From: Coemansia sp. RSA 487
Taxonomy: Eukaryota > Kickxellomycota > Kickxellomycetes > Kickxellales > Kickxellaceae
Direction of reading: 5' to 3'
DNA length: 64,000 nt
NCBI GenBank assembly: GCA_027577595.1
Contig: JANBRJ010000064.1
Coordinates: 34,674 to 98,673, forward strand
Part shown: in pieces, positions 1 through 64,000 of the stretch
How the letters are laid out: every line of letters starts with the position of its first letter
Numbering within the stretch: the stretch's first letter is position 1
Position numbers and translations under genes: made by a program
Notes under the pieces: generated by a model
What the model was told of the DNA's origin: nothing
Database searches by the model: none
Seen by the model: only the letters and a program-made list of their open reading frames with translations

Positions 1-441
1 ATTCGAGCCATTTTCTCTGAGAACTTTCTCATGGTTTCTAACTACGGAGCGTGTAAGGATGTTGTACTTATTAATGAAGAACTGTCGGGCAGGCTCGGGA
101 GCATGGATAATTAGCGCAGACATTTCGTATATATCGTTCATGTGTGCGCGGACCTCGTGTTGTCGAGCCATCAGCTGGATGTCATTGGGCTTGTAGAACA
201 GATCGTACTTGGTAGCCAAATACTTTTCGATGGCACGCGAATCGCCCAGAATAAAAGGCGCTGTGGAGTTTGATTCAACTTTCACAACAAGAACTGGGAG
301 GTTGCCGACAGGCTGGGAATCTTTTTCTTTAGGCCACTCGGGGAACTCCAGCGTCCAGTTTGCTCCAACAAAGGTAAGAAGGGCTTTGCATATTTCTGCG
401 CGTGCAGGAACAGGAAAATAACGCAAAATATAAGACGCCAT
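1..441 (-). CDS. Sigma-like glutathione S-transferase, partial (N-terminal 147 residues)
   Basis: The minus strand is open from an ATG at 441 to the window edge without a stop. The frame starts MASYILRYFPVPARAE and contains a cis-Pro segment QPVGNLPVL and a helix-2 segment DSRAIEKYLATKY. The same landmarks occur in order in the three GST genes at 28.4-31.2 kb (YF-I--R-E, QPVGKLPVL, A-IE-YLA), so this is a fourth family member. Cytosolic GSTs bind glutathione with this thioredoxin-like N-terminal domain; the Tyr of the opening LRYF motif is the expected catalytic Tyr of sigma-type enzymes. The visible part ends inside the helical C-terminal domain near HEKVLRENGSN, which is also conserved in the paralogs. 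The remainder lies outside the window. Membership of the GST fold is secure; the substrate is unknown. Confidence 0.88.
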   Translation of the reverse strand, partial: MASYILRYFPVPARAEICKALLTFVGANWTLEFPEWPKEKDSQPVGNLPVLVVKVESNSTAPFILGDSRAIEKYLATKYDLFYKPNDIQLMARQHEVRAHMNDIYEMSALIIHAPEPARQFFINKYNILTRSVVRNHEKVLRENGSN

Positions 442-750
442 TCTTTATGTTTATGATGAAAATGTCCTGTCACAAATAAATAATAAAATCAGTCGGAGCT
501 AAAACGAAAAAAAGAAAATTTATAACCATCTAAAAAAAAAAGCTAAATGCACGCAAATGGCATTTTGACAAATAAAATGTCAACAAAAGCCTACGCGCAC
601 AATTGAAAGACTCGGAAATATTTTGCGTTTACGGATAACACACAATGGAAGGGGCAGGATTTACTGCGTGTTTTCCCGAGCAATCTGGAAATGATATCGT
701 GACATTATCTAATTTATAAATAACAAAGTAACCATTCCTAGAAACATGAG
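442..750. promoter_or_regulatory. Upstream region of the partial GST gene, with TATA box
   Basis: AT-rich spacer between the GST ATG (441) and the stop of the acyl-CoA ligase at 751. On the minus strand a TATAAAT lies at 518-524, about 77 bases before the GST ATG, with pyrimidine-rich sequence between. I see no other gene here. Confidence 0.4.
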
Positions 751-2793
751 TTAATTCAACTCCTTGTAGAGGTCGTCAAGCATGCTTGCAAAATAAGCTT
801 TGGCTTCGCGGCGCTTCAGCTTGAGGGTTGGTGTAAGAAGGCCAGTCTTATCGAACGGAACAGGCAGCAAGTAAATGTTCTTTGGGACCTCGTAACCGCA
901 AAGATCGTGTGTTTTGCACCACATCGAAAGCTCGCTGAGGATCTCCTGTCGCGCTCTAACATCGTTGCACAGGTCGCTGAACGCGTCATCTGCGCCGCTG
1001 ACATAATGGGGCGGCAATGCTCCCTTTGATCTCAGAAACATTGGCAGCAACGTTTCGTCGGGAACCACAATGGCCACTAGAGCGCTCTTTAGCGGGTCAC
1101 CGTAGACAAACGCTTGGCTAACGGCAAAGTGGTCCATGAGCGTGTTTTCGATTTTTTCAGGGGCAATGAATTCACCTTGCGCCAGCTTGAACAGATTGTT
1201 CTTGCGGTCGATGATGTGGAGGCGGTTGCGGGAGTCGAGGAAGCCGATGTCGCTGGTGCACAGCCACCCGTCGTCGGTATACACCTGGCGCGTGAGCTCA
1301 GGCTGCCCGTAGTATTCTCTGGCCGTGTGTCCACCTTTGATCATAATCTCGCCCCGAGGGTATGGCATATCGTCGACGGTGTATCCGAGATCGGGAACGC
1401 TTCTGAGCTTCATCATTGCGCATGGAATTGGGGCGCCTACGTTGCCAGACTCGGTGTCGTCCATTTGTGTGACAGTCGTTGGGCCAATTGTTTCCGATAG
1501 GCCGTAGCCTTCGAGGACTTTGCACGAGAAGCAGCACCGCAGGAACTCGAGGGTCTCCGGGGAAATAGGCGCCGATCCAGAGATAATGAGCTTTAACTTG
1601 CCGCCGAACTTGTCGCGAAGCGGCTTAAAGATAATGCGGTCCCATAGCCAGTGCCTTGCCTGGCCACGGCTGGAAAGGTTGCTTCTTTTCGTCGAGTACG
1701 CGTACTGGAAGAGCGCCGACGGAAGCCCGCCCTTTACCTTGACGGCCGACAGGATCTTGTCCTGGATGCGGTTGAAAATGCGTGGCACGCCAACAAACAT
1801 TGTGGGCTGCAGCTCCTTGAGATCCTCGACGAGCTTGGCGGGATCGCTTCGCGGAAATGCGGTTTTGGTGCCAAACGCGAGCGAGACGTGCAAAGTCATG
1901 CGGCCGAGGCAGTGAGCCAGTGGAAGAAATCCCATCGAGCAGTCGTCTGGCGAGAACGGGTACATGTCGCCATGCTCCACCTGCGCAGCCGTCGACGAGA
2001 TCGTGGCAAGAATGTTTGCGTGCGTAAGGACCACGCCCTTGTATGTGCCCGATGTTCCCGACGTGTACACTATGGTAGCGACGTCGTCAGGAGCAGGAAG
2101 TGTCTCTGGCTCGACGGGTTGGCGCGCGCCCGAGTCTTCGACTACCCGCAGCGGCGTTATAGCAAGTCCGTGCGTGATGCCTGCCTGCAAAAGGCCGCTT
2201 GGCGGCATGCTGGCTTCGTCAACCATGATCATTGTTTGCAGGCACGGGATGGTCTCGATCATACCAAGGACAATCCGTGCGTACTTGCTGGTGCAGACAA
2301 TGACCTTCATGTCGACCTCATTTATTATATGCCTGAGCGCCGCCGCGCCAAAAGACACGTACATGGGGACCGAGACAAGGCGGTGGTAGTATGATGCAAA
2401 CTCGGTTAGTACCCATTCGACCGAGTTGTCCATCAGGATGCCGATCCTGTCGCCTGGGTGCATCCCGAGGAGCCGCAGCCCCGAGGCCAGGTTGACGAAC
2501 CGCTCGTGAAACAGATCCCATGTGATCCACCGGTACGCACCGACGTTACCCATGCCGTCGACGGTCGGCCGGTACCCAAAGACTGGTGCATTCCGGCCTG
2601 CGCGTGCGCGTCCACGCAAGTAATTGTCGTACAGCGAGTGCACGCCCTGTGTGTGCTGGATCAGCTTACCGGTCGTGTTGATATAGTTTACATATGGTTT
2701 GGTTTCTCCTGGGACTGCGGCGGATCCCGGAACCTCGATGGCACAAAGCGGTGGAGTTTTATTGGAGCTCTTGCTTGGAAGAATCATCAACAT
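751..2793 (-). CDS. Long-chain fatty acid-CoA ligase (ACSL/FAA type), copy 1
   Basis: ANL-superfamily adenylate-forming enzyme that activates fatty acids to acyl-CoA via an acyl-AMP. The P-loop-like AMP-binding motif YTSGTSGTYKG sits near residue 243 of the ATG-start protein. It is followed by the acyl-binding region with GVPRIFNRIQDK, the A5 motif EGYGLSE, and the C-terminal hinge and A8 motif TSDIGFLDSRNRLHIIDRKN. It ends with a normal family C-terminus (LKLKRREAKAYF). The reading frame extends to a TTG at 2925, but the first ATGs are at 2793 and 2787; the preceding sequence is T-rich and unlike protein. Alignment with the second copy at 4402-6702 supports a start near 2793 and gives about 680 residues, the usual family length. 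It is transcribed away from the UMP-CMP kinase gene. Fungal paralogs act at the ER, peroxisome or plasma membrane; I see no clear targeting signal. Confidence 0.93.
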   Translation of the reverse strand: MLMILPSKSSNKTPPLCAIEVPGSAAVPGETKPYVNYINTTGKLIQHTQGVHSLYDNYLRGRARAGRNAPVFGYRPTVDGMGNVGAYRWITWDLFHERFVNLASGLRLLGMHPGDRIGILMDNSVEWVLTEFASYYHRLVSVPMYVSFGAAALRHIINEVDMKVIVCTSKYARIVLGMIETIPCLQTMIMVDEASMPPSGLLQAGITHGLAITPLRVVEDSGARQPVEPETLPAPDDVATIVYTSGTSGTYKGVVLTHANILATISSTAAQVEHGDMYPFSPDDCSMGFLPLAHCLGRMTLHVSLAFGTKTAFPRSDPAKLVEDLKELQPTMFVGVPRIFNRIQDKILSAVKVKGGLPSALFQYAYSTKRSNLSSRGQARHWLWDRIIFKPLRDKFGGKLKLIISGSAPISPETLEFLRCCFSCKVLEGYGLSETIGPTTVTQMDDTESGNVGAPIPCAMMKLRSVPDLGYTVDDMPYPRGEIMIKGGHTAREYYGQPELTRQVYTDDGWLCTSDIGFLDSRNRLHIIDRKNNLFKLAQGEFIAPEKIENTLMDHFAVSQAFVYGDPLKSALVAIVVPDETLLPMFLRSKGALPPHYVSGADDAFSDLCNDVRARQEILSELSMWCKTHDLCGYEVPKNIYLLPVPFDKTGLLTPTLKLKRREAKAYFASMLDDLYKELN

Positions 2794-3320
2794 AAAAGTA
2801 GAGTTAAAAGAGAGCACATGAAAGACTTTGTTGGAATAAATATTTGTGAAAAAAAATGAAAGAAGAGAGGAAAACGGACGCATCAAAGATTGCCAGCAGC
2901 GTCCACACCCATCTAGAGAAATCAAAGAGCGTGAACGCGCTTATGAGAAACAAATATTCTGATCAACCAGAGCGAAAAAAAAAAAAAAAGTTCCATGGAA
3001 GTGGCTCTTCGTCGATCGTCATGTGTCTCTTGTTAGCCATTTTGCGCACAAACCACACATCATCATCTTTCAGATGACTATGCTTGTTCATTTGCTTTTC
3101 TCAGCTTCTTTTCAAAAAGTGCATGGCAGTGCATATATCAAATCATAATGGATGAGCACTCGATGATCTGATCCGTAAATAATAAATCAGTGACTGGGAG
3201 CTGCAGAATCATGGATCTTCAAAACATCACGCTTGAATGCGGATCACCCCAACATTTGCTTTTTTGTCCTTTACCTTTTTTTATGTTTAGAATTTCGTTA
3301 AAATCTGTTTAGCTATAAGA
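2794..3320. promoter_or_regulatory. Divergent promoter region, acyl-CoA ligase 1 / UMP-CMP kinase
   Basis: About 530 bases separate the two divergent start codons. It is AT-rich with an A run at 2977-2989. A T-rich pyrimidine tract runs up to the kinase ATG. No convincing TATA box or further gene is visible. Confidence 0.35.
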
Positions 3321-4310
3321 ATGTTCGTGTTTGCTAGAACCAAAGTGCTCAGAAGCGCCTTGCAAAGGGCAGCCATCACGCCACTGCGCACGGCCAAACC
3401 ACACGGGTACCAAGGATCCTGGTACTCAAGCAAGCCGAGCAGCAAGCTTGACCAGCTGGGGATGGGGCAGAGCGACAAGGGGCGGAAGGACCAAAGCAAG
3501 GGACTCATATTGGGCGTGCACCCAGTGGCGTTGATTTCGGCGATAACCATCGTATTCTGTGGGTACCACTTGCTTATCAAGCCGGCGTTTGAAGCAAAGG
3601 CGAGCCAGCCAGATCGACCCAAAATCGTGGAAAGGAAAATAGAGTTCAGCGATGCGGAGATCGCCCGCTTCCCGTTCGACCAAAAGACCGTGGTCTTTGT
3701 GCTTGGTGGTCCGGGGTCCGGAAAGGGCACCAATTCGGCTAAGCTCGTGGACGACTTTGGGTTCGTCCATCTTTCAGCTGGCGACCTCCTGCGCGAGGAG
3801 CAAGCGCGCCCGGCGGCCCAGTTCGGCGAGCTTATCGAGTACTACATCCGCGAGGGCAAGATTGTACCGCACGAAGTCACCATAGGGCTGCTGAGAAATG
3901 CGATGATGAAGCACCCCGAGTGCGACCGCTTCCTGATCGACGGGTTCCCAAGGAACCTGAAGCAAGCAAAGGCGTTCGAGGACACCGTTTGCGTGGCCAA
4001 GAAGGTGCTGTACTTTGAGTGCCCCGAGTCTGTGCTCCTCGAAAGGCTCCTGGACCGTGGCAAGACAAGCGGGCGGTCCGACGATAACATCGAGTCGATT
4101 AAGAAGAGGTTCAGGACCTATGTCAACGACAGCAAGCCCGTGATCGACGACTATGACAAGCAGGGCAAGGTCATTACTGTCTCGTGCAAGGGAACCATGG
4201 ATAGCGTCTACGACATCACGAAGAAGCAGATGGCGGCCTTTCTTGAAGAAGCGGAGAAGGAGCAGACACAGCAGCAGCAGAAAGAGCAGCAGCAGCCCAT
4301 CGCAGGATAG
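3321..4310 (+). CDS. UMP-CMP (nucleoside monophosphate) kinase with membrane-anchor extension
   Basis: Phosphorylates UMP and CMP with ATP in pyrimidine nucleotide synthesis. Of 329 residues, the last 210 or so form the kinase. The P-loop GGPGSGKG is at residues 129-136, the NMP-binding segment HLSAGDLLREE follows, then GFPRNLKQA, and the LID region RGKTSGRSDDN is short, as in UMP-CMP kinases rather than long-LID adenylate kinases. The first 120 residues are unusual: a Ser/Arg/Lys-rich, acid-poor start (MFVFARTKVLRSALQRAA) resembling a mitochondrial presequence, then a hydrophobic helix at about 61-85 (LILGVHPVALISAITIVFC). This suggests anchoring in a mitochondrial membrane, whereas the classical fungal enzyme is soluble. 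The tail is Gln/Lys-rich. It is convergent with acyl-CoA ligase 2, 91 bases from its stop. Kinase identity is firm; localisation is inferred. Confidence 0.92.
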   Translation: MFVFARTKVLRSALQRAAITPLRTAKPHGYQGSWYSSKPSSKLDQLGMGQSDKGRKDQSKGLILGVHPVALISAITIVFCGYHLLIKPAFEAKASQPDRPKIVERKIEFSDAEIARFPFDQKTVVFVLGGPGSGKGTNSAKLVDDFGFVHLSAGDLLREEQARPAAQFGELIEYYIREGKIVPHEVTIGLLRNAMMKHPECDRFLIDGFPRNLKQAKAFEDTVCVAKKVLYFECPESVLLERLLDRGKTSGRSDDNIESIKKRFRTYVNDSKPVIDDYDKQGKVITVSCKGTMDSVYDITKKQMAAFLEEAEKEQTQQQQKEQQQPIAG

Positions 4311-4401
4311 CGGAACGCCATCTTTACCAAATGCATAGTTTAGCTATTAAAAATAAACATTGAAGCTCGAGTACCAGAATAGAAATAGAATAACAACGGG
4401 G

Positions 4402-6702
4402 TTACATTTTCTTTGACGATGCCTTGCTCATCTTCCAGTTGCTGATGCCGGCCATCTGGCTCTGGTCGATGCCGGCGCTCTCGATCTCCTCATACAGGCG
4501 GTTGATGGTGACCTGGTAGTGGCGGATGGCTTCGTAGCGCTTGATCTTCAGCGTCGGCGTCAGCAGGCCATAGACATCCAGGCCATACGGCTCGAGATAG
4601 ATGTTGCTGAGCAGCTCGTAGTAGCTGAGGTCGCGCTCAACGCTGTGGTTGTTGAGCTCGTTGAGCACAGCGCTGCGCACCATCGTGTCGATGCACAGCA
4701 TCTGGTGGTGCGGTGGCTCCGCCCCCTCCTTGATGATCTTCTTCTTCGACAGGAAGACGCGCAGAAACTCGGGGTCCAGCACAACGATGCCCACGAGGGC
4801 GCCACGCTCGCGGTCTCCATACACGAACGCCTGGGTCACCAGGTCGCAGTCGCAGTACACGTACTCAATGCGCTCGGGCTCGATCAGGTGCCCTGTGTTG
4901 AGCTTGAAGATGTTGCATTTGCGGTCGATGATCTTGAGCCGGCCCTGGTCGTCGAACATGCCCAGATCGCCCGTGCGGAACCACCCGTCGTGGGACAGCA
5001 CCTCGGCCGTCAGCTCAGGCTGGCGGAAGTACCCGCGGAACACGTTGGCGCCGCGCACCATGACCTCTCCCCGGGGGTACGGCTTGTCGTCGACGGTGTA
5101 GCCGAGCTCCTTGACGCTGGCCAGCTTGATCATGTTTGTCGGGAACGGCGTGCCGACAGAGCCGGGCGCTGCGTCGTCATGCGTGGTGATGCTTGCCGGC
5201 CCGCACGTCTCGGTCATTCCGTAGCCCTCGTTGACCTCGCACGAGAACGTGCACTTGAGGAACGCCATCGCCTCGTGCGAAATCGACGACGTTCCCGAGA
5301 TTATCAGGCGGATGCGGCCGCCCAGCGTCTCGCTCAGAGGCTTGAAGATCACGTGGTCCCACAGCCAATGGCCAGCCTGCCCGTGCTTGATGTTGCGCAG
5401 CTTGGCCTTGACAGCGTGGCGGAAGATGGATCCGGCCAGCCCGTTCTTGCCCTTGATGACGGCCATCGCCTTGTCTTGCACGCGGTTGATGAACTTTGGC
5501 ACGCCGATGATGACGGTGGGCTTGACTGCGCCCAAGTCCTCCAGCATGTGGTCCGGCTGCGTGCGCGGAAACGCCGTGCGGCACCCCACAGCCACCATCA
5601 CGTGCATCGCCAGCCGCCCCAGGATGTGCGACAGTGGCAGGATCGATGCGCTGCAGTCCCTGGCCGTCACGTGCGGAAGGTCCCTGTTCTCCATCACAAA
5701 GTTTGTGCCAGCAATCGACGACACCAGGTTTCCGTGCGTCAGGATTGCGCCCTTGGGCACGTCAATTGTCCCCGACGTAAACACAATCGTCGCCACGTCG
5801 TCGTACTTTGGCAGCTTGAACCTCTCCTCGGTGCTCTCGCGCCCGTACGCCTCGACATCGGCCATGTTGAACACCGAGAACCCTTTTTCTATCAGCCGGT
5901 CCACCAGCGCCTGCGGCGGCGGCTGCTGCATCAGCACAATGTTTTTGACCTTTGTGATGTGGTCACGCATGTCCAGCAGCTTTTTTGCGCATATCGTTGT
6001 TGCAAACACCGTAGTCATCTCCGTCAGGTTGATTATGTACTCGATGTGCGCTCGGCTCTGCGTCTCGTGGATGGCTATCGACACGAACCCTTGGTAGTAT
6101 GTGGCGAACTCGACCATGGGCCACTCCAGACAGTTCCCGCCAAACAGCCCGACGTTGTCGCCGGGCCGCAGCCCGAGCCCCTGGAACCCCTTCGACAGGT
6201 TGCGGAACCGGTCGTGGAACGATCCGTACGATATCCACTTTATGGCGCCTGGCTGCCCGCTCCTTTGATCCCTGTCTCTGTGTCCAAAAACAGGCACCGA
6301 CGCTACAAGTGATGCAGACAAGCGATTTGCACAAAGCATCGCGGTTTCCTTTAGCAAATGCTCGCTTTATGCATAGCGCCTTGGTGGTCTAATAATGGCC
6401 AACCTGGCAAACAAAGAGATACTTACGGCCACCTGCGGTCTTCATCCCATGCAGAAAGCTTTCGTATACGGTTGATATGTTGTCGGCGCTGAATAAAAGC
6501 TTGTTGTTTGCTGCATTGCGGTTCAGCACAGGCTACAAACCAGATAAAAAACAAACAAACACAATTAAGTCTGTGTGCATATTGACAAGGCCATTCATTG
6601 TCTCAACCACCACAGTCTTGGATGAGATGCACTTACTATTGTTTCGTTTTCAATGTCGGGTGCATTGAGCACTGGTATCGAGTATGTGTTTCTTCTGTAC
6701 AT
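4402..6702 (-). CDS. Long-chain fatty acid-CoA ligase, copy 2 (three exons)
   Basis: A paralog of the ligase at 751-2793 with AMP-binding motif FTSGTIDVPKG, EGYGMTE, and A8 region TGDLGMFDDQGRLKIIDRKC. The continuous frame lacks the N-terminus, which I recover from two upstream exons. Exon 1 is 6637-6702 (22 codons, MYRRNTYSIPVLNAPDIE...), exon 2 is 6427-6532 and exon 3 is 4402-6302. Introns are 6533-6636 (GTAAGT...TTTGTAG) and 6303-6426 (GTAAGT...CTTGTAG). The spliced frame is 2073 bases, 690 residues plus stop. The exon 2 peptide aligns with copy 1 (NAANNKLLF against NTTGKLIQH; STVYESFLHG against HSLYDNYLRG), which supports the model. The AMP-binding loop is altered: GTIDVPKG replaces the usual GTSGxPKG, so Ser-Gly is replaced by Ile-Asp. 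This may alter activity. Same reaction as copy 1 is expected if it is active. Confidence 0.9.
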
Positions 6703-7414
6703 TGCTTTGGGACGTTTTTTTTATTTCGTTAGCCAGCAAGATAGGGGAGGGGGAGGCGCGCTTTTGAAAGAGGAGGTTCTGCCTTTGTCTATTGCAAGCA
6801 AAACTGAGCTGTTGTAAGGCCTCTAGCTTAGTGAAAGAAAGTACAGTGCAAAAAAGAAAGATGGCGGCGAGCGAACCTCTTCTGCCGTGGATGAGGAGTG
6901 CGTAATAACTAAATAAGTAGATAAAACAGGAGGTGTCCAAAAAGAAAGACGAAGGCAAAAAAGGAAGAAAGTTTTGGCCAGGTGTTGAGGTTGTTGGTAG
7001 GAGAGGGGCAATCTTGCGTGCCTTGCCAAAGAGATAAACTTTCCTCTTTGCGCATTTATGCGGGGCCTTTTATTTTTTCCTCTCCTCAGCATATATGCTT
7101 TTTTTTTACAAAGACTTGGTTCTGGTACACGCGATTGAAGGGGAGGGAAAATAAAAGTCGATCCATGCCTTTATGTTCTTTGCTCTCTTTACGCCATTCT
7201 GAGAACTCTCCGAACCTTCACATCCTCTCCCCCTCCTTCCCACGCGCTGAGTCTGTTCCTTGCTTTCCCTGCGTCGGCTTCTGCTTGGAAATTAATCAAT
7301 GTTATCTCTGAAATTCTGTCACTACATTAACCCGTTGTACGCTAGAAAGGTAAATAAATACATCCCGCCCATTATAAAAAGGAATAGCGGAATACTTTGC
7401 TATACCGCTTCTCT
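6703..7414. other. Intergenic region, acyl-CoA ligase 2 promoter and 3' flank of the 2H gene
   Basis: About 710 bases with T-rich and A-rich runs. It lies upstream of the minus-strand ligase and downstream of the minus-strand 2H phosphoesterase. Reading frames here have no recognisable protein features. Confidence 0.3.
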
Positions 7415-8080
7415 TCATGGAAGCGACAGAAAGCCATCATAGGCGTACGCCCCGCTCTCGGCGAACCGAAAGCGCCTTGCCACCTGTATCTGCTCGACCC
7501 GGCACGTCCCAAACGTGCCTTCCCCAAATTCACCCAGCAGCTCGCGTGCATCGACTGAAAACCGAGGACGCCCCTTGTTGCCTGCAGTGCCAGTCGCACA
7601 TTCTGCATACTTTGACTTGTTGGCCCGAACAACAGTCATGTGTATCTTGAGCTCGCGCTTCTCGTCAATGTACCCGGCCTTATCGAATGACCCGCGCACA
7701 AACTCACACATGCGCTGCAATCTCCCGGGGGTCTCTGTGTCTTCGACCCGTGCGTACAGAATGCGCGCAGCACTTGGGTCCTGCTCCATCGTCTCCAGCC
7801 CACATACGCGTATCTCGAGCGGTCGTCCGTCCAGTATCTTGTTGATATCTTTGTCTAGCGACTGGAGAAATGCTACGGCACGACGTATTTCAACAGGAGT
7901 CTGCAGCCGAAGCATCCCTAGTGTGACGTGCATGCTTGCGGGGCTCACAAAACTTGAACTAGCGGCTTGTTGGAGGGACGCACTGCGCTGCGCCCTGCTC
8001 TGAAAGTTGCTCACTCTGCGCTGGATCTCGATGCCTGTGATCGGCAGGCTTATAAAATGCGTATAGGGTATGTTTGGCAT
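7415..8080 (-). CDS. 2H phosphoesterase-like protein (AKAP7/ASCC1 type)
   Basis: A 221-residue protein starting MPNIPYTHFISLPI. It carries the two H-x-T/S motifs that define the 2H superfamily: HVTLGML near residue 52 and HMTVVRA near residue 150. Between them are the family-typical segments VCGLETMEQDPSAARILYARV and a helix RMCEFVRGSF. This matches the AKAP7-NLS / ASCC1 C-terminal domain, whose members bind or hydrolyse 2',3'-cyclic phosphate or 2'-5' linked RNA. There is no KH domain in front, unlike animal ASCC1, so this is a stand-alone phosphoesterase domain. Both catalytic histidines are present, so it is probably active; the RNA substrate is not predictable. The protein ends in DGFLSLP just before the stop at 7415. 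Confidence 0.82.
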   Translation of the reverse strand: MPNIPYTHFISLPITGIEIQRRVSNFQSRAQRSASLQQAASSSFVSPASMHVTLGMLRLQTPVEIRRAVAFLQSLDKDINKILDGRPLEIRVCGLETMEQDPSAARILYARVEDTETPGRLQRMCEFVRGSFDKAGYIDEKRELKIHMTVVRANKSKYAECATGTAGNKGRPRFSVDARELLGEFGEGTFGTCRVEQIQVARRFRFAESGAYAYDGFLSLP

Positions 8081-8353
8081 CTCTTTGCTCTTTACTCCTT
8101 ACTCTTTACGAAAAAAAACTTTTGAACTAGCTAACAAAAATAAAGGAGACGGCCAATATTTGAATTTAAAAATCGCAAGAAATCAACGTACAGACTGCGT
8201 AGAAAAACTGATTCTTTAATTAACCTTTATGCATTGTGCCACTGTTTTCTTGTGTCTCTTATTTTAGCAAAACCATGCACAGCAAAATAAAACAATCCAA
8301 CATTTTGAATAATGAAAGCTTGGCTTAATAAGTGAAAAGGCAGCTAACTATAC

Positions 8354-8854
8354 TTACTTCTTGTCAATTAGCACAATTGAAATTGCATCCTTGCTGTCCA
8401 TCTTGTGTTTTATATATGTGTCTCTGGGCTTGATCAGCGTCGATCCATAGGTCGCTTTGATGGTCTTTCCAGAGGAAACGTTCACTTGCATTATATCCAA
8501 CATATATTTGACATCCCTCATTATGTTGTCGTTGATAAATGTGTGAAGGTTTTCAACTTTGCCATTACATTTAAATTTGACATCAACAATATTGCACCAT
8601 AGAACTAGCGTTTTTCCATTTCCAAACTCATTAAGTCGCTTGTTAGGCAACGCCTTCACGGGTTTCCTGTAGCTGGATTCCGTATATATTTTAATCTTTC
8701 CAGCGTTTAAACACGTCTCAGCCTCTACCAATCTTGTTAAATAACTAATGTTCCTTTCAGTACTAGGATTAGGAATTATAATATCCAATGCCGGCTTTCT
8801 GTTGGTCTTTAAAAGAACGCTTTCAAACACATTGTGTTTCCTCGTAATAGACAT
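8354..8854 (-). CDS. Double ubiquitin-like-fold family protein A (unrecognised family)
   Basis: A 166-residue protein I cannot assign to a named family. It shares a clear pattern with the genes at 10099-10605 and 27828-28316: an opening strand V/I-x-L/V-KT, an NP turn near residue 29, LPNKRLN near 69, LxLWCNI near 83-88, a GK turn near 125, and a final strand after a DS pair. The shape repeats twice: two strands, a helix, a loop with a conserved Pro, then a last strand. The second half (KATYGSTLIKPRDTYI, then a strand) resembles the ubiquitin stretch that ends in the last two beta strands. I infer two tandem beta-grasp domains. No Gly-Gly end is present; it ends with Lys-Lys. Composition is Lys/Ile/Asn-rich, unlike the GC-richer neighbours. 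Function unknown. Confidence 0.62.
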   Translation of the reverse strand: MSITRKHNVFESVLLKTNRKPALDIIIPNPSTERNISYLTRLVEAETCLNAGKIKIYTESSYRKPVKALPNKRLNEFGNGKTLVLWCNIVDVKFKCNGKVENLHTFINDNIMRDVKYMLDIMQVNVSSGKTIKATYGSTLIKPRDTYIKHKMDSKDAISIVLIDKK

Positions 8855-9306
8855 TCGTACTAGCGTTTAAATGTTCCTAAAATTGCAAATATATAGCAGA
8901 ACTAAATAACTAGGAAGGAATGAATGGTTGAAACATGAAAAGTGGGGCGAATAGGAAATTCAAGGCATTTTATAGTGTCATTATCATCTTACATTTGCCT
9001 TTATTTATGTTATGTGTATTATGTATTACCTGGCTTGCTTTCCTTGGGTTGTCACCGACATCTAACATATTAAAGTCATCAATGCACAAAGAAGTACAAA
9101 TAGCAACCAAGAAGTCATTGCTGATGAAAATTTACAGATCCCGCCCAACTTCTTGTCCGCAGAAAGGACAAACAGCACATATTGTATATAGAAGCCTCGG
9201 ATAATTTGCTAACAATTATTTAATTAAAAGATACTTTGTATATAAGAAATAGTTTACTTTTTTTTTAAAAAACTACGCTTTACTGATGCATTATGCTATA
9301 AGCAGT
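8855..9306. other. Spacer upstream of family gene A
   Basis: AT-rich. On the minus strand a TATATAT lies at about 8888-8896, 35-40 bases before the ATG of gene A. I see no gene. Confidence 0.3.
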
Positions 9307-9805
9307 TTATTCCTTGTTGACAAGCTCAATAGTAATAGCTGCATTGCTGTCTATCGTATGTTTCACGCAATTGTAACAACATTTGATTTGCTTTAATCCA
9401 TACATAACTTTAATGGCTTTTCCGAATGCAGCTTTTGCATTCGTTAAAACAAGCGAAAGCTCAGCACCCTTAATCATGCTATCCCTAAGCAGAGTATACA
9501 CTTTTTTGTGCTTGTCTTTGTATTTATGCTTGACACAAACTATATTGCATTGCAGTATCAAGGTATTTCCATTGCTACAATTGTTAAGACGCAAGACTGG
9601 TAGCTCTTTTACACGTTCCTCGAATTCTGTCTCTGTATAAAGCTTAATTTTGAAAGTGCTTATCCCTCTAATATCCTTTATTAGAACTTTTAAATCGGCA
9701 AGTATTTTCAACGCTTGGTTCTGGAATTCTATTATTTAACACTAGCTTTCTCTGTGTCTCAAGGGCAACCATTTGAAGTACTGTGTGGTTCTCACTAGAA
9801 CTCAT
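9307..9805 (-). pseudogene. Double ubiquitin-like-fold family member B, frameshifted
   Basis: The long frame ends at 9307 and covers the region homologous to residues 32 onward of paralog A (RLNNCSNGNTLILQCNI, then the second domain to a final Asn-Lys-Glu). The missing N-terminus is immediately upstream in another frame. An ATG at 9805 gives MSSSENHTVLQMVALETQRK, followed by IPEPS, which matches the IPNPS of paralog A. The two frames join near 9726, where CCAAGCG has one base more than a continuous frame allows. So the copy is intact apart from a single-base shift at a short A run. Either it is a young pseudogene or the shift is a sequencing error. The WCNI hallmark has diverged to QCNI, which favours relaxed constraint. 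Confidence 0.6.
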
Positions 9806-10098
9806 TGGGTTTAATGCCAAAATAATATTCCAAACAGCAAGTATATTGTGGCACGAGATTCAATTACCGGATGTATTTTTACCATTATTTAACAGTATAC
9901 TACGCCAACATATGTGGGCCTGTCTTTTCCTTTTCCTTTTCCTTTTTTAGTTTTACGTAAGATGTTTTATTCATGTTAAACAGATAGTAAATTTAATAAC
10001 CATTAATATACTATAACAGCTAGTGCAAAATAAATGCCAAATTCCACTATATGAATCATTGTTAAACTTCATAAATGTACAGAGTTATATAGTCGGCT

Positions 10099-10605
10099 TT
10101 ATTTTTTGGGAACTATCTTGACAATGATAGTTGAGCCACTATCAATCTTATATTTACTATATGTGCCACCGGGACCAATATCTTTTGTTCCACATATTAC
10201 TTTGAGCTCCTTGCCTTCTGATATATTCTTTTTTGATATACCCAAAGTATCCTTGATATCATCATATACTTTTTCGGTAATCAAGCTGTATATTTTGTGA
10301 GTCTGCATGTGAAAAGTTAATGTTACCTTTATTATGTTGCACCAAATAGTCAATGATGTATTTCCAGTAACCCCATTTAAACGCTTGCTTAGCTGAATTG
10401 GTGTTTGTTTGGATTTAATGTAAGGCGAAACATAAAACAGCTTTATATCTCTTTCATCCACAGGCGTTTTGTCAGAAATAATATTGGTAATCTGATCAAA
10501 GTTCATAGCTGCATTGGGATTTGGTATTGCAAATTTAAGTGCTACTTTGTTATGTGTTTTTAGCACAATTGACTTTATAACTACATATTCTCTACGTGCC
10601 GACAT
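10099..10605 (-). CDS. Double ubiquitin-like-fold family protein C (unrecognised family)
   Basis: A 168-residue paralog of gene A in the same orientation. It has the hallmarks IVLKTHNKVAL, AIPNPN, SKRLNG, LTIWCNIIKV and the closing segment KIDSGSTIIVKIVPKK. The first half is strand-strand-helix-strand; the second repeats it (THKIYSLITEKVYDDIKD as strand plus helix, then the Gly/Pro loop GPGGTYSKYKI and a last strand). Length and spacing match the intact paralog at 27828-28316, so the gene appears full-length. No signal peptide, membrane segment or Cys pattern is seen, so it is probably a soluble intracellular protein. The tandem beta-grasp reading is an inference from strand pattern, not a recognised match. 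Confidence 0.62.
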   Translation of the reverse strand: MSARREYVVIKSIVLKTHNKVALKFAIPNPNAAMNFDQITNIISDKTPVDERDIKLFYVSPYIKSKQTPIQLSKRLNGVTGNTSLTIWCNIIKVTLTFHMQTHKIYSLITEKVYDDIKDTLGISKKNISEGKELKVICGTKDIGPGGTYSKYKIDSGSTIIVKIVPKK

Positions 10606-11890
10606 TGGTTCAAATAGTTTAATAATAAATCTCTGAAGGAAATAAAACTAAAAGTAGAAAAGAAAGCTTCAAACATTGTGGAATATATTTATGTTCTTAT
10701 AGCCATGATTTTTCCATCCTTTTGCTTTGGCTAATGGCTAATAATATGGTTACGTAGTGCTTTAATGTTGCAGTCCACAAATTTGTCTGGCCTAGGCTGA
10801 TTAAAATAGAAAAAGTCCCTCCCCAAAAAGATATTTTCATTTAACAAAAGCTTTGTAGCAAGCTAGAAAGCACAAAAAGGGGAAACCTAACTAACAGACC
10901 TTGAGATGCATTCCTTTCACATCTACTGGGTTGCCATACCGTGCAACATGCGTCAAACCAATGTCAATTGTTAAAAACATGTGTATTTGTGAATAAGTGT
11001 AAAATACACTTTTTTGTCTAGATACTAGATTTGAGCAAAGGTCAAGTGAAAAGACATGTCCTAAAGAGAGCTCAATTAATTTATCATTTGTTTGTGAAAT
11101 TATGATTGAGTTGATAAATACAATTAGCAACCTGGCCTAAAAGCACACAAACATATAATCATGAATATGCTATTTTTATTGGCGCATTTACTTGATACCT
11201 GCAGTTTTCTACTATGTATATTTCAATGGCTCTTCTGTTGTTGGAACCATCAATGATGACCTTGATCCTATATATGTACTTGCCGCAAACAAGACAGCAC
11301 CATAACAAACGAACTATACAATTTAGAATGAAGCAATCAAAAAGACAGACAATCCATTTGAAGGCCATTTCTTTAAGTAGTGACATTGCCATGTGAGTAT
11401 AGCTTTTGGGCGTTGAATCCTTCCATTGCCTACCAGATTTCCTTTACATGCTCAACAAGAAAAGGTTGTCGCAATGTCTGGTTCTTTCAACACAATACCA
11501 AGCCATTCAACTGGAAGCATGTTGTGGTCTCTATCCGTATCTCAGTTTGCGCTTATTTTCCTTCCTCTCTTTTTACTCAATAGAAAGGGCTTTTGTCATG
11601 CAGAAAAGGATATTGCTGATCAAGATGTTGGGTTTTCTTTTTATTTTGGATTAGTGTGTTTCTCTATCCAAATGTTGACTTTTTTCTTGTTCGCTGGATA
11701 AAACAGCTCTTTTATTTATTCAGCTCTTGAAGAAGCAAGAGAAATCGGATCCACCTCTTTCTTTTTTTCTTTTCGCCCTAGTTATTATTGTATTACAGTT
11801 TTTTTGCTTTCTTTTCTTTAATTATAATTTAAAGTTTGCAAGCAGAGTTTTTATATTTTTAAAGCAGGCTACTCAAGTGTAACATTAACA
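10606..11890. other. Gene-poor AT-rich interval
   Basis: About 1.3 kb between family gene C and the secreted-protein gene. Minus-strand frames at 10891-11130 and 11159-11392 and plus-strand frames at 11380-11701 have no recognisable domain and lack homology to the window's families that I can see. A long T-rich tract at 11755-11860 precedes the next gene and probably belongs to its promoter. Confidence 0.35.
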
Positions 11891-12883
11891 ATGCATCTAA
11901 AGCTGTCCAACAGGATGGGGTTTCTATCTCTAGTGGCAGTGTCTGCACGCCTGGGTAGCGCAACCATTCAACCTATGGCAAAGATTGGAGACAACCAACT
12001 TTATGCATCCAACTCGCCAGATGATACTTACTGGGGCTTGACTACAGCTGGTCTGTCAGTCAGCGGCCATGATTCCGCCTTTCCTCTTGACCGTACTTCT
12101 ACAGTTACTGTTGTTAGGGATATATCAGTGTGGACAGAGGTTGGTGGGAAGGATCCCAAGCCTTGGCTTGAAACACTGACACCAGATCCTGATATGGCAG
12201 ACACTGTCGAGAAACCAACACCTACTCCAGCAGATCCTGCAACTGTTACTACGACATTTCAGTCACTATCTGCAGCCACCGTTACAGCCGAACCCCCGGT
12301 ACAGCAGCCCCAGGTCACACAAGGACAGGGACCACAGCAACAACAAACTGCTACAGTCACCACGACACAAGTTTCAACAGTATCAGTAGTGACAACGGTT
12401 GTATCAACAATTATGCAAGATGTAACCCAGACTGTGACCCAAGCAGTAACTGGAATGCTGCAGCAACAGCCGAACATCCAGATGATCATGAACCAGCCCA
12501 CACAGGCTGCAGTGACCGTGACTGTGACACAGACAGAACAAGCAGCTGCTATGCCCCAATACATGCCTCAATACATGCCACAGTATATGCAGCCATATAT
12601 ACAACCAGTACCGCAGCCATATGTGTTTGTTATTGGCCAAAACGGAGGTGAAGGCCAAGGGTACCAGCAAGATAATGGCGGCTATGGCCAGCAAACGGCT
12701 ACTCAGCCACCTGAGACAATGCAAGAGCGACAGCCCACATCGTCGGCTCCTCCAACAATGGATCAGTTGGAACCTACTGCCACGGATATGTCTACTGAGG
12801 ATCTTGGTACACTTACCGTCTGGGTCAGCGTTACACACACTGTTGATGTTGATGGCACTACTGTAATGACTGCCGGCTATTAG
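11891..12883 (+). CDS. Secreted Thr/Val/Gln-rich surface-type protein
   Basis: A 330-residue protein with an N-terminal hydrophobic stretch (FLSLVAVSARLGSA) that could be a signal peptide cleaved near residue 24. A short ordered-looking part follows (DDTYWGLTTAGLSV, VVRDISVWTEVGG). The remainder is low-complexity, with many Thr-Val dipeptides (TATVTTTQVSTVSVVTTV), Gln blocks, and three MPQY repeats at about residues 221-232. Thr-rich segments are probable O-mannosylation sites, as in fungal cell-wall or secreted proteins. The end (HTVDVDGTTVMTAGY) has no hydrophobic GPI-attachment tail, so it is likely soluble or non-covalently wall-bound. A pyrimidine-rich promoter precedes the ATG. No named family is recognised. 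Confidence 0.68.
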   Translation: MHLKLSNRMGFLSLVAVSARLGSATIQPMAKIGDNQLYASNSPDDTYWGLTTAGLSVSGHDSAFPLDRTSTVTVVRDISVWTEVGGKDPKPWLETLTPDPDMADTVEKPTPTPADPATVTTTFQSLSAATVTAEPPVQQPQVTQGQGPQQQQTATVTTTQVSTVSVVTTVVSTIMQDVTQTVTQAVTGMLQQQPNIQMIMNQPTQAAVTVTVTQTEQAAAMPQYMPQYMPQYMQPYIQPVPQPYVFVIGQNGGEGQGYQQDNGGYGQQTATQPPETMQERQPTSSAPPTMDQLEPTATDMSTEDLGTLTVWVSVTHTVDVDGTTVMTAGY

Positions 12884-13191
12884 ATTTATAGCTGAACATT
12901 GGTTTTGGTATCAATTTAACTGAGACTTAAACCAGCTTTGATGCAATGGTTTATGTAGAAGGGCGTTCATATCAACTCATTTTTACCTTTTTTACTTTAT
13001 TTATATTTCTCATTGACATTTTGGCATATAGCTCAAGGTTTATACACTATGTAGGAGATGATCCACAGTAATTTAGCAACACAAAATCATAACTGCAAAC
13101 ATATGTTAACAAGGCATGAAAGCAAGAGAGAACAAAAGAACAAAAGAACGAAAGAAAGAAAGAAAGAAAGAAAGGGGAAAACCACAGTCGT
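12884..13191. other. Convergent spacer with GAAA microsatellite
   Basis: 3' flanks of two convergent genes. A tetranucleotide array of six GAAA units occupies 13150-13173, just beyond the GH81 stop. No gene is visible. Confidence 0.6.
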
Positions 13192-15447
13192 TTATTCTTC
13201 AGGCGCAGTGGCTACCCAGTAGTATGAGTTGGACGCCGAGTTCCCATCGTCATGGGCATTGATGTCCTTAATACGTTCAAACGCAGCCTGCTTGTCAACA
13301 ACCGCCAAAGAAAGGTCAATAATCTCGCGCCACTCTTGGGACTGCGAACCCTGCGACACGGCAGCCAGAAAGCGTGGCCAGATATCCGCAATCCATGCGC
13401 GCTTGAGAATCAAAGCCGATGCAGGCGTGTATGGAAGAAGCTGGATACCGTAGATGAACTCTGGGTTTGCGCCAAAGAAAGTGGCATAATCGACCTTGGT
13501 TGACCATAGGATCCCGACAATAGCTTTATCGTGCGCATACCTTGCAGGGTACAGCAGCGACTCGAGGTCGCCCAGATGCCAATAAGTACGTGTTGCGCGG
13601 GCTTCGAGCTGCAGCACCGCACGCATGTACTGGGCAAGCTGTGGACGGTCGGTGACCTGGGCGTACAGATAAGCGCCGTAGTATGCATTGATGGCCTCGG
13701 ATGTTGACTCTTGGTTGCGCGAGTCGGCAAAGGCAAACAGTCCGGCGGCCCACGAGTGGCCGTCAAACATGTCAAAGCACCGCATTGGCGGGAACGACAT
13801 ATCAGCCGTAGCTTGTGCGGTTGGCGTGCAGTAATCGCGCGCAAGAAGGTCAATGAAGGCGCGGCGGCGCTTGTCTAGCCATTGTGGACGCAGCCATGTA
13901 AGAACTGCTGCAGCGTAGACAAAGTAGCCATAGTGGAAGTGGTGGTCGTTGTACCGGCCCTGGCCAAAATCAGCACCTGGGTCGTGGAGCCCCGCACGGG
14001 TCACAATTCCACGCCATTCGGTGTCATACATAAGCTCGTTGCTGTTAGAGCCGCAAATCCAGGGCTCAACCCAGGCAGTCGCGCAATCCACTGCGTACTG
14101 GCAGCTTGCGTGGTCACCGACTTCATCGGCAATAAGCGCAATACGTGCCGCACGAGCCAAGGCTTTGCCAAAGAAATACGGATCCGGAGGAAGCACCGAC
14201 GGATCTTCAGGCAATGCCGCAGCATCTTTTGCTACAAGCTCGCGTAGTCGGTTGATGTGTGTAGGATCGGTGAGCGGCGTCGAACCAGAAAACCCAAGGC
14301 GCTCTATGCTCTCGATGAGGCGCCACTTGCGTCCCTGAACGGCATGCATCGGTCCCTTGGACGACCAAAACGGCCCCACTGCATCTTTACGCTGAATTCC
14401 GTCGTTGGCTATAGACTGTCGGTGGTGCGGCAGTGTGCACATCAGTGGGTCTCCGTGCCCGATGGTGGCCCAATTGAACTCGAACACCGCCTCATCGTCC
14501 AAAGTTTGCACATCGACACTTCCGCCAACAGGAACTGCATATCTAGCTGAGAGCAACACGCTGATCGCCTCATGCTTATTGTTGTTTTCAGGAACCATGG
14601 CAAGACGCATAGGGCCGTGGATAGGCTCGCTCGACTCGATGCGACTGCCATCGCACTGACGGAGAACAGTATTGCCTTCGTAGCAGATTAGCCATGTTGC
14701 GCCATTGTTGAGCTCAACGACAGCAGTGCCAGGCCCATAGGTAGCGCAATCGACTTGCAGAACGGCGTGCACGGATGCCAAGTCAAGTACAATTGGGCGA
14801 TTGAAGATGACAGTCGCAAAACACGAGCCCTTGACCAGTGGCACTGTAGCTGTGGCACTCTCATGGCTAATTGCAAGATCGTCGACAAAATCAACGGTGA
14901 CCGATAGGGTGTCGAATGCGGCAACTCTACGGTATGGACAAGTGGAGACACGAACCGTCCAGTCGTCATGCCAGACGGACGCCACAAAGCGTTCCTCCTC
15001 CAGCGGCGTCGGCGCGCACACGACTACGGCTCCTGCCAGACATTTGACCATGTATGGCGCTACGAGCACTGGCTGGTCGCCGTTCTCTACAATCAAATTC
15101 TCCCACCACGCGTTCGTTGGCACAGCGTGCGAAAGCAGCCGTGCATCGATAAGATCTCGTTTCACTTTATACGTGTTTGCGGCTACACGGCCGGTCGAAG
15201 GGTCTATGGTAGCGCATGGATCCTCGGAAGACCACAGCAGACTTATCGCATTCGTTTCGTGTGCCTCTTTACTGCCGGATTCACCAGTGTTGTCTGGACG
15301 TGGCGGAAGCTGGGGCGGCTTATAGCTTGGTATGACTGGCTGTGGCTCAACAGCATTGCTCTGATACTGCTGCTCAACAGAGCTGTTCTGGTGCTGTGGC
15401 GCAGAGAACTTTTCTGCGAGTCTGCGGATGCGGTCAGACAGCGGCAT
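13192..15447 (-). CDS. Endo-1,3-beta-glucanase, GH81 family, intracellular type
   Basis: GH81 enzymes cut beta-1,3-glucan, the main wall polymer. The family opening motif TNAWWENLIVENG and APYMVKC begin the N-terminal beta-sandwich domain. The catalytic (alpha/alpha)6 domain carries DHHFHYGYFVYAAA (about 13925-13950 on the minus strand), FDMFDGHSWAAGLF and ESTSEAINAYYGAYLYA, which hold the expected acidic catalytic residues. The frame runs up to a TTG at 15510, but the first ATG is at 15447, giving 751 residues that start MPLSDRIRRLAEKF. No signal peptide is present, so it resembles cytoplasmic Acf2/Eng2-type enzymes used in sporulation or wall turnover rather than a secreted one. An AG at the upstream TATAATAG could mark an intron and a missing first exon. 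A truncated relative lies at 41364-42482. Confidence 0.93.
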   Translation of the reverse strand: MPLSDRIRRLAEKFSAPQHQNSSVEQQYQSNAVEPQPVIPSYKPPQLPPRPDNTGESGSKEAHETNAISLLWSSEDPCATIDPSTGRVAANTYKVKRDLIDARLLSHAVPTNAWWENLIVENGDQPVLVAPYMVKCLAGAVVVCAPTPLEEERFVASVWHDDWTVRVSTCPYRRVAAFDTLSVTVDFVDDLAISHESATATVPLVKGSCFATVIFNRPIVLDLASVHAVLQVDCATYGPGTAVVELNNGATWLICYEGNTVLRQCDGSRIESSEPIHGPMRLAMVPENNNKHEAISVLLSARYAVPVGGSVDVQTLDDEAVFEFNWATIGHGDPLMCTLPHHRQSIANDGIQRKDAVGPFWSSKGPMHAVQGRKWRLIESIERLGFSGSTPLTDPTHINRLRELVAKDAAALPEDPSVLPPDPYFFGKALARAARIALIADEVGDHASCQYAVDCATAWVEPWICGSNSNELMYDTEWRGIVTRAGLHDPGADFGQGRYNDHHFHYGYFVYAAAVLTWLRPQWLDKRRRAFIDLLARDYCTPTAQATADMSFPPMRCFDMFDGHSWAAGLFAFADSRNQESTSEAINAYYGAYLYAQVTDRPQLAQYMRAVLQLEARATRTYWHLGDLESLLYPARYAHDKAIVGILWSTKVDYATFFGANPEFIYGIQLLPYTPASALILKRAWIADIWPRFLAAVSQGSQSQEWREIIDLSLAVVDKQAAFERIKDINAHDDGNSASNSYYWVATAPEE

Positions 15448-15770
15448 TGGCTGTTGAGTTGCGGAATATATAGGGGAAATGTTTGGAGTAAAAGGAAGCC
15501 TATTATACAAATTAAAAGTCGTAAATATCGTTTAATGAAGAGTAAAGAAGAAAACAGGAGTAGAGCTGGTGGTACACAGAAACACCCACAAGCGATCTGA
15601 GCTTTTCATCTGCGTGCGCCAAGACCCAAATATACGCGGACGAGGGGAGCGGCAGTTTCCGCCCAATGCCTTTCATAGAAAATCCCCCACACAATAGACG
15701 CGAACCAAAGCAAGACACATTAGGAAAAATAGAAAAGGATTATGTTGAAAAATACAAAAAAAAGCTAATT
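15448..15770. promoter_or_regulatory. Upstream region of the GH81 gene
   Basis: Spacer between the GH81 start and the kinesin stop, both genes on the minus strand. The minus strand carries TATATATTC at about 15467-15475, some 20 bases before the ATG. No gene is seen. Confidence 0.3.
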
Positions 15771-18659
15771 CTAAGCAAACGTTGAAAGGATATCCATGAT
15801 GATTTTGTTCTTAAAGTGTAGCCTGCCTTGGAGCTCCGAGATGTGCTTGAGTGGGCCGTCAGCCTGGATGGACGCCTGGATCTGCTCGGCGCGACGCTTG
15901 CCTATGCCCTGCAGTTTGGTGATCTTCTTGACTTCGGCCGAGTTGATCATTTGCAGTGCGCTGGCCAGACAGATATCGTTGAACTTCCCAAGCTCCAGTT
16001 TCTCCTCTGTTGCTGTTGTGCTGCCTGATCCTCTGCGAGACTTGGCCGACCCCGTCGATGCATCCGACAACCGGCCTATGCGTGCTTTGGGTTTTGTGGC
16101 AGCTGCAACATCAACATTCTCTTTGGTTTGCGCCATCATTCGCTGCTCAAGGAGCCCACGCACGCTGAGCGCCCCAGGCAAACGGCGCTGCTGTTGCTGG
16201 CTGCTGTTTTGCCTGAGCTTGCTGTCCTGCGGCAACGCTGCAGCAGTCGTTTGTTTGCGCACCCCATTCTTCTGCTTTCCCGTGGCAGCCAAGTCCGCAA
16301 AATCGTTATCGGGATCAGAGTCATCGCTGCTGTGCGGAACATAGTCGCCGTCCCTGGCGCGATCGTCAGGAGTGGGCGGGACAGCCAGGCGCTTCTGCAG
16401 ACGTGCGGCCGCTGAGCTCTTCGCCAGAATCCGGTCTGTGCATAGCGCGCGTGGCTGCTGTGTCTTGTGGTCCAGGCGCTCCTGAAGATCGGCGTCGAAT
16501 TCGTCACCTCCGACAACAAACGGGTTGTTTGCGCCTGTACCGAAACTAATGCGTCGGTAGTCGTGAACTGAGCCCTCAGTCACATGCGCAACAGTGCGTT
16601 GCTGCTTTTTATTGCCTGCCAAGCCTGCAACGGCATTCTTGCTTGCGTTGGCTTGCAGCTTGATCCGTTTCTGCTCCTTTAGCTTCAGCTCCTTTTGCTT
16701 CAGTTCATCTTGTTTCTGTTCCAGTTGGAGCTGTAGCGGTTTCTGCTCCCTTTGCTTCTGCTTCAGCAGCGGCGCTTTGCCATTAGAAGCCGCTAGCTTC
16801 TTGCTGTTGGCCGTTGCAGCCCTGCGCTTGGCCTTGTCAGCGCCAGGCGACTCCGCCAGCCCATCCGGCATCCACAAGGGGCCTAAATCCTCATCCTCTT
16901 CATTGTCGCCGTTCCCAGACCTTTTTCCGCCATGCTTACCGTTCGAACGCGACTCATCATGGCCGGTGTCCTGCACAGTCCACGCGGCCTCACCATGGGA
17001 CTCGATCGACGACCTGCGGTTCCGCCTGCGGATACGCGCACGCAAGCGCGCTATATGTGTCTCTAGCTTATTGAGCTCTGGTGCGTACCTCAGGGCCTCC
17101 TCGTAGTGCAACAGGGCCTTGTCCAAGTCACCGCGGGCCTCAAGCTCGCGCGCATGCTTGAGCCATCCGCGACTAGTCTTCAGTTTTGTTGTTGGCGTGA
17201 ACATATCGATAACCATGTTGGAGTCTAGCCGTGATTCGCTAAGCTGCTTCTCGATACGCATCACGCGCTGCATGATCTCATTGTTCCCGGTGCTTGGCTT
17301 GCCACTACGATCTGTACCTTTTGCTGTGTTGGTAGAGGAGGGTCCTTGGGCGGATGGTCTTTTGGTTGTCGGTGCTGCGCCTGCAGAATGCCGTGTAGGG
17401 GCAATTGCCCTTCGCTTCTTGGAGGATGAATCCCCGTTTTCGTCGGTGCCCAAAGTATCAAGCGACCTGCGTGCTTTTGGTGCGACAGTGTCGCCATCAC
17501 TATCCTCATCGCTGTGCGACCTGCGTCTCTTGACTCCATTGGAATTGGAAGCACTTGCTGCTGCCACAACCTGCGTCCGTGCCATGCGCGTGGCATTGGA
17601 TGCCCTGTGGTGCTGCAAGCGGTCGGCCGCGGACCATTTTTGCTCGACGACTTCGTGGGCCACCGGTCTGTTAACGACCTCGCGTGACCTTGTGGCAAAG
17701 CTCAAAGTATTGTGCGTATCATGTAAGAGATTGATGCCAGGCGCAACATTGACGATCATCATGCCCAGACACTCGCCGCCCAGCGAGTCCTGCAGTATCC
17801 GCGTCATCTTCGAGTCTCTGTACGGTACACGCGAAGCACCCGTGTTGAGGGCCTCGACGACTTGGCCAAGCACAAAGAGACTACGGTTGATTGCACTGCT
17901 TTCAGCCATGCGGTCGCGCCCATTTTCAGTCCTCCTGTTGTCTTCGCTGCCGGCCAAATCAATCAGATGAAGCTTGCCGCACCACGTCTTACCCTTGTCG
18001 CCAATGTCGTCGGTCCATTGCACGTTGACAGTGAGAATAGCATGCGACCGTGACGACTGGTCGTTTAGCTTTGTGCTGGCTGTGCGTCGCCGGCCGCTGG
18101 CCTTTTCAAAGGCGGCCTCGAATTGCTCGTATGTTTGGACGCGTCGTTCGGTGAGGCCAGCCACGAAAATGCGCCTGTTTGCGTCCTCGCGGATCGGCAG
18201 TCCACTTGTAGCTGTTGCATTTTCCTGAGGTCTGCTGAACAAGTCAAACACAGCCTCCTTGTATATCTCGTAGTAACTGACACGGATATCATAATCAAAT
18301 GCATCGCGTTCCTTGCGTTTGAACACGTGGGCCAGGGCACGCGGAATGATGCCAGGATCATCGTGGCTTCCTTCCATCGTGTGCGTCTTACCGGCTCCTG
18401 TCACGCCGTAGCAGAACACTGTGGCTGACATTCCGGTGAATATCGTCTCCACCAACGGCCGTACATCGTTTCCATAGATCGTTTGCTGCTGGCTGCCGGC
18501 CCCGTAGCACGCGTCAAAGCTGAAACGCACATCCTTGCTGCTGTCTCGAGGATTGGTCACACGTAGCTGTGTGCTTGTCTCTACTGATACAGTGTCATCG
18601 GCCGTTTCCTTTGGTAGAAACGGTCGTACGCGGCAAACGACCTTGATTTTGTTTGACAT
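15771..18659 (-). CDS. Kinesin-10 (KIF22/Kid-like) chromosome motor with helix-hairpin-helix tail
   Basis: The start is set at the ATG at 18659 (MSNKIKVVCRVRPF), the normal kinesin opening; the frame upstream is non-homologous. The motor domain spans about residues 1-335: P-loop GVTGAGKTHTM, switch I NDQSSRSHAIL, switch II LIDLAGSEDNRRT, and VPYRDSKMTRILQDSLGG. A long, charged, Ser/Lys-rich middle carries several basic nuclear-localisation-like patches (KRRRSHSDED, SKKRRAI). A Gln/Lys/Glu coiled-coil block follows (KQREQKPLQLQLEQKQDEL). The last 65 residues form a helix-hairpin-helix (ITKLQGIGKRRAEQIQ...LQGRLHFKNKI), the DNA-binding tail that defines KIF22/Kid. Such motors push chromosome arms along spindle microtubules. 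Kinesin-10 is absent from many fungi, so its presence fits an early-diverging lineage. Total 962 residues. Confidence 0.92.
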   Translation of the reverse strand: MSNKIKVVCRVRPFLPKETADDTVSVETSTQLRVTNPRDSSKDVRFSFDACYGAGSQQQTIYGNDVRPLVETIFTGMSATVFCYGVTGAGKTHTMEGSHDDPGIIPRALAHVFKRKERDAFDYDIRVSYYEIYKEAVFDLFSRPQENATATSGLPIREDANRRIFVAGLTERRVQTYEQFEAAFEKASGRRRTASTKLNDQSSRSHAILTVNVQWTDDIGDKGKTWCGKLHLIDLAGSEDNRRTENGRDRMAESSAINRSLFVLGQVVEALNTGASRVPYRDSKMTRILQDSLGGECLGMMIVNVAPGINLLHDTHNTLSFATRSREVVNRPVAHEVVEQKWSAADRLQHHRASNATRMARTQVVAAASASNSNGVKRRRSHSDEDSDGDTVAPKARRSLDTLGTDENGDSSSKKRRAIAPTRHSAGAAPTTKRPSAQGPSSTNTAKGTDRSGKPSTGNNEIMQRVMRIEKQLSESRLDSNMVIDMFTPTTKLKTSRGWLKHARELEARGDLDKALLHYEEALRYAPELNKLETHIARLRARIRRRNRRSSIESHGEAAWTVQDTGHDESRSNGKHGGKRSGNGDNEEDEDLGPLWMPDGLAESPGADKAKRRAATANSKKLAASNGKAPLLKQKQREQKPLQLQLEQKQDELKQKELKLKEQKRIKLQANASKNAVAGLAGNKKQQRTVAHVTEGSVHDYRRISFGTGANNPFVVGGDEFDADLQERLDHKTQQPRALCTDRILAKSSAAARLQKRLAVPPTPDDRARDGDYVPHSSDDSDPDNDFADLAATGKQKNGVRKQTTAAALPQDSKLRQNSSQQQQRRLPGALSVRGLLEQRMMAQTKENVDVAAATKPKARIGRLSDASTGSAKSRRGSGSTTATEEKLELGKFNDICLASALQMINSAEVKKITKLQGIGKRRAEQIQASIQADGPLKHISELQGRLHFKNKIIMDILSTFA

Positions 18660-19108
18660 GTGAAAGGAACAGTAGAAACTAAGAAAAAAAAATAACAAGG
18701 ATGATTAATGTTGAAACAAGAATTTATCAAGGAGCTGATAAAGTAAGGGAAATAATAAAACAAGGAAACACTAAATAAAAAAGGGAGAAGTAAGAAAGTG
18801 ACGAAAAGGTAAACAATGGAATCCCACCGCTTTTTCAGCATATTTGCAAATCAGTGATAAATGCTATAGCTGATCAAGAAAAGTAAATACATTGAAAAAA
18901 TTTTGTTTACTTTTAATTAAGCGCTGATCAAATGCCAATCAAAAATACACGTGCTTTACCTCTGCCAACACCCAAACGTTGCCATATACACCTTAATTCA
19001 AAATGCAAGTATATTAGGAAGTGGTTATGTGGCTGTCTTCAGCTACTCACTTTGCTTTCTCTTTGTTTTCATTCGACAGAAATCCAAATACTATTTTTTT
19101 GGAAATAA
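18660..19108. promoter_or_regulatory. Divergent promoter, kinesin-10 / TRAX, with CACGTG and CCAAT
   Basis: About 450 bases between two divergent start codons. It contains a CACGTG E-box at 18948-18953 and a CCAAT at 18935-18939, 13 bases apart. These are binding sites for bHLH and CCAAT-binding factors in fungi. Function is inferred. Confidence 0.4.
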
Positions 19109-19951
19109 ATGGACCAGAACGCTGACGACCAGCGCGAAACCAAGCGTCCGCGTATTTATAACAACAAGCAGCGGGGCAAGGCAGTCAACAAGCAGCCCAT
19201 CGAAGATACCACAAACACAAGCATCACAAAGCAAGCGATTCTCAGCAGCTTCAAATCGTACCGTGATACACTGGACGCACACTACGACCAGCGCGAACGA
19301 GTAATCAAATGTTCACGGGACATTACAGCGCTAAGCAAAAAGATCGTGTTCACATTGCTTCGTATTACGCAAGACGGTCAGACACAAGTATTTGATGAGG
19401 CCGAGCGCAAACACAAGCAGGTGGTTGAATTGTTTGTCAAGATATCAAGTGATCTTCGGGGCACCGATGCCTACAAGTACAATGGACAAGCTACCCATGG
19501 AATCCAAGAATATATCGAGGCCTTGGGGCTATGGACGTTTTTGAAAGACAATAGACTGATTACTCGTGAGCAAGTGCTGGAGCGGTTGACTCCAGAAGGT
19601 GCTCAGGAGCCGCTGGTCAATGTTACTGAGTCGGATTATGTCTTGGGTATCTGTGACTTGCCCGGCGAGGTTAATAGGTTTTGCATCAACTCGATTGGGA
19701 AAGGCGACAGGGAGGCGGTTAAGCGGTGCGTGGCGTTCTTGCGTGTGATGAAGGAAGGTGTGGCCTTGCTTCTGTGCAGCGGAAAGATCAAGGACTTGGA
19801 CAAGAAGTTCGAGGTTCTTGACAGCAGTCTAAGCAAAACGGAAGCGGCATACTACTCGATGTCGATCAGGGAAGGCGAGATGAGCGCAATGGATGTTGAC
19901 GCACCACCACCACCCAGCAGTGGCAATCAGGCGGTAGCTGCAGCAGAATAG
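19109..19951 (+). CDS. Translin-associated protein X (TRAX), C3PO endoribonuclease subunit
   Basis: A 280-residue all-helical translin-family protein. The N-terminus carries a basic nuclear-localisation-like patch (RETKRPRIYNNKQR), typical of TRAX and not translin. The core has ILSSFKSYRDTLDAHYDQRERVIK and the signature GIQEYIEALG and GICDLPGEVNRFCINS. The four acidic residues that form the RNase site of TRAX in C3PO correspond to Glu134, Glu137, Asp183 and Glu187 here, and all are present, so the protein should be catalytically competent with a translin partner. Translin itself is not in this window. The tail ends in a low-complexity PPPPSSGNQ segment. Divergent from kinesin-10; convergent with the MFS transporter 58 bases away. 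Confidence 0.92.
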   Translation: MDQNADDQRETKRPRIYNNKQRGKAVNKQPIEDTTNTSITKQAILSSFKSYRDTLDAHYDQRERVIKCSRDITALSKKIVFTLLRITQDGQTQVFDEAERKHKQVVELFVKISSDLRGTDAYKYNGQATHGIQEYIEALGLWTFLKDNRLITREQVLERLTPEGAQEPLVNVTESDYVLGICDLPGEVNRFCINSIGKGDREAVKRCVAFLRVMKEGVALLLCSGKIKDLDKKFEVLDSSLSKTEAAYYSMSIREGEMSAMDVDAPPPPSSGNQAVAAAE

Positions 19952-20009
19952 AGATTTATTTTACCTGGCGGATAACAAAATATAAATTTGTGAGTGAGAG
20001 ATAAGGGGT

Positions 20010-21554
20010 TTAGAGTTTGTATCGGAAATCTGGGTGGTTGTCGGCCAGATCGAGCACCTGTTCAGGCGTCAAGAGCGAGATGTCGGCGGGCGAGCGATCG
20101 CGCCTGGCGTTCTCCGAGCGCAAGATAATGTAGAGAACCAGCGTCGCAACGGCAGCCACCACCGTCATACCGAGACAGACCGAGTGGCCAAGCACAAACT
20201 TTGGACTGTCCTTGTCGCGGTACACAAAAGCTGTAGCCAACGGACCAAGTCCACCGACAGCAGACGAGAATGCGGCAGCCATGGCGGGCTTTGTGTTGCC
20301 TTGTAGGTTGGCCAGCATCCACGCAGGTGCATGGGCAGCTGGCTGCGGCGACGCAAAGCTGAACAAGAAAAGAGCGACCATGCGCGCAGCATTCGACTGC
20401 GACGCCAGCGCCAGAACAAAGCCAACGGCGGTAATTGCGTTGGAGAGCCACAGAGCGCGCGCAGAGCCGCCGGTCAAGCGTGCCACATACGCGATGCTTG
20501 CCATACCGGAGGTTGACATCAGGTTGGTCAGCGACGTCATTGCTTGCGCAGCCACCGGCGAAAACCCTTGGCTTGCGATGATTGTCGGTCCAAACATGCC
20601 GTTGACTTGCGTGGCTCCGTTCGCGCAGAAGGCAATAGCCGCCCAGAGCCATACTTTATGGTCGGCTACCGCCATTCCTATTTGCCGCAGGCTGACCGAC
20701 TGCGTGCTGGCCACTGTGTTCTGCCGCACCATGATGCGTGTTATCAGGAGCCGCTCCTCATCGGTGATAAAGGTAGCAGTGTCTGGGTAGTCTTGCAGGA
20801 CGCGCGGGCCAAGCGTCGACCAGACAGCGCTGCACGCTCCGGCGACAATGAATATCAGCTGCCACGATGCAATGTGGCTGCTGTGGATGGCTGACAGCCC
20901 GGAGCACAGCGGACCGACGAGGATCCCGCCGACGCCGGAGCTTGCAAAGAACCACCCGGTGCGCCGGCGCACGAGGTTCCGCGGATACCAGTATGAGATG
21001 TAGTACAGGCTTCCCGTCAGATACCCTGCTTGCACGGCGCCGAAGGCAAAGCGTAAGCCGGCCAGGTCGCCAGGCGTCCTTGACAGAGCCATAAACATAA
21101 CCACTGCTGACCACGCCGCCATAGATGCGCTGAGCCACCAGCGCGGCTGTGTCCGCTTGAGAATTATATTCGATGGCAGCTGGAAAAGGAAGCTTCCGAT
21201 GTAGTAGGCACCCAGAGCTACATTGATGTCGTATCCGCTGAGCCCCAAGTCGTCCGTCAACCCCGCTACCTTGGCGTACGATAGTGCCATCTTGTTGATC
21301 GAGTCCAGTGCGTAGCCGATGCACAGGTACAGCAGCAGTCGTCGGTCGCACTTGCGTACATACGAGGCAAGAACTCCCTTGTCCTTTTCCGTCAGCTCCA
21401 GAGGCTTGTTGACATCGCCTGCTTCGCTCTCTCTGCATTCTCTACTTTCGCTAGCTGACATGCTTGCGATTGCTGGTCTGCGGTTAAGCGGCTGGCGTTC
21501 ATCCATGCTTCTGGTTGAGTATTGGTGTTGATCGGATGGCGGGGGTGGCGGCAT
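20010..21554 (-). CDS. Major facilitator transporter, anion:cation symporter (Dal5-like) type
   Basis: A 514-residue membrane protein with about 12 hydrophobic segments, starting at the ATG at 21554 (MPPPPPSDQHQYS); the frame upstream to a TTG is non-conserved. Motifs fit the ACS subfamily of MFS: CIGYALDSINKMALSYA in helix 1, LPSNIILKRTQPRWWLS in the loop 2-3 region, RFAFGAVQAGYLTGSLYYIS, and YPRNLVRRRTGWFFASSGVGG. The central loop has LGPRVLQDYPDTATFITDEER. Fungal relatives import organic acids, vitamins such as nicotinate or pantothenate, or allantoate; the substrate cannot be told from sequence. It is divergently paired with the DM9 gene. Confidence 0.87.
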   Translation of the reverse strand: MPPPPPSDQHQYSTRSMDERQPLNRRPAIASMSASESRECRESEAGDVNKPLELTEKDKGVLASYVRKCDRRLLLYLCIGYALDSINKMALSYAKVAGLTDDLGLSGYDINVALGAYYIGSFLFQLPSNIILKRTQPRWWLSASMAAWSAVVMFMALSRTPGDLAGLRFAFGAVQAGYLTGSLYYISYWYPRNLVRRRTGWFFASSGVGGILVGPLCSGLSAIHSSHIASWQLIFIVAGACSAVWSTLGPRVLQDYPDTATFITDEERLLITRIMVRQNTVASTQSVSLRQIGMAVADHKVWLWAAIAFCANGATQVNGMFGPTIIASQGFSPVAAQAMTSLTNLMSTSGMASIAYVARLTGGSARALWLSNAITAVGFVLALASQSNAARMVALFLFSFASPQPAAHAPAWMLANLQGNTKPAMAAAFSSAVGGLGPLATAFVYRDKDSPKFVLGHSVCLGMTVVAAVATLVLYIILRSENARRDRSPADISLLTPEQVLDLADNHPDFRYKL

Positions 21555-22150
21555 CTTTGCACTTATAACAGATTGATGCAAAAGGCAGTAAACAGCCAAT
21601 AAGTGCAATTATGTATGAAATGTAGATAAGCAATGGATAATATATCTCTATCAAGTGCTAAAGTGATAAAAAAGAATATACAGAATGCATTGGAATGGGC
21701 AATAGGAGAGAGAAAGATGAAGGTTGGCACTGTGACACACTCCCTCTTTCTATGTTGCCATCTCCTTCACATCTCAAATCTCCACGTAACATCATCTAGC
21801 CAAGAGCTTTTTGACAGATAGGGTAAAAAAAAATAATGATGCTGAGAAGCCAGGTGCTGGACGACACGTGTCCTATGTGTCTTCTGAGAGCTAATTAATT
21901 TGAACTGCGTCAATAACGAGTCAAGCGATGTTGATTCTTGTTCAAGGATAAGGGGGAAGGCGATCTTTTAGAAATACAAATATAATCGAAAGCGCATTGC
22001 ATTTGCTGCAATCAAAACGAGAATCTCAAGCTTCCCCCTCCTCTATCTCTCTCTTCACGCTTGCTCAAATAGCCTCCTATCTTTCTTGTTCATCCACTTT
22101 TCTGTATATATCCTCTCCTCCAAGCGAAATCCATTCGACATTCAAAACAA
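21555..22150. promoter_or_regulatory. Divergent promoter, MFS transporter / DM9 protein, with palindromic E-box
   Basis: About 600 bases. A perfect 10-base palindrome GACACGTGTC lies at 21863-21872 with CACGTG at its core. A long CT-rich tract at about 22030-22110 lies upstream of the DM9 ATG, typical of highly expressed fungal genes. No gene is visible. Confidence 0.42.
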
Positions 22151-22648
22151 ATGAGCAACCAACTGAACACCGAGGACAACGGAGGTTTGCGGTGGGTCGA
22201 TGCAAGCAACGGCCAGATCCCACAGGGCGCACTTGCCCAAGGCGTCGACAATACAGGCCAGCTCCTGTTCATTGCCCGCGGCGCATACAAGGGCGGAATA
22301 CACCCAGGAAAAGCAGCACCGCATGTACCGGACGGCGGGTTCCAGCTGAGCTGGGGCGGGCGGGCGCACTCGCTCAACAAATACCAAGTATTGTGCGGCG
22401 ACATTGAGCGCACTCGCTGGGTGCCTGTGCGAGGGTCCGTGCAAAGCCTGCTAGATAGGAAAATTCATCTGGTGCATGGCGGGAATGAGGCTGACGGCTC
22501 GACGCCGCTGTTTGTCGCCAAGACGCAAGTGGGCGGTGCGGTGACTCTGGGCAAAAGCGGCTCACATATTTGTGCTGGCATGAGCTATCCAGACGCTACT
22601 GGTGCTGAGCAGAACGAATCGAAATACTTGGTGCTGGCATACGCGTAG
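22151..22648 (+). CDS. DM9-repeat (DUF3421) protein
   Basis: A 165-residue protein made almost wholly of two DM9-type repeats. It shows LRWVDASNGQIPQGALAQG, then LLFIARGAYKGGIHPGKA, then AHSLNKYQVLCGD, which is the normal order of a DUF3421 domain (Trp-Gly start, Phe-Ile-Ala-Arg-x-x-Tyr, His-Pro-Gly-Lys, and a Tyr-x-Val-Leu end). The second half repeats it: WVPVRGSV, PLFVAKT, GAVTLGKSGSHICAG, SKYLVLAY. No signal peptide is present, so it is cytosolic. DM9 proteins in insects and molluscs include mannose-binding lectins linked to infection responses; the fungal role is unknown. The complete two-repeat form agrees with a single compact domain. Confidence 0.85.
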   Translation: MSNQLNTEDNGGLRWVDASNGQIPQGALAQGVDNTGQLLFIARGAYKGGIHPGKAAPHVPDGGFQLSWGGRAHSLNKYQVLCGDIERTRWVPVRGSVQSLLDRKIHLVHGGNEADGSTPLFVAKTQVGGAVTLGKSGSHICAGMSYPDATGAEQNESKYLVLAYA

Positions 22649-22742
22649 TTTCTCTGGTTTCATATTAAATAAAGAAAAGAAAAAAGAAAGTGACTACAAT
22701 AATAATGGATGTTGTGTTTTGAGCAGTGGTGCTATGTCTGCT

Positions 22743-23666
22743 TCATGTTTGCCCGCCCAGGTGCTGTGACCACCATTGTCTGAACGGCACGTAGCCTACG
22801 TTTATCCCGGCTCTCTCAAGCGCTCCAGTTGACATTTGGGCGTTCTTCGGACGCTCCACACCATCGCTCTTTTGCTGCTCCGTCAGCGGCACCAGTGTGA
22901 CGTCGCTGATTTTGAGGATGTCGGCCAGAACCACACACATATCGTACCTGGTCAGCATCTCCGTTGGCGCAAACTGGAACACACCTGCAATATCTGCACG
23001 CTTATCGCTGCAGCTCTTTGCTGTCATGTCCACAAGCACCCTGGCGACATCGTCGATACACACGGGGAACCTGTGCTGCCACGCATCGACCTCGACAGTC
23101 TTGCCACGACTCTGGTCAAGCATCTTGATTATCCCGCCAAACGTGGACTCTGCAGGATCCACAGTCTTGCCATACAACAGAGGCACACGCAAGACCGCCG
23201 CTGCAGCGGGGCACGCGTCCAGAACAGCACGCTCTCCGTCAAGCTTTGTCTGTCCGTAAAAGTTCAGCGGATTCGGCTCGCTTTCCTCTGTGTACGGCGG
23301 GTTGCGTCCGTCAAACACGTATTCTGTCGATACATACATAAAGAACGCCCCTGCTTCGCGTGCCAAGCGTGCAAGTTGTCCAGACACGGTTACGTTGAGC
23401 AGCTCGGCGCTCGCGCGGTTGGCTGCGGCTGCTTGCGGGTTCTTTTCAACCGCACAGTGGATTATAGCGTTTGGTCGTTCGCTGGCTATAAATTCCTTGG
23501 TTGCCTCGTAGTTGGTCAGATCCAGCGCAACCAGGCCACCGGCAGCTCTTCGGAACGCTGTGCCAATGACATTGTATCCACAGCGTTTGGCTTCCTTGAC
23601 CACGGCGCGACCCAGCAGCCCGGATGCGCCAGTCACAACTACCTTTATCTGACTGTTTTGGCTCAT
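22743..23666 (-). CDS. MAT2B-like NAD(P)-binding regulatory protein of methionine adenosyltransferase
   Basis: A 307-residue short-chain dehydrogenase-like protein of the RmlD/MAT2B group. The Rossmann motif VVTGASGLLGRAVV lies at about residues 10-23, STEYVFDG near 113-120, and the YxxxK pair is Tyr137 and Lys141 (YGQTKLDGE). The combination of RRAAGGLVALDLTN, IIHCAVEKNP, AELLNVTVSGQLA and DAWQHRFPVCIDDVAR is close to MAT2B, the beta subunit that tunes S-adenosylmethionine synthesis, rather than to bacterial dTDP-rhamnose reductases. The catalytic alpha subunit is not in this window. Head-to-head with LCMT1, a SAM user, 336 bases apart. A rhamnose-pathway reductase is the alternative. Confidence 0.85.
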   Translation of the reverse strand: MSQNSQIKVVVTGASGLLGRAVVKEAKRCGYNVIGTAFRRAAGGLVALDLTNYEATKEFIASERPNAIIHCAVEKNPQAAAANRASAELLNVTVSGQLARLAREAGAFFMYVSTEYVFDGRNPPYTEESEPNPLNFYGQTKLDGERAVLDACPAAAAVLRVPLLYGKTVDPAESTFGGIIKMLDQSRGKTVEVDAWQHRFPVCIDDVARVLVDMTAKSCSDKRADIAGVFQFAPTEMLTRYDMCVVLADILKISDVTLVPLTEQQKSDGVERPKNAQMSTGALERAGINVGYVPFRQWWSQHLGGQT

Positions 23667-24002
23667 TTGTCGATATTTAACGAATAGGTAAACCTGCTGT
23701 AGTAAGAGCTGGGGATCCCTGGCAAAAGAAATAAAAGGCGCAGAAACAAAGAGCTGAAAGACGGATGGATGAACGAACGCTTTGCTGGCTCTTCAGACGA
23801 ACGCTTTCATACCCTAATCCGCATCCACCATCATCTTTGCATTGGCTCAAAGCTGACTTTTGGCTGGCAAAAGTCTTTTTTGCTTCCCTTCAGCTCCGTC
23901 GTCTGCACTGGTACTGCACGTTTACTGTATTATTCACTTGTTTAAGAAGACGAGAAAAGGCCAAAACTGATAGCCACTACAACAGAATTATCAAGACCTT
24001 GC
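23667..24002. promoter_or_regulatory. Divergent promoter between the MAT2B-like and LCMT1 genes
   Basis: The 336 bases separate the two start codons and must hold both promoters. No unambiguous TATA box. The pairing of a SAM-synthesis regulator with a SAM-dependent methyltransferase suggests shared control. Confidence 0.4.
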
Positions 24003-25022
24003 ATGGAGAACAGAGCGCCGGGACGCCGTAGCCCAAATAACAACAGCGACGCAGCAGTCCAGGAAACTAGCAACGACGCCGCAGTCAGCAGAGAGTCAGC
24101 AGCGCGACTCGGGTACATCGACGACCCGTGGATTGGGTCGTTTGTCAAGTATCCGCAGCGGCGCGCCCCGCTGATCAACCGTGGCACGTACAGCCGGTTC
24201 CACGGCATTCAATGTGCGCTTAAGCGGTTTGCCGAGGCGATCCACTCGACCCAGGAGCCGCAAACAGCAGGCGACGCTTCAGTGATCGGCCAAGTAGTTG
24301 TGCTTGGCGCAGGGATGGATACCTCATTCTTTTTGCTGCCTGAGAAGCAGCGGACGGCCGTTCGGTTCTTTGAAATCGACTTTCCAGACATTACCGCAAA
24401 AAAGGCAGCAACCATTTGGCGCAAACGCGCCTTGCGCTCGATGCTCCCCGCTGACACCGCAGTAGTCGCTGGCGGAACCGAATTGCACTCGAATACATTC
24501 AACTTGCTAGCGGCTGATCTGCGCGACTTTGAATCAACTGTTGTCCCCAAACTGCACAGCCGTGGGTTCGATAGCTCCCGTCCTACTTTATTCATCAGCG
24601 AATGCGTGCTCATATATCTGGACCCTGAGCACTCGGATGCCATCCTCGACTGGATTACGCACAATGTGCCCAGCGCCGGAATCATCACATACGAGCAAAT
24701 TCTGCCTGATGACCGGTTTGGCCAGATGATGATCGAGAATCTACGGTCCCGCGGCCTGGAGCTCCGCGGTTTGCATGCGTACCCTACGCTCGAGTCCACA
24801 GCCCAACGGTTTCTATCCCGCGGCTGGCACACGGCACGCGCTGTTGATTTGGCCGACTACCACGATACTTGCGTCGAGCCCAGCGAGCGTGAGCGTCTCG
24901 CGCGCATTGAATTCCTGGACGAGTGGGAGGAGTTCAGGCTGCTCGCCCGTCACTATGCCTTCACATTTGCATGCACTAGCGACTCGCATCCATTTACTAC
25001 TGCCTTAAAATATCTTTTATAA
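24003..25022 (+). CDS. Leucine carboxyl methyltransferase 1 (PP2A methyltransferase)
   Basis: Methylates the C-terminal leucine of the PP2A catalytic subunit, using SAM, and so controls which regulatory subunits bind. The 339 residues hold the family features in order: LGYIDDPWIGSFVKY, RAPLINRGTYSR, the SAM loop VVLGAGMDTSFF near residue 100, RFFEIDFPDI, LLAADLRDF, FISECVLIYLDPEHSD and the tail LDEWEEFRLLARHYAFTFA. All are diagnostic of LCMT1/Ppm1 and not of the larger LCMT2/Tyw4, which adds a kelch-like domain missing here. The N-terminal 35 residues are low-complexity. Head-to-head with the MAT2B-like gene. Confidence 0.94.
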   Translation: MENRAPGRRSPNNNSDAAVQETSNDAAVSRESAARLGYIDDPWIGSFVKYPQRRAPLINRGTYSRFHGIQCALKRFAEAIHSTQEPQTAGDASVIGQVVVLGAGMDTSFFLLPEKQRTAVRFFEIDFPDITAKKAATIWRKRALRSMLPADTAVVAGGTELHSNTFNLLAADLRDFESTVVPKLHSRGFDSSRPTLFISECVLIYLDPEHSDAILDWITHNVPSAGIITYEQILPDDRFGQMMIENLRSRGLELRGLHAYPTLESTAQRFLSRGWHTARAVDLADYHDTCVEPSERERLARIEFLDEWEEFRLLARHYAFTFACTSDSHPFTTALKYLL

Positions 25023-25110
25023 AAGCCGCTAAGTCTGTATTCATGTTGATGCAAATAAATATAATATTTAAAAAACAACTAACTTGTAATGAGGTTGCCT
25101 ATTTTTCTCT

Positions 25111-25656
25111 CTACACGAGGAAAGCAAAAACAAGGAATGCTACGCCTATACCTCCCGTGAAAGCATTAAATATTGTGACAACGAGAAACGCAGTATGACC
25201 GGAAATATTCGGCGTCTTCCGCGTACCCTGGATCTCGATGTCATTGCCGTACTGGTTTTTGTACAGAGCTTCCAACACAGAGTCCGAAAACAAGAAGCAC
25301 ATCATGACAATGTACAGGATACCAATGCAAAAGAACGTAACAGGATTGCTGTCAGGAAACTTGAAGTGCCATACCCACCGATTTCCAGGCTGAAAGCACC
25401 ACGCAACACAAAGAGCCCAGAACAGGCAGCACACATGCTTGGCTATCTGTGCGTTATATGAAAACTCTCCAAGCCACGTACACACATATACGCCAATTAT
25501 ACATGTTGACGCTAGCGTCATGAGAAACACAAGCCAAGCAGCTACAACGAACGCTGTTTTTCGTGGTGGTGCTACCGGGTCTGTGCTCGCTGGCGCTGGA
25601 TCTCCAGCCTCCTCAACCACTGGTGCCTCATTTCCTTCCACATCTTCGCTTGGCAT
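25111..25656 (-). CDS. Four-helix membrane protein of unknown function
   Basis: A 181-residue protein with an acidic, Pro-rich N-terminus (MPSEDVEGNEAPVVEEAGDP) and four hydrophobic helices: VVAAWLVFLMTLASTCIIGVY, HVCCLFWALCVAWCF, VTFFCIGILYIVMMCFLF and FLVVTIFNAFTGGIGVAFLV. A polar loop with GNDIEIQGTRKTPN separates helices 3 and 4. The layout (cytosolic N-terminus and four helices) is like MARVEL-type or tetraspan membrane-organising proteins, but I see no decisive motif. Convergent with LCMT1, 88 bases between stops. Confidence 0.66.
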   Translation of the reverse strand: MPSEDVEGNEAPVVEEAGDPAPASTDPVAPPRKTAFVVAAWLVFLMTLASTCIIGVYVCTWLGEFSYNAQIAKHVCCLFWALCVAWCFQPGNRWVWHFKFPDSNPVTFFCIGILYIVMMCFLFSDSVLEALYKNQYGNDIEIQGTRKTPNISGHTAFLVVTIFNAFTGGIGVAFLVFAFLV

Positions 25657-26885
25657 TTTATTATTATTCTACCTTGTTGGCTTTAAATATTCGGGGCGGT
25701 TATTCGCTTTTTATGTAGCCGTGCTCCTTTATCCGCTTTTTATTTTGACTGTATCTTGTTGTACTAGTAAAGAATTTGTACAGTAATAAATAGCCTAGCT
25801 ACTAACTGAATATCTTCTATAGAAGTATAAACTATAAATATGCAAATAGCTAGACTGTAAAAGTAAAGACAAAAGATGAAAGAAAACACATGTTTGCTCT
25901 AACCACAACTGTCCTATTCCTCCATTCTGTTCTTAATAAAGTTGTACATTTAGAATATGTGTGTCTCTTTGAACTCCGCCTTTATACAAAATGTACAGGC
26001 TTATAAAGAAAATGTCCATTTGACACAACAAATAGCCAAAAGAAAAAAGATTTATAGAAATAAAAAGAACACTTTATTCAAATGAGCGCACGCAATCCAT
26101 AAAGAATCGCTGTTTTTTGCACATGTGGATATTTACACTCTATTGCTTAATCGAGTAAAAAAAAGAACAGATAGCACAGCATTTAATATGGCTTTTTGCC
26201 AGCTTGTTTTTATGAAAACCCTGCTATTTAGTGCTTGGTTTAAACATTTTGCATTTTAGTGTTCTCTTTCACTGTGAAAAACAGCAAAAAGTTGGAAATA
26301 TCAGCGCCTTCTCCCCTCAAGCAATTGTACATTTTGGCGTATTTTTTATTTCACAGTTAATATGTAGTAATTGCTAAACATGTTTGTTGGAACCTATGCA
26401 CATGCTTACCTGCCTTCAACTTCTAATCTACCAACGGTAATAACTATACCTCTTGAAAACGTGTAAAAAGGGAAAAACGCACCCTCAAACTTTGTACACG
26501 TATGTGTTTGTAAGGAGCCTTTCTATTTCATATTGCTTTTGCTCGATTTAGCCTTTGATCCACATGTCAGCGGATTCCTCCAGCTTGTTTTCCATTTTAA
26601 TCGCCCTTATACTCTATATGTAAAGGAGGTGTTGCTAATGACAAAATCCCCTTTGAAAATATATACGTGCCCCATCTCTATCTGCGAACATGCGTGTTTT
26701 CAAAGTAAGCATGTATAAATTGGTTTGACCTCAATACAGTGCTGACCATTTACAAATAATAGGATGGTTGAGATTTGTGACTATAAAGACACACGAGTTT
26801 TTCATTAAGAAACTAATATTTTACTACAATTATTCTTCCTATTCTGCTCTTGAATAAATAAAAAACCCATCAAACACTTGCACAA
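25657..26885. other. Gene-free AT-rich interval
   Basis: About 1.2 kb. Only short frames occur (for example a TTG-initiated 61-codon frame at 26533-26718) and none has recognisable features. Its start includes the promoter of the four-helix membrane protein. Confidence 0.4.
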
Positions 26886-27352
26886 ATGATTACTACCGAT
26901 AGCCAACTTATGGTCAATACTATTAACTTGATAGCCTGTAAGAAAGTCGTGCTTTCAATAAAGTATCAATGACATTAAAGTACACATTAGCCAGTAAACA
27001 GGGAAGATGAAAGACATAGAACTGTATTGTCTTCCTCGTAAGGTAGCTTCCAAAAAGATGAAAATAGATCCAACGAAAAAACTTTACGCAATTGTAAACA
27101 AAGGGGCTTTGGCATTCTTTTAATATTACCAAAGCAAATCTTAGCTATGAAAAGAATATTGTGTCTGCTTATGTATTTATTGATGGCAAAATCTATGGAA
27201 ATGTCAACGATGCATTTTCATTTTCCCCATATACAATTTCTAAATCTAGAAAGCCCTGTATAAGCTACGGCAAAATTTCTATTAGTCCCAAGCATACATA
27301 TTTGCAATTTAATATTGACAGTGATTCCACTATTGTTGTCAAGATTCTTCCC
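26886..27352 (+). pseudogene. Decayed double ubiquitin-like-fold family member D
   Basis: Homology to the family is spread over three frames. ATG at 26886 opens a frame with TINLIACKKVVLSIKYQ, matching the first two strands of paralog C. A frame shift then leads into INDIKVHISQ, a stop, and TGKMKDIELY, which matches IDDVKKLMLSKTSLDKEDIDLY of paralog E in position. A second shift near 27090 leads into NITKANLSYEKNI and DGKIYGNVNDAF, and finally DSDSTIVVKILP, the counterpart of DSGSTIIVKIVP in paralog C. At least one nonsense codon (26995-26997) and two frame changes make this a relic. It sits 476 bases before the intact paralog E in the same orientation, which suggests an old tandem duplication. 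Confidence 0.6.
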
Positions 27353-27827
27353 GGCATTCAGGATTGTAATTATTCAGGTATATTATTGCATTCAATTTCG
27401 CATATTTTCAAACGAGTACCATGCATTTTTTTCGCAGATGGGCACTACTTTAAGACCCGATACTAGAAATAAAATAATAATGGTTACTTCTTTCTTTGAT
27501 GGGGACACAAAGCAGACATTTTCTTTATAGTTCTCTTTGAAAAAAGCAAACAAATTTAAACAAATAAGGATTTTTTTACAGTCAAACCTACCCAGTCAAT
27601 TGCGTCAGAAATTCTTTCAAACAATACAAATAAAAATAACCAACTGTTTTTTTACGTTTTCATCAAGCATTCCATAGACAACCTATCCTGCTCGCGCAGG
27701 GAAAAGCTATAAAACCTTGAAGTGTTTCCATTCAAAATTGCATCTAACAATGCATTGACAATATTGTTTTACCTAAGGATATTTGCATATTTAATTGTTT
27801 AATTATTAGCAATACCACAAGCTAAAA
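27353..27827. promoter_or_regulatory. Upstream region of family gene E
   Basis: AT-rich spacer. A TATTTAA lies at 27788-27794, 34 bases before the ATG of gene E. The residual open frame of the relic runs to about 27466 without homology. Confidence 0.35.
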
Positions 27828-28316
27828 ATGAGCAAGGTCGTTGTCAGGACGGTTAGTGTTAAAACCAAGAACAAAGTCATCTTCAGCTTTGACCTAACTA
27901 ACCCTAGTAACGATACAAAAATTGATGACGTGAAGAAACTGATGCTTAGCAAGACAAGCTTGGATAAGGAGGACATTGATCTTTACCATGTTTCCTTTTA
28001 CAGCAAACGAACAAAGCCATTACCAAATATGCGGCTTAACGAGCTTGCAAAAGCCAAGCATTTGACCCTATGGTGCAACATTATAAAAGTAAAGTATCGA
28101 TTTGGTTCCGCATCTAGTACATTATATTCTTTCATCGATGACAAGGTAATGGATGATGTTGAGGAATTCCTATTCATAAAGCATATCAAGGTTCCATCTG
28201 GTAAGAAAACCAAGGCTGCCTGCAACAGTAAAGTGTTTAAACCATCCGATACATTTTTATCCTGTGGATTGGACAGTGAAATTACCATTAATGCTGAACT
28301 TGAAGACACAAAGTAA
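27828..28316 (+). CDS. Double ubiquitin-like-fold family protein E (unrecognised family)
   Basis: A 162-residue intact paralog of genes A and C, on the opposite strand and 17 kb away. It starts with a strand (VVVRTVSVKTKNKV), then FSFDLTNPSND, a helix IDDVKKLMLSK, EDIDLYHVSFY, LPNMRLNEL and LTLWCNIIKVKY. The second half repeats the order, with SSTLYSFIDDKVMDDVEEFL as strand plus helix, the Gly-Lys turn PSGKKTKA, the loop KVFKPSDTFL and a closing strand EITINAEL. This is the clearest member for the tandem beta-grasp reading: both halves look like ubiquitin's strand-strand-helix-strand-strand layout with the usual large hydrophobics. There is no terminal Gly-Gly, so if ubiquitin-like it would be a non-conjugating type. 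Function unknown. Confidence 0.65.
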   Translation: MSKVVVRTVSVKTKNKVIFSFDLTNPSNDTKIDDVKKLMLSKTSLDKEDIDLYHVSFYSKRTKPLPNMRLNELAKAKHLTLWCNIIKVKYRFGSASSTLYSFIDDKVMDDVEEFLFIKHIKVPSGKKTKAACNSKVFKPSDTFLSCGLDSEITINAELEDTK

Positions 28317-28386
28317 TATTTATCGTGTAGTAGCGTTTTCAGTATAATAAAAAGCTGTGTCTGGAAAACTAAACAATAAAACCACT

Positions 28387-29028
28387 TTACTCGGCAGAAT
28401 ACGATGCAAGAGAGGGGTTGGCCAGCATTTTCTTGTACACCTTGTTTATTCCCGGTGTGTTTTCCTCGCTAAAGAGCTCGAGCAATTCGGGAGCCACGCT
28501 GTAAAAGGTAGAACGCATCGAGTAGACGCCTGCAAAGGCGGCAATATCAACATACGTGGTTTCTGAGCCAAAATAGTGGCCATTGGATCCATTCTCTTTC
28601 AGCACCTTTTCGTGCATTCTGGTTACGTACCCGGCGACTGATTTAAGCTTATTCTGAAGCGCATCCTTGGCTTCTTCGTTTGCAGCAAACTTTATTTGTC
28701 CGCAAAGGTCGTTTATGTCTTTAATGTGTGAACGTAGCTCATTCTGGCGAGCCACAGCCTTTAAATCGTCTGGCTTGAAGTAAAACCCATGCTTTGCCGC
28801 TAGGTACTGCTCAATAGCCAAAGATTCGCCTAGAACAAACGGCTCATCGCTCGAAGCGCTGCTTGAGCTTTCAATAAGCACTGGGACCTTGCCGACTGGC
28901 TGTGCGTCCTTTTCTTGGGGCCAGGCTGGTGACTCCAGCTTCCAGTCAGCACCGCTTAAAGTAAGGAGCACTTTGGTTGTCTCGGCACGGGCGGCAATGG
29001 GGAAGTAGCGTAGAGTGTACGAAGACAT
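28387..29028 (-). CDS. Sigma-like glutathione S-transferase 1 of the tandem cluster
   Basis: A 213-residue cytosolic GST. The N-terminal thioredoxin-like domain begins SSYTLRYFPIAARAE, with the probable catalytic Tyr at residue 8, cis-Pro in QPVGKVPVL, and SLAIEQYLAAKHG. The helical domain has RQNELRSHIKDI, HEKVLKENGSNGHYFG and a DIAAFAG helix containing the conserved Asp. Sigma-type GSTs detoxify electrophiles or reduce peroxides using glutathione. The gene is 70 bases from family gene E, convergent with it. A GCTAGC-TATA arrangement lies at 29159-29174 upstream. Substrate unknown. Confidence 0.9.
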   Translation of the reverse strand: MSSYTLRYFPIAARAETTKVLLTLSGADWKLESPAWPQEKDAQPVGKVPVLIESSSSASSDEPFVLGESLAIEQYLAAKHGFYFKPDDLKAVARQNELRSHIKDINDLCGQIKFAANEEAKDALQNKLKSVAGYVTRMHEKVLKENGSNGHYFGSETTYVDIAAFAGVYSMRSTFYSVAPELLELFSEENTPGINKVYKKMLANPSLASYSAE

Positions 29029-29564
29029 AGTTTGCTTTAATTGAGCAGAAATACGGCTAGTTTATTTTGAAAGAAATAGGGACAATTACTACTTTGTAGA
29101 AAACCAAAAAGAGGATATGGATAGCTTTTTCGAAACAACATTGGCGTGTCCTATGGGCTTTTTATAAGGCTAGCATTATATATTTCGGAATCAATATCAC
29201 TGCCAGGAAGCTCCAAAATGGTGATGACGTCGGCATGTTTTCCTTTTTGAAATTGCACATGTATTGTTTGGCTATGCCAAATCCTATTTTCTCTTTATCC
29301 TTCTGAAAGAAACCCCCCATTGTCCAAATGTAAAGACACCCCTGATCCTTGTTACTACAACGAAAAGTATGTAAAAACAGTTTGATGACAAATAGGAAAT
29401 CAAGCTCTACCTTGGCCAAAATGATCCACTACACAGAAAGCGCAGCTATCTGTTGTTTACACTCAACGAATGTGCAAACTGCACTAATATTACAGTAAAA
29501 TGCAAAATAAAAAATCCATTAGCAACAAACAAAAACATGCTATGAAAAAATATATGGACGGGAT
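29029..29564. promoter_or_regulatory. Upstream region of GST1 with GCTAGC and TATA element
   Basis: On the minus strand GCTAGC (29169-29174) is followed directly by CTTATAAAAA (TATA at 29159-29166), about 130 bases before the GST1 ATG. The same GCTAGC-then-TATA order occurs upstream of GST2. No gene is seen in the remainder. Confidence 0.45.
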
Positions 29565-30209
29565 TTACTTGGTCTCAGCGACATAGGCTGCAAGGGCAGG
29601 TTCAGCTGAGACAGCATTAATAACCTTGTTGATTTCCGGAGCATTCTCCTCGCTCAAAAGCTGCGACATTTCAGGATCCAAACCAGCAAACTCTGTGCGC
29701 AACGCTATTATGTTTGCAAAAAGCACAACATCAACAAGCGTGGTCTTTGATCCAAAGTAGTGGCTATTGGAGCCATTTTCCTTTAGTATTTTTTCGTGCA
29801 GTCTGACCAGGTAGCCGGCTGTGGACTTGTAGCTTTCCTTGAGCTTGGGCTGTTGGTCATTGGAGCAAAGCTTCCAATCTACAAAGGCGCTGCACAGATC
29901 CGCGATGTGTGAGCGCAGTTCCAACTGGCGGGCTACAAGCGTGATGTTGTCGGGCTGATAGACGTAGCCGTTCTTGGCAGCCAAATAATACTCGATTGCG
30001 CCTGTCTCGGTCAAAACGAATGGCTCGGCATCAGAGCCTTCAGCAGAGTTCTCAATGAGCACTGGCAGCTTGCCAACTGGCTGCGCATCCTTGTCTTGTG
30101 GCCAGGCGGGAGTTTCTAGCTTCCAGTCAGCACCACTAAGAAGAAGAAGGACCTTGGCAGTTTCACCACGAACTGGAATATCAAAGTAGCGCAGAGTATA
30201 TGGCGACAT
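29565..30209 (-). CDS. Sigma-like glutathione S-transferase 2 of the tandem cluster
   Basis: A 214-residue paralog of GST1 in the same orientation. It shows SPYTLRYFDIPVRGE, QPVGKLPVL, TGAIEYYLAAKNG, RQLELRSHIADL and HEKILKENGSNSHYFG with the following Asp helix (LVDVVLFANI). The end is unusually similar to GST3 (EPALAAYVAETK, shared exactly), so GST2 and GST3 duplicated or exchanged sequence most recently. A minus-strand GCTAGC at 30292-30297 and TATTTAAG at 30283-30290 lie about 75-90 bases before the ATG. Function as for GST1. Confidence 0.9.
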   Translation of the reverse strand: MSPYTLRYFDIPVRGETAKVLLLLSGADWKLETPAWPQDKDAQPVGKLPVLIENSAEGSDAEPFVLTETGAIEYYLAAKNGYVYQPDNITLVARQLELRSHIADLCSAFVDWKLCSNDQQPKLKESYKSTAGYLVRLHEKILKENGSNSHYFGSKTTLVDVVLFANIIALRTEFAGLDPEMSQLLSEENAPEINKVINAVSAEPALAAYVAETK

Positions 30210-30282
30210 GGCTTTTAACTAAATAGAAAAGTATGGAACAGCTGGGAGACGACGAATGAGGACAGCAGGTTTTCAGGAGCCC

Positions 30283-30297
30283 CTTAAATAAGCTAGC
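30283..30297 (-). promoter_or_regulatory. GST2 core promoter element (GCTAGC next to TATTTAAG)
   Basis: Reads GCTAGCTTATTTAAG on the minus strand. It lies about 75 bases upstream of the GST2 ATG and matches the arrangement before GST1. Confidence 0.45.
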
Positions 30298-30500
30298 TGA
30301 GACAAGGAAAAATCTTGCCAAAAGCACTGGAGGTTGTCATTTTGAAAAAGATAGGCAACATTTTATTTACTTTTGACAGTGCATAAACGATACTACCCTA
30401 ACCCTTCCAACTTGCGGTTTACTGCGGATAAAAAAAAGTGATTGTTCAATTGCAAAATGTATTGAATTTGCCAATACTAATTCTGGAAATATAAATGTGG

Positions 30501-31151
30501 TCAAAGTTGCTTGGTCTCAGCGACATAGGCTGCAAGCGCCGGTTCGGAGGCAACGGTGCCAATAACCTTGTTAATTTCCGGAGCGTTCTCTTCACTAAGA
30601 AGCTCCAACATATCAGAATCAAAATCAGAGAACTTTGTGCGCATCGTGGTTATGCTAGCAAAGAGGTGGATATCAACAAGTGAGGTTGTTGAACCAAAGT
30701 AATGGCCGTTGGAGCCATTTTCCTTCAACGCTTTTTCGTGAAGCCTGACCAAGTATCCAGCGGTGCTTTTAAATGCCTCCCTATTCTTGTGCGCGGTTTC
30801 TTTGATAGAATATTTTATATGGACAAAGGCTTCGTACATGTCTGCAATGTGGGAGCGCAATTCCAGCTGGTGAGCTACAATCTTGGGGTCTTTGGGTTGG
30901 TAGATAAAGCCCAATGTTGTGGCCAAGTAGTATTCGATTGCGGCTGTTTCACTTAGAACAAATGGGTCGGCGTCACTGTCGTTGGTTGGACTCTCGATAA
31001 GAACAGGCAATTTGCCTACAGGTTGCGCGTCCTTATCTTGTGGCCATTTGGGAGGTTCATATTTCCAGTCAGCACCACTCAGCAGGAGAATCACCTTTGC
31101 AGGCTCAGCGCGTGCAGGGATATCAAAGTAGCGCAGAGTGTACGATGGCAT
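30501..31151 (-). CDS. Sigma-like glutathione S-transferase 3 of the tandem cluster
   Basis: A 216-residue paralog, same orientation. It begins PSYTLRYFDIPARAE, with QPVGKLPVL, TAAIEYYLATTLG, HQLELRSHIADM and HEKALKENGSNGHYFG. It ends EPALAAYVAETKQL, two residues longer than GST2. The catalytic-Tyr, cis-Pro and SNAIL-like Asp positions are all kept, so it should be active. TATTTAAAA at 31191-31199 and CTAGC at 31186-31190 lie about 40 bases upstream on the minus strand. With the partial copy at 1-441 the window holds at least four members. Confidence 0.9.
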   Translation of the reverse strand: MPSYTLRYFDIPARAEPAKVILLLSGADWKYEPPKWPQDKDAQPVGKLPVLIESPTNDSDADPFVLSETAAIEYYLATTLGFIYQPKDPKIVAHQLELRSHIADMYEAFVHIKYSIKETAHKNREAFKSTAGYLVRLHEKALKENGSNGHYFGSTTSLVDIHLFASITTMRTKFSDFDSDMLELLSEENAPEINKVIGTVASEPALAAYVAETKQL

Positions 31152-31778
31152 GGCTTTGAAAGAAGTAAGTAGGGGTTTGATACAAGCTAGTTTTAAATAT
31201 GTAATTTAAAAAAAAAACAACTTGCTTGTGAGAAAAAGCATGGAACATGCGAAAGAAAAAGGATGTGGATGCATATTGCGGCAACTACAAGCAGTATATA
31301 TTGCATTCTTTTTGAGGAGCTTACTGTAAAAGCTGAAGAGCAGCGTAGGATAAGCTTACCCTAATCCTGTTCTACTAACTATCTAACGAGTGAGCGGACG
31401 AACATGACCAGTGTTGGCAACAATTGAAGTGAATAGTGCCATTGTTCCGAACACTGCACGAAAGCATATATTCTAATCAAATCGAAATGTTGACAATTAG
31501 ATCACTGGAGATGAAAAGCATGATTTCCCAGGATTCAGAAAAAGATAATTTCAAAGCCTTGTGACTCGATGTTTACTTTTGTACTGGCAGCTTTCTCTTT
31601 CTCTCTTTTTTTTAGCTCTGCTTTATGTTTCTACCACTGTTATTACTACTAAAAACACATTCATTTTTCTAGCTTCTTTGCCATTCCACTCAATTCGCTA
31701 GTTTGCATATCGATTTCAAACCTAATTCAACAAAGCAGCCAGACAAGGGCATTTGTGCGACCAGGAGAAAATACAGAA
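31152..31778. promoter_or_regulatory. Divergent promoter region, GST3 / lunapark
   Basis: About 630 bases between divergent starts. The GST3 TATA-like element (31191-31199 with CTAGC at 31186-31190) is at the left. A CT-rich tract at 31585-31690 lies before the lunapark ATG. No gene is seen. Confidence 0.4.
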
Positions 31779-33356
31779 ATGGGGATATTTTCATTTTTCA
31801 AGGTAACGTCTACGAAAACTATCTATTAAATTTAGCCAAATTACCAATAACAAGCAAGCTAAAATGACTAAATACAATTCCACAATATTATTTTATATAA
31901 CAAATGCAGCTAGAAGGAAGAAAACTTTGAAGAGGTCCTAGCGAGCTTGGAGCAAGAGATAAGACAGGCAGAGAAGGTGCGAGAAAAAGCGATAAAGCGA
32001 GCCACTTGGTGGGCGCACAACTGGATGTTCTACACGGGGATCGGATGGGCGGCGTACGTGGCGGGCGTGGCACTATACGTGTGGCCTGAACGACATGGCG
32101 CTCAAGCGGGAGATTTCTTGTTCCACGTTACAGCAGTTCTAGTGATACCGCTAGTGATATATTACGGTAAAGTGTGCATCAGTGGGATTGGAAACCAAGT
32201 GGTTGATAGACATAACAGTAGGATCCGCACGCTGCGCAAAGAATTGAAAGAAAAACTGGACGAACTGAAGAAAAAGACGGCGTTTGATTCGACAAAGAGC
32301 CTAATTGACAGGTACTCGATGAGCAACAAGACACCTGGGAAAGAGGGGAAAGAAGGTGGTAATGCAGTGGCGATGGCGGCAATGCAGGCAAAGGGGGGGC
32401 AGGCGGCGCAGTTGCGGCAGCAAGACTCGAGGAATCGCAGACTCACGATGCCCAACTTTAAGACACCCGATACACAAGACAGTGCTGCGACATGGCAAAG
32501 CCCTGGAGGAAACCCAGACACCCCTGGGTCCGTTGCGACATCACCATTGGCAGCAAAGACGATGCAGAGACAAGGACCGTACCAAGGGACAACTCTGGGG
32601 CCTGTGCCGCAGTCTGGGAGCCTTCTGGGAGTGGGGCAGACAGGCGTGGTTCGGATGTCGCCACGCAAATTCTCGGCGCAACAGGGAACAGGCAGCAGCA
32701 GCGGAATGGCTGGTGCGGCAGGCAGTGCAGTGTCACGGCCGTGGTTAGACAAGCTGGTGGACCAACTTGTGGGCGATGTTGGCAGTGACGAAGACAAATA
32801 TGCACTTATCTGTCGGCATTGCTACGCGCACAACGGACTTGTGCTAGAGGAGGAGATCGAGGACATCCAGTACGCGTGTCCAAAGTGCGGGAACTTTAAC
32901 CCCAGCGTCCGTGCCCTCAGGGCTCGCTCCCAGGATGAAATGTTGCAGCGCAAGCGGCCGATTGCCCGCCAGAGTGACAGCTTCTTGGAATCGGCCCGTG
33001 CACGTATCGATACCAGCGGTGATGAGTCGGAATATGGCTCTGCTAGCGGCTCCGACAGCGAAGACGAAAAGAACAAGCCATTGGAACCAGAGGCACAGAA
33101 TTCCAATGGCGACAACGACAACAGTGATGACGAGAAGAAGGAAGGAGAGGAGGAAAGAAGTAGCCGTAGTGGCATGGAAGAGGGCGTTGACGACGATGAG
33201 ACACCGAGAACCCCGCTGCTAGCAAGCCTCAAGCAGGACACAGTCACCGATGATATCATGCTCAGAACACCAACGCCAAAGCCCAAAACGAAGAATATCA
33301 CTATCAGCGAAAACATTACTACGCGCAAGCGTCGGAACAAGAACAAGCGCACATAG
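31779..33356 (+). CDS. Lunapark, ER three-way-junction protein (two exons)
   Basis: Lunapark (Lnp1) stabilises three-way junctions of the tubular ER. Exon 1 is 31779-31802 (MGIFSFFK), the intron is 31803-31913 (GTAACG...GACTAAA branch...CTAG), and exon 2 starts at 31914 with KEENFEEVLASLEQEI. The continuous frame alone begins later with a TTG and lacks the N-terminal myristoyl-type MG start, so the added exon is likely correct; the total is 488 residues. Two membrane helices follow (WMFYTGIGWAAYVAGVALYV and FHVTAVLVIPLVIYYG), then a coiled-coil (IRTLRKELKEKLDELKKK), a long Pro/Gln/Ser-rich region, and the lunapark zinc ribbon with CRHC and CPKC (about 295-320). The C-terminus is acidic with a basic end. 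Confidence 0.93.
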
Positions 33357-34216
33357 AGCAGGGTTTATTTTTCTTTAAAATCGATTTACTCAATAGTGCA
33401 ACCAACAGCATAAATCCAACAGTTAAAGTTACTGCTACATAATCTATGGCAGAATATTGGTGTAAAGCAACGTGTTTCATTTTATTTCTGTGCGACTAGC
33501 AATAACGAAAATATTAGCCCCAGACATTGATACCTCTCGAGGCTACCACAGAAGGGGAAATGCACAAGAAATACTACATATATACGTTGAGAGGGTGGCA
33601 AATAAGCCAGCTGATAATGGGGGATGGATATTTCGAAATACAGCATTGTCCCTTCAGATCGACATTCCGTTCTTCTGATACATTAGCAGTTGATGGAATA
33701 AAACAGAACTAAACGCTGACACAACAGAAATATCGATGTCTTGAAAGCAGGCAACCCAACCAACTTGAAAGCCTACAGGGACCAACGGCAAACACATTCT
33801 TTTTAATTGTCTCTTTAACCTACAAAGAGCAAATCATGGCCTCGTTTTCCTACAGCCCCAAAAATGGCTACATTTGGGATAAAGTCTTTATTCCCCAACG
33901 CAACTTGGTTAGAGTAATATGAAACAATTATCTTTTAGCACTTCAATGGATAAACAGAACAAGTAAATGTAATTTTGCAGTCTTAATTGACAGCTTAGCT
34001 GTAGGATGGCAAAAATTGAAGAAAAATACGCAATTTACACATGTTGGGCAAATAGCAACTGTTGCGCTTATATTCCTGGCAGCTGAGCTATATAAAGCGA
34101 TCATTTGCCGATCTCGGTTTCTCAAATTATTCTTCCCATCACTCCAGCAACAGCAGCAATATTATTCCACAAATTAGACAGGATCAACCAACTTACTAAC
34201 AGTTTTAAACAGAAAA
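33357..34216. promoter_or_regulatory. Spacer with a strong TATA box before a small ORF
   Basis: About 860 bases without a recognisable gene. TATATAAAG at 34089-34097 is the best core-promoter match in this stretch. It is followed by a pyrimidine- and CAG-rich leader leading to the 54-codon ORF at 34217. Confidence 0.45.
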
Positions 34217-34381
34217 ATGAGCAACAACGGAGGTCAGAACAATCAACCAGGCCAAAGCACTCTAGAAGGCCGTCGTGCTGGTGACAGGAGAGGTTATGTT
34301 GCTCCTCCTCCTCCTCCTCCTCCTGCTCCGGCTAATGGAGGCAATCGCGATTCTGGCTATTCTACTGGCAGTGGAAATTAG
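34217..34381 (+). CDS. Small Gly/Asn/Pro-rich protein, 54 residues
   Basis: An ATG at 34217 in an A-rich context opens a 54-codon frame: MSNNGGQNNQPGQST, a basic middle (GRRAGDRRGY), seven prolines from a CCT repeat, and an end APANGGNRDSGYSTGSGN. A TATA box lies 128 bases upstream. The composition is disordered and resembles a small stress-type or RNA-associated peptide, but nothing is recognised. It could be an unfinished first exon, or an uncoded transcript. The repeated CCT is in frame, which mildly supports coding. Confidence 0.4.
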   Translation: MSNNGGQNNQPGQSTLEGRRAGDRRGYVAPPPPPPPAPANGGNRDSGYSTGSGN

Positions 34382-34705
34382 GATGGCTCAAATATAGCCC
34401 ACACCCGTGTTTACAATAGGTTAGCCAACATTCCATTTAGCTTTGGTGCGGCTCCTGGTTGCCAAAGATCTCAACACGAATTTTAAAGGTTGTGAAGCTA
34501 TATTTGTCAATCATAATATATTAGAAATATTTTTGATCTTTTGTTATGATTTGGAATCAATATAAACGCATAAACAACAAAAATATCACAGACTAAAATT
34601 TATATAAACCAGTGTTGTATTGTAGGTAAAATTATTGTAATTTCAACCGTTCTGTTTGGTGAACGTAATCAAGTAAACAACTTCACACAGTATCCTGAAT
34701 TTACG
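34382..34705. promoter_or_regulatory. Spacer with TATA box
   Basis: AT-rich spacer holding a TATATAAA at 34601-34608, 98 bases before the ATG of a 65-codon frame at 34706. No other gene is visible. Confidence 0.3.
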
Positions 34706-34903
34706 ATGATTAAATGTGTCTTATTTTGCGTTGCTGTCACTATTGGCTTAATGATAAAAAGTTCTATAACCAAAAACTACTACAGAGCAATCGCGGTTTG
34801 CAATGACTATGTTACAACATTTACAGCTGTCAATTGTCTCCCCTGCGTTATGATATTGGTGGGGGGTGATCATTTTCGTCAACATAATGCATGTTTTGCA
34901 TAA
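34706..34903 (+). CDS. Possible small secreted Cys-containing protein, 65 residues
   Basis: ATG at 34706 opens MIKCVLFCVAVTIGLMIKSS, which looks like a short signal peptide. The rest holds four more Cys (ICNDY-like, NCLPC and ACFA segments). A TATA box lies 98 bases upstream. The frame ends in an AT-rich 3' region, convergent with the gene at 34974. Coding status is uncertain; the frame may be fortuitous. Confidence 0.22.
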   Translation: MIKCVLFCVAVTIGLMIKSSITKNYYRAIAVCNDYVTTFTAVNCLPCVMILVGGDHFRQHNACFA

Positions 34904-34973
34904 TACTATATACAAACAAAATATCGTCCTATTATCAGATTCTCTTTACAGCATTGAAATATTTCTAGGTTGT

Positions 34974-36518
34974 CTATATCTCCTTGATGTAGGCGGCATG
35001 GCGATGGAACTGAGCGGCAAGTTGTGTGGTACAAGGAAGGGCAACAATGCCAACATAGCGCGGAGACTGGGAAGTATTCTCATCGGTGCTCGACAGCGGC
35101 AGATGCAGGAGCCATGGAACGACGGTTGCTGCAATGGCATGTCCAAAGATTTCGCTGGCGCGATAAAGCGGAACTTTCTTTGTGGCCAAACCGTCCGCAG
35201 GCGCAAATGGAGAGCCCGGACGCACCAGTGAGTATTTGAACGCGATCGAGACATCTCTGTGTAGCTTTTGCAGCTGCTGGTTTTCTGTGGGTTGAGTGGC
35301 TTCTTTGAGATAGTTTGCAATGGCGAGCTCCATCTCTTGTTTGTGTTTTTTCTTGGACCGCTTGCTGAGTGTATTAAAGGTGGAAAAAGGTAAGGTGGAA
35401 GGACCGCTGGTCTGCGTTTTGATGTGCATCAACTCAGGCGTCAACTGTGGGAGGAGAGCGTACAGAGATTCAAGAGCGCATGTTCCTAGTGTCGGGATGT
35501 CGAGACTTTGTGGGCGGCCAGTGAGCCTGAAAGCTGGCCATCTGCGCTCTGCCAAGATATCGGCAGCTATCTCTGAAGAATTTTCACCTGTATTTCCTGC
35601 GATTCGGCGTAGCTCAGTCCAGATTGCACGGGCACTGGATTCTGAGGACACTGGTAATTGAAAAGTACTGCTACTTGTATATGCTGCGGGTATTTCGATG
35701 ATACATTGTAGGCCAGCAGCTGGAAGAACTGTCTTGTCGATACTAATAATGCTGTTATTGATGTTGGTGCATTCGTGTGACAGATCAACAAAGGGACAAG
35801 CAGAGGGCAGTTGCCACAGCGCGTCCTGGAGCGCTATTCTGCGAGTCACGTCCATGCGGATAACGTCAAGCCTGCTGGGCTCAACCTTAAATGTCGTGCC
35901 CTTTGCTGGGATCGTCAACTGTTGTTCGAGGCGCACACGATCGGCCGCATGTGCCACGTAGTCGCAGCACGCTCTGTGCATATCGGAGATAATGCGTAGT
36001 CTGAGGACACGGCTGCAATGCTCTACAATATCAGGTCTGACCCACCCAGTTTCTGAAAGCATCCGCCATGTTGTTTGATCTGTGGCTGCGACAAATATAC
36101 CAATGGCCGTCGCTGGGAGGTATTGCGATTTTCCAACATCTACTGAAGAGTTTTGCAGCTCATCAATGCCCAAGATGTTAGAGTACCTGGTTCGTCGTGT
36201 GCCCTTCTGGGCTATCTGTTTTTGTTTGGCACGTAGTAAGAGATCTTTTGGCTTTGTTAGCTGCGAAAAAGTACAATGTCTTGCTCCACTTATCAATTGC
36301 TTTACCCACGCGCTGCTGTGCACCCGTTGCCGTAGCATGTCAACCTCAGGTGCCATAAGCCCAACACCCTGCTGTTCCGGCGTAGGTCCGCTGTCTGTCT
36401 CCAATTGCCGCATAACATTACCAATATCTCTACATTCGCTAGTTGTTGTCGATGTGTTTCTTCTTGTTTGTGTGATCCGCCGAGCAATTGATGCAGACTT
36501 TGCTAATATTCTGTGCAT
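34974..36518 (-). CDS. Hypothetical protein with mitochondrial-type N-terminus
   Basis: A 514-residue protein with no family I recognise. Its first 30 residues (MHRILAKSASIARRITQTRR...) are rich in Arg, Ser and Thr with no acid until residue 28 or so, which is typical of a mitochondrial presequence. The body has a basic central patch (KRSKKKHKQEMELAIANYLKEA) and a helix/strand-like mix without membrane segments; the end has RASEIFGHAIAATVVPWLLHL. The size and basic patch would fit an RNA- or ribosome-associated mitochondrial protein, but that is speculation. A CACGTG at 36681-36686 lies upstream. Start ATG at 36518 is the first in frame. Confidence 0.72.
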   Translation of the reverse strand: MHRILAKSASIARRITQTRRNTSTTTSECRDIGNVMRQLETDSGPTPEQQGVGLMAPEVDMLRQRVHSSAWVKQLISGARHCTFSQLTKPKDLLLRAKQKQIAQKGTRRTRYSNILGIDELQNSSVDVGKSQYLPATAIGIFVAATDQTTWRMLSETGWVRPDIVEHCSRVLRLRIISDMHRACCDYVAHAADRVRLEQQLTIPAKGTTFKVEPSRLDVIRMDVTRRIALQDALWQLPSACPFVDLSHECTNINNSIISIDKTVLPAAGLQCIIEIPAAYTSSSTFQLPVSSESSARAIWTELRRIAGNTGENSSEIAADILAERRWPAFRLTGRPQSLDIPTLGTCALESLYALLPQLTPELMHIKTQTSGPSTLPFSTFNTLSKRSKKKHKQEMELAIANYLKEATQPTENQQLQKLHRDVSIAFKYSLVRPGSPFAPADGLATKKVPLYRASEIFGHAIAATVVPWLLHLPLSSTDENTSQSPRYVGIVALPCTTQLAAQFHRHAAYIKEI

Positions 36519-36823
36519 CTTTTATTGCTGGTATTAAATGCTTCTAATGCTGTAGCATGAGTTGGTGAATAATAAACGATAGAGCAAGCCTATACTTTTT
36601 CGATCCAAATGCGCAGGAGATAAGCTTGGCCAGGCTCGGATCTGTAATTTTTGAGAATAATGGTTTGATAACGGTCCTGCCACGTGCTTTTGGTCCACAT
36701 TTCGTCAATAGCTGATCAATACGCGGATCTCGAAATAATTTTAAACACTTGCAGTAATTGCAAAAAAGGAAGCAATGTGATATGATAGAATTGGTGTGAA
36801 CAATAAAGCTAGACTAGAACTGC
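36519..36823. promoter_or_regulatory. Upstream region of the mitochondrial-type gene, with CACGTG
   Basis: About 305 bases between a gene start and the stop of the broken F-box-like gene, both on the minus strand. CACGTG at 36681-36686, 163 bases before the ATG. Confidence 0.35.
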
Positions 36824-38485
36824 TTAATCACGATTGAAAAGTCGTTTAATTCTCAGCGTGTGCTTGTTGCTTATAAAGCTGTCGAGAATATTTCTAAGCT
36901 CCCAGTAATCCATGCCCCTGGTAGAACGTGATTCAACAAATGTAAGATTAGGGCAAAGAACAGCAAGAGCAACTGCCGAAACAACTATAGGCTCAAGAGG
37001 AGCTTCATCCAATTTATCCATGTGCCAAAATTTAAGCCGGCGACTGAGCGGATAGAGTTGTGAATAAAAGCTGTTGGGAAAAGTTTGAAGTTGACTTACA
37101 GCCTGTTCTGGATCAATTTCTCTGAAGCAGCACCAAAAATCAGTCATATTCGGGAGATGCTTAATGATATTAATTATCGCCAACAAGCTTGGTTCCACCT
37201 TTTTAAGCATATGAATCTGTAGATTCTCCGTATTAGAACATGCAGAGATAGCGTCGATGATAGGATAATATAGAATATCGGCATCTGTCGTCAAGGTCTG
37301 AATTTCTGAGGAAATAAGACTGAATGCAGATGTCAGGAAACTTTCATACAAGTCGTTAGAAGCTCCTTCATCTAAGGTTATTTTAACATGACAAAGCTTT
37401 GGATGGGTGTCTTTTGAAAACACGTTGTATTTTTGGATAACGCTCATGTACCCGCCGAGAAATGTAAGGCACAGATCGGCCAACGTGTAATTATTTCCTC
37501 TGAATAACATATCGTCCTTGAAAATATAGATTGACTGCAGTCGGAGGCATCGTATTACTGGAAATGGGATTATTGATCTGTCCGTCTCGAGGATACCTTC
37601 ATTATCTGCTTAATCATTGACATCAAGGATTTGAAGTCTAGGAAACACTGTTGGCTGGTCATTTCCATCCGACATAAGGGCTTTTAAAACTTCAAACAAA
37701 CCATCCCTAATGACCAACGACAGCAAGGTAGCTGCTGACTTTTTATGATCCAGGCAGTAAACCCATCATTGTCACTATTGCTGCAGTAAAAGCTGATTAG
37801 TTCAGGGATAGTCTGCTTAAGGATATCTGTGTTCATTGCGCAGTCTAAACCTGAGGTGCTGTTTAATTCCCATCTCGATTTTCTAAAAAGAGCCGCTAGA
37901 AATGGGCTGGCATTACTTTTTTTCGACAAAAAAACGTTTTGGCCTATTGATAATTTAATGGCGTTATAAGCCCAAATATAAATCTTTTGAAGTTTGGGAA
38001 GCGACAATCGCATGCGCTGTATAATCCAGTTGAAGTAAGTGTCCTCGGCTGCACTGCCACATGCAATCGTATACTGTTGGTATTTTAAAGTTAGTCTTAA
38101 AGACCTTACATTTGGAAATAAAAGGTCGTCGAGCCATATACGATAAAGGGCTTGAAACTGTTCTTCGCTTGGGTTTTCTACGATGTCGTTAATTACAATA
38201 ATAATTTTTTTGACATAGGGGCAAACCTTGGTGCGTCTATCTGTGATTTTAGATTCTACTGGCCTAGAAAAAATCGTTTTGGTCGAGGTTTATCGTCAAT
38301 CTCAAATTTGCCCTTTCGTAAAGATGCTCAAGAGCAATAATCTTCCAAGAGTGGCTAATATCGCGTAGCACAAGCCAGGATTCTTTCTCATGTTCACTTG
38401 TCTCACCAGCTGAATAGTTGCTGAGATGGCGTTGCAGTCCAATATAATAGCAACTAATTGCGTCTGCAATATGATGCGGTAGCAT
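36824..38485 (-). pseudogene. Broken F-box-like / leucine-rich repeat gene
   Basis: The N-terminal ATG (38485) opens an F-box-like helix region: LPHHIADAISCYYIGL, then SWLVLRDISHSWKIIALEHLY. Three frames on this strand are needed to continue. At about 38270 the frame changes in a run of six T; dropping one T restores the reading RPVESKITDRRTKVCPYVKKI and on to RMRLSLPKLQKIYIWA. At about 37740 it changes again in a run of five A. A TAA at 37610-37612 then stops the restored frame between LDVND and ADNEGILETD. The last part (LADLCLTFLGGYMSV...LRIKRLFNRD) is normal for the family. I infer an F-box-like protein of a large lineage-specific group. Two shifts in homopolymers could be base-call errors, but the in-frame stop argues for a real pseudogene. 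Confidence 0.6.
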
Positions 38486-40068
38486 CTAAAATGGAGACAA
38501 AGAAGGCATAATTTTGAGTATGGTAAGATTTATGTGCTTTAAAATGATCTGATAGCAGTGAAAAGGGAAGAAACTATGAATTTCACTGGTGGGATGCTAG
38601 GTCATGGCACTTTGCAAGTTCGTATATACGCACTCTCGAAATGTGCAAGGGTGCTTTGTAGTCTATGGGAAATGGTCATTGTCTTTTGATCCACTTTTAC
38701 AGACGAAGATGTCGCTATGAAGGGCTGACGATGCGCTGCTCATCAAGCAGATCATGTAGTAGAGTGCCACTGAAAACGACATCCAAATATGCCATCATTC
38801 GTAAACAAAAACTTTTCCAAACTTTTTATAACAGTCTTACTATCTTTCCCTGCAGAGATACTTTGACGTTTATAAGCTCAACTTGGCGCTTATTTAAAAT
38901 AGAAAATTGAGGATATTTTTGTTTACAAAGAGATACCGTTTTTGATATTAGAAATTACTTGGGGTTTTGTAAGTGTTTGAGATGTTCGTTCCGGAGTCGA
39001 TGCATGCTGTTAAGAGCTGACAAAAAACAGGCCGTTTTAGTGGCGCTATACTACTTGATATATATGACGATTATTACGCTGTCAGCCGCTCATAATGGTA
39101 TCTTCATTTGTAAGAACGGGCGACGTAGAATCTTCGTCCAGATCTGGCACTATATGCTACAAAAATATATTATGTGAAACCACATATAACCACATGAGTC
39201 TGGCTGTGGTTTTTGGGATTTATGTGGTTTATGTGGGTTTTAGATGGGGAATAGAAGATCCGCATATATTTTTTGTAGTGAATAGAGCCATGAATGTACA
39301 CCACAGCCATTAGCTGTTACATAAATGTATTATTACTGAGTTTCGTTTTCTGAGCCAAAAAATGATAAATGAGCTGTTTATAACGATGTTGTGGATCCCA
39401 AATAAGTAAACATTTGCCATTTTCCGATTTCTGCAGCCATTATTTTTGTGCTGTCCACGGTATAAAAGCGCAGAAACGCACATCCCAGCTCAAACGAAAT
39501 GTTCCTTCTCCAAACACATATTTTGCAAGGCGGCATCTGGCAGCTCCAAGCAGGGGCTTCGGTTGCCTTTTTCTCGCACTCGTCACTGCTGTTCTATACA
39601 CACAGCCGCTATTGCTTCAATCGCAACGATTCCTCACACACGGCATTGCCGCTTCTTTCCACTTGATCCGAAATATGCACTTTTTTTAACAAATGTGCAC
39701 TCACAATAGCTTTCTCTTCCTGCTTAATTTTCATAGTGATGGTAATTTACTTTTAATTCTGTATTCATTAATTGTATAGTCACTATTGGTCGAAATTAAA
39801 ATGTTCTGGTTGGGGATAAAAACGAGCAAATGCGGAAATATTCGTCAATAGGATTATCCGCGTGCATGTGAAGAGCGGGTCGGAGTTCTGCGAAGCACCG
39901 AAATAAGGAAGGTTGTCTTTAAGGTACATTGAGTTTGCAGGAATATTAAAACGTGCAATATGTGGACTTTCTTCTCTGTGCAAAAACCCTCCATTAGCTA
40001 ATTTTCAATACTTTCTTTGCGTTCTATTATTCTGTTTACTAATTTCTGTTATTCTCAACGATACTTCA
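38486..40068. other. Gene-poor interval with a TATA box and a short frame
   Basis: About 1.6 kb. The left end is upstream of the broken F-box-like gene. A TATAAAAG at 39461-39468 is followed by an ATG at 39499 and a 55-codon frame (to 39666) that starts MFLLQTHILQGGIW; it has no recognisable features. At 39180-39240 TGTGGTTT and CCACAT words recur as short inverted pieces. The right end is the alpha/beta hydrolase promoter. Confidence 0.35.
39499..39666 (+). CDS. Possible 55-residue ORF behind a TATA box
   Basis: ATG 31 bases after a TATAAAAG at 39461-39468. The product is Ser/Leu/His-rich with a weakly hydrophobic middle. Not recognised; coding is doubtful because the ATG is very close to any plausible start of transcription. 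Confidence 0.15.
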   Translation: MFLLQTHILQGGIWQLQAGASVAFFSHSSLLFYTHSRYCFNRNDSSHTALPLLST

Positions 40069-41298
40069 ATGTCTGGACTCGAGCTCCCCGTGTCATGTGC
40101 GCTGATTGCGGGTGCTGGGCTTTACTATGCAGTGGCAAGGCACATTGACAGGTGCAAAATCAAGGTGATTTCAAGCGAGACAGCCCGCAGTAACAATAGC
40201 AAGGCACCTGTGGCAAAGGACAATGTCGGCAACGCAGGGGCGATTATCCGTGACCATTGTCCGTCGCTGACCAACCCAGAGCAGGCGTATATGGTGCCGA
40301 CACCGTATCTGTACGGCGGGATGGTTCAAACGGTGTACAGCACGGCAATCACGACGAAGCGCGACAATGGCTCTGATGTGCGGTACGAGAGGGAGGCCAA
40401 GGTGCTGAGCGACGGAGGCACAGTTTCTCTGGACTGGTATCCAAGCCGACCGACCGACAAAGAAACCCAACAGCCAATCGTTGTTCTTCTCCCAGGAGTG
40501 GGCGGCTCATCGTACGAGTACCATATTAGAAGTACAGCAAAAACGCTTTCGTCTGTGGGACCAACCGGCTCGTGTACTGTAGTGGTGATGAACCACCGTG
40601 GAGCTTCACGTACTCCGTTGACGTCGCCCAAGCTGTACAATGCATACGATACCACGGACTATAGGGATATTGTGCAGTACGTGTGCGAGTGTTTCCCTGA
40701 TGCGCCCCTTGTTGGGGTTGGGTATTCGCTGGGCGCCAATTTGCTTACAAAGTACTTGGGCGAGCAAGGTGGTAATTCGCGGCTAGTCGGGGCGGCAGCC
40801 ATTTGCTGTCCATTCGATACCGAGATTGCCGGGAAGGCGCTAGATAAGCGCGGGTTCCTGAACGACCGTGTATTCCAGCCTAACCTGATGGCTACGCTGA
40901 AGCGGCTGCTGAAGCGGAATATTGACGTGTTTAAGACAAAGTACTCTGATTCTGAAGTCGAGGCGATTATGCGGGCCACAAGGATGTCGCAAATTGATGA
41001 TATTGTTACGGCCAAGGCGTACGGCCACAAGGATTGCTGGGAATATTATAGGGCGGCATCAAGCACTGCATATGTTGACGATATCAGGACACCGTTCCTG
41101 GCCATTAACACTGAGGACGACCCAATTACTCCGTATGAGGGAGTTCCTATTGAAAAATTCGAAACGAACCAGCACATTGCCCTGGTTTTGGCCAAACATG
41201 GCGGCCATCTAGGCATGTTCACCGGCATTCGTCCCACGATCTGGTATCTCCGCCCGGTGGCCGAGTTCCTTGATGCTGTATTGCGCAGCAAGGAGTGA
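40069..41298 (+). CDS. Alpha/beta hydrolase, ABHD1/3 - Eht1/Eeb1 type
   Basis: The ATG at 40069 gives a 409-residue protein; the frame upstream starts with TTG and is unlike the family. An N-terminal signal-anchor helix (VSCALIAGAGLYYAVA) precedes the hydrolase. Family motifs: PTPYLYGGMVQT, GGTVSLDWYP, the oxyanion-hole region VVLLPGVGGSS, the nucleophile elbow VGYSLGANLL, the acid in NTEDDPITP, and the histidine in HGGHLGMF. Fungal members (Eht1, Eeb1, YMR210W) are acyl-CoA:ethanol O-acyltransferases, esterases or monoacylglycerol lipases on the ER or lipid droplets; animal ABHD3 is a phospholipase. All three catalytic residues are present. Convergent with the truncated GH81 gene, 65 bases apart. 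Confidence 0.92.
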   Translation: MSGLELPVSCALIAGAGLYYAVARHIDRCKIKVISSETARSNNSKAPVAKDNVGNAGAIIRDHCPSLTNPEQAYMVPTPYLYGGMVQTVYSTAITTKRDNGSDVRYEREAKVLSDGGTVSLDWYPSRPTDKETQQPIVVLLPGVGGSSYEYHIRSTAKTLSSVGPTGSCTVVVMNHRGASRTPLTSPKLYNAYDTTDYRDIVQYVCECFPDAPLVGVGYSLGANLLTKYLGEQGGNSRLVGAAAICCPFDTEIAGKALDKRGFLNDRVFQPNLMATLKRLLKRNIDVFKTKYSDSEVEAIMRATRMSQIDDIVTAKAYGHKDCWEYYRAASSTAYVDDIRTPFLAINTEDDPITPYEGVPIEKFETNQHIALVLAKHGGHLGMFTGIRPTIWYLRPVAEFLDAVLRSKE

Positions 41299-41363
41299 CT
41301 GGTATACTCTTGTTTAGCATTATTTTCTTGGTCGCTGCTATAATTTTAAAGACAGCTTGGTAT

Positions 41364-42482
41364 TTAAAACATCTTTAGTGACTGGAACAGTTTGCGCAGC
41401 CAGTTTGCTTTTGGTGTAAGCCTGAGGTTGCCGTGGTACTTGGTGTCCTCGAGGAGCTCGGGATCCGCAACTACGTACATGCTGATTATGTCCAGTATCT
41501 GGGTCTTATGCTTTGCAGCAAGTGGTCCGCTACTAGGCAGCTCAACCAACATCTCGAGGCTCTCGGTGAGCGACCACTGGCTGTCAAGCACTGCGTACAT
41601 GTGACCCTGGCTTGTAAGATACGGTCCCACAGAATCGACCCAGTTTGCACTCTGCAACGGCTGTCTAATGTCGCGGTAATCCTCTCGTGTCGGGTGGTTG
41701 CGAGGAAACACGGTTAGCAGCGGCGCTTCCCGCTTGTTCTTGCTATCTGTGGTTTTCCAGGAGATAAAGAAAACGCCGATCTTTTGTGAAGCTGACACCC
41801 GGACGGTGCCACCTACGGGGATCGCGTGCCTGGCTTGGATCATCGCCTCTAGTTCGTCGGATTTCCCACCGTTTGCTAGAAATGCAACACGGACTGCCCC
41901 GCTTACTGGTGTTCTGGATACCAATGTGTGCGCGTCTTTTTGCAGCAGCTCAGTGCTTGCGTCGCAGCAAACAAGCCATTTCGATGAGTTACTAAGCTCG
42001 GTCACAGCAATGCCTGGGCCATGACTGCTACTATCTATATGGATAATGCGGTGCTCCGAAGACAATACCAGATCCGTTAGCGTATGATACAAGACCGTTG
42101 CAAACACTGACGTCCTTACGAGCGGAACCGTAGCCACCACTCGAGCTTCGTCTTTGTTTGGTTCATAGTAGCTGAATGTGGCGGACAGCAGATCATAGTC
42201 TGAAAGCTTTCGCCGGCACCCAGAAGGCAGCTCAAACCGCCAATCATCGTGCCATGGTGCCGAATTGGATGGCCTACTCTTTGCATCTTCATCTTCTTTC
42301 AACCGTGGATAGTGCACTACGAATCGTTCGTTCAAGCACTTGATCATATATGGCGCGGCAAATGCAGCTTGGGTGCCGTCGCCAGTGACCAAATCTCCCC
42401 ACCAAGCGGTTGGTGGAATGTGGCGATGTAAAAGCAGGTCTTTATCAACAAGCGCATCCGATATGTTATTGTGTTTCTTCAT
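41364..42482 (-). pseudogene. GH81 beta-1,3-glucanase copy lacking the catalytic domain
   Basis: A 372-residue frame homologous to the N-terminal beta-sandwich of the GH81 enzyme at 13192-15447: PPTAWWGDLVTGDG, APYMIKCL, AVTELSNSSKWLVC, VGPYLTSQGHMYAVL. It stops at 41364 at the point where the other gene enters its helical catalytic domain, and only 65 bases remain before the convergent hydrolase, so the catalytic part is gone, not in another frame. The remaining domain is free of stops, so it may be expressed as a glucan-binding or inhibitor-like fragment, or be a recent truncation. The N-terminus also lacks about 90 residues relative to copy 1; a TTTTACAG just before the ATG and an upstream GTGAGT hint at a spliced 5' exon. 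Confidence 0.75.
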
Positions 42483-42647
42483 CAGCTGTAAAAGTAGTGA
42501 ATATTTCGGAAAAAGAAATAAAATACAGAAAAGAGAAAGCGCTAATCTTGTGGAGAAAGTGTAAATCTTTTTCTTTCCTGAAAAATAACACTCACGGATG
42601 TTGCAACATCCTCTCTCGCGTTGATAGTTTCTTTCGCAGTAATGCTG

Positions 42648-44414
42648 TTAAGAAAACATAGGCCTTAATGGACAAATAGGCCATTCGTTGTCCAGAATGT
42701 TCATTCCGTTATATATGGAATCATTCGGCTCTGGCTCAGTCCAAGCCATAAAAAATTGCCGAATGCGTGCTAAAATAAGCATAGGCAGACAACTAAACGG
42801 CGCATAGCCAAACACATAATCCAGCATCCACTCTGGATGCTGCTGCGGTGGGACCATTTCTGTGGAAATAACACGGGTTGCCGGATCGACCAAAAAAAAC
42901 CTGAGCACCTTTATCTTACCTGGTCGCTTTTCGTCCACCAGCTTAATATGCGTGTTGAAGCTGGAGTACAGAGCCGAGTAGCACACGCACATACCTTCGG
43001 TTATTGTCTGGGAACCAAATACCCGCGATGGCTCCAGTGAGCGATCAATGTCCAGCCGATCTTCGGTTTCATAGTCACTATTGCTACCGATTTCGTAGTC
43101 ATCATCGCTGCCGATTTCATAGTCATTAGCACCATTGAACACCCATTGCGGGTAAACCATTTCTGGCATGTTGTCAAACTCGTGGTTGTACCTGTTCAAT
43201 CCAATGTCCAGAAATAACGAATACGCTTGTTTTATATACGAGATGTTTTCCATTCCATAGTAGAATTCGGCAGTGGCTATTATACGGTCATTTGGTGAGT
43301 CGAATTGATGGCCCAGCTCGGATATCAGGAATTCCCACTTATCTTTAGGTGGCACTGTGTACTCTGCTGCATGCACAGCAACCTGTAAACGATGCTCATT
43401 TAGAGAAAACGGCATTTGAGGTCTTTCTGGCATTTCAAACACACTGTTGCGTATATATGGCACGAATTTGGTTCTGTGGTACCACTCGGAGTACTTGTCA
43501 ACAAAATCGCTTGTAATATCTGCAATGTCCGGAACTTCTGGCCGTATGTCGGCTCCGTAGGATGGGTCCTTGAGTATGCGCATCCTAGGCGGGTACGCCA
43601 TGTCTGTCAACACTTCTTTGAATAGCGGGATTGCTTTGGTAAGTACTTGTCCAAGCGTTACGTACAGTTCTTTGTGCTTTACAGGGTCCACATTGCTAAT
43701 GTATGTAGTAAACATAGCGTTGCCATCCCTGTCGATGAGGACCTCGGATGGAAGCTTTGCTGCTGATTTCCAAGCCGCTGGCCTGTCCAAGACCCTCCAA
43801 TCGATTTCGAACTCGTATCCTAAATCGTGATAAATCTGTTCCCATTGCTTTGCGGATAGTATTCGAGTGCCATGCCCAAGGTATTCTATCGCTTTTTCAG
43901 GTGAATCTATACACGAGTTTTGCAAGATGGGTGTTTTGTCGTAATCAAGCAAGTCCTCTGGCGTACCAATAACATCTAATATGCCACCACCGCCAGTAGT
44001 ATGTATATATTTTTGCCTGGAACAGCCTTGGTAAAGCAAGAGCTTTTTAAGATAATCCAACTGTCGATTCAGTTTGCTGTAAAGCCCACTATCGACTGAG
44101 TCCTTGGATATCCAGATCATATCAAAACAACCAATCTCAAGTCCAAGCTCTGGCTTGTTGACGCGCGCATAGTACTCTAGCTCGTCGAAAACATATGCAA
44201 TGTCAGTATCCGTCAGCCCGGCATCCTTGCCCCACGTATGCCACAGTCTTCTCTTTTCAGCCGATCTTTTGTCATCAATCCAGTTGGGCAAGGAGCGAAT
44301 GCGGTTGCTTAGATTCAGTGCATCAGTGTCCATCGGAAACCCCTGTCCGTCAAGATGCTGATGCATGATTACACCTGGCGAATAAGTCGTTCTGAGCTTT
44401 TCAACTATATCCAT
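42648..44414 (-). CDS. DUF4246 family protein
   Basis: A 588-residue fungal protein. The family stretch is clear: LPSEVLIDRDGNAMFTTYIS, NVDPVKHKELYVTLGQVL, then the domain EHRLQVAVHAAEYTVPPKDKW, NDRIIATAEFYYGMENIS, and a final PEWMLDYVFGYAPFS...CPLRPMFS. In most DUF4246 proteins I recall, the middle of this domain contains a Gly-Ser-Trp-His box that resembles a metal-binding site; here the equivalent reads WEFLISELGHQF, so it is diverged. A short acidic repeat (YEIGSDDDYEIGSNSDYE) sits near residue 435. No signal peptide or membrane segment. The stop overlaps the possible upstream exon of the truncated GH81 gene. Molecular function unknown. Confidence 0.82.
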   Translation of the reverse strand: MDIVEKLRTTYSPGVIMHQHLDGQGFPMDTDALNLSNRIRSLPNWIDDKRSAEKRRLWHTWGKDAGLTDTDIAYVFDELEYYARVNKPELGLEIGCFDMIWISKDSVDSGLYSKLNRQLDYLKKLLLYQGCSRQKYIHTTGGGGILDVIGTPEDLLDYDKTPILQNSCIDSPEKAIEYLGHGTRILSAKQWEQIYHDLGYEFEIDWRVLDRPAAWKSAAKLPSEVLIDRDGNAMFTTYISNVDPVKHKELYVTLGQVLTKAIPLFKEVLTDMAYPPRMRILKDPSYGADIRPEVPDIADITSDFVDKYSEWYHRTKFVPYIRNSVFEMPERPQMPFSLNEHRLQVAVHAAEYTVPPKDKWEFLISELGHQFDSPNDRIIATAEFYYGMENISYIKQAYSLFLDIGLNRYNHEFDNMPEMVYPQWVFNGANDYEIGSDDDYEIGSNSDYETEDRLDIDRSLEPSRVFGSQTITEGMCVCYSALYSSFNTHIKLVDEKRPGKIKVLRFFLVDPATRVISTEMVPPQQHPEWMLDYVFGYAPFSCLPMLILARIRQFFMAWTEPEPNDSIYNGMNILDNEWPICPLRPMFS

Positions 44415-44450
44415 CTTGTAGGATTATGCTTGTGGACAAAACATATATGT

Positions 44451-44465
44451 ATATATATATATATA
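44451..44465. repeat. AT dinucleotide run
   Basis: Seven and a half AT units, just upstream of the DUF4246 ATG, followed by two AAAGAT units. Confidence 0.7.
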
Positions 44466-44599
44466 AAGATAAAGATAAAGCAAGCGGCATGGGGTTTCTA
44501 TGCCATGAATCCCTCTTTTCTTTCGCGTAAATACGTCAGTACAACTTTACAAAGCATATGGGGAGGGGGGAGAACGCACCTTTATAAAGAGAAGGTTTG

Positions 44600-44619
44600 T
44601 CAAAAAAAAAAACGAAAAA
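44600..44619 (-). terminator. Polymerase III terminator of tRNA-Leu
   Basis: T runs on the minus strand (six T at 44615-44620 and eleven T at 44602-44612), directly after the tRNA 3' end. Confidence 0.75.
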
Positions 44620-44622
44620 AGT

Positions 44623-44703
44623 GAGAAGAGTGGGATTCGAACCCACGCCTATTACTAGACCACGGCCTTAACGTGGCGCCTTAGACCGCTCGGCCATCTT
44701 CCC
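44623..44703 (-). tRNA. tRNA-Leu, anticodon AAG
   Basis: The minus strand folds as a class II tRNA. The acceptor stem pairs GGGAAGA (5') with TCTTCTC (3'), with one G-U pair. The D arm is GCC...GGC, the anticodon stem CCACG/CGTGG encloses TTAAGGC, so the anticodon is AAG (Leu, CUU, read as IAG). The variable arm is long with a CTA/TAG stem, and the T arm is GTGGG/CCCAC with TTCGAAT. Internal promoter A box is TGGCCGAGCGG and B box is GGTTCGAATCC. No intron. On the minus strand a run of six T then eleven T follows directly, a strong polymerase III terminator. A CCA end is not encoded. Confidence 0.96.
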
Positions 44704-45637
44704 CCAACACTAAATGCTAAGCTAAATTCAGTTCTTGCTCTCGAAGTCTTACTGTCAAAGCGACTCCATTTATAAATAAAAAGGACGCCGTATTTGATTT
44801 CTGTGCATTTTGTGGCAAAGGTTGAACATGCGTTCTAATCTGTATCAGTATTAGCTCTTCATTAGTTGGCTGGTGCGTCACGTTCCTTTTGCGCTCGTTT
44901 GATTATTTGATTAAAATCGACTGACACTGCAACAAATAGAGGTAAAAAGCATGTTTTTATCCCAAACACCAATATTATATATTTTCAGAGTCAAAATTCA
45001 GTTCTACATTTTCTAAAATAGCACATGTCAACATGCCAAACATTGCAATTAAAAGCAGTAATATATATATAGTTTCTCAGCATTCTTCATTTACCACAGA
45101 AAAGCTATCGGGTTTATTTTTGACACAGTTGGTGGCAAATGAGAATGCGGGAAAAGGATACAAGACAATGGGGGATCTGCACTGGAACAGTTTGGACATT
45201 CTATTTAAAGAATCTCACCCAACACAAAGAGCAAAAAAAAAAAGGGACAAGGTTCTTTTTGGCTCCATCTCCCTCTCCCATCCCCTGCCATCTGATGAAA
45301 GCATGCGATGTTTATTTTTGGTGCCCTTTTTCAGACTCTTTCTGTGTGGACATTATTGGATTTGCAAACAGCATCAGAAAGCAAAAAAAAAGATTGCTTC
45401 GTTTTTTGTGAGCCAAATGAAGTGAAATAAGGAGCATTTTTCTTTTTGCTTCTTTCTTTTTCAAATTTTCCTGCTTCTTTAACTTGTAGAGCTGGTCTTT
45501 TTATTTTAAACTTTTTCTTTTTATGGCTCAGAGTTCCTGGAACATAGGATTGAAACAATAGGTTTTGTGAGCCACAACTACAAGGGAAGCCTGAGCGTAA
45601 CAAGACAAAGTATTCCGAGCTTTATTTTCTTTAACCA
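44704..45637. other. Spacer with chitin synthase promoter
   Basis: About 930 bases. Plus-strand frames at 45033-45425 are low-complexity and unconvincing. A long CT/T-rich tract at about 45240-45500 leads to the presumed 5' untranslated exon of the chitin synthase gene. Confidence 0.3.
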
Positions 45638-45751
45638 GTAAGTTCCGCATAAAGGGTGTGCTTTTTTTTCCTTCATTGTCAGCAAAGTAAACAAACAATG
45701 TACTAAACCTGACCCTCCAGACAACGGCTCTTTGCTTTGCTTTAGCTTCAG
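45638..45751 (+). other. Probable 5' intron ending at the chitin synthase ATG
   Basis: GTAAGT at 45638-45643 is a consensus donor, GTACTAAACC at about 45698-45707 fits a branch point, and TTCAG ends at 45751, directly before the ATG at 45752. No convincing coding frame runs into the donor, so the upstream exon is likely untranslated. The alternative is a short coding first exon that would move the start. Confidence 0.55.
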
Positions 45752-48700
45752 ATGAATAGCGGCAGAAAGTCGCAGTACCTACAGCTTGAAGGCAGCAACC
45801 GGTCCATCAGCATGAACGAGAGCGGGGGGCCGTTTTCACCGACGTCTGACGGGGCGGCGTTCAGCCGAGGCGTGGGGTTCGAGGACTCGACGGCTGCGGG
45901 GCAGCAGCAGACGGTGATGCCGCAGCGGGGGTCCATCTTTGGCGCAATCAAGGACACTGTGGCCCAGCGGCTCAACACGCACGAACCACAGCAGCGGCTC
46001 GAGGCAACGGAGATGAAGGAGAAGGCAAGCAAGGTGGTGGGAGGAGGCACCGGAGGCGAGGGCAACGTCGAGAAGGGCAACCACGAGCACGTCGAGGACG
46101 TCGAGATAACCAAGGCACGCAAGATGTGGGTGTTTTTCACGTGGGTGCTGACGTTCTGGATGCCGACGCCGCTGCTCCGGTGGTGCGGGCGCATGAAGCG
46201 GCCCGACGTACGCATGGCGTGGCGCGAAAAGCTGGCGATCTGCGTCATCATCTTCATCCTGTGGTTTATTCTCCTGTTCGTCATCATTGGGCTTGGGCTG
46301 ATCCTGTGTCCCAAGGAGAACGTTTGGACCATGGACGATATTGCCAGCCTGACGTCCGCCAAGAAGTCATACATGTCGACGCGGGGCGACGTCTACGACA
46401 TCACCAGCTTTATTAAGCAGACCGCACATGGCGACTCGTACAACACCGCACGCCCCGACACGCTGGCTCTGTACGCCGGGCTCGAAACCAACGCATCGTT
46501 CCCGGTTCCAGTGCGCGTGGCGTGTCCGCAGTTCATCTCGGCCACAGACGACCCGAACTACCAGATGGCGTACCCGGTGGCCGGCGCATCGTCCGACAGG
46601 GACCCGAACGCAGGGTTCTTCTTTACGCACGACTCCAGCAGGGACCCGCAGTCGTCGATGCTGTCGGACAGGAGCTTCTACACGAAGACATTTATCCCAA
46701 CAATGGAGAAGTTCAAGAAGGGCGGCGTCGTGTGGAAGATGAACTGGCTCAACTCGATGTACCAAGCCGAGTCGAAGGCATGGCTTGTCATCAAAAAGGA
46801 GGTGTTCTACATGCAGCCGTACATCGATGCAATGAAGTACATTGGGTCCAAAGACAAGTACAACTTCCTGGACTCCCGGTTCACTGCGCTCCTGGACCGC
46901 CAGGGCTACGGCACCGCCGACATCACGCAGGACTGGGACGGAATCAACTGGGACGCCAAAACAAAGCAGGACAACTACAACTGCATCAAGGCCCTTTTTT
47001 ACACAGGCAAGGTCGACGACCGCCGAAGCGTGCGCTGCCTGTTCACCAACTACATGCTTGTTGCGTTTGCGGGCGTGCTGATGCTGACAGTGGTGGTGAA
47101 GTTCATGTCGGCGATGCAGTTCGGCAACAAGGCACGCCCCACGCCACCCGAAAAGTTCGTTGTGTGCCAGGTCCCGTGCTACACCGAGGACGAGGAAAGC
47201 ATCCTCAAGACCATCAACTCGCTGGCTGCGCTGGAGTACGTCGACAAGAACAAGCTCATTTTCATCATCTGCGACGGAAACATCGTGGGCTCTGGAAACG
47301 AGAAATCCACGCCGCGCATTGTGCTGGACATCCTGGGCGTCGACCCCGAGTACGACCCGCCGGGCCGGGACTATCTGGCCATTGCAGAGGGCTCGCGCCG
47401 CCACAACATCGGCAAGGTCTACTCGGGCCTGTACGACTTTGAGGGCCACGTGGTTCCGTTCATGGTGGTTGCCAAGGTCGGCAATCCGGAGGAGATGAAC
47501 CGCTCGGGAAACAGAGGCAAACGCGACTCGCAGATACTGCTGATGTCATTCTTCCACAAGGTGCACTTCAACCTGCCGATGACTCCGCTGGAGCTCGAAA
47601 TCTACCACCAGATGCGCCACATCATCGGCATCCCGCCGCGCAACTTTGAGTACCTTCTGCAGGTCGATGCAGATACAGAGGTGTTTCCGGACTCGCTCTC
47701 CCGCCTCGTGTCTGCGTGTACGGGCGACAAGCGCATTGCCGGCATTTGTGGCGAGACTATGCTTGGAAACGAGAGCAAGAGCTGGACCACGATGATCCAA
47801 GTGTACGAGTACTTTATCTCGCATCACATGGCCAAGGCCTTTGAATCCCTCTTCGGGTCGGTCACCTGTTTGCCTGGCTGCTTCTGCATGTACAGGCTGC
47901 GGACCACCGAAGGGAAGCCGCTGCTTATCGCCAAGCCTGTGATGGAGGCATACTCCGAGCTGCACGTGGACACGCTGCACAAGAAGAATCTCCTGTCGCT
48001 TGGCGAGGACCGGTACCTGACCACGCTGATGATGAAGCATTTCCCGCAGTTCAAGCTCAAATTCATCCACGACGCAAAGTGCAAGACCATTGCGCCCGAG
48101 GAATGGACCGTGCTGATGTCACAGCGTCGTCGCTGGATCAACTCGACTGTCCACAACCTGGCGGAGCTGATGTTCCTTCCCAACATGTGCGGCTTCTGCT
48201 GCTTCTCGATGCGCTTTGTCGTTTTCCTCGATCTGTTTGGTACGCTGACCATGCCAACCACGCTGATTTACTTTGCGTATCTGATCTACGCGGCCGTTAC
48301 CAACATCGCCCAGGTCGGGTTCATTTCGCTGGTCATCATTGGCGCCATCTACGGCTTGCAGGCGATTATATTCATTTTGCGTCGCGAGTGGCAGCACATT
48401 GGCTGGATGATCATCTACCTGCTGGCGTATCCGCTGTGGTCGTTCGTTCTCCCCGTGTACTCGTTCTGGCACATGGATGACTTCTCGTGGGGAAACACTC
48501 GTGTGGTTGTGGGCGACGGAAAGCGCAAGATTATCGTTGAGGACGACAAGCCCTTTGACCCCGAATCTATTCCGCAGCGCAAGTGGATGGAGTATGAGAA
48601 GGAGCTGGCCACCGCCGGTGTGCTTAATGCTCCACCGCCCAACATGAACCCCCATGCTGGGTCTGCTTCAAAGGAAGAGGACCGCTTGTCTCTTTACAGC

Positions 48701-49065
48701 AGTCTCTCGGGTGCCCAGCTCCAGCAGCAGTATCAGCAGCAGCAGCAGCAAAATATGAGTCGTGCGGGAAGCGCCTTGGCCTTTAACAACATCGGCGGCG
48801 GTACGCCTGGAAGCAACCCTCAGAGCATGTATGGCACCCCTCCAGGCATGATGATGGGCGGTGCCGTCGATCCTCGTTTATCCATGGCCATGACGAATCA
48901 GCAGCAAATGGCCATGCAACAGCAGCTATACAGCCAGCAGCAGATGGCTTCGGGGATGCAGCAAAGCGTCTATGATCCGCACACACTTGCACGCATGTCC
49001 ACTGCAAGCGGTACTGGATTTGGGATGGATCCACGCCTCTCCACAGCAATGTACAACCTTTCTCC

Positions 49066-49098
<33 letters not shown>

Positions 49099-49567
49099 AA
49101 GAATGATGATGGGCGGAAGTCACAATTCTTCACCGCATGGCAGTATTATCGGTATGAATCAAATGTATCCTCAGCAACAAGGGTATATGAGCGGTGGTGT
49201 TTCGGATGGATGGATGCCACCAACAACCACATCGATGTATGGAGGGACTCCCGGGCATCCTGACTCGCGTCCGGGTTCCTCGTTCATTCCGCAGCAGTTG
49301 TCGCCGAACCACGCACCGCAGACGGACCCAATGTCAGGGAGATCCACACCCATCGGACCCCAACCATTGTACTCCCCCAATAGCCCAATGCCCTCCGATG
49401 ACCAGATCATCGATGCCATCCGCCGCACCCTCGTTAACGCCGACCTCAGCACTACAACAAAGAAAGTCATTCGTGGTCAGCTGGCCCAAGAGTTTGGTGT
49501 CGATTTGTCGCCAAAGAAAGAGTTTATCAGCAAAGTCATTGATGAGATGTTAATTGGTGGTGCGTAA
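45752..49567 (+). CDS. Chitin synthase, division 2, with cytochrome b5-like and DEK-C domains and no myosin motor
   Basis: A 1271-residue polymerase of N-acetylglucosamine acting at the plasma membrane. Residues 1-125 are Ser/Gly-rich. Two helices (about 128-150 and 165-190) precede a cytochrome b5-like stretch (YMSTRGDVYDITSFI). A third helix lies near 432-452. The GT2 catalytic core follows with VPCYTEDEESI, VDADTEV (near 638), GEDRYLT (near 751) and QRRRWINSTVHN (near 790), all the chitin synthase hallmarks. Several helices end the membrane part near residue 910. The tail is Gln-rich with PQQQ runs, then a DEK-C-like helix domain (PSDDQIIDAIRRTLV...ISKVIDEMLI) at the very end. The b5 and DEK-C combination with no myosin motor is intermediate between class IV and class V/VII. 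Convergent with FANCI, 87 bases apart. Confidence 0.95.
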
Positions 49568-49654
49568 AGCCTTTTACTTTTTTTTTTCTCACTCATTTTG
49601 TTGCTTGTTTTCAGTAGGAATATAAATTCATAACTAAAAATGCTTTTTGTTAGG

Positions 49655-51380
49655 TTATCTATGGCGCCGCTGCCTTTTACTTTGGTGCTCTTCTGGATCT
49701 TCTCCATCAAGGTCCATTACATCAGTGTCCCGTGTTCCCAAGTTACTGGCATCCTCGCTAACTTCCACATCAAGCATAACCTCGGTTTCTTCATCACTAC
49801 TTCTTGCCTCTTCATACCCGCTGACGCCATCTGGGTGATGCGGTTCATCATCTTCTGGTTCGCTCAGCTGCTGGCTCTGGAACATGCCCATGGGGCTGGG
49901 AATAGCTGCTGCTTCGATCCTAAAATCTCTGGCTGTGCTGCGCTTTAGATGGTGTGCCAACGGAACTTTGAATTTGGTGCTCAGCTGGATTACGTGTTTT
50001 TCGGTCTGCTCCATCTGGAACACAAGCGACGAAACCAGCGCAGAGTCCCGAAGGACCTTTGATTTACTGTTCCGCGAAGACAATACATTGGCAAAGCTCT
50101 TTTCCTTGCCCTTCTTCCCCTTACCGCTGTCATCGCCTTTGGCAAATGGAACCGCCTTGGCATCTCCTCCGCTGGCATAGGAGCCAGGCGCAGCAGGCGG
50201 CTCGTTGCCAGTGTATTTGTCGAGGAACATCGAGTATGCGCGGGTGTTGAGGTTCTGGCATATAAGCGACAGTGTGACAATGTATTCCTCAGTGATCGGC
50301 AGATCCGTGCAAGACAGTTTGGCTTTGGTCAAAAGGAGAAAGATCTTGTGCAAGTCGTTCAGTGCCCTAATGACCAGGTCGCCAGAAACCTTGCCAGTAA
50401 AATGGATGCTCAGTAGCTGGTCCAGCATCTGCGCCAGAAATCGGACTCGTAAGCACACACGCCGTTCAAAAACTATACTTTCATGAAGAGCCTCGTCATC
50501 GTGTGGTGGTCGCGATGCCTTTTCAAGCCGCACGCATCGGCTGAGCTGGCCCACTACCCATTCGATCCGGTGCAGCTCCGCCTTGAACCATGTGCTGATC
50601 GCTGTAATCAGTGCTGGGATTGTGCGCAGCGTGTATACCTCGAGGTTCGGTTCCTCATCCTCTTCGTCTTCATTGTTATTTTCAGCATCATCCAATGTGT
50701 CGGCTAAAAGTATTTTTGATGCGCTGCGCACTGTGGCTACGATCTGGTTAACTGGTGCGAGTTCCACAAGATCAGGCTCATTTCCGTGCGACATGTCCGC
50801 CAATGCATCGGAGGTGAACAGTAAGTCCATTGGTTGCAAAAACGGCTGGCATGTTGTTAGCAGCACGAACAGCGCCTTGAGGAGATTGGTGTCCTCGGGG
50901 ATCTCACCAAACGCTATCCGTAGCCCCCAGCCAACGGTCGAGTTGATGCTTCGGTACACTTTGTTTTGCACCTGCGGGTCCATGGCTGGCGAGCTGGATA
51001 GCCGCGAGAGTCGTGCTGCTACCAAGTTCATCAGCAGCAAAATATGTACTGATTCCTTTGCTGCCACCGGCTTTTGCGACAGGAACGAAGTCACTATGGC
51101 GCACAGGTTGGCGAGTAGCCGGGCCATAGCCTCTTCGCGTGCAATCGAGGAGTCCAGCACCAGTACCGTTGATGCCATCTCATCGAGCATATCGTTCGTG
51201 CTGAGCATGTTGGCGCACGATAGAAGCAGTTCTGCAGAGAGTTGGAGCACGCTGCGTCCGCGCGTGCCGCTGCGTGCCCGCAAGTAGACTGGCAGCTCCG
51301 CGTCCATATCCGCAGTGCCCTGTATGTTTGTATAGTATCTAAACACACCGTTGTACACTATATAAGCCGTCATTAGCACC

Positions 51381-51420
<40 letters not shown>

Positions 51421-54304
51421 TTGTTTCTGTATTTGTTGTTGATGCGTCTGGTGCGGTGGGAAATGATGTTGGTGCAAGGTTTGCTGAAAAGTTGATGTTC
51501 CTGCTGGCGACAAGACGGCAGGAAACACGGGCAAGTGCTATTTCCAACAAGTGCTTGACAAACGACTGGTTTCCAGACCACGGAGACGCCTTATCCACAT
51601 TTGACATGTACCAAAAACGGTTTCGTTCCAGCGTATTCAGCGGATGCATTTCGTTCCTCATCCGACCCCTATCTGGGAGCACCAGTTGCAAAAAGTGTGT
51701 GAGCTGGTACAGCGACATCAACGATAGTTCGCTCGGCGCCCCGACAACACGCTTCTTGCGGTCGTCCAGACACAACGAGCACAGAATATCACCGATCCGT
51801 GAGAACTTGCTAAACAGTTTCATCGCCATATCTGGACTTCCTAGCTCGCAATCGCCATTGGAGCAGCTGGAGCACGCATTGCTGTGGATAAAATGCATCA
51901 TTGCATGCTCCAGGGACGCATCCAGGCATCCAGAGACCATCAGTGCAATATTGTAGTTGCGCAAGCCAACAGGGTCGCCAATGGAGTAGTCGCCAGTCGG
52001 ATCGAGCTCAAAGTCCTCGATCTGCGTTTTTGAAAACCGCACGCAAACATCCTTCCAAATATCTTGCGAAGATTGCTGCAGCAGCGCCCCCGACGACGAC
52101 GACGATGACGACGACAACAACAACAAAGAAGGCCCACTGGGCTGTGCAGACGGCTCTGAGCTTTGGCTAAGCGCGGCCAAGTTGGATGCCAGTTTTGCGA
52201 GGCACTGGAGGAAGCTGGATATGGGCATGATTACCTTGTATGTGGTCGGGTTTATGCACTGCGTGATGTTGATTGGGGAATCATACGCCCTGTTCTCGTT
52301 GTAGTACTTTGCAAACTCGCTCTGCATGGTGCCGCACAGCGCGTTGAGGAAGAATCGGCTGCGGCCAACACACGGGTCGTCCAGAATCAGCGCCAGCCTC
52401 TCGTACGACATGGTACGTACCTCGGGCTGTTGCATAAAGCATCGACGCAAAAGCCCTAGGACCTCCAATAGAACCGACATCAGCATATCTGCGCGCTGCT
52501 TACGAGCCCGCCCAACCATATCCTGAGTCTGGCACTTGTCCAGCTCTGTGACAAAGCATCCAACCAGCACGAAAAGCCCACTCAGCGCCGTTCTCCTATC
52601 GTCAATGCTATGCGTAAATAGGATCTTGCGCAGGACGAGAAGAAGCGAGGACCGGAACTGCGGGTCGTCCAGGAGCATTGGAGCCGTGGCGCCCAAAAGC
52701 TTCTCGACAGTGGCGGGCGTGATGACTGAGATCGAGTCAAAGACAGAAATGATCTTGGAATGGTAGTCACGCAAGGCTTCGTGGTCGTCCGACACTAAAT
52801 GGCGAAGGAGATCCAAGAAGCACTCGTGCGAATCCTCCTGAAACATTACGCGCGACAGAATCTGGTCCACAAGTTCGGTACGCACAAACGCATGTCCGGC
52901 AAACGCGGTGCGCAGCGTCTCCATGCAAAGCTGCCGCGTCTCTATAAGTGCCTCGTGGCTGTATTTGGAGGACCGCTTGGCGGCGGAATACGTGTAGTCT
53001 AGCAACCCAAGGCACAGCTGGATAAGTGACTGCGTCACTTGGTCCCATCCGTAGGACGCCCGGGCCACGGTGGCCTTGAGCAGCCTTTGAGCATCGAACG
53101 ATATTGCCGGCACATAGGGGCGGGCCCAGAAAGTCGTCTCCAGAGAAATGCGGTCGTTTGTGCTTCGTAGAATAGCCGCACGCAGGAGATCAGTGACGTC
53201 CTTCTCGAATCTGTGGATGCGCGCTAGAGAAAGCAGGCATGCAAACGAGAACGCCGATATCCCATGCGCCGATCCGTCAGTGGCCATCTCGCTCTTGTCT
53301 CTGCCGTACCCTATCAGCGCACTGCCCAGCTCAAAGTCCTGCTTGATGCTGTAGTTGATGTGCAGCATCACCGTCCCCTCGATATCGCCCAGCTCGCGCC
53401 ACTTTTTGCGCTGCTCGTGCTGCATAGACTCGTTCTCTAGCGAATCAAACACCTCAAAGATCCCGGCGATTATCTCGTGCTTGAGCCCCTTTCGCGCAAA
53501 CAGAAGCAGCTGGTACACCATTGCTGGCAACTCTGTGTACTCCACCAGCTTCAGTTGCCGCAGCATGCGCTTTGCCACAGACTGGATCTGTCTGTCGCTC
53601 AGTACGATCTCTCGGAGCAGTGCGCATACAGCGACCGATGCCTTTGGATCCCACCTGTAAGCGCACGCAGCATCAATCCAGTATGCTTTCAGCGAGCCTC
53701 CGGTCCGCATCACGCTGATTTGATCGCCTGTGCTTTTGTCCTGCGTCCTGGCTGCAGCCAACATCTGGCCCTTGGCCACTATCTCCACTTCCCCTATGGC
53801 ACCCAGCGTATCCAAGAGCATCGGTAAGAACCCGTGGAAGGGACTAGGGGTCGAGCCGCACGTTTTGAGCTCAGCCAGAATCCGAAACGAAATATCGATG
53901 ACCGAGCGCGGGCTTTGCTGGGGCAACGATTCAAGCAGCTTGTCGCAAATCGCTGCCCATCTTTTGGTAGCAGAGCTTTCGCCCACTTCTTCGTCTTCTG
54001 AGCCGTCCTCGCAAACCTGAGCAACGCATGCGGTGGCGATCGTTCCAAGCACGCTTTGGCCAGCGCTGACTGCTCCCTTTTCTATAAGCGCGCTGGCGCC
54101 CTTGAACATATACAGCGTTGTTGGTGCCCCCGCACTAAAGCCATGGCTTTCGTCGTTCGAGGATGCTCCAAGGTCTGTCTCTACCAGGCTGTATAATGTG
54201 TTTGCGTCCTGGCCTGCCAGCAGCTGCCCGATTTCGACAAACGACTTTTCGCGCCCAAAGCCGGAAATTTTGCCTAATGTTTCTGCTAGTTTGTTTGAAT
54301 TCAT
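49655..54304 (-). CDS. FANCI, Fanconi anaemia ID-complex protein
   Basis: A 1549-residue helical-repeat protein. FANCI pairs with FANCD2 on DNA, and both are ubiquitinated during crosslink repair. Matches along the length include LPAMVYQLLLFARKGLK, IEGTVMLHINYSIKQDFELG, FSFACLLSLARIHRF, SYGWDQVTQSLIQL, IEDFELDPTGDYS, and near the end FQMEQTEKHVIQLSTKFK and LKRSTARDFRI. The ubiquitinated lysine lies in LVLRK in animals; here LLVLRKILF keeps it as Lys560 (codon 52625-52627). The end is acidic and then basic (KRQRRHR), a likely nuclear signal. Low-complexity insertions are a Ser run (about 52085-52115) and an Ala run from GCx repeats (51361-51420). ATG at 54304 is used; the frame extends to a TTG at 54325. 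Confidence 0.93.
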
Positions 54305-55634
54305 TAGAAATAATGATACTATCAATGCAGCAGAGAAAATAGTTTATTGAAGAGTATACGCAATGCTTTGAAGACGATCAACGCGTTGTTGTTTTTGCTG
54401 CGCAAAGAGCTATTGATTGATTTGATCATGATCTGCTTTGGTATTTATTTGTGCTTCGAGGAAAAAACTGGTCGGGGTTTTGTGGATATTTTGTTTGTAG
54501 AAATAACTTGGTTCGCCGTTTTTAAAGCATATGCAGTTTAGTGCAGGGCTTTCCATGTTACCACTTTCAATATAGACGGCGTCAAGGTTGATGTAGCTTG
54601 CATTTTTTATTTGCACTTCTGGCCTTAAGCTTGGGAGCTTGAGAACAGTTGGAGTAGGCTTGGCTCTAGTGGTAAAGAACATAGCAACCTTGGTGGTTTG
54701 TGCGCATGGACTTGCTTTCCTTGATGATCAGTAGCAGCAGGCTCTGCAGCTTTTAAGGATTCGTTGGCATCACGTTGTTGCAGCTGTGTGTTGCATTTCT
54801 GTCGGTTATATTTCTGGCCATGCGTGAGTATGCTAGTGCCATCTGAGCCATTCGTTTGGAAATTTTTAGGTCTTGTGGAGCAATGGTCATAGGCTTGGAT
54901 TTTAACTAGCGTCCTTAGTAGACCTAGGTAAAACAAATTCTGAATATGTTGCATTAAATATACTCTAAGCAATCTTTTTAGAAAAAAAATATATACCGAG
55001 GGAACGAAAGGCAAAAGAAAGCTGACTGGGCTTCGTCCAATTTTAGTTTCCTTTTCTTTTAATAGTATTTATTAAGTCTTTGGCTGGCTACTTTTCGTTT
55101 TTACATGGCGCCTTCTACATACGTGCAGTCAGTTCTCTTCCATTTCCTCTTTGTAAGGGTTAATTGACAGTGCCGTCCCTTTTATGTTTTTTTTGGTTTC
55201 ACAATTAATTATATAAAGAACCGACAAAAGCAATTGGCTAGTCATTAAAATTTTTACACTTGTTAGTTATCGAATGTTGATGATAGGTGCAGTAGTTTGA
55301 ATATGCACATTTGTCATGATAAGCGAGAGAAAGTAAATGTTTATTTCAAGCTTTTAGCTGTTTTTTTGGTTGAAATGGTTGTTAGTAGCAAAGTTATCAG
55401 AGCGTCATACCAGTCGATATCACCAGTATAGTTTTGCTAGTCCGAATCCATTCTTCAGTTTGGGGAGACATTGATTTTTGTAAAGCGGCCTTGATATTAC
55501 TGAAAATCTCCATAAGCCGAGTTACTAGAATTTTTTATTTGCAAGGTAAAGCGACAATGTATTTTCGCTGATCATAAAAAAAGAATAGAAAGGGTTATCG
55601 TACATCTTTTTAATCAATATCTATTTCCTTAGCA
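54305..55634. other. FANCI promoter and gene-poor interval
   Basis: About 1.3 kb between the divergent FANCI and Chl1 starts. Minus-strand frames at 54410-54682 and 54625-55014 overlap in different frames. The rest, 55015-55634, is AT-rich without features. Confidence 0.3.
54410..54682 (-). CDS. Possible 90-residue hypothetical protein
   Basis: ATG at 54682 opens MFFTTRAKPTPTVLKLPSLR, and the frame has balanced composition to a stop at 54410 (NTKADHDQINQ). It overlaps a second minus-strand frame that begins upstream (54625-55014) and ends with Pro/Leu/Ser sequence; the two could be one gene broken by a shift or joined by an unseen intron near 54690. Nothing is recognised. It starts within the FANCI upstream region. 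Confidence 0.25.
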   Translation of the reverse strand: MFFTTRAKPTPTVLKLPSLRPEVQIKNASYINLDAVYIESGNMESPALNCICFKNGEPSYFYKQNIHKTPTSFFLEAQINTKADHDQINQ

Positions 55635-58412
55635 ATGACCATAGAACGTATCGATAATAATGCTGAAACCTCTGGAAGCCAAACCACCACGTCACAGAGA
55701 AACAGAAGCCCCGGTCTACCAACTCCTCAAACGGCAGCCGATTTTTCGTTCCCAATGAAGCCCTACGCTATCCAGCTGGATTTCATGAAACGGCTATTCG
55801 AAACCATTGAGAACGGGCAGTTTGCCATCTTTGAAAGCCCTACAGGAACCGGAAAATCGCTTAGTATTATATGTGGGGCGCTAACATGGCTGATGCGCAA
55901 TACCGAAAGACCAAATGCTAGCACGGGCAGCAAAGATATAGCGGGCGAGCCTGACTGGGTGGTTGCGTTTGAGAAGAAGCGGGCTGCCGAGGAAGATGCT
56001 TCATTAGGCGGTGCAAATGCTGAAGCCAAATACAACCAGTGGGTGGCTAAAACTCGCCGCAGTGAAGCAATGGAGCGCAAGGCCGGAAGAGCAGGCAAAC
56101 GGCTCGGAGGATCTGGCGTACCAGCAGCAGCGGGCTCAGCGCTGGCTTCCAAACGCAAGATCGATGCTGTGGGCACGAGTGCCGGCAATGGTGACAGCGA
56201 CTCTGACGAATTTCTGGTTGATGCATATTATAGCGACACGGAAGCGGCAAAATACTCCAAGGCCGGTGACGCTGATGGGCCCGTCCAGTACTCGGAGGAA
56301 GTGCGTAGGCTCTTGGAACGGCGAGCCACGGACAAGCCCTTTTATGACAGCGACGACAGTGATGCCGAGGATGGGCTGGGGTTAAAGTCGAATGAACCGC
56401 CCGAGGAACCAGCGGTAACCAAGGTATTTTACGCATCGCGCACGCATTCCCAGCTACAGCAGTTTGTCCGCGAGGTAAAGCGCACATCGTTTGCATCCAG
56501 AGACAAGATCAGATGCATGACACTGGGCTCGCGTATGCAGCTATGCACTAACGATGGTGTGCGACAGGGAACCGGCTCTGTTTACTCGCTGAACGAAAAG
56601 TGTACGGAGATGCAACAGAACTCCAAAAAGAAGAGATGTCCGTTTTTGCCGGCCCGAAGGACGCCAATGTTTGATTTCAAGGACTCTGTTGCCCGCAAGA
56701 TTATGGACATTGAAGAGCTGGCCGGCGAAGGCAAACGGCTGTCTGTCTGCGCTTACTACGGCACCCGCGCGTCTGTCAGCTCTGCTCACGTCGTAGTATT
56801 GCCGTACAACATGCTTTTGTCAAAGTCAGCCAGGGAATCCATGGGCATATCGCTCAAAGGAAACATAGTCATCGTTGACGAAGCTCACAACTTGGTGGAC
56901 ACTGTCCTGGCCATCCACTCTGTTTCTCTAAACTGGAAGACTGCGCAGGCGCTGCTGGATATGATGCAAATGTACTTTACCAAGTACTGGCGTCGGCTCA
57001 AGGGCAGCAACGCTGTGTATATTCGGCAAGCGATTGCTCTTCTAAAGGCCCTTGATAGGTTCATGAAGCAGTGCGACAGCCAAACGGCTGTCATGTCGGT
57101 TAACGAGTTTTTGCAAAGAGCGCATGCAGACCATATCAACGTTTACAAAATCGACAGGTACTTGCGTGTAAGCAAGCTTGGGCGCAAGCTAAACATGTTT
57201 GCCGAAGCACGGAGCAAAGGCAACGCAGAGCCTGCTAAGCGTGCTGCAGTGCAGAAAGACGGGCAGGGGTTATCGGTGCTGAGTCCTAGAATACATCCGG
57301 CTACGGCAGTCTCGACGCTTGAGTCGTTTATGGAATGCATTGGCAACCCGAACCGCTCGGGGGCACGGCTCGTAGTCACTTCCAGCGGCACCGGAAACAA
57401 CAAGGACGTCGAGCTCAAGTATCTGCTACTGGATCCGTCGGAGTCGTTCGGCGAAATATGCAAAGACGCACGGGCCGTGATTCTGGCCGGAGGCACAATG
57501 AAGCCAGCAAACGATGCAGTCGAGCAACTGCTTCCCAAGCAAAGCAGCGCTCGTTTGGAGCAGCCGCAATGCAGTATGCTGGACCCTGCGAATGCCCAGA
57601 TGTTTGCGTGGAACCATGTTGTTGCTCCGTCCCATATATGTGCGCAGGTGATAGACAAGGGCCCGGCCGGTGTGTCTTTGAAGTTTGCATTGCAAGACCA
57701 ATCTGACGTTGCTAAAATTCGTGATGCAGGCAACGCACTTGCCGCGCTCTGCAACGTGGTGCCTGGCGGGGTCGTTGTGTTCTTTCCGTCGTACTCGCTG
57801 CTACGCAAGATGCATTCCGAATGGCTGGCTGCAGGCATCATTGGCCGGATCTCCAAAAGAAAGCCGGTTTTTGCAGAAGCAATTAACCAGTCCAGCCAGC
57901 CACAGAAGCAAGATGTGCTTGCAGAGTATACGGCGCAAGTGACAAAGAGCGGGTCAACGGGAGCCGTGCTACTGAGTGTTGTGGGAGGCAAACTAAGCGA
58001 AGGGATAAACTTCAGTGACGATCTGGGGCGTGCGGTAGTGATGGCCGGAGTTCCCTATCCAAGTCTTGGTTCGCCGGAGCTGGTTGAGCGGCTGGAGTAC
58101 TACGAGTCCGGTGGCAGCTGCCTGGCTGCAAAGGGAAGCGGGGGTGGGTTTAAAATGGGCGCACGTGGCAGAGAGCTATACGAGTCCATGTGCATGCGTG
58201 CTGTGAACCAGTCCATTGGCCGTGCTATCCGCCACCGAGGTGACTATGCGGCCATCGTGTTCCTGGACAGCAGGTATGCGGAGCCCAGGATCGCAAGCAA
58301 GCTGCCGGCGTGGATAACCAGTGGAAGTCAAAGTGTAGAGAGCAAGCCGTTTGGGCCAGCGTTGGCTAGAATTGCATCGTTTTTCAAGCGCGACTTTACT
58401 GGTAGCGGCTAA
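55635..58412 (+). CDS. Chl1/DDX11-type iron-sulfur DNA helicase
   Basis: An XPD-family superfamily 2 helicase of 925 residues. Walker A SPTGTGKS is residues 68-75. An acidic, Ser-rich insert (about 110-260) typical of Chl1 separates it from motif Ia (YASRTHSQLQQF). Four cysteines at about 303, 323, 335 and 372 fit the 4Fe-4S cluster. Motif II is VDEAHN near 413. Later motifs include VVFFPSYSLL, LLSVVGGKLSEGINFSDDLGR and QSIGRAIRHRGDYA. Chl1/DDX11 helps sister-chromatid cohesion and replication-fork stability. It is distinguished from FANCJ/RTEL1 by the insert and the LGSRMQLC segment. The gene is intact and lies 1.3 kb from FANCI in divergent orientation. Confidence 0.95.
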   Translation: MTIERIDNNAETSGSQTTTSQRNRSPGLPTPQTAADFSFPMKPYAIQLDFMKRLFETIENGQFAIFESPTGTGKSLSIICGALTWLMRNTERPNASTGSKDIAGEPDWVVAFEKKRAAEEDASLGGANAEAKYNQWVAKTRRSEAMERKAGRAGKRLGGSGVPAAAGSALASKRKIDAVGTSAGNGDSDSDEFLVDAYYSDTEAAKYSKAGDADGPVQYSEEVRRLLERRATDKPFYDSDDSDAEDGLGLKSNEPPEEPAVTKVFYASRTHSQLQQFVREVKRTSFASRDKIRCMTLGSRMQLCTNDGVRQGTGSVYSLNEKCTEMQQNSKKKRCPFLPARRTPMFDFKDSVARKIMDIEELAGEGKRLSVCAYYGTRASVSSAHVVVLPYNMLLSKSARESMGISLKGNIVIVDEAHNLVDTVLAIHSVSLNWKTAQALLDMMQMYFTKYWRRLKGSNAVYIRQAIALLKALDRFMKQCDSQTAVMSVNEFLQRAHADHINVYKIDRYLRVSKLGRKLNMFAEARSKGNAEPAKRAAVQKDGQGLSVLSPRIHPATAVSTLESFMECIGNPNRSGARLVVTSSGTGNNKDVELKYLLLDPSESFGEICKDARAVILAGGTMKPANDAVEQLLPKQSSARLEQPQCSMLDPANAQMFAWNHVVAPSHICAQVIDKGPAGVSLKFALQDQSDVAKIRDAGNALAALCNVVPGGVVVFFPSYSLLRKMHSEWLAAGIIGRISKRKPVFAEAINQSSQPQKQDVLAEYTAQVTKSGSTGAVLLSVVGGKLSEGINFSDDLGRAVVMAGVPYPSLGSPELVERLEYYESGGSCLAAKGSGGGFKMGARGRELYESMCMRAVNQSIGRAIRHRGDYAAIVFLDSRYAEPRIASKLPAWITSGSQSVESKPFGPALARIASFFKRDFTGSG

Positions 58413-58647
58413 CATGCCACCATATATACCTACAATTAATAAACCAGTTACCAATGACATATAACAGCCAAAACGGCTGGTGCGCATTCTGAGAAGGTTG
58501 CATAAAAAACATTTCTTTCTATACAAGCACAAAAAAAGGAGCGAACTACGCGACAAGCTTAACAGTTAATGGTAAACAGCAAGCAAGCAAACAATTTAAC
58601 CAGTATCAGCTTCCAATGCCTGCAGGGGGGATCCAGAGTTGTAGGCA

Positions 58648-58833
58648 ATGCCGCCAGGAGACGAGGAACTGTCAGCATCTATTCAGGTGATGGACGAAGC
58701 ACTACAGGAGAATGAGGCTATGTCGGAAGACGAGAAAATGTCGGATGCAGAGAGAATGGAGGGCTCAGAGACAAACAATATCTACAAGGAGGAGTATGAG
58801 GCAGAAAAATACAGAAGCTATTTAAACAGCTGA
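58648..58833 (+). pseudogene. LINE ORF1-like start, frameshifted
   Basis: ATG at 58648 opens 61 acidic residues (MPPGDEELSASIQVMDEAL...). The frame stops at 58833, but the next frame continues as IQKLFKQLKDQVDPQ. Adding one A to the run of five A at 58805-58809 joins them, so a one-base loss separates the start from the rest of the element. Confidence 0.55.
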
Positions 58834-60434
58834 AGGACCAAGTGGATCCACAGATCGCTAACATGGTTTGCCCAGCAGAGCTATCAGAAATGGCCCATGA
58901 ACAGCTGATGCATTTGATCGCAGACCACTTTATGCCTGGGGCAGGGGAACGCGACAAGCAGGAGAAAGAAAAGGATAGACTGTATGCAGAGCATCAAGAG
59001 GCGGTCGCGGAGAGCATGGATTCGTGGAAAAGGCTAGAAGCAGAACGCAAACAAGCCAAACAACTGAAAGCCATCCTCCTCAGGAAGGAGGCCAACATTA
59101 GGAAGGAAGAGGAGTCCCTCAGGAAATGTACCACCAAGGAGGAGGAGGTTACGGAGGAAAAGCTAAAGTGCGTCCAGGGAGACAGCATGGGCAGGAGCCT
59201 GGAGGAAGCACAGAAAGCCAGAAGCGAGAGGAAGAAGGCACTGAATCAGGTTGCCCAGACCCACCTGGCACCTCTACTTCAGGTTTCAACAGATCGCTCC
59301 TATGCTGGAGTGGCAAGCCAACAGGGGAAGAGCTCGATTCCCCAACATTCAAAAAATAACTATTCTAGAGTCACGGATGTTCGAGATGCTATCGTGGATG
59401 TAAACACAGTTCGGCGAGCACTGAATACAAAGCAGCAGGGAACGCACATTGTGCCGTTCTCCCTAGAGGAGACCCGACGCCACCACCGCTCAAGCCTACC
59501 GCTCCAGCTGGAAGGCTCGGAGGAGATAGAGGTCTATACCGATGGATCGCTGGTGGACACACCTTTGAGCCAACCTATGGGCTTCGGCGTTCTGTTTAGG
59601 CACCGGCCACGGGGGAGACAGAGCTTTGAAGAGGAGCGATTCAGTTGATGCTGCAGGGAGGCGCCATTCTCGTCGACAATGGCAGAGATAATGGTAATCT
59701 TAATGGCACAGGCACTGGCCGAGGTTGGCCCACAGAAGGTACTGGAGATCAAGCCAGACCTGCGAGCCGCAATAGGAGCGCTGAAAGCACTCCAATGCAG
59801 AGACCCGAAGCGCCCATGGTGCAGCTCGCCGATGGCGGCACTGCTAGCGTGGGGCTCAATCTGGTTCGAGGAGTACTCGGATAGCGTAAAGTTTAGGTGG
59901 GTTAAGGGATACTCTGAAAACCTGCACAACACAGAGGCAGACAGGCTAGCAGGAAGCGCACATGGCAACGAGTAACTAGTCTGGTCGCTAAAGCTAGGGG
60001 CGCCTCGGACAGCACCTTTCTGGGCGTGCTGGAATGACCAGCCAGCACCAGGGAAACCAGGATCGCTAATCAAGCGAATTGGGCGTACTGTGGTGGACGA
60101 GCAATTATTGGGACAGGTGCGGGTGGCAAACCCGCAGGAACAGATCGAGCAGGAGGATGTGAAGGACATGATGGCAGCGAGCATCTGGTTCTCAACCGGC
60201 AAGGGGAAGTTCCACGCAAAGAACTCGTTCAGGAAAACTACGGAAAGGGACACCTCGGAACGCTCCCTGGTATACAAGCTCCTGTTGGGAAACATCCTAG
60301 CAATGAAGCGCGAGGCAGCTTGGTACCTGCAAGCACACCCGGAGCTGGAAATGCGGCACTGCCCGAGAGGCTATACCGACGAGGCACGAGAGGAGACCCG
60401 GAGCTGCCAGCACTGCAGATTGGAAGCGCAATAG
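58803..60434 (+). pseudogene. LINE coiled-coil fused in frame to RNase H, with nonsense codons
   Basis: One reading frame runs through this stretch with stops at 59646-59648 (TGA), 59973-59975 (TAA) and 60432-60434 (TAG). The first part is a Lys/Glu coiled coil (KRLEAERKQAKQLKAILLRK). Near residue 230 of this frame it joins directly to an RNase H domain: VYTDGSL (first Asp at 59541), then STMAEIMVILMAQ (Glu at 59685), EIKPDLRAAIGALKAL (Asp at 59757) and HNTEADRLAG (Asp at 59940). The usual His before the last Asp is a Tyr here (KGYSENLHN). The end (HCPRGYTDEAREETRSCQHC) is a Cys/His knuckle. The fusion skips endonuclease and reverse transcriptase, so the element was non-autonomous before the stops arose. 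Confidence 0.68.
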
Positions 60435-60840
60435 CTGCGTAGACCGGCGAGTACGTCCATGAGTGGACTCCCATGGTGAGGATAACGCAAACAGACAGGA
60501 GGAACGCCCTCGATGCCCTACGACAGGATAGGCAGTGTGGCTGACGGGGTTCCCCGCTGGCCACGAACCAAGCTTGGCGAGACTGGATTGCGAAAAACAG
60601 CCACCGCGGTGTACCAGAAAACGACGGGTTTACAGGCCTTGTAAAGGCATTTAACCATGATTTAATTCATATAGCTATGAGGTCGGCGCAAGCTGCCCTT
60701 TAACCGGACGTAGTGGACGTCTTATAGAGACCATCTAGCATCGTCTTGGAGTTTTCCCAAATTTTTCGCTGCATTCACGCGGATATTTAATAAACTCGGT
60801 ATATCATCGTTTACACTCGCAAACAGAGCAAGCCTATGTT

Positions 60841-61174
60841 ATGTGAGCTAAACTACAGTATATCACCCCCAGGCGGCTTGGTTTGGTCCGCCAGATGTGC
60901 TAAACACCATACAGGAGCTTTCCCATTTACGCCCACCAGCAAATTTCTTGCCATCTGCAGCAGCAGCAAGGGTATTGTCATGCTTTCTAATGACTTGCCA
61001 ACGATCAACAAATGATCAGCACGTCTCCCCTCCACACTTCAAGGCCCACAGCAGCTAGCGTTTAAAATAAACAATTACTGCGGCATTTTTCCAATGCTTT
61101 TTTTCTTTTCTCTCCAATCCTTTTTTCTTTTCTCTCGCTTAAGACTTCAGCGTTTTTCAGCTTCAATTAACCAG
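60841..61174. other. Spacer between the LINE relic and the coiled-coil gene
   Basis: AT-rich with a CT-rich tract at about 61095-61140 before the next ATG. No gene visible. Confidence 0.3.
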
Positions 61175-61474
61175 ATGCAGGACCCAGCTATGGATCAAAT
61201 AGCCCAAGTGCTAAAAAACTTCATTGAATCTCAAAGTGCGCACGACATAAGACAAGAAGAACGCGACAGGAGGCAAGAAGAGCGTGATGTAAATCTTCAG
61301 AATACTATAAGCAACCTTGTTCGGTCCCAAGAAGAACGCGACACAAATCACGAAGCAGAGTTTAATGAGCTTCGACAGACCAATCAGGAAATCCTAACTA
61401 GCCTGAAAACCCTAAATACAGTAGTTCCTGCGGCTCTACGCCAGGGCAGCTTCCCCCGCCTCCAGGTAAAGTGA
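61175..61474 (+). CDS. Small coiled-coil protein with QEERD repeats
   Basis: ATG at 61175 gives 99 residues: MQDPAMDQIAQVLKNFIES, then three QEERD units (about residues 27-57), a heptad-like coiled coil, and an end in LRQGSFPRLQVK. An alternative end exists: CAG|GTAAAG at 61466 is a good donor, GACTAAC (61495-61501) a branch point, and GGTCAG at 61524-61529 an acceptor, which would make the intron 61466-61529 and change the last two residues to DKLK with a stop at 61544. The start resembles gag-type N-termini of retroelements, and it lies near a LINE relic, so it could be a transposon fragment. No named family. Confidence 0.45.
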   Translation: MQDPAMDQIAQVLKNFIESQSAHDIRQEERDRRQEERDVNLQNTISNLVRSQEERDTNHEAEFNELRQTNQEILTSLKTLNTVVPAALRQGSFPRLQVK

Positions 61475-63619
61475 TCGATATTTCCTACCCTTTTTGACTA
61501 ACGGTAATAATATATGTCATTATGGTCAGGATAAACTAAAATAATGCGTTGCTTCATCTCATATACACGCTGTTTTGTATGAATAAAAGTATATTATAAA
61601 AACTGAAAAAGGAACCCCCAGAGAAGAAAAGACCCGTCTACCTGCGATGACATGACATGCTGTTAAATAGTGGTAAACATACATTCAGTAATTAGATTTC
61701 GTGTCACATTCCAGGTTCAATTAAAATGTAAAAAGACATTTGTAAAAGTATAACCAACAAACAAACAGCTCTAAATGTATCCAATGCAAAATTAATTGCA
61801 AATTACTTGATTGAAAACATATGAATATATCTTATTGTCATATTTGTCTTGTACTAGTTGCCAAATTCACTGCTCCATAATCTCATTTGGTCATATTTAT
61901 CAATGCATAAGATACTAGAGTTTCATAGTTCTTTCTTGGTCATTAGTATATGCTCTTTGTCTGCCCTCTGCAACCCATCTTTCTCAATGATTTACAGCTT
62001 AGCTAGTCTGCTGTCTGGCTGCATATGGATTCTCTTGGTCTCTGGTTTTCTCTTTTCTTTTTCTACTAAACATATCCCTTGATCTCTGGCTTTGTCAGGT
62101 GGTGTTGGCCAAAAATAGCAGATAATGCCTACTAATTAATCAGCATAAGTCACGTGACTTCACTGATTAATACTGCCAAGAAATATGATCATATATCTGC
62201 ACTCCAGGGTCTAACTTCCATATGCTGGAGAACAAACTCCACTCATTGAAGTCAGACATAAGGATATTCTTTTCATAGTAGAAGATATGCTAAGCTAAGG
62301 GATGGACTCTGTAGCCCATGCTAAAGTGTTACCAGAATTGTGATGAAGATTAAGTGATTTGATCTGTACCCAGAACAAAACCACCGAGTTTATTCAATTG
62401 TCCATTGTGACTCATCACATGTCCCAAAGACAGATAATATCTGAGGTAGTTTTGTTAATGTTTTACAGGTATAAAAAGTCAATGTTTCTGAAAAATAATA
62501 AGAGGAACTGGAGTTCCGCTTTGATAAATGCTTGTAATAAGAATGCTTTAACAGTATTCCCTATAGTAAAGTAAATTAATATAATTTCAAAAATATATTT
62601 ATATAATAGCATTTGCAGAAATCGAGCTGTACCTCAATGCTTATAAATATAACGACTTGGTTTCTCCTTTAGTTGGAGTTGACAACATCAGGTTTTGAAA
62701 ATGTAGTTTATTTACTAAGATTTTATCAAAAATGAAAATGAGCATAAATGATATTATACTTTCAAATTTTGTAATCGTTTTGATCAAATTACCAGACCTT
62801 GTATGCAGAATCGACTGTCTAATGGATATACACAAGCCTGTCCAGACAAGGTACGAAACATGCCAAAACAATGTTAACAAGTTGTTACACTATGGATGCT
62901 AGAGCTGTTACATAGAAGTATTCAATATATATTTCAGAACAGAACTAAGGGTGGCATGACAAGTATGGTATGAATGCCAGACCGTTTATATAGCCATAGA
63001 GCCAAGAGTTGTGATAATATTTCCTTAAATTACATGTCAGGAATATGACATAATATATTACATATCATATGGTGTATGCCTTGTTGCTGTGTGCAAGGCT
63101 GGCACGACAAAAACACAAACATGTGCAGCTTTTTGTGCAAGAATGATAAAGCTCGCAATAACCCTTTTAAACCCAGCACAACAGCATCAATATAAGGGTG
63201 CCATTTATTTGGCATGTAATGTGTTGGTTGTGAGCCAACACCCATTCCACAAGTAACTTTTCTCTAATAAAGTGCACGGTGGTACTTTTCGATAACTAAA
63301 GATATTTTCGTTGTATTATATTTTGTTTTTCATGATAGCCGACAGTAAGGAGCGTACTGTGGTATTATCGTTTATATAGATACAATCTACATCAAACTGT
63401 GCTATTTTAAAGTCACTTGAGTCGATTCGTTTCTGTGCAATTGACTGGCTATAACTCGAAGGTATCTTTGATTTACACAATGTTGCGGCTTGTGTAGAGC
63501 TCAGCTTCAACAGGAGTTGTTTATAATACCATGGTATCTAATGGTACTGAACATATGTTCATAATAATATCAAACTCTGTTAGGTTGTGAATGCAGAAAA
63601 CACTTAAAACCCATCAAAA
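61475..63619. other. Gene-poor AT-rich interval
   Basis: About 2.1 kb. Short frames only, such as minus-strand ones at 63030-63245 and 63316-63510; the latter has a serine-rich start and DFKIAQFDVDCIYIND but begins with TTG and is not recognised. The notable feature is the inverted repeat at 62136-62170. Confidence 0.35.
62136..62170. repeat. 35-bp inverted repeat with CACGTG centre
   Basis: Outer arms TTAATCAG (62136-62143) and CTGATTAA (62163-62170) are exact reverse complements. The inner AAGTCACGTGACTT (62147-62160) is a perfect 14-base palindrome with CACGTG at its centre. The linkers are CAT and CA. It lies in gene-free DNA. Confidence 0.85.
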
Positions 63620-64000
63620 CTATTTTCTAAGCTGCTCTCTTGCTTGCTGTGCAGAATCTTCTAGCACCGTAAGAAGAGACTCTGATAATTCTTCCCATTC
63701 GGCAGCGCGTTCCTCGAATGGGTCACTGAGAACTACAAACTCATGCATCCCAGTTTCAGTGTTGCGTTGCATGTCCGTCTTTTTGAGTGCGCCACGAAGA
63801 TCGCTGGAGCATTTATCGATTAGCACATAGCGCAGCTTTTTAACCAAATTAACCAGCAGGTCAATGTCCCCCAACCCAAAGTTAAACTCTGAGATAATTT
63901 GCTGGAAGTTATTACTGCTATCGAGATCAGTCCTTTTCGCGTCGGCTATCTCCTCGAGAGTCCCCTGGTGCCATCTGTGGAGCTTCTTGGGTGCTTTTCC
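63620..64000 (-). CDS. Unidentified protein, C-terminal part (runs off the right edge)
   Basis: The minus strand is open from the window edge to a TAG at 63620-63622, 126 residues, with no ATG required inside because the frame continues upstream of 64000. It holds KKLHRWHQGTLEEIADAKRT, a mixed segment GDIDLLVNLVKKLRYVLIDK, and an acidic-helical end (DPFEERAAEWEELSESLLTVLEDSAQQAREQLRK). The Glu/Leu-rich heptads suggest a coiled coil. I do not recognise the family; the missing upstream part is needed. Confidence 0.5.
   Translation of the reverse strand, partial: GKAPKKLHRWHQGTLEEIADAKRTDLDSSNNFQQIISEFNFGLGDIDLLVNLVKKLRYVLIDKCSSDLRGALKKTDMQRNTETGMHEFVVLSDPFEERAAEWEELSESLLTVLEDSAQQAREQLRK

Follow-up and report, generated by a model that had tools for sequence, protein, structure and literature searches.

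What do the members of a small orphan gene family in Coemansia sp. RSA 487 look like once folded, and how could proteins resembling two fused ubiquitins act if nothing equips them for conjugation? The family was noticed in a window of 64,000 nucleotides (the whole stretch of DNA analyzed, C64:34674-98673), for which a preliminary description proposed three intact and two broken copies of tandem, non-conjugating ubiquitin-like (Ubl) proteins, and we followed it up in the window and in the genome (17,787,467 bases, 184 contigs). All five loci proved to be real. Uninterrupted ATG-to-stop frames span 8354-8854 (minus strand, copy A, P0001, 166 aa), 10099-10605 (minus strand, copy B, P0002, 168 aa) and 27828-28316 (plus strand, copy C, P0003, 162 aa), copies A and B being defined by ORF and alignment and copy C by its ORF, an AF2 model, Foldseek and VIA. 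The predicted first and second Ubl domains lie at approximately 8576-8854 and 8357-8590 in copy A, 10321-10605 and 10102-10335 in copy B (all on the minus strand), and 27828-28094 and 28080-28313 in copy C (plus strand). Both broken copies sit beside intact ones and were recovered by profile matches (hmmsearch). In the first (9310-9859, minus strand), stop-to-stop pieces at 9671-9859 (E 4e-4) and 9310-9735 (E 7e-25) retain the start of domain 1 and the rest of the protein in different frames, with 40% identity to copy A across 114 residues. The second (26998-27463, plus strand) keeps the end of domain 1 (26998-27120, E 0.03) and domain 2 (27098-27463, E 7.5e-12), again in different frames, and is matched by copy B (tblastn, E 8e-10). 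A possible scrap of a further copy (29396-29542, plus strand), flanked by two GST genes, gave a profile match that is not significant (E 0.95).

Homology among the intact copies is evident from tblastn within the window (pairwise E-values of 6.5e-30, 3e-27 and 6.4e-26, with 38, 37 and 34% identity). The sequence hallmarks attributed to every intact copy survive partly in relaxed form: the DS pair is aligned in all three, L-x-[LI]-WCNI is likewise common to all but the strict LxLWCNI is found in two (copy B reads LTIWCNI), and RLN is invariant while the full LPxxRLN again holds for two copies (QLSKRLN in copy B). Profile comparison of domain 1 with domain 2 detected no similarity, and an origin of one half as an internal duplicate of the other was rejected on this ground. 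Self-blastn of the window returned no match between the flanks of the copies, i.e., no flank duplication at the DNA level. Searching the genome with each intact copy recovered only the window loci, an ORF of 186 aa on another contig (C118:17573-18130) and a weak match on C155 (E 0.53), the last rejected owing to its location inside a long unrelated frame. The C118 ORF retrieves copy C in the reverse search (E 0.0074) and ranks first of 1,004 sequences (including 1,000 shuffles and 2 reversed sequences) under the three-copy profile, at E 6.3e-4 vs 0.0045 for the best shuffle; judged by sequence, it is a probable distant member of the family.

The tandem beta-grasp fold, originally proposed from the pattern of strands and helices, is supported by structure prediction. 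The best full-length AF2 model of copy C reached a pLDDT of 78.8 and a pTM of 0.64 (one confident model of five, the next at 50.6 and the rest lower), and in Foldseek and VIA together it matched di-ubiquitin, ISG15, FAT10 and SUMO, with FAT10 (7pyv_C) among the top Foldseek matches. In VIA, SUMO1 heads the list for the second half of copy C, with SUMO, parkin and ubiquitin equal in Z. The first half of copy A modelled alone gave a weak model (pLDDT 62.4) whose best match in both Foldseek and VIA is ISG15. Each half is thus predicted to adopt the beta-beta-alpha-beta-beta order and the Ubl fold, at low model confidence for domain 1, and the two are joined without a linker, the last strand of domain 1 continuing directly into the first strand of domain 2, while domain 1 itself starts no more than about 10 residues from the N-terminus.

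Sequence profiles of the aligned copies lend this architecture support that does not depend on the models. Against the PDB, the second half finds FAT10 first (E 0.014), and FAT10 accounts for five of the nine rows (all the same protein, and therefore a single independent match), with a redesigned ubiquitin in one more; the first half found no Ubl there, only Csm5 at E 0.4. Using hhalign against Ubls of the same genome, the first half scored 17.7 (20.1 with a fourth row), a value reached by 0 of 200 column shuffles, and the second half 15.4, reached by 3 of 200, with reversed-profile controls at 7.1-10.2. The corresponding probabilities (2-11%) are low in absolute terms though above shuffles, and the first-half alignment covers only 27-28 columns; in both halves, however, the alignment follows the ubiquitin register. 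The Ubl alignment used here comprised 10 sequences drawn from 19 PF00240 and 12 PF11976 genome matches (overlapping lists), after exclusion of L021, L026 and L035 from 13 extracted sequences owing to stops or a wrong frame, and also without the ubiquitin repeats L016-L019 and without L024, L029-L031, L036-L044 and L046. Pfam scans gave zero ubiquitin-family matches in any copy; PF00240 matched neither full copies nor halves at E <= 10, nor anything on C64 at E <= 0.001.

If the fold is that of ubiquitin, what could it be used for? The absence of a C-terminal Gly-Gly, noted from the start, is confirmed in all three intact copies, none of which has a tail; the sole Gly-Gly (residue 146 of copy B) is inside domain 2, and each protein terminates a few residues beyond its last strand. 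Activation by E1 and cleavage by DUBs are therefore not expected, which upholds the suggestion of a non-conjugating protein and leaves non-covalent action. We postulate a family of small, fast-evolving intracellular proteins subject to birth and death, each made of two linkerless Ubl domains ending after the last strand, which without a Gly-Gly tail would neither be activated by E1 nor be cut by deubiquitinases, and which would serve as an adaptor or a competitive decoy by non-covalent binding of a partner, each protein being a free, rigid module that resembles di-ubiquitin. This reading appears fairly probable to us, its fold part being the firmest. The surface in contact with the partner would be either an altered form of the Leu8-Ile44-Val70 patch or a different one. 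In the hhalign register this patch, the canonical dock for ubiquitin readers, is not conserved: in domain 2 of copies C, A and B, position 44 is A, T and I and position 70 is E, V and K, and in domain 1 position 44 is aromatic throughout (Y, Y and F in the same order, and Y too in a decayed copy and the C118 ORF). From the strand register we infer that position 70 of domain 1 is an invariant Trp in all three copies. This residue could belong to a docking face, or could form an inter-domain contact by analogy with Phe41 of ISG15, which is part of the contact between the two domains of that protein (PMC8764230).

Are these genes still maintained? Pairwise comparison of the intact copies shows 44-50% of codons differing at position 1, 36-41% at position 2 and 65% at position 3, and the difference between the second and third positions is strong in each of the three pairs (McNemar, p = 9.2e-7, 1.4e-7 and 1.5e-5). 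Such asymmetry is the mark of selection at the protein level and, as far as codon patterns can tell, designates the copies as real coding genes. Given that synonymous change is saturated and dN amounts to 0.58-0.66 (NG86), the copies must be either old or fast-evolving. Their third-position GC (0.45, 0.30 and 0.44; 0.44 in the C118 ORF) is closer to that of non-ORF DNA (0.38) than to the value of about 0.6 seen in most neighboring ORFs which, alongside the decay of two of the five local copies, suggests a birth-and-death pattern. The same two observations would also fit a dying or nearly functionless family, i.e., low-expressed duplicates with a relict Ubl fold. We find this rather doubtful, as three frames have stayed intact despite ca. 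63% protein divergence, the codon asymmetry is found in all three pairs and the termini are short and clean.

The proposed free tandem Ubl has relatives in kind, if not in detail. FAT10 also packs two Ubl domains into about 165 aa and provides the best PDB profile match of the second half, but it is conjugated, with UBA6 as its E1 (PMC11354881), whereas the copies lack Gly-Gly, and its matching domain is N-terminal whereas theirs is the second. ISG15 is a tandem Ubl of comparable length and the top structural match of domain 1 alone; it is a vertebrate protein that carries LRLRGG and is conjugated (PMC9722776), in contrast to the copies, which have no such end. Bacterial BilA has two consecutive ISG15-like Ubl domains, matures by processing that exposes a reactive glycine at its C-terminus, and is encoded together with E1, E2 and DUB in one operon (PMC11354881); the copies share the two successive domains, and none of the other features was seen here. 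The closest precedent in mode of action would be mammalian OASL, whose tandem Ubl also lacks LRLRGG and is thought to mimic poly-ubiquitin, binding RIG-I non-covalently (PMC8764230), although in OASL an OAS domain precedes the Ubls and the ORFs described here consist of two Ubl halves only.

The RENi family (Rad60, Esc2, NIP45), which occurs in fungi, also has two non-conjugatable SUMO-like domains, and is defined by a polar low-complexity N-terminal region followed by these domains (PMC549199). The copies could then be truncated RENi descendants acting in SUMO pathways, as the first rank of SUMO1 in VIA might suggest. This we consider improbable: SUMO is tied there with parkin and ubiquitin (likeness to the SUMO fold being common to all Ubls), the sequence profiles favor FAT10, the polar N-terminal region is absent, no Rad60-SLD (PF11976) match was found in the copies or elsewhere on C64, and the stretch between the domains, dozens of residues long in fungal RENi, is reduced to none. 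The genome also holds another RENi candidate, a 488-aa ORF on C156 (L035) that matches Rad60-SLD close to its C-terminal end. A fold other than Ubl, e.g., a lipocalin or fatty-acid-binding beta-barrel, is very unlikely, for the Lipocalin_7 match of the second half of copy B (E 3.1e-4; 0.0014 for the whole protein) falls under the 25.4-bit cut-off, occurs in one of three copies and covers half of the profile, and no such structure is among the PDB matches listed for either model or profile. Least credible of all is a host-acting effector module of the Crinkler type: the N-terminal part of Crinklers is ubiquitin-like and bears an LxLxxx motif in a strand, but the Pfam scans of the copies show no Crinkler match, PF20147 has one sub-threshold match genome-wide (E 0.079, on C6 and not at the copies), and no effector domain follows the second Ubl, where the proteins end.

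The copies are best filed as a variant of the tandem-Ubl kind, rather than assigned to ISG15/FAT10, RENi or Crinklers. The tandem Ubls named in the papers cited here are ISG15, FAT10 and OASL in vertebrates, BilA in bacteria and the longer RENi proteins; free-standing, tail-less ones in an early-diverging fungus, if true, would imply that proteins built like di-ubiquitin repeatedly arise or diverge without a role in conjugation. A fast-changing family invisible to Pfam and annotation may also be a compact model in which to look for the binding partners of such modules, and it illustrates that three paralogues can be enough for fold prediction to place an orphan family.

How far does the family extend? 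Among 5.8 billion proteins, neither P0003 (19 candidates) nor the three-copy alignment (757 candidates) found relatives at E <= 10. A control query, the translin-family protein of 19109-19951 (78% identity to a Coemansia erecta protein), returned 78 matches beyond the window's own, 37 of them under Kickxellaceae genus names, so the group is represented in the database. The search is word-based and covers annotated proteins alone, copies A and B share zero 5-residue words and A and C one, and the database did not yield the Ubl ORFs of the window themselves, so that orthologues lacking annotation would escape it; with so few common words and only annotated proteins covered, the absence of relatives is weak evidence for a lineage-specific family. 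Open-licence literature on ubiquitin-like proteins of Kickxellomycotina, early-diverging fungi and Coemansia yielded no description of it. A viral-contig scan for a viral origin gave 342 pattern matches with 0 confirmed, and the viral proteins matched by structure are themselves ubiquitin or Ubls, which indicates a common fold only. More speculatively, the family might be a Kickxellaceae-restricted di-ubiquitin mimic in genetic conflict (e.g., with viruses, mobile elements or competing fungi); it would then correspond, in a fungus, to an ISG15 or OASL that had abandoned conjugation and altered its docking face to an aromatic one (Tyr/Phe44 and Trp70 of domain 1). We assign this scenario a low probability.

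Some further features of the window and genome were recorded. On C14, an ORF of 158 aa (P0004, L031:1492-1965) matches PF00240 with its first half (E 4.2e-5, below cut-off) and by eye has a second Ubl-like half after it, perhaps a separate, unrelated orphan tandem Ubl; it was kept out of the family because its own-genome search returned itself alone and it is not among the top-ranking sequences under the family profile. Adjoining copy C, three GST-like genes (28387-31151, minus strand) are tandem duplicates with 64-72% DNA identity among them, and both of those scanned have Pfam GST domains. A 140-bp inverted dispersed repeat (9847-9983 and 61570-61708, 71% identical) has its first unit in the interval that separates copy B from a decayed copy. 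Lastly, a 228-aa ORF without a Pfam match (36824-37510, minus strand; third-position GC 0.39) may be another orphan gene.
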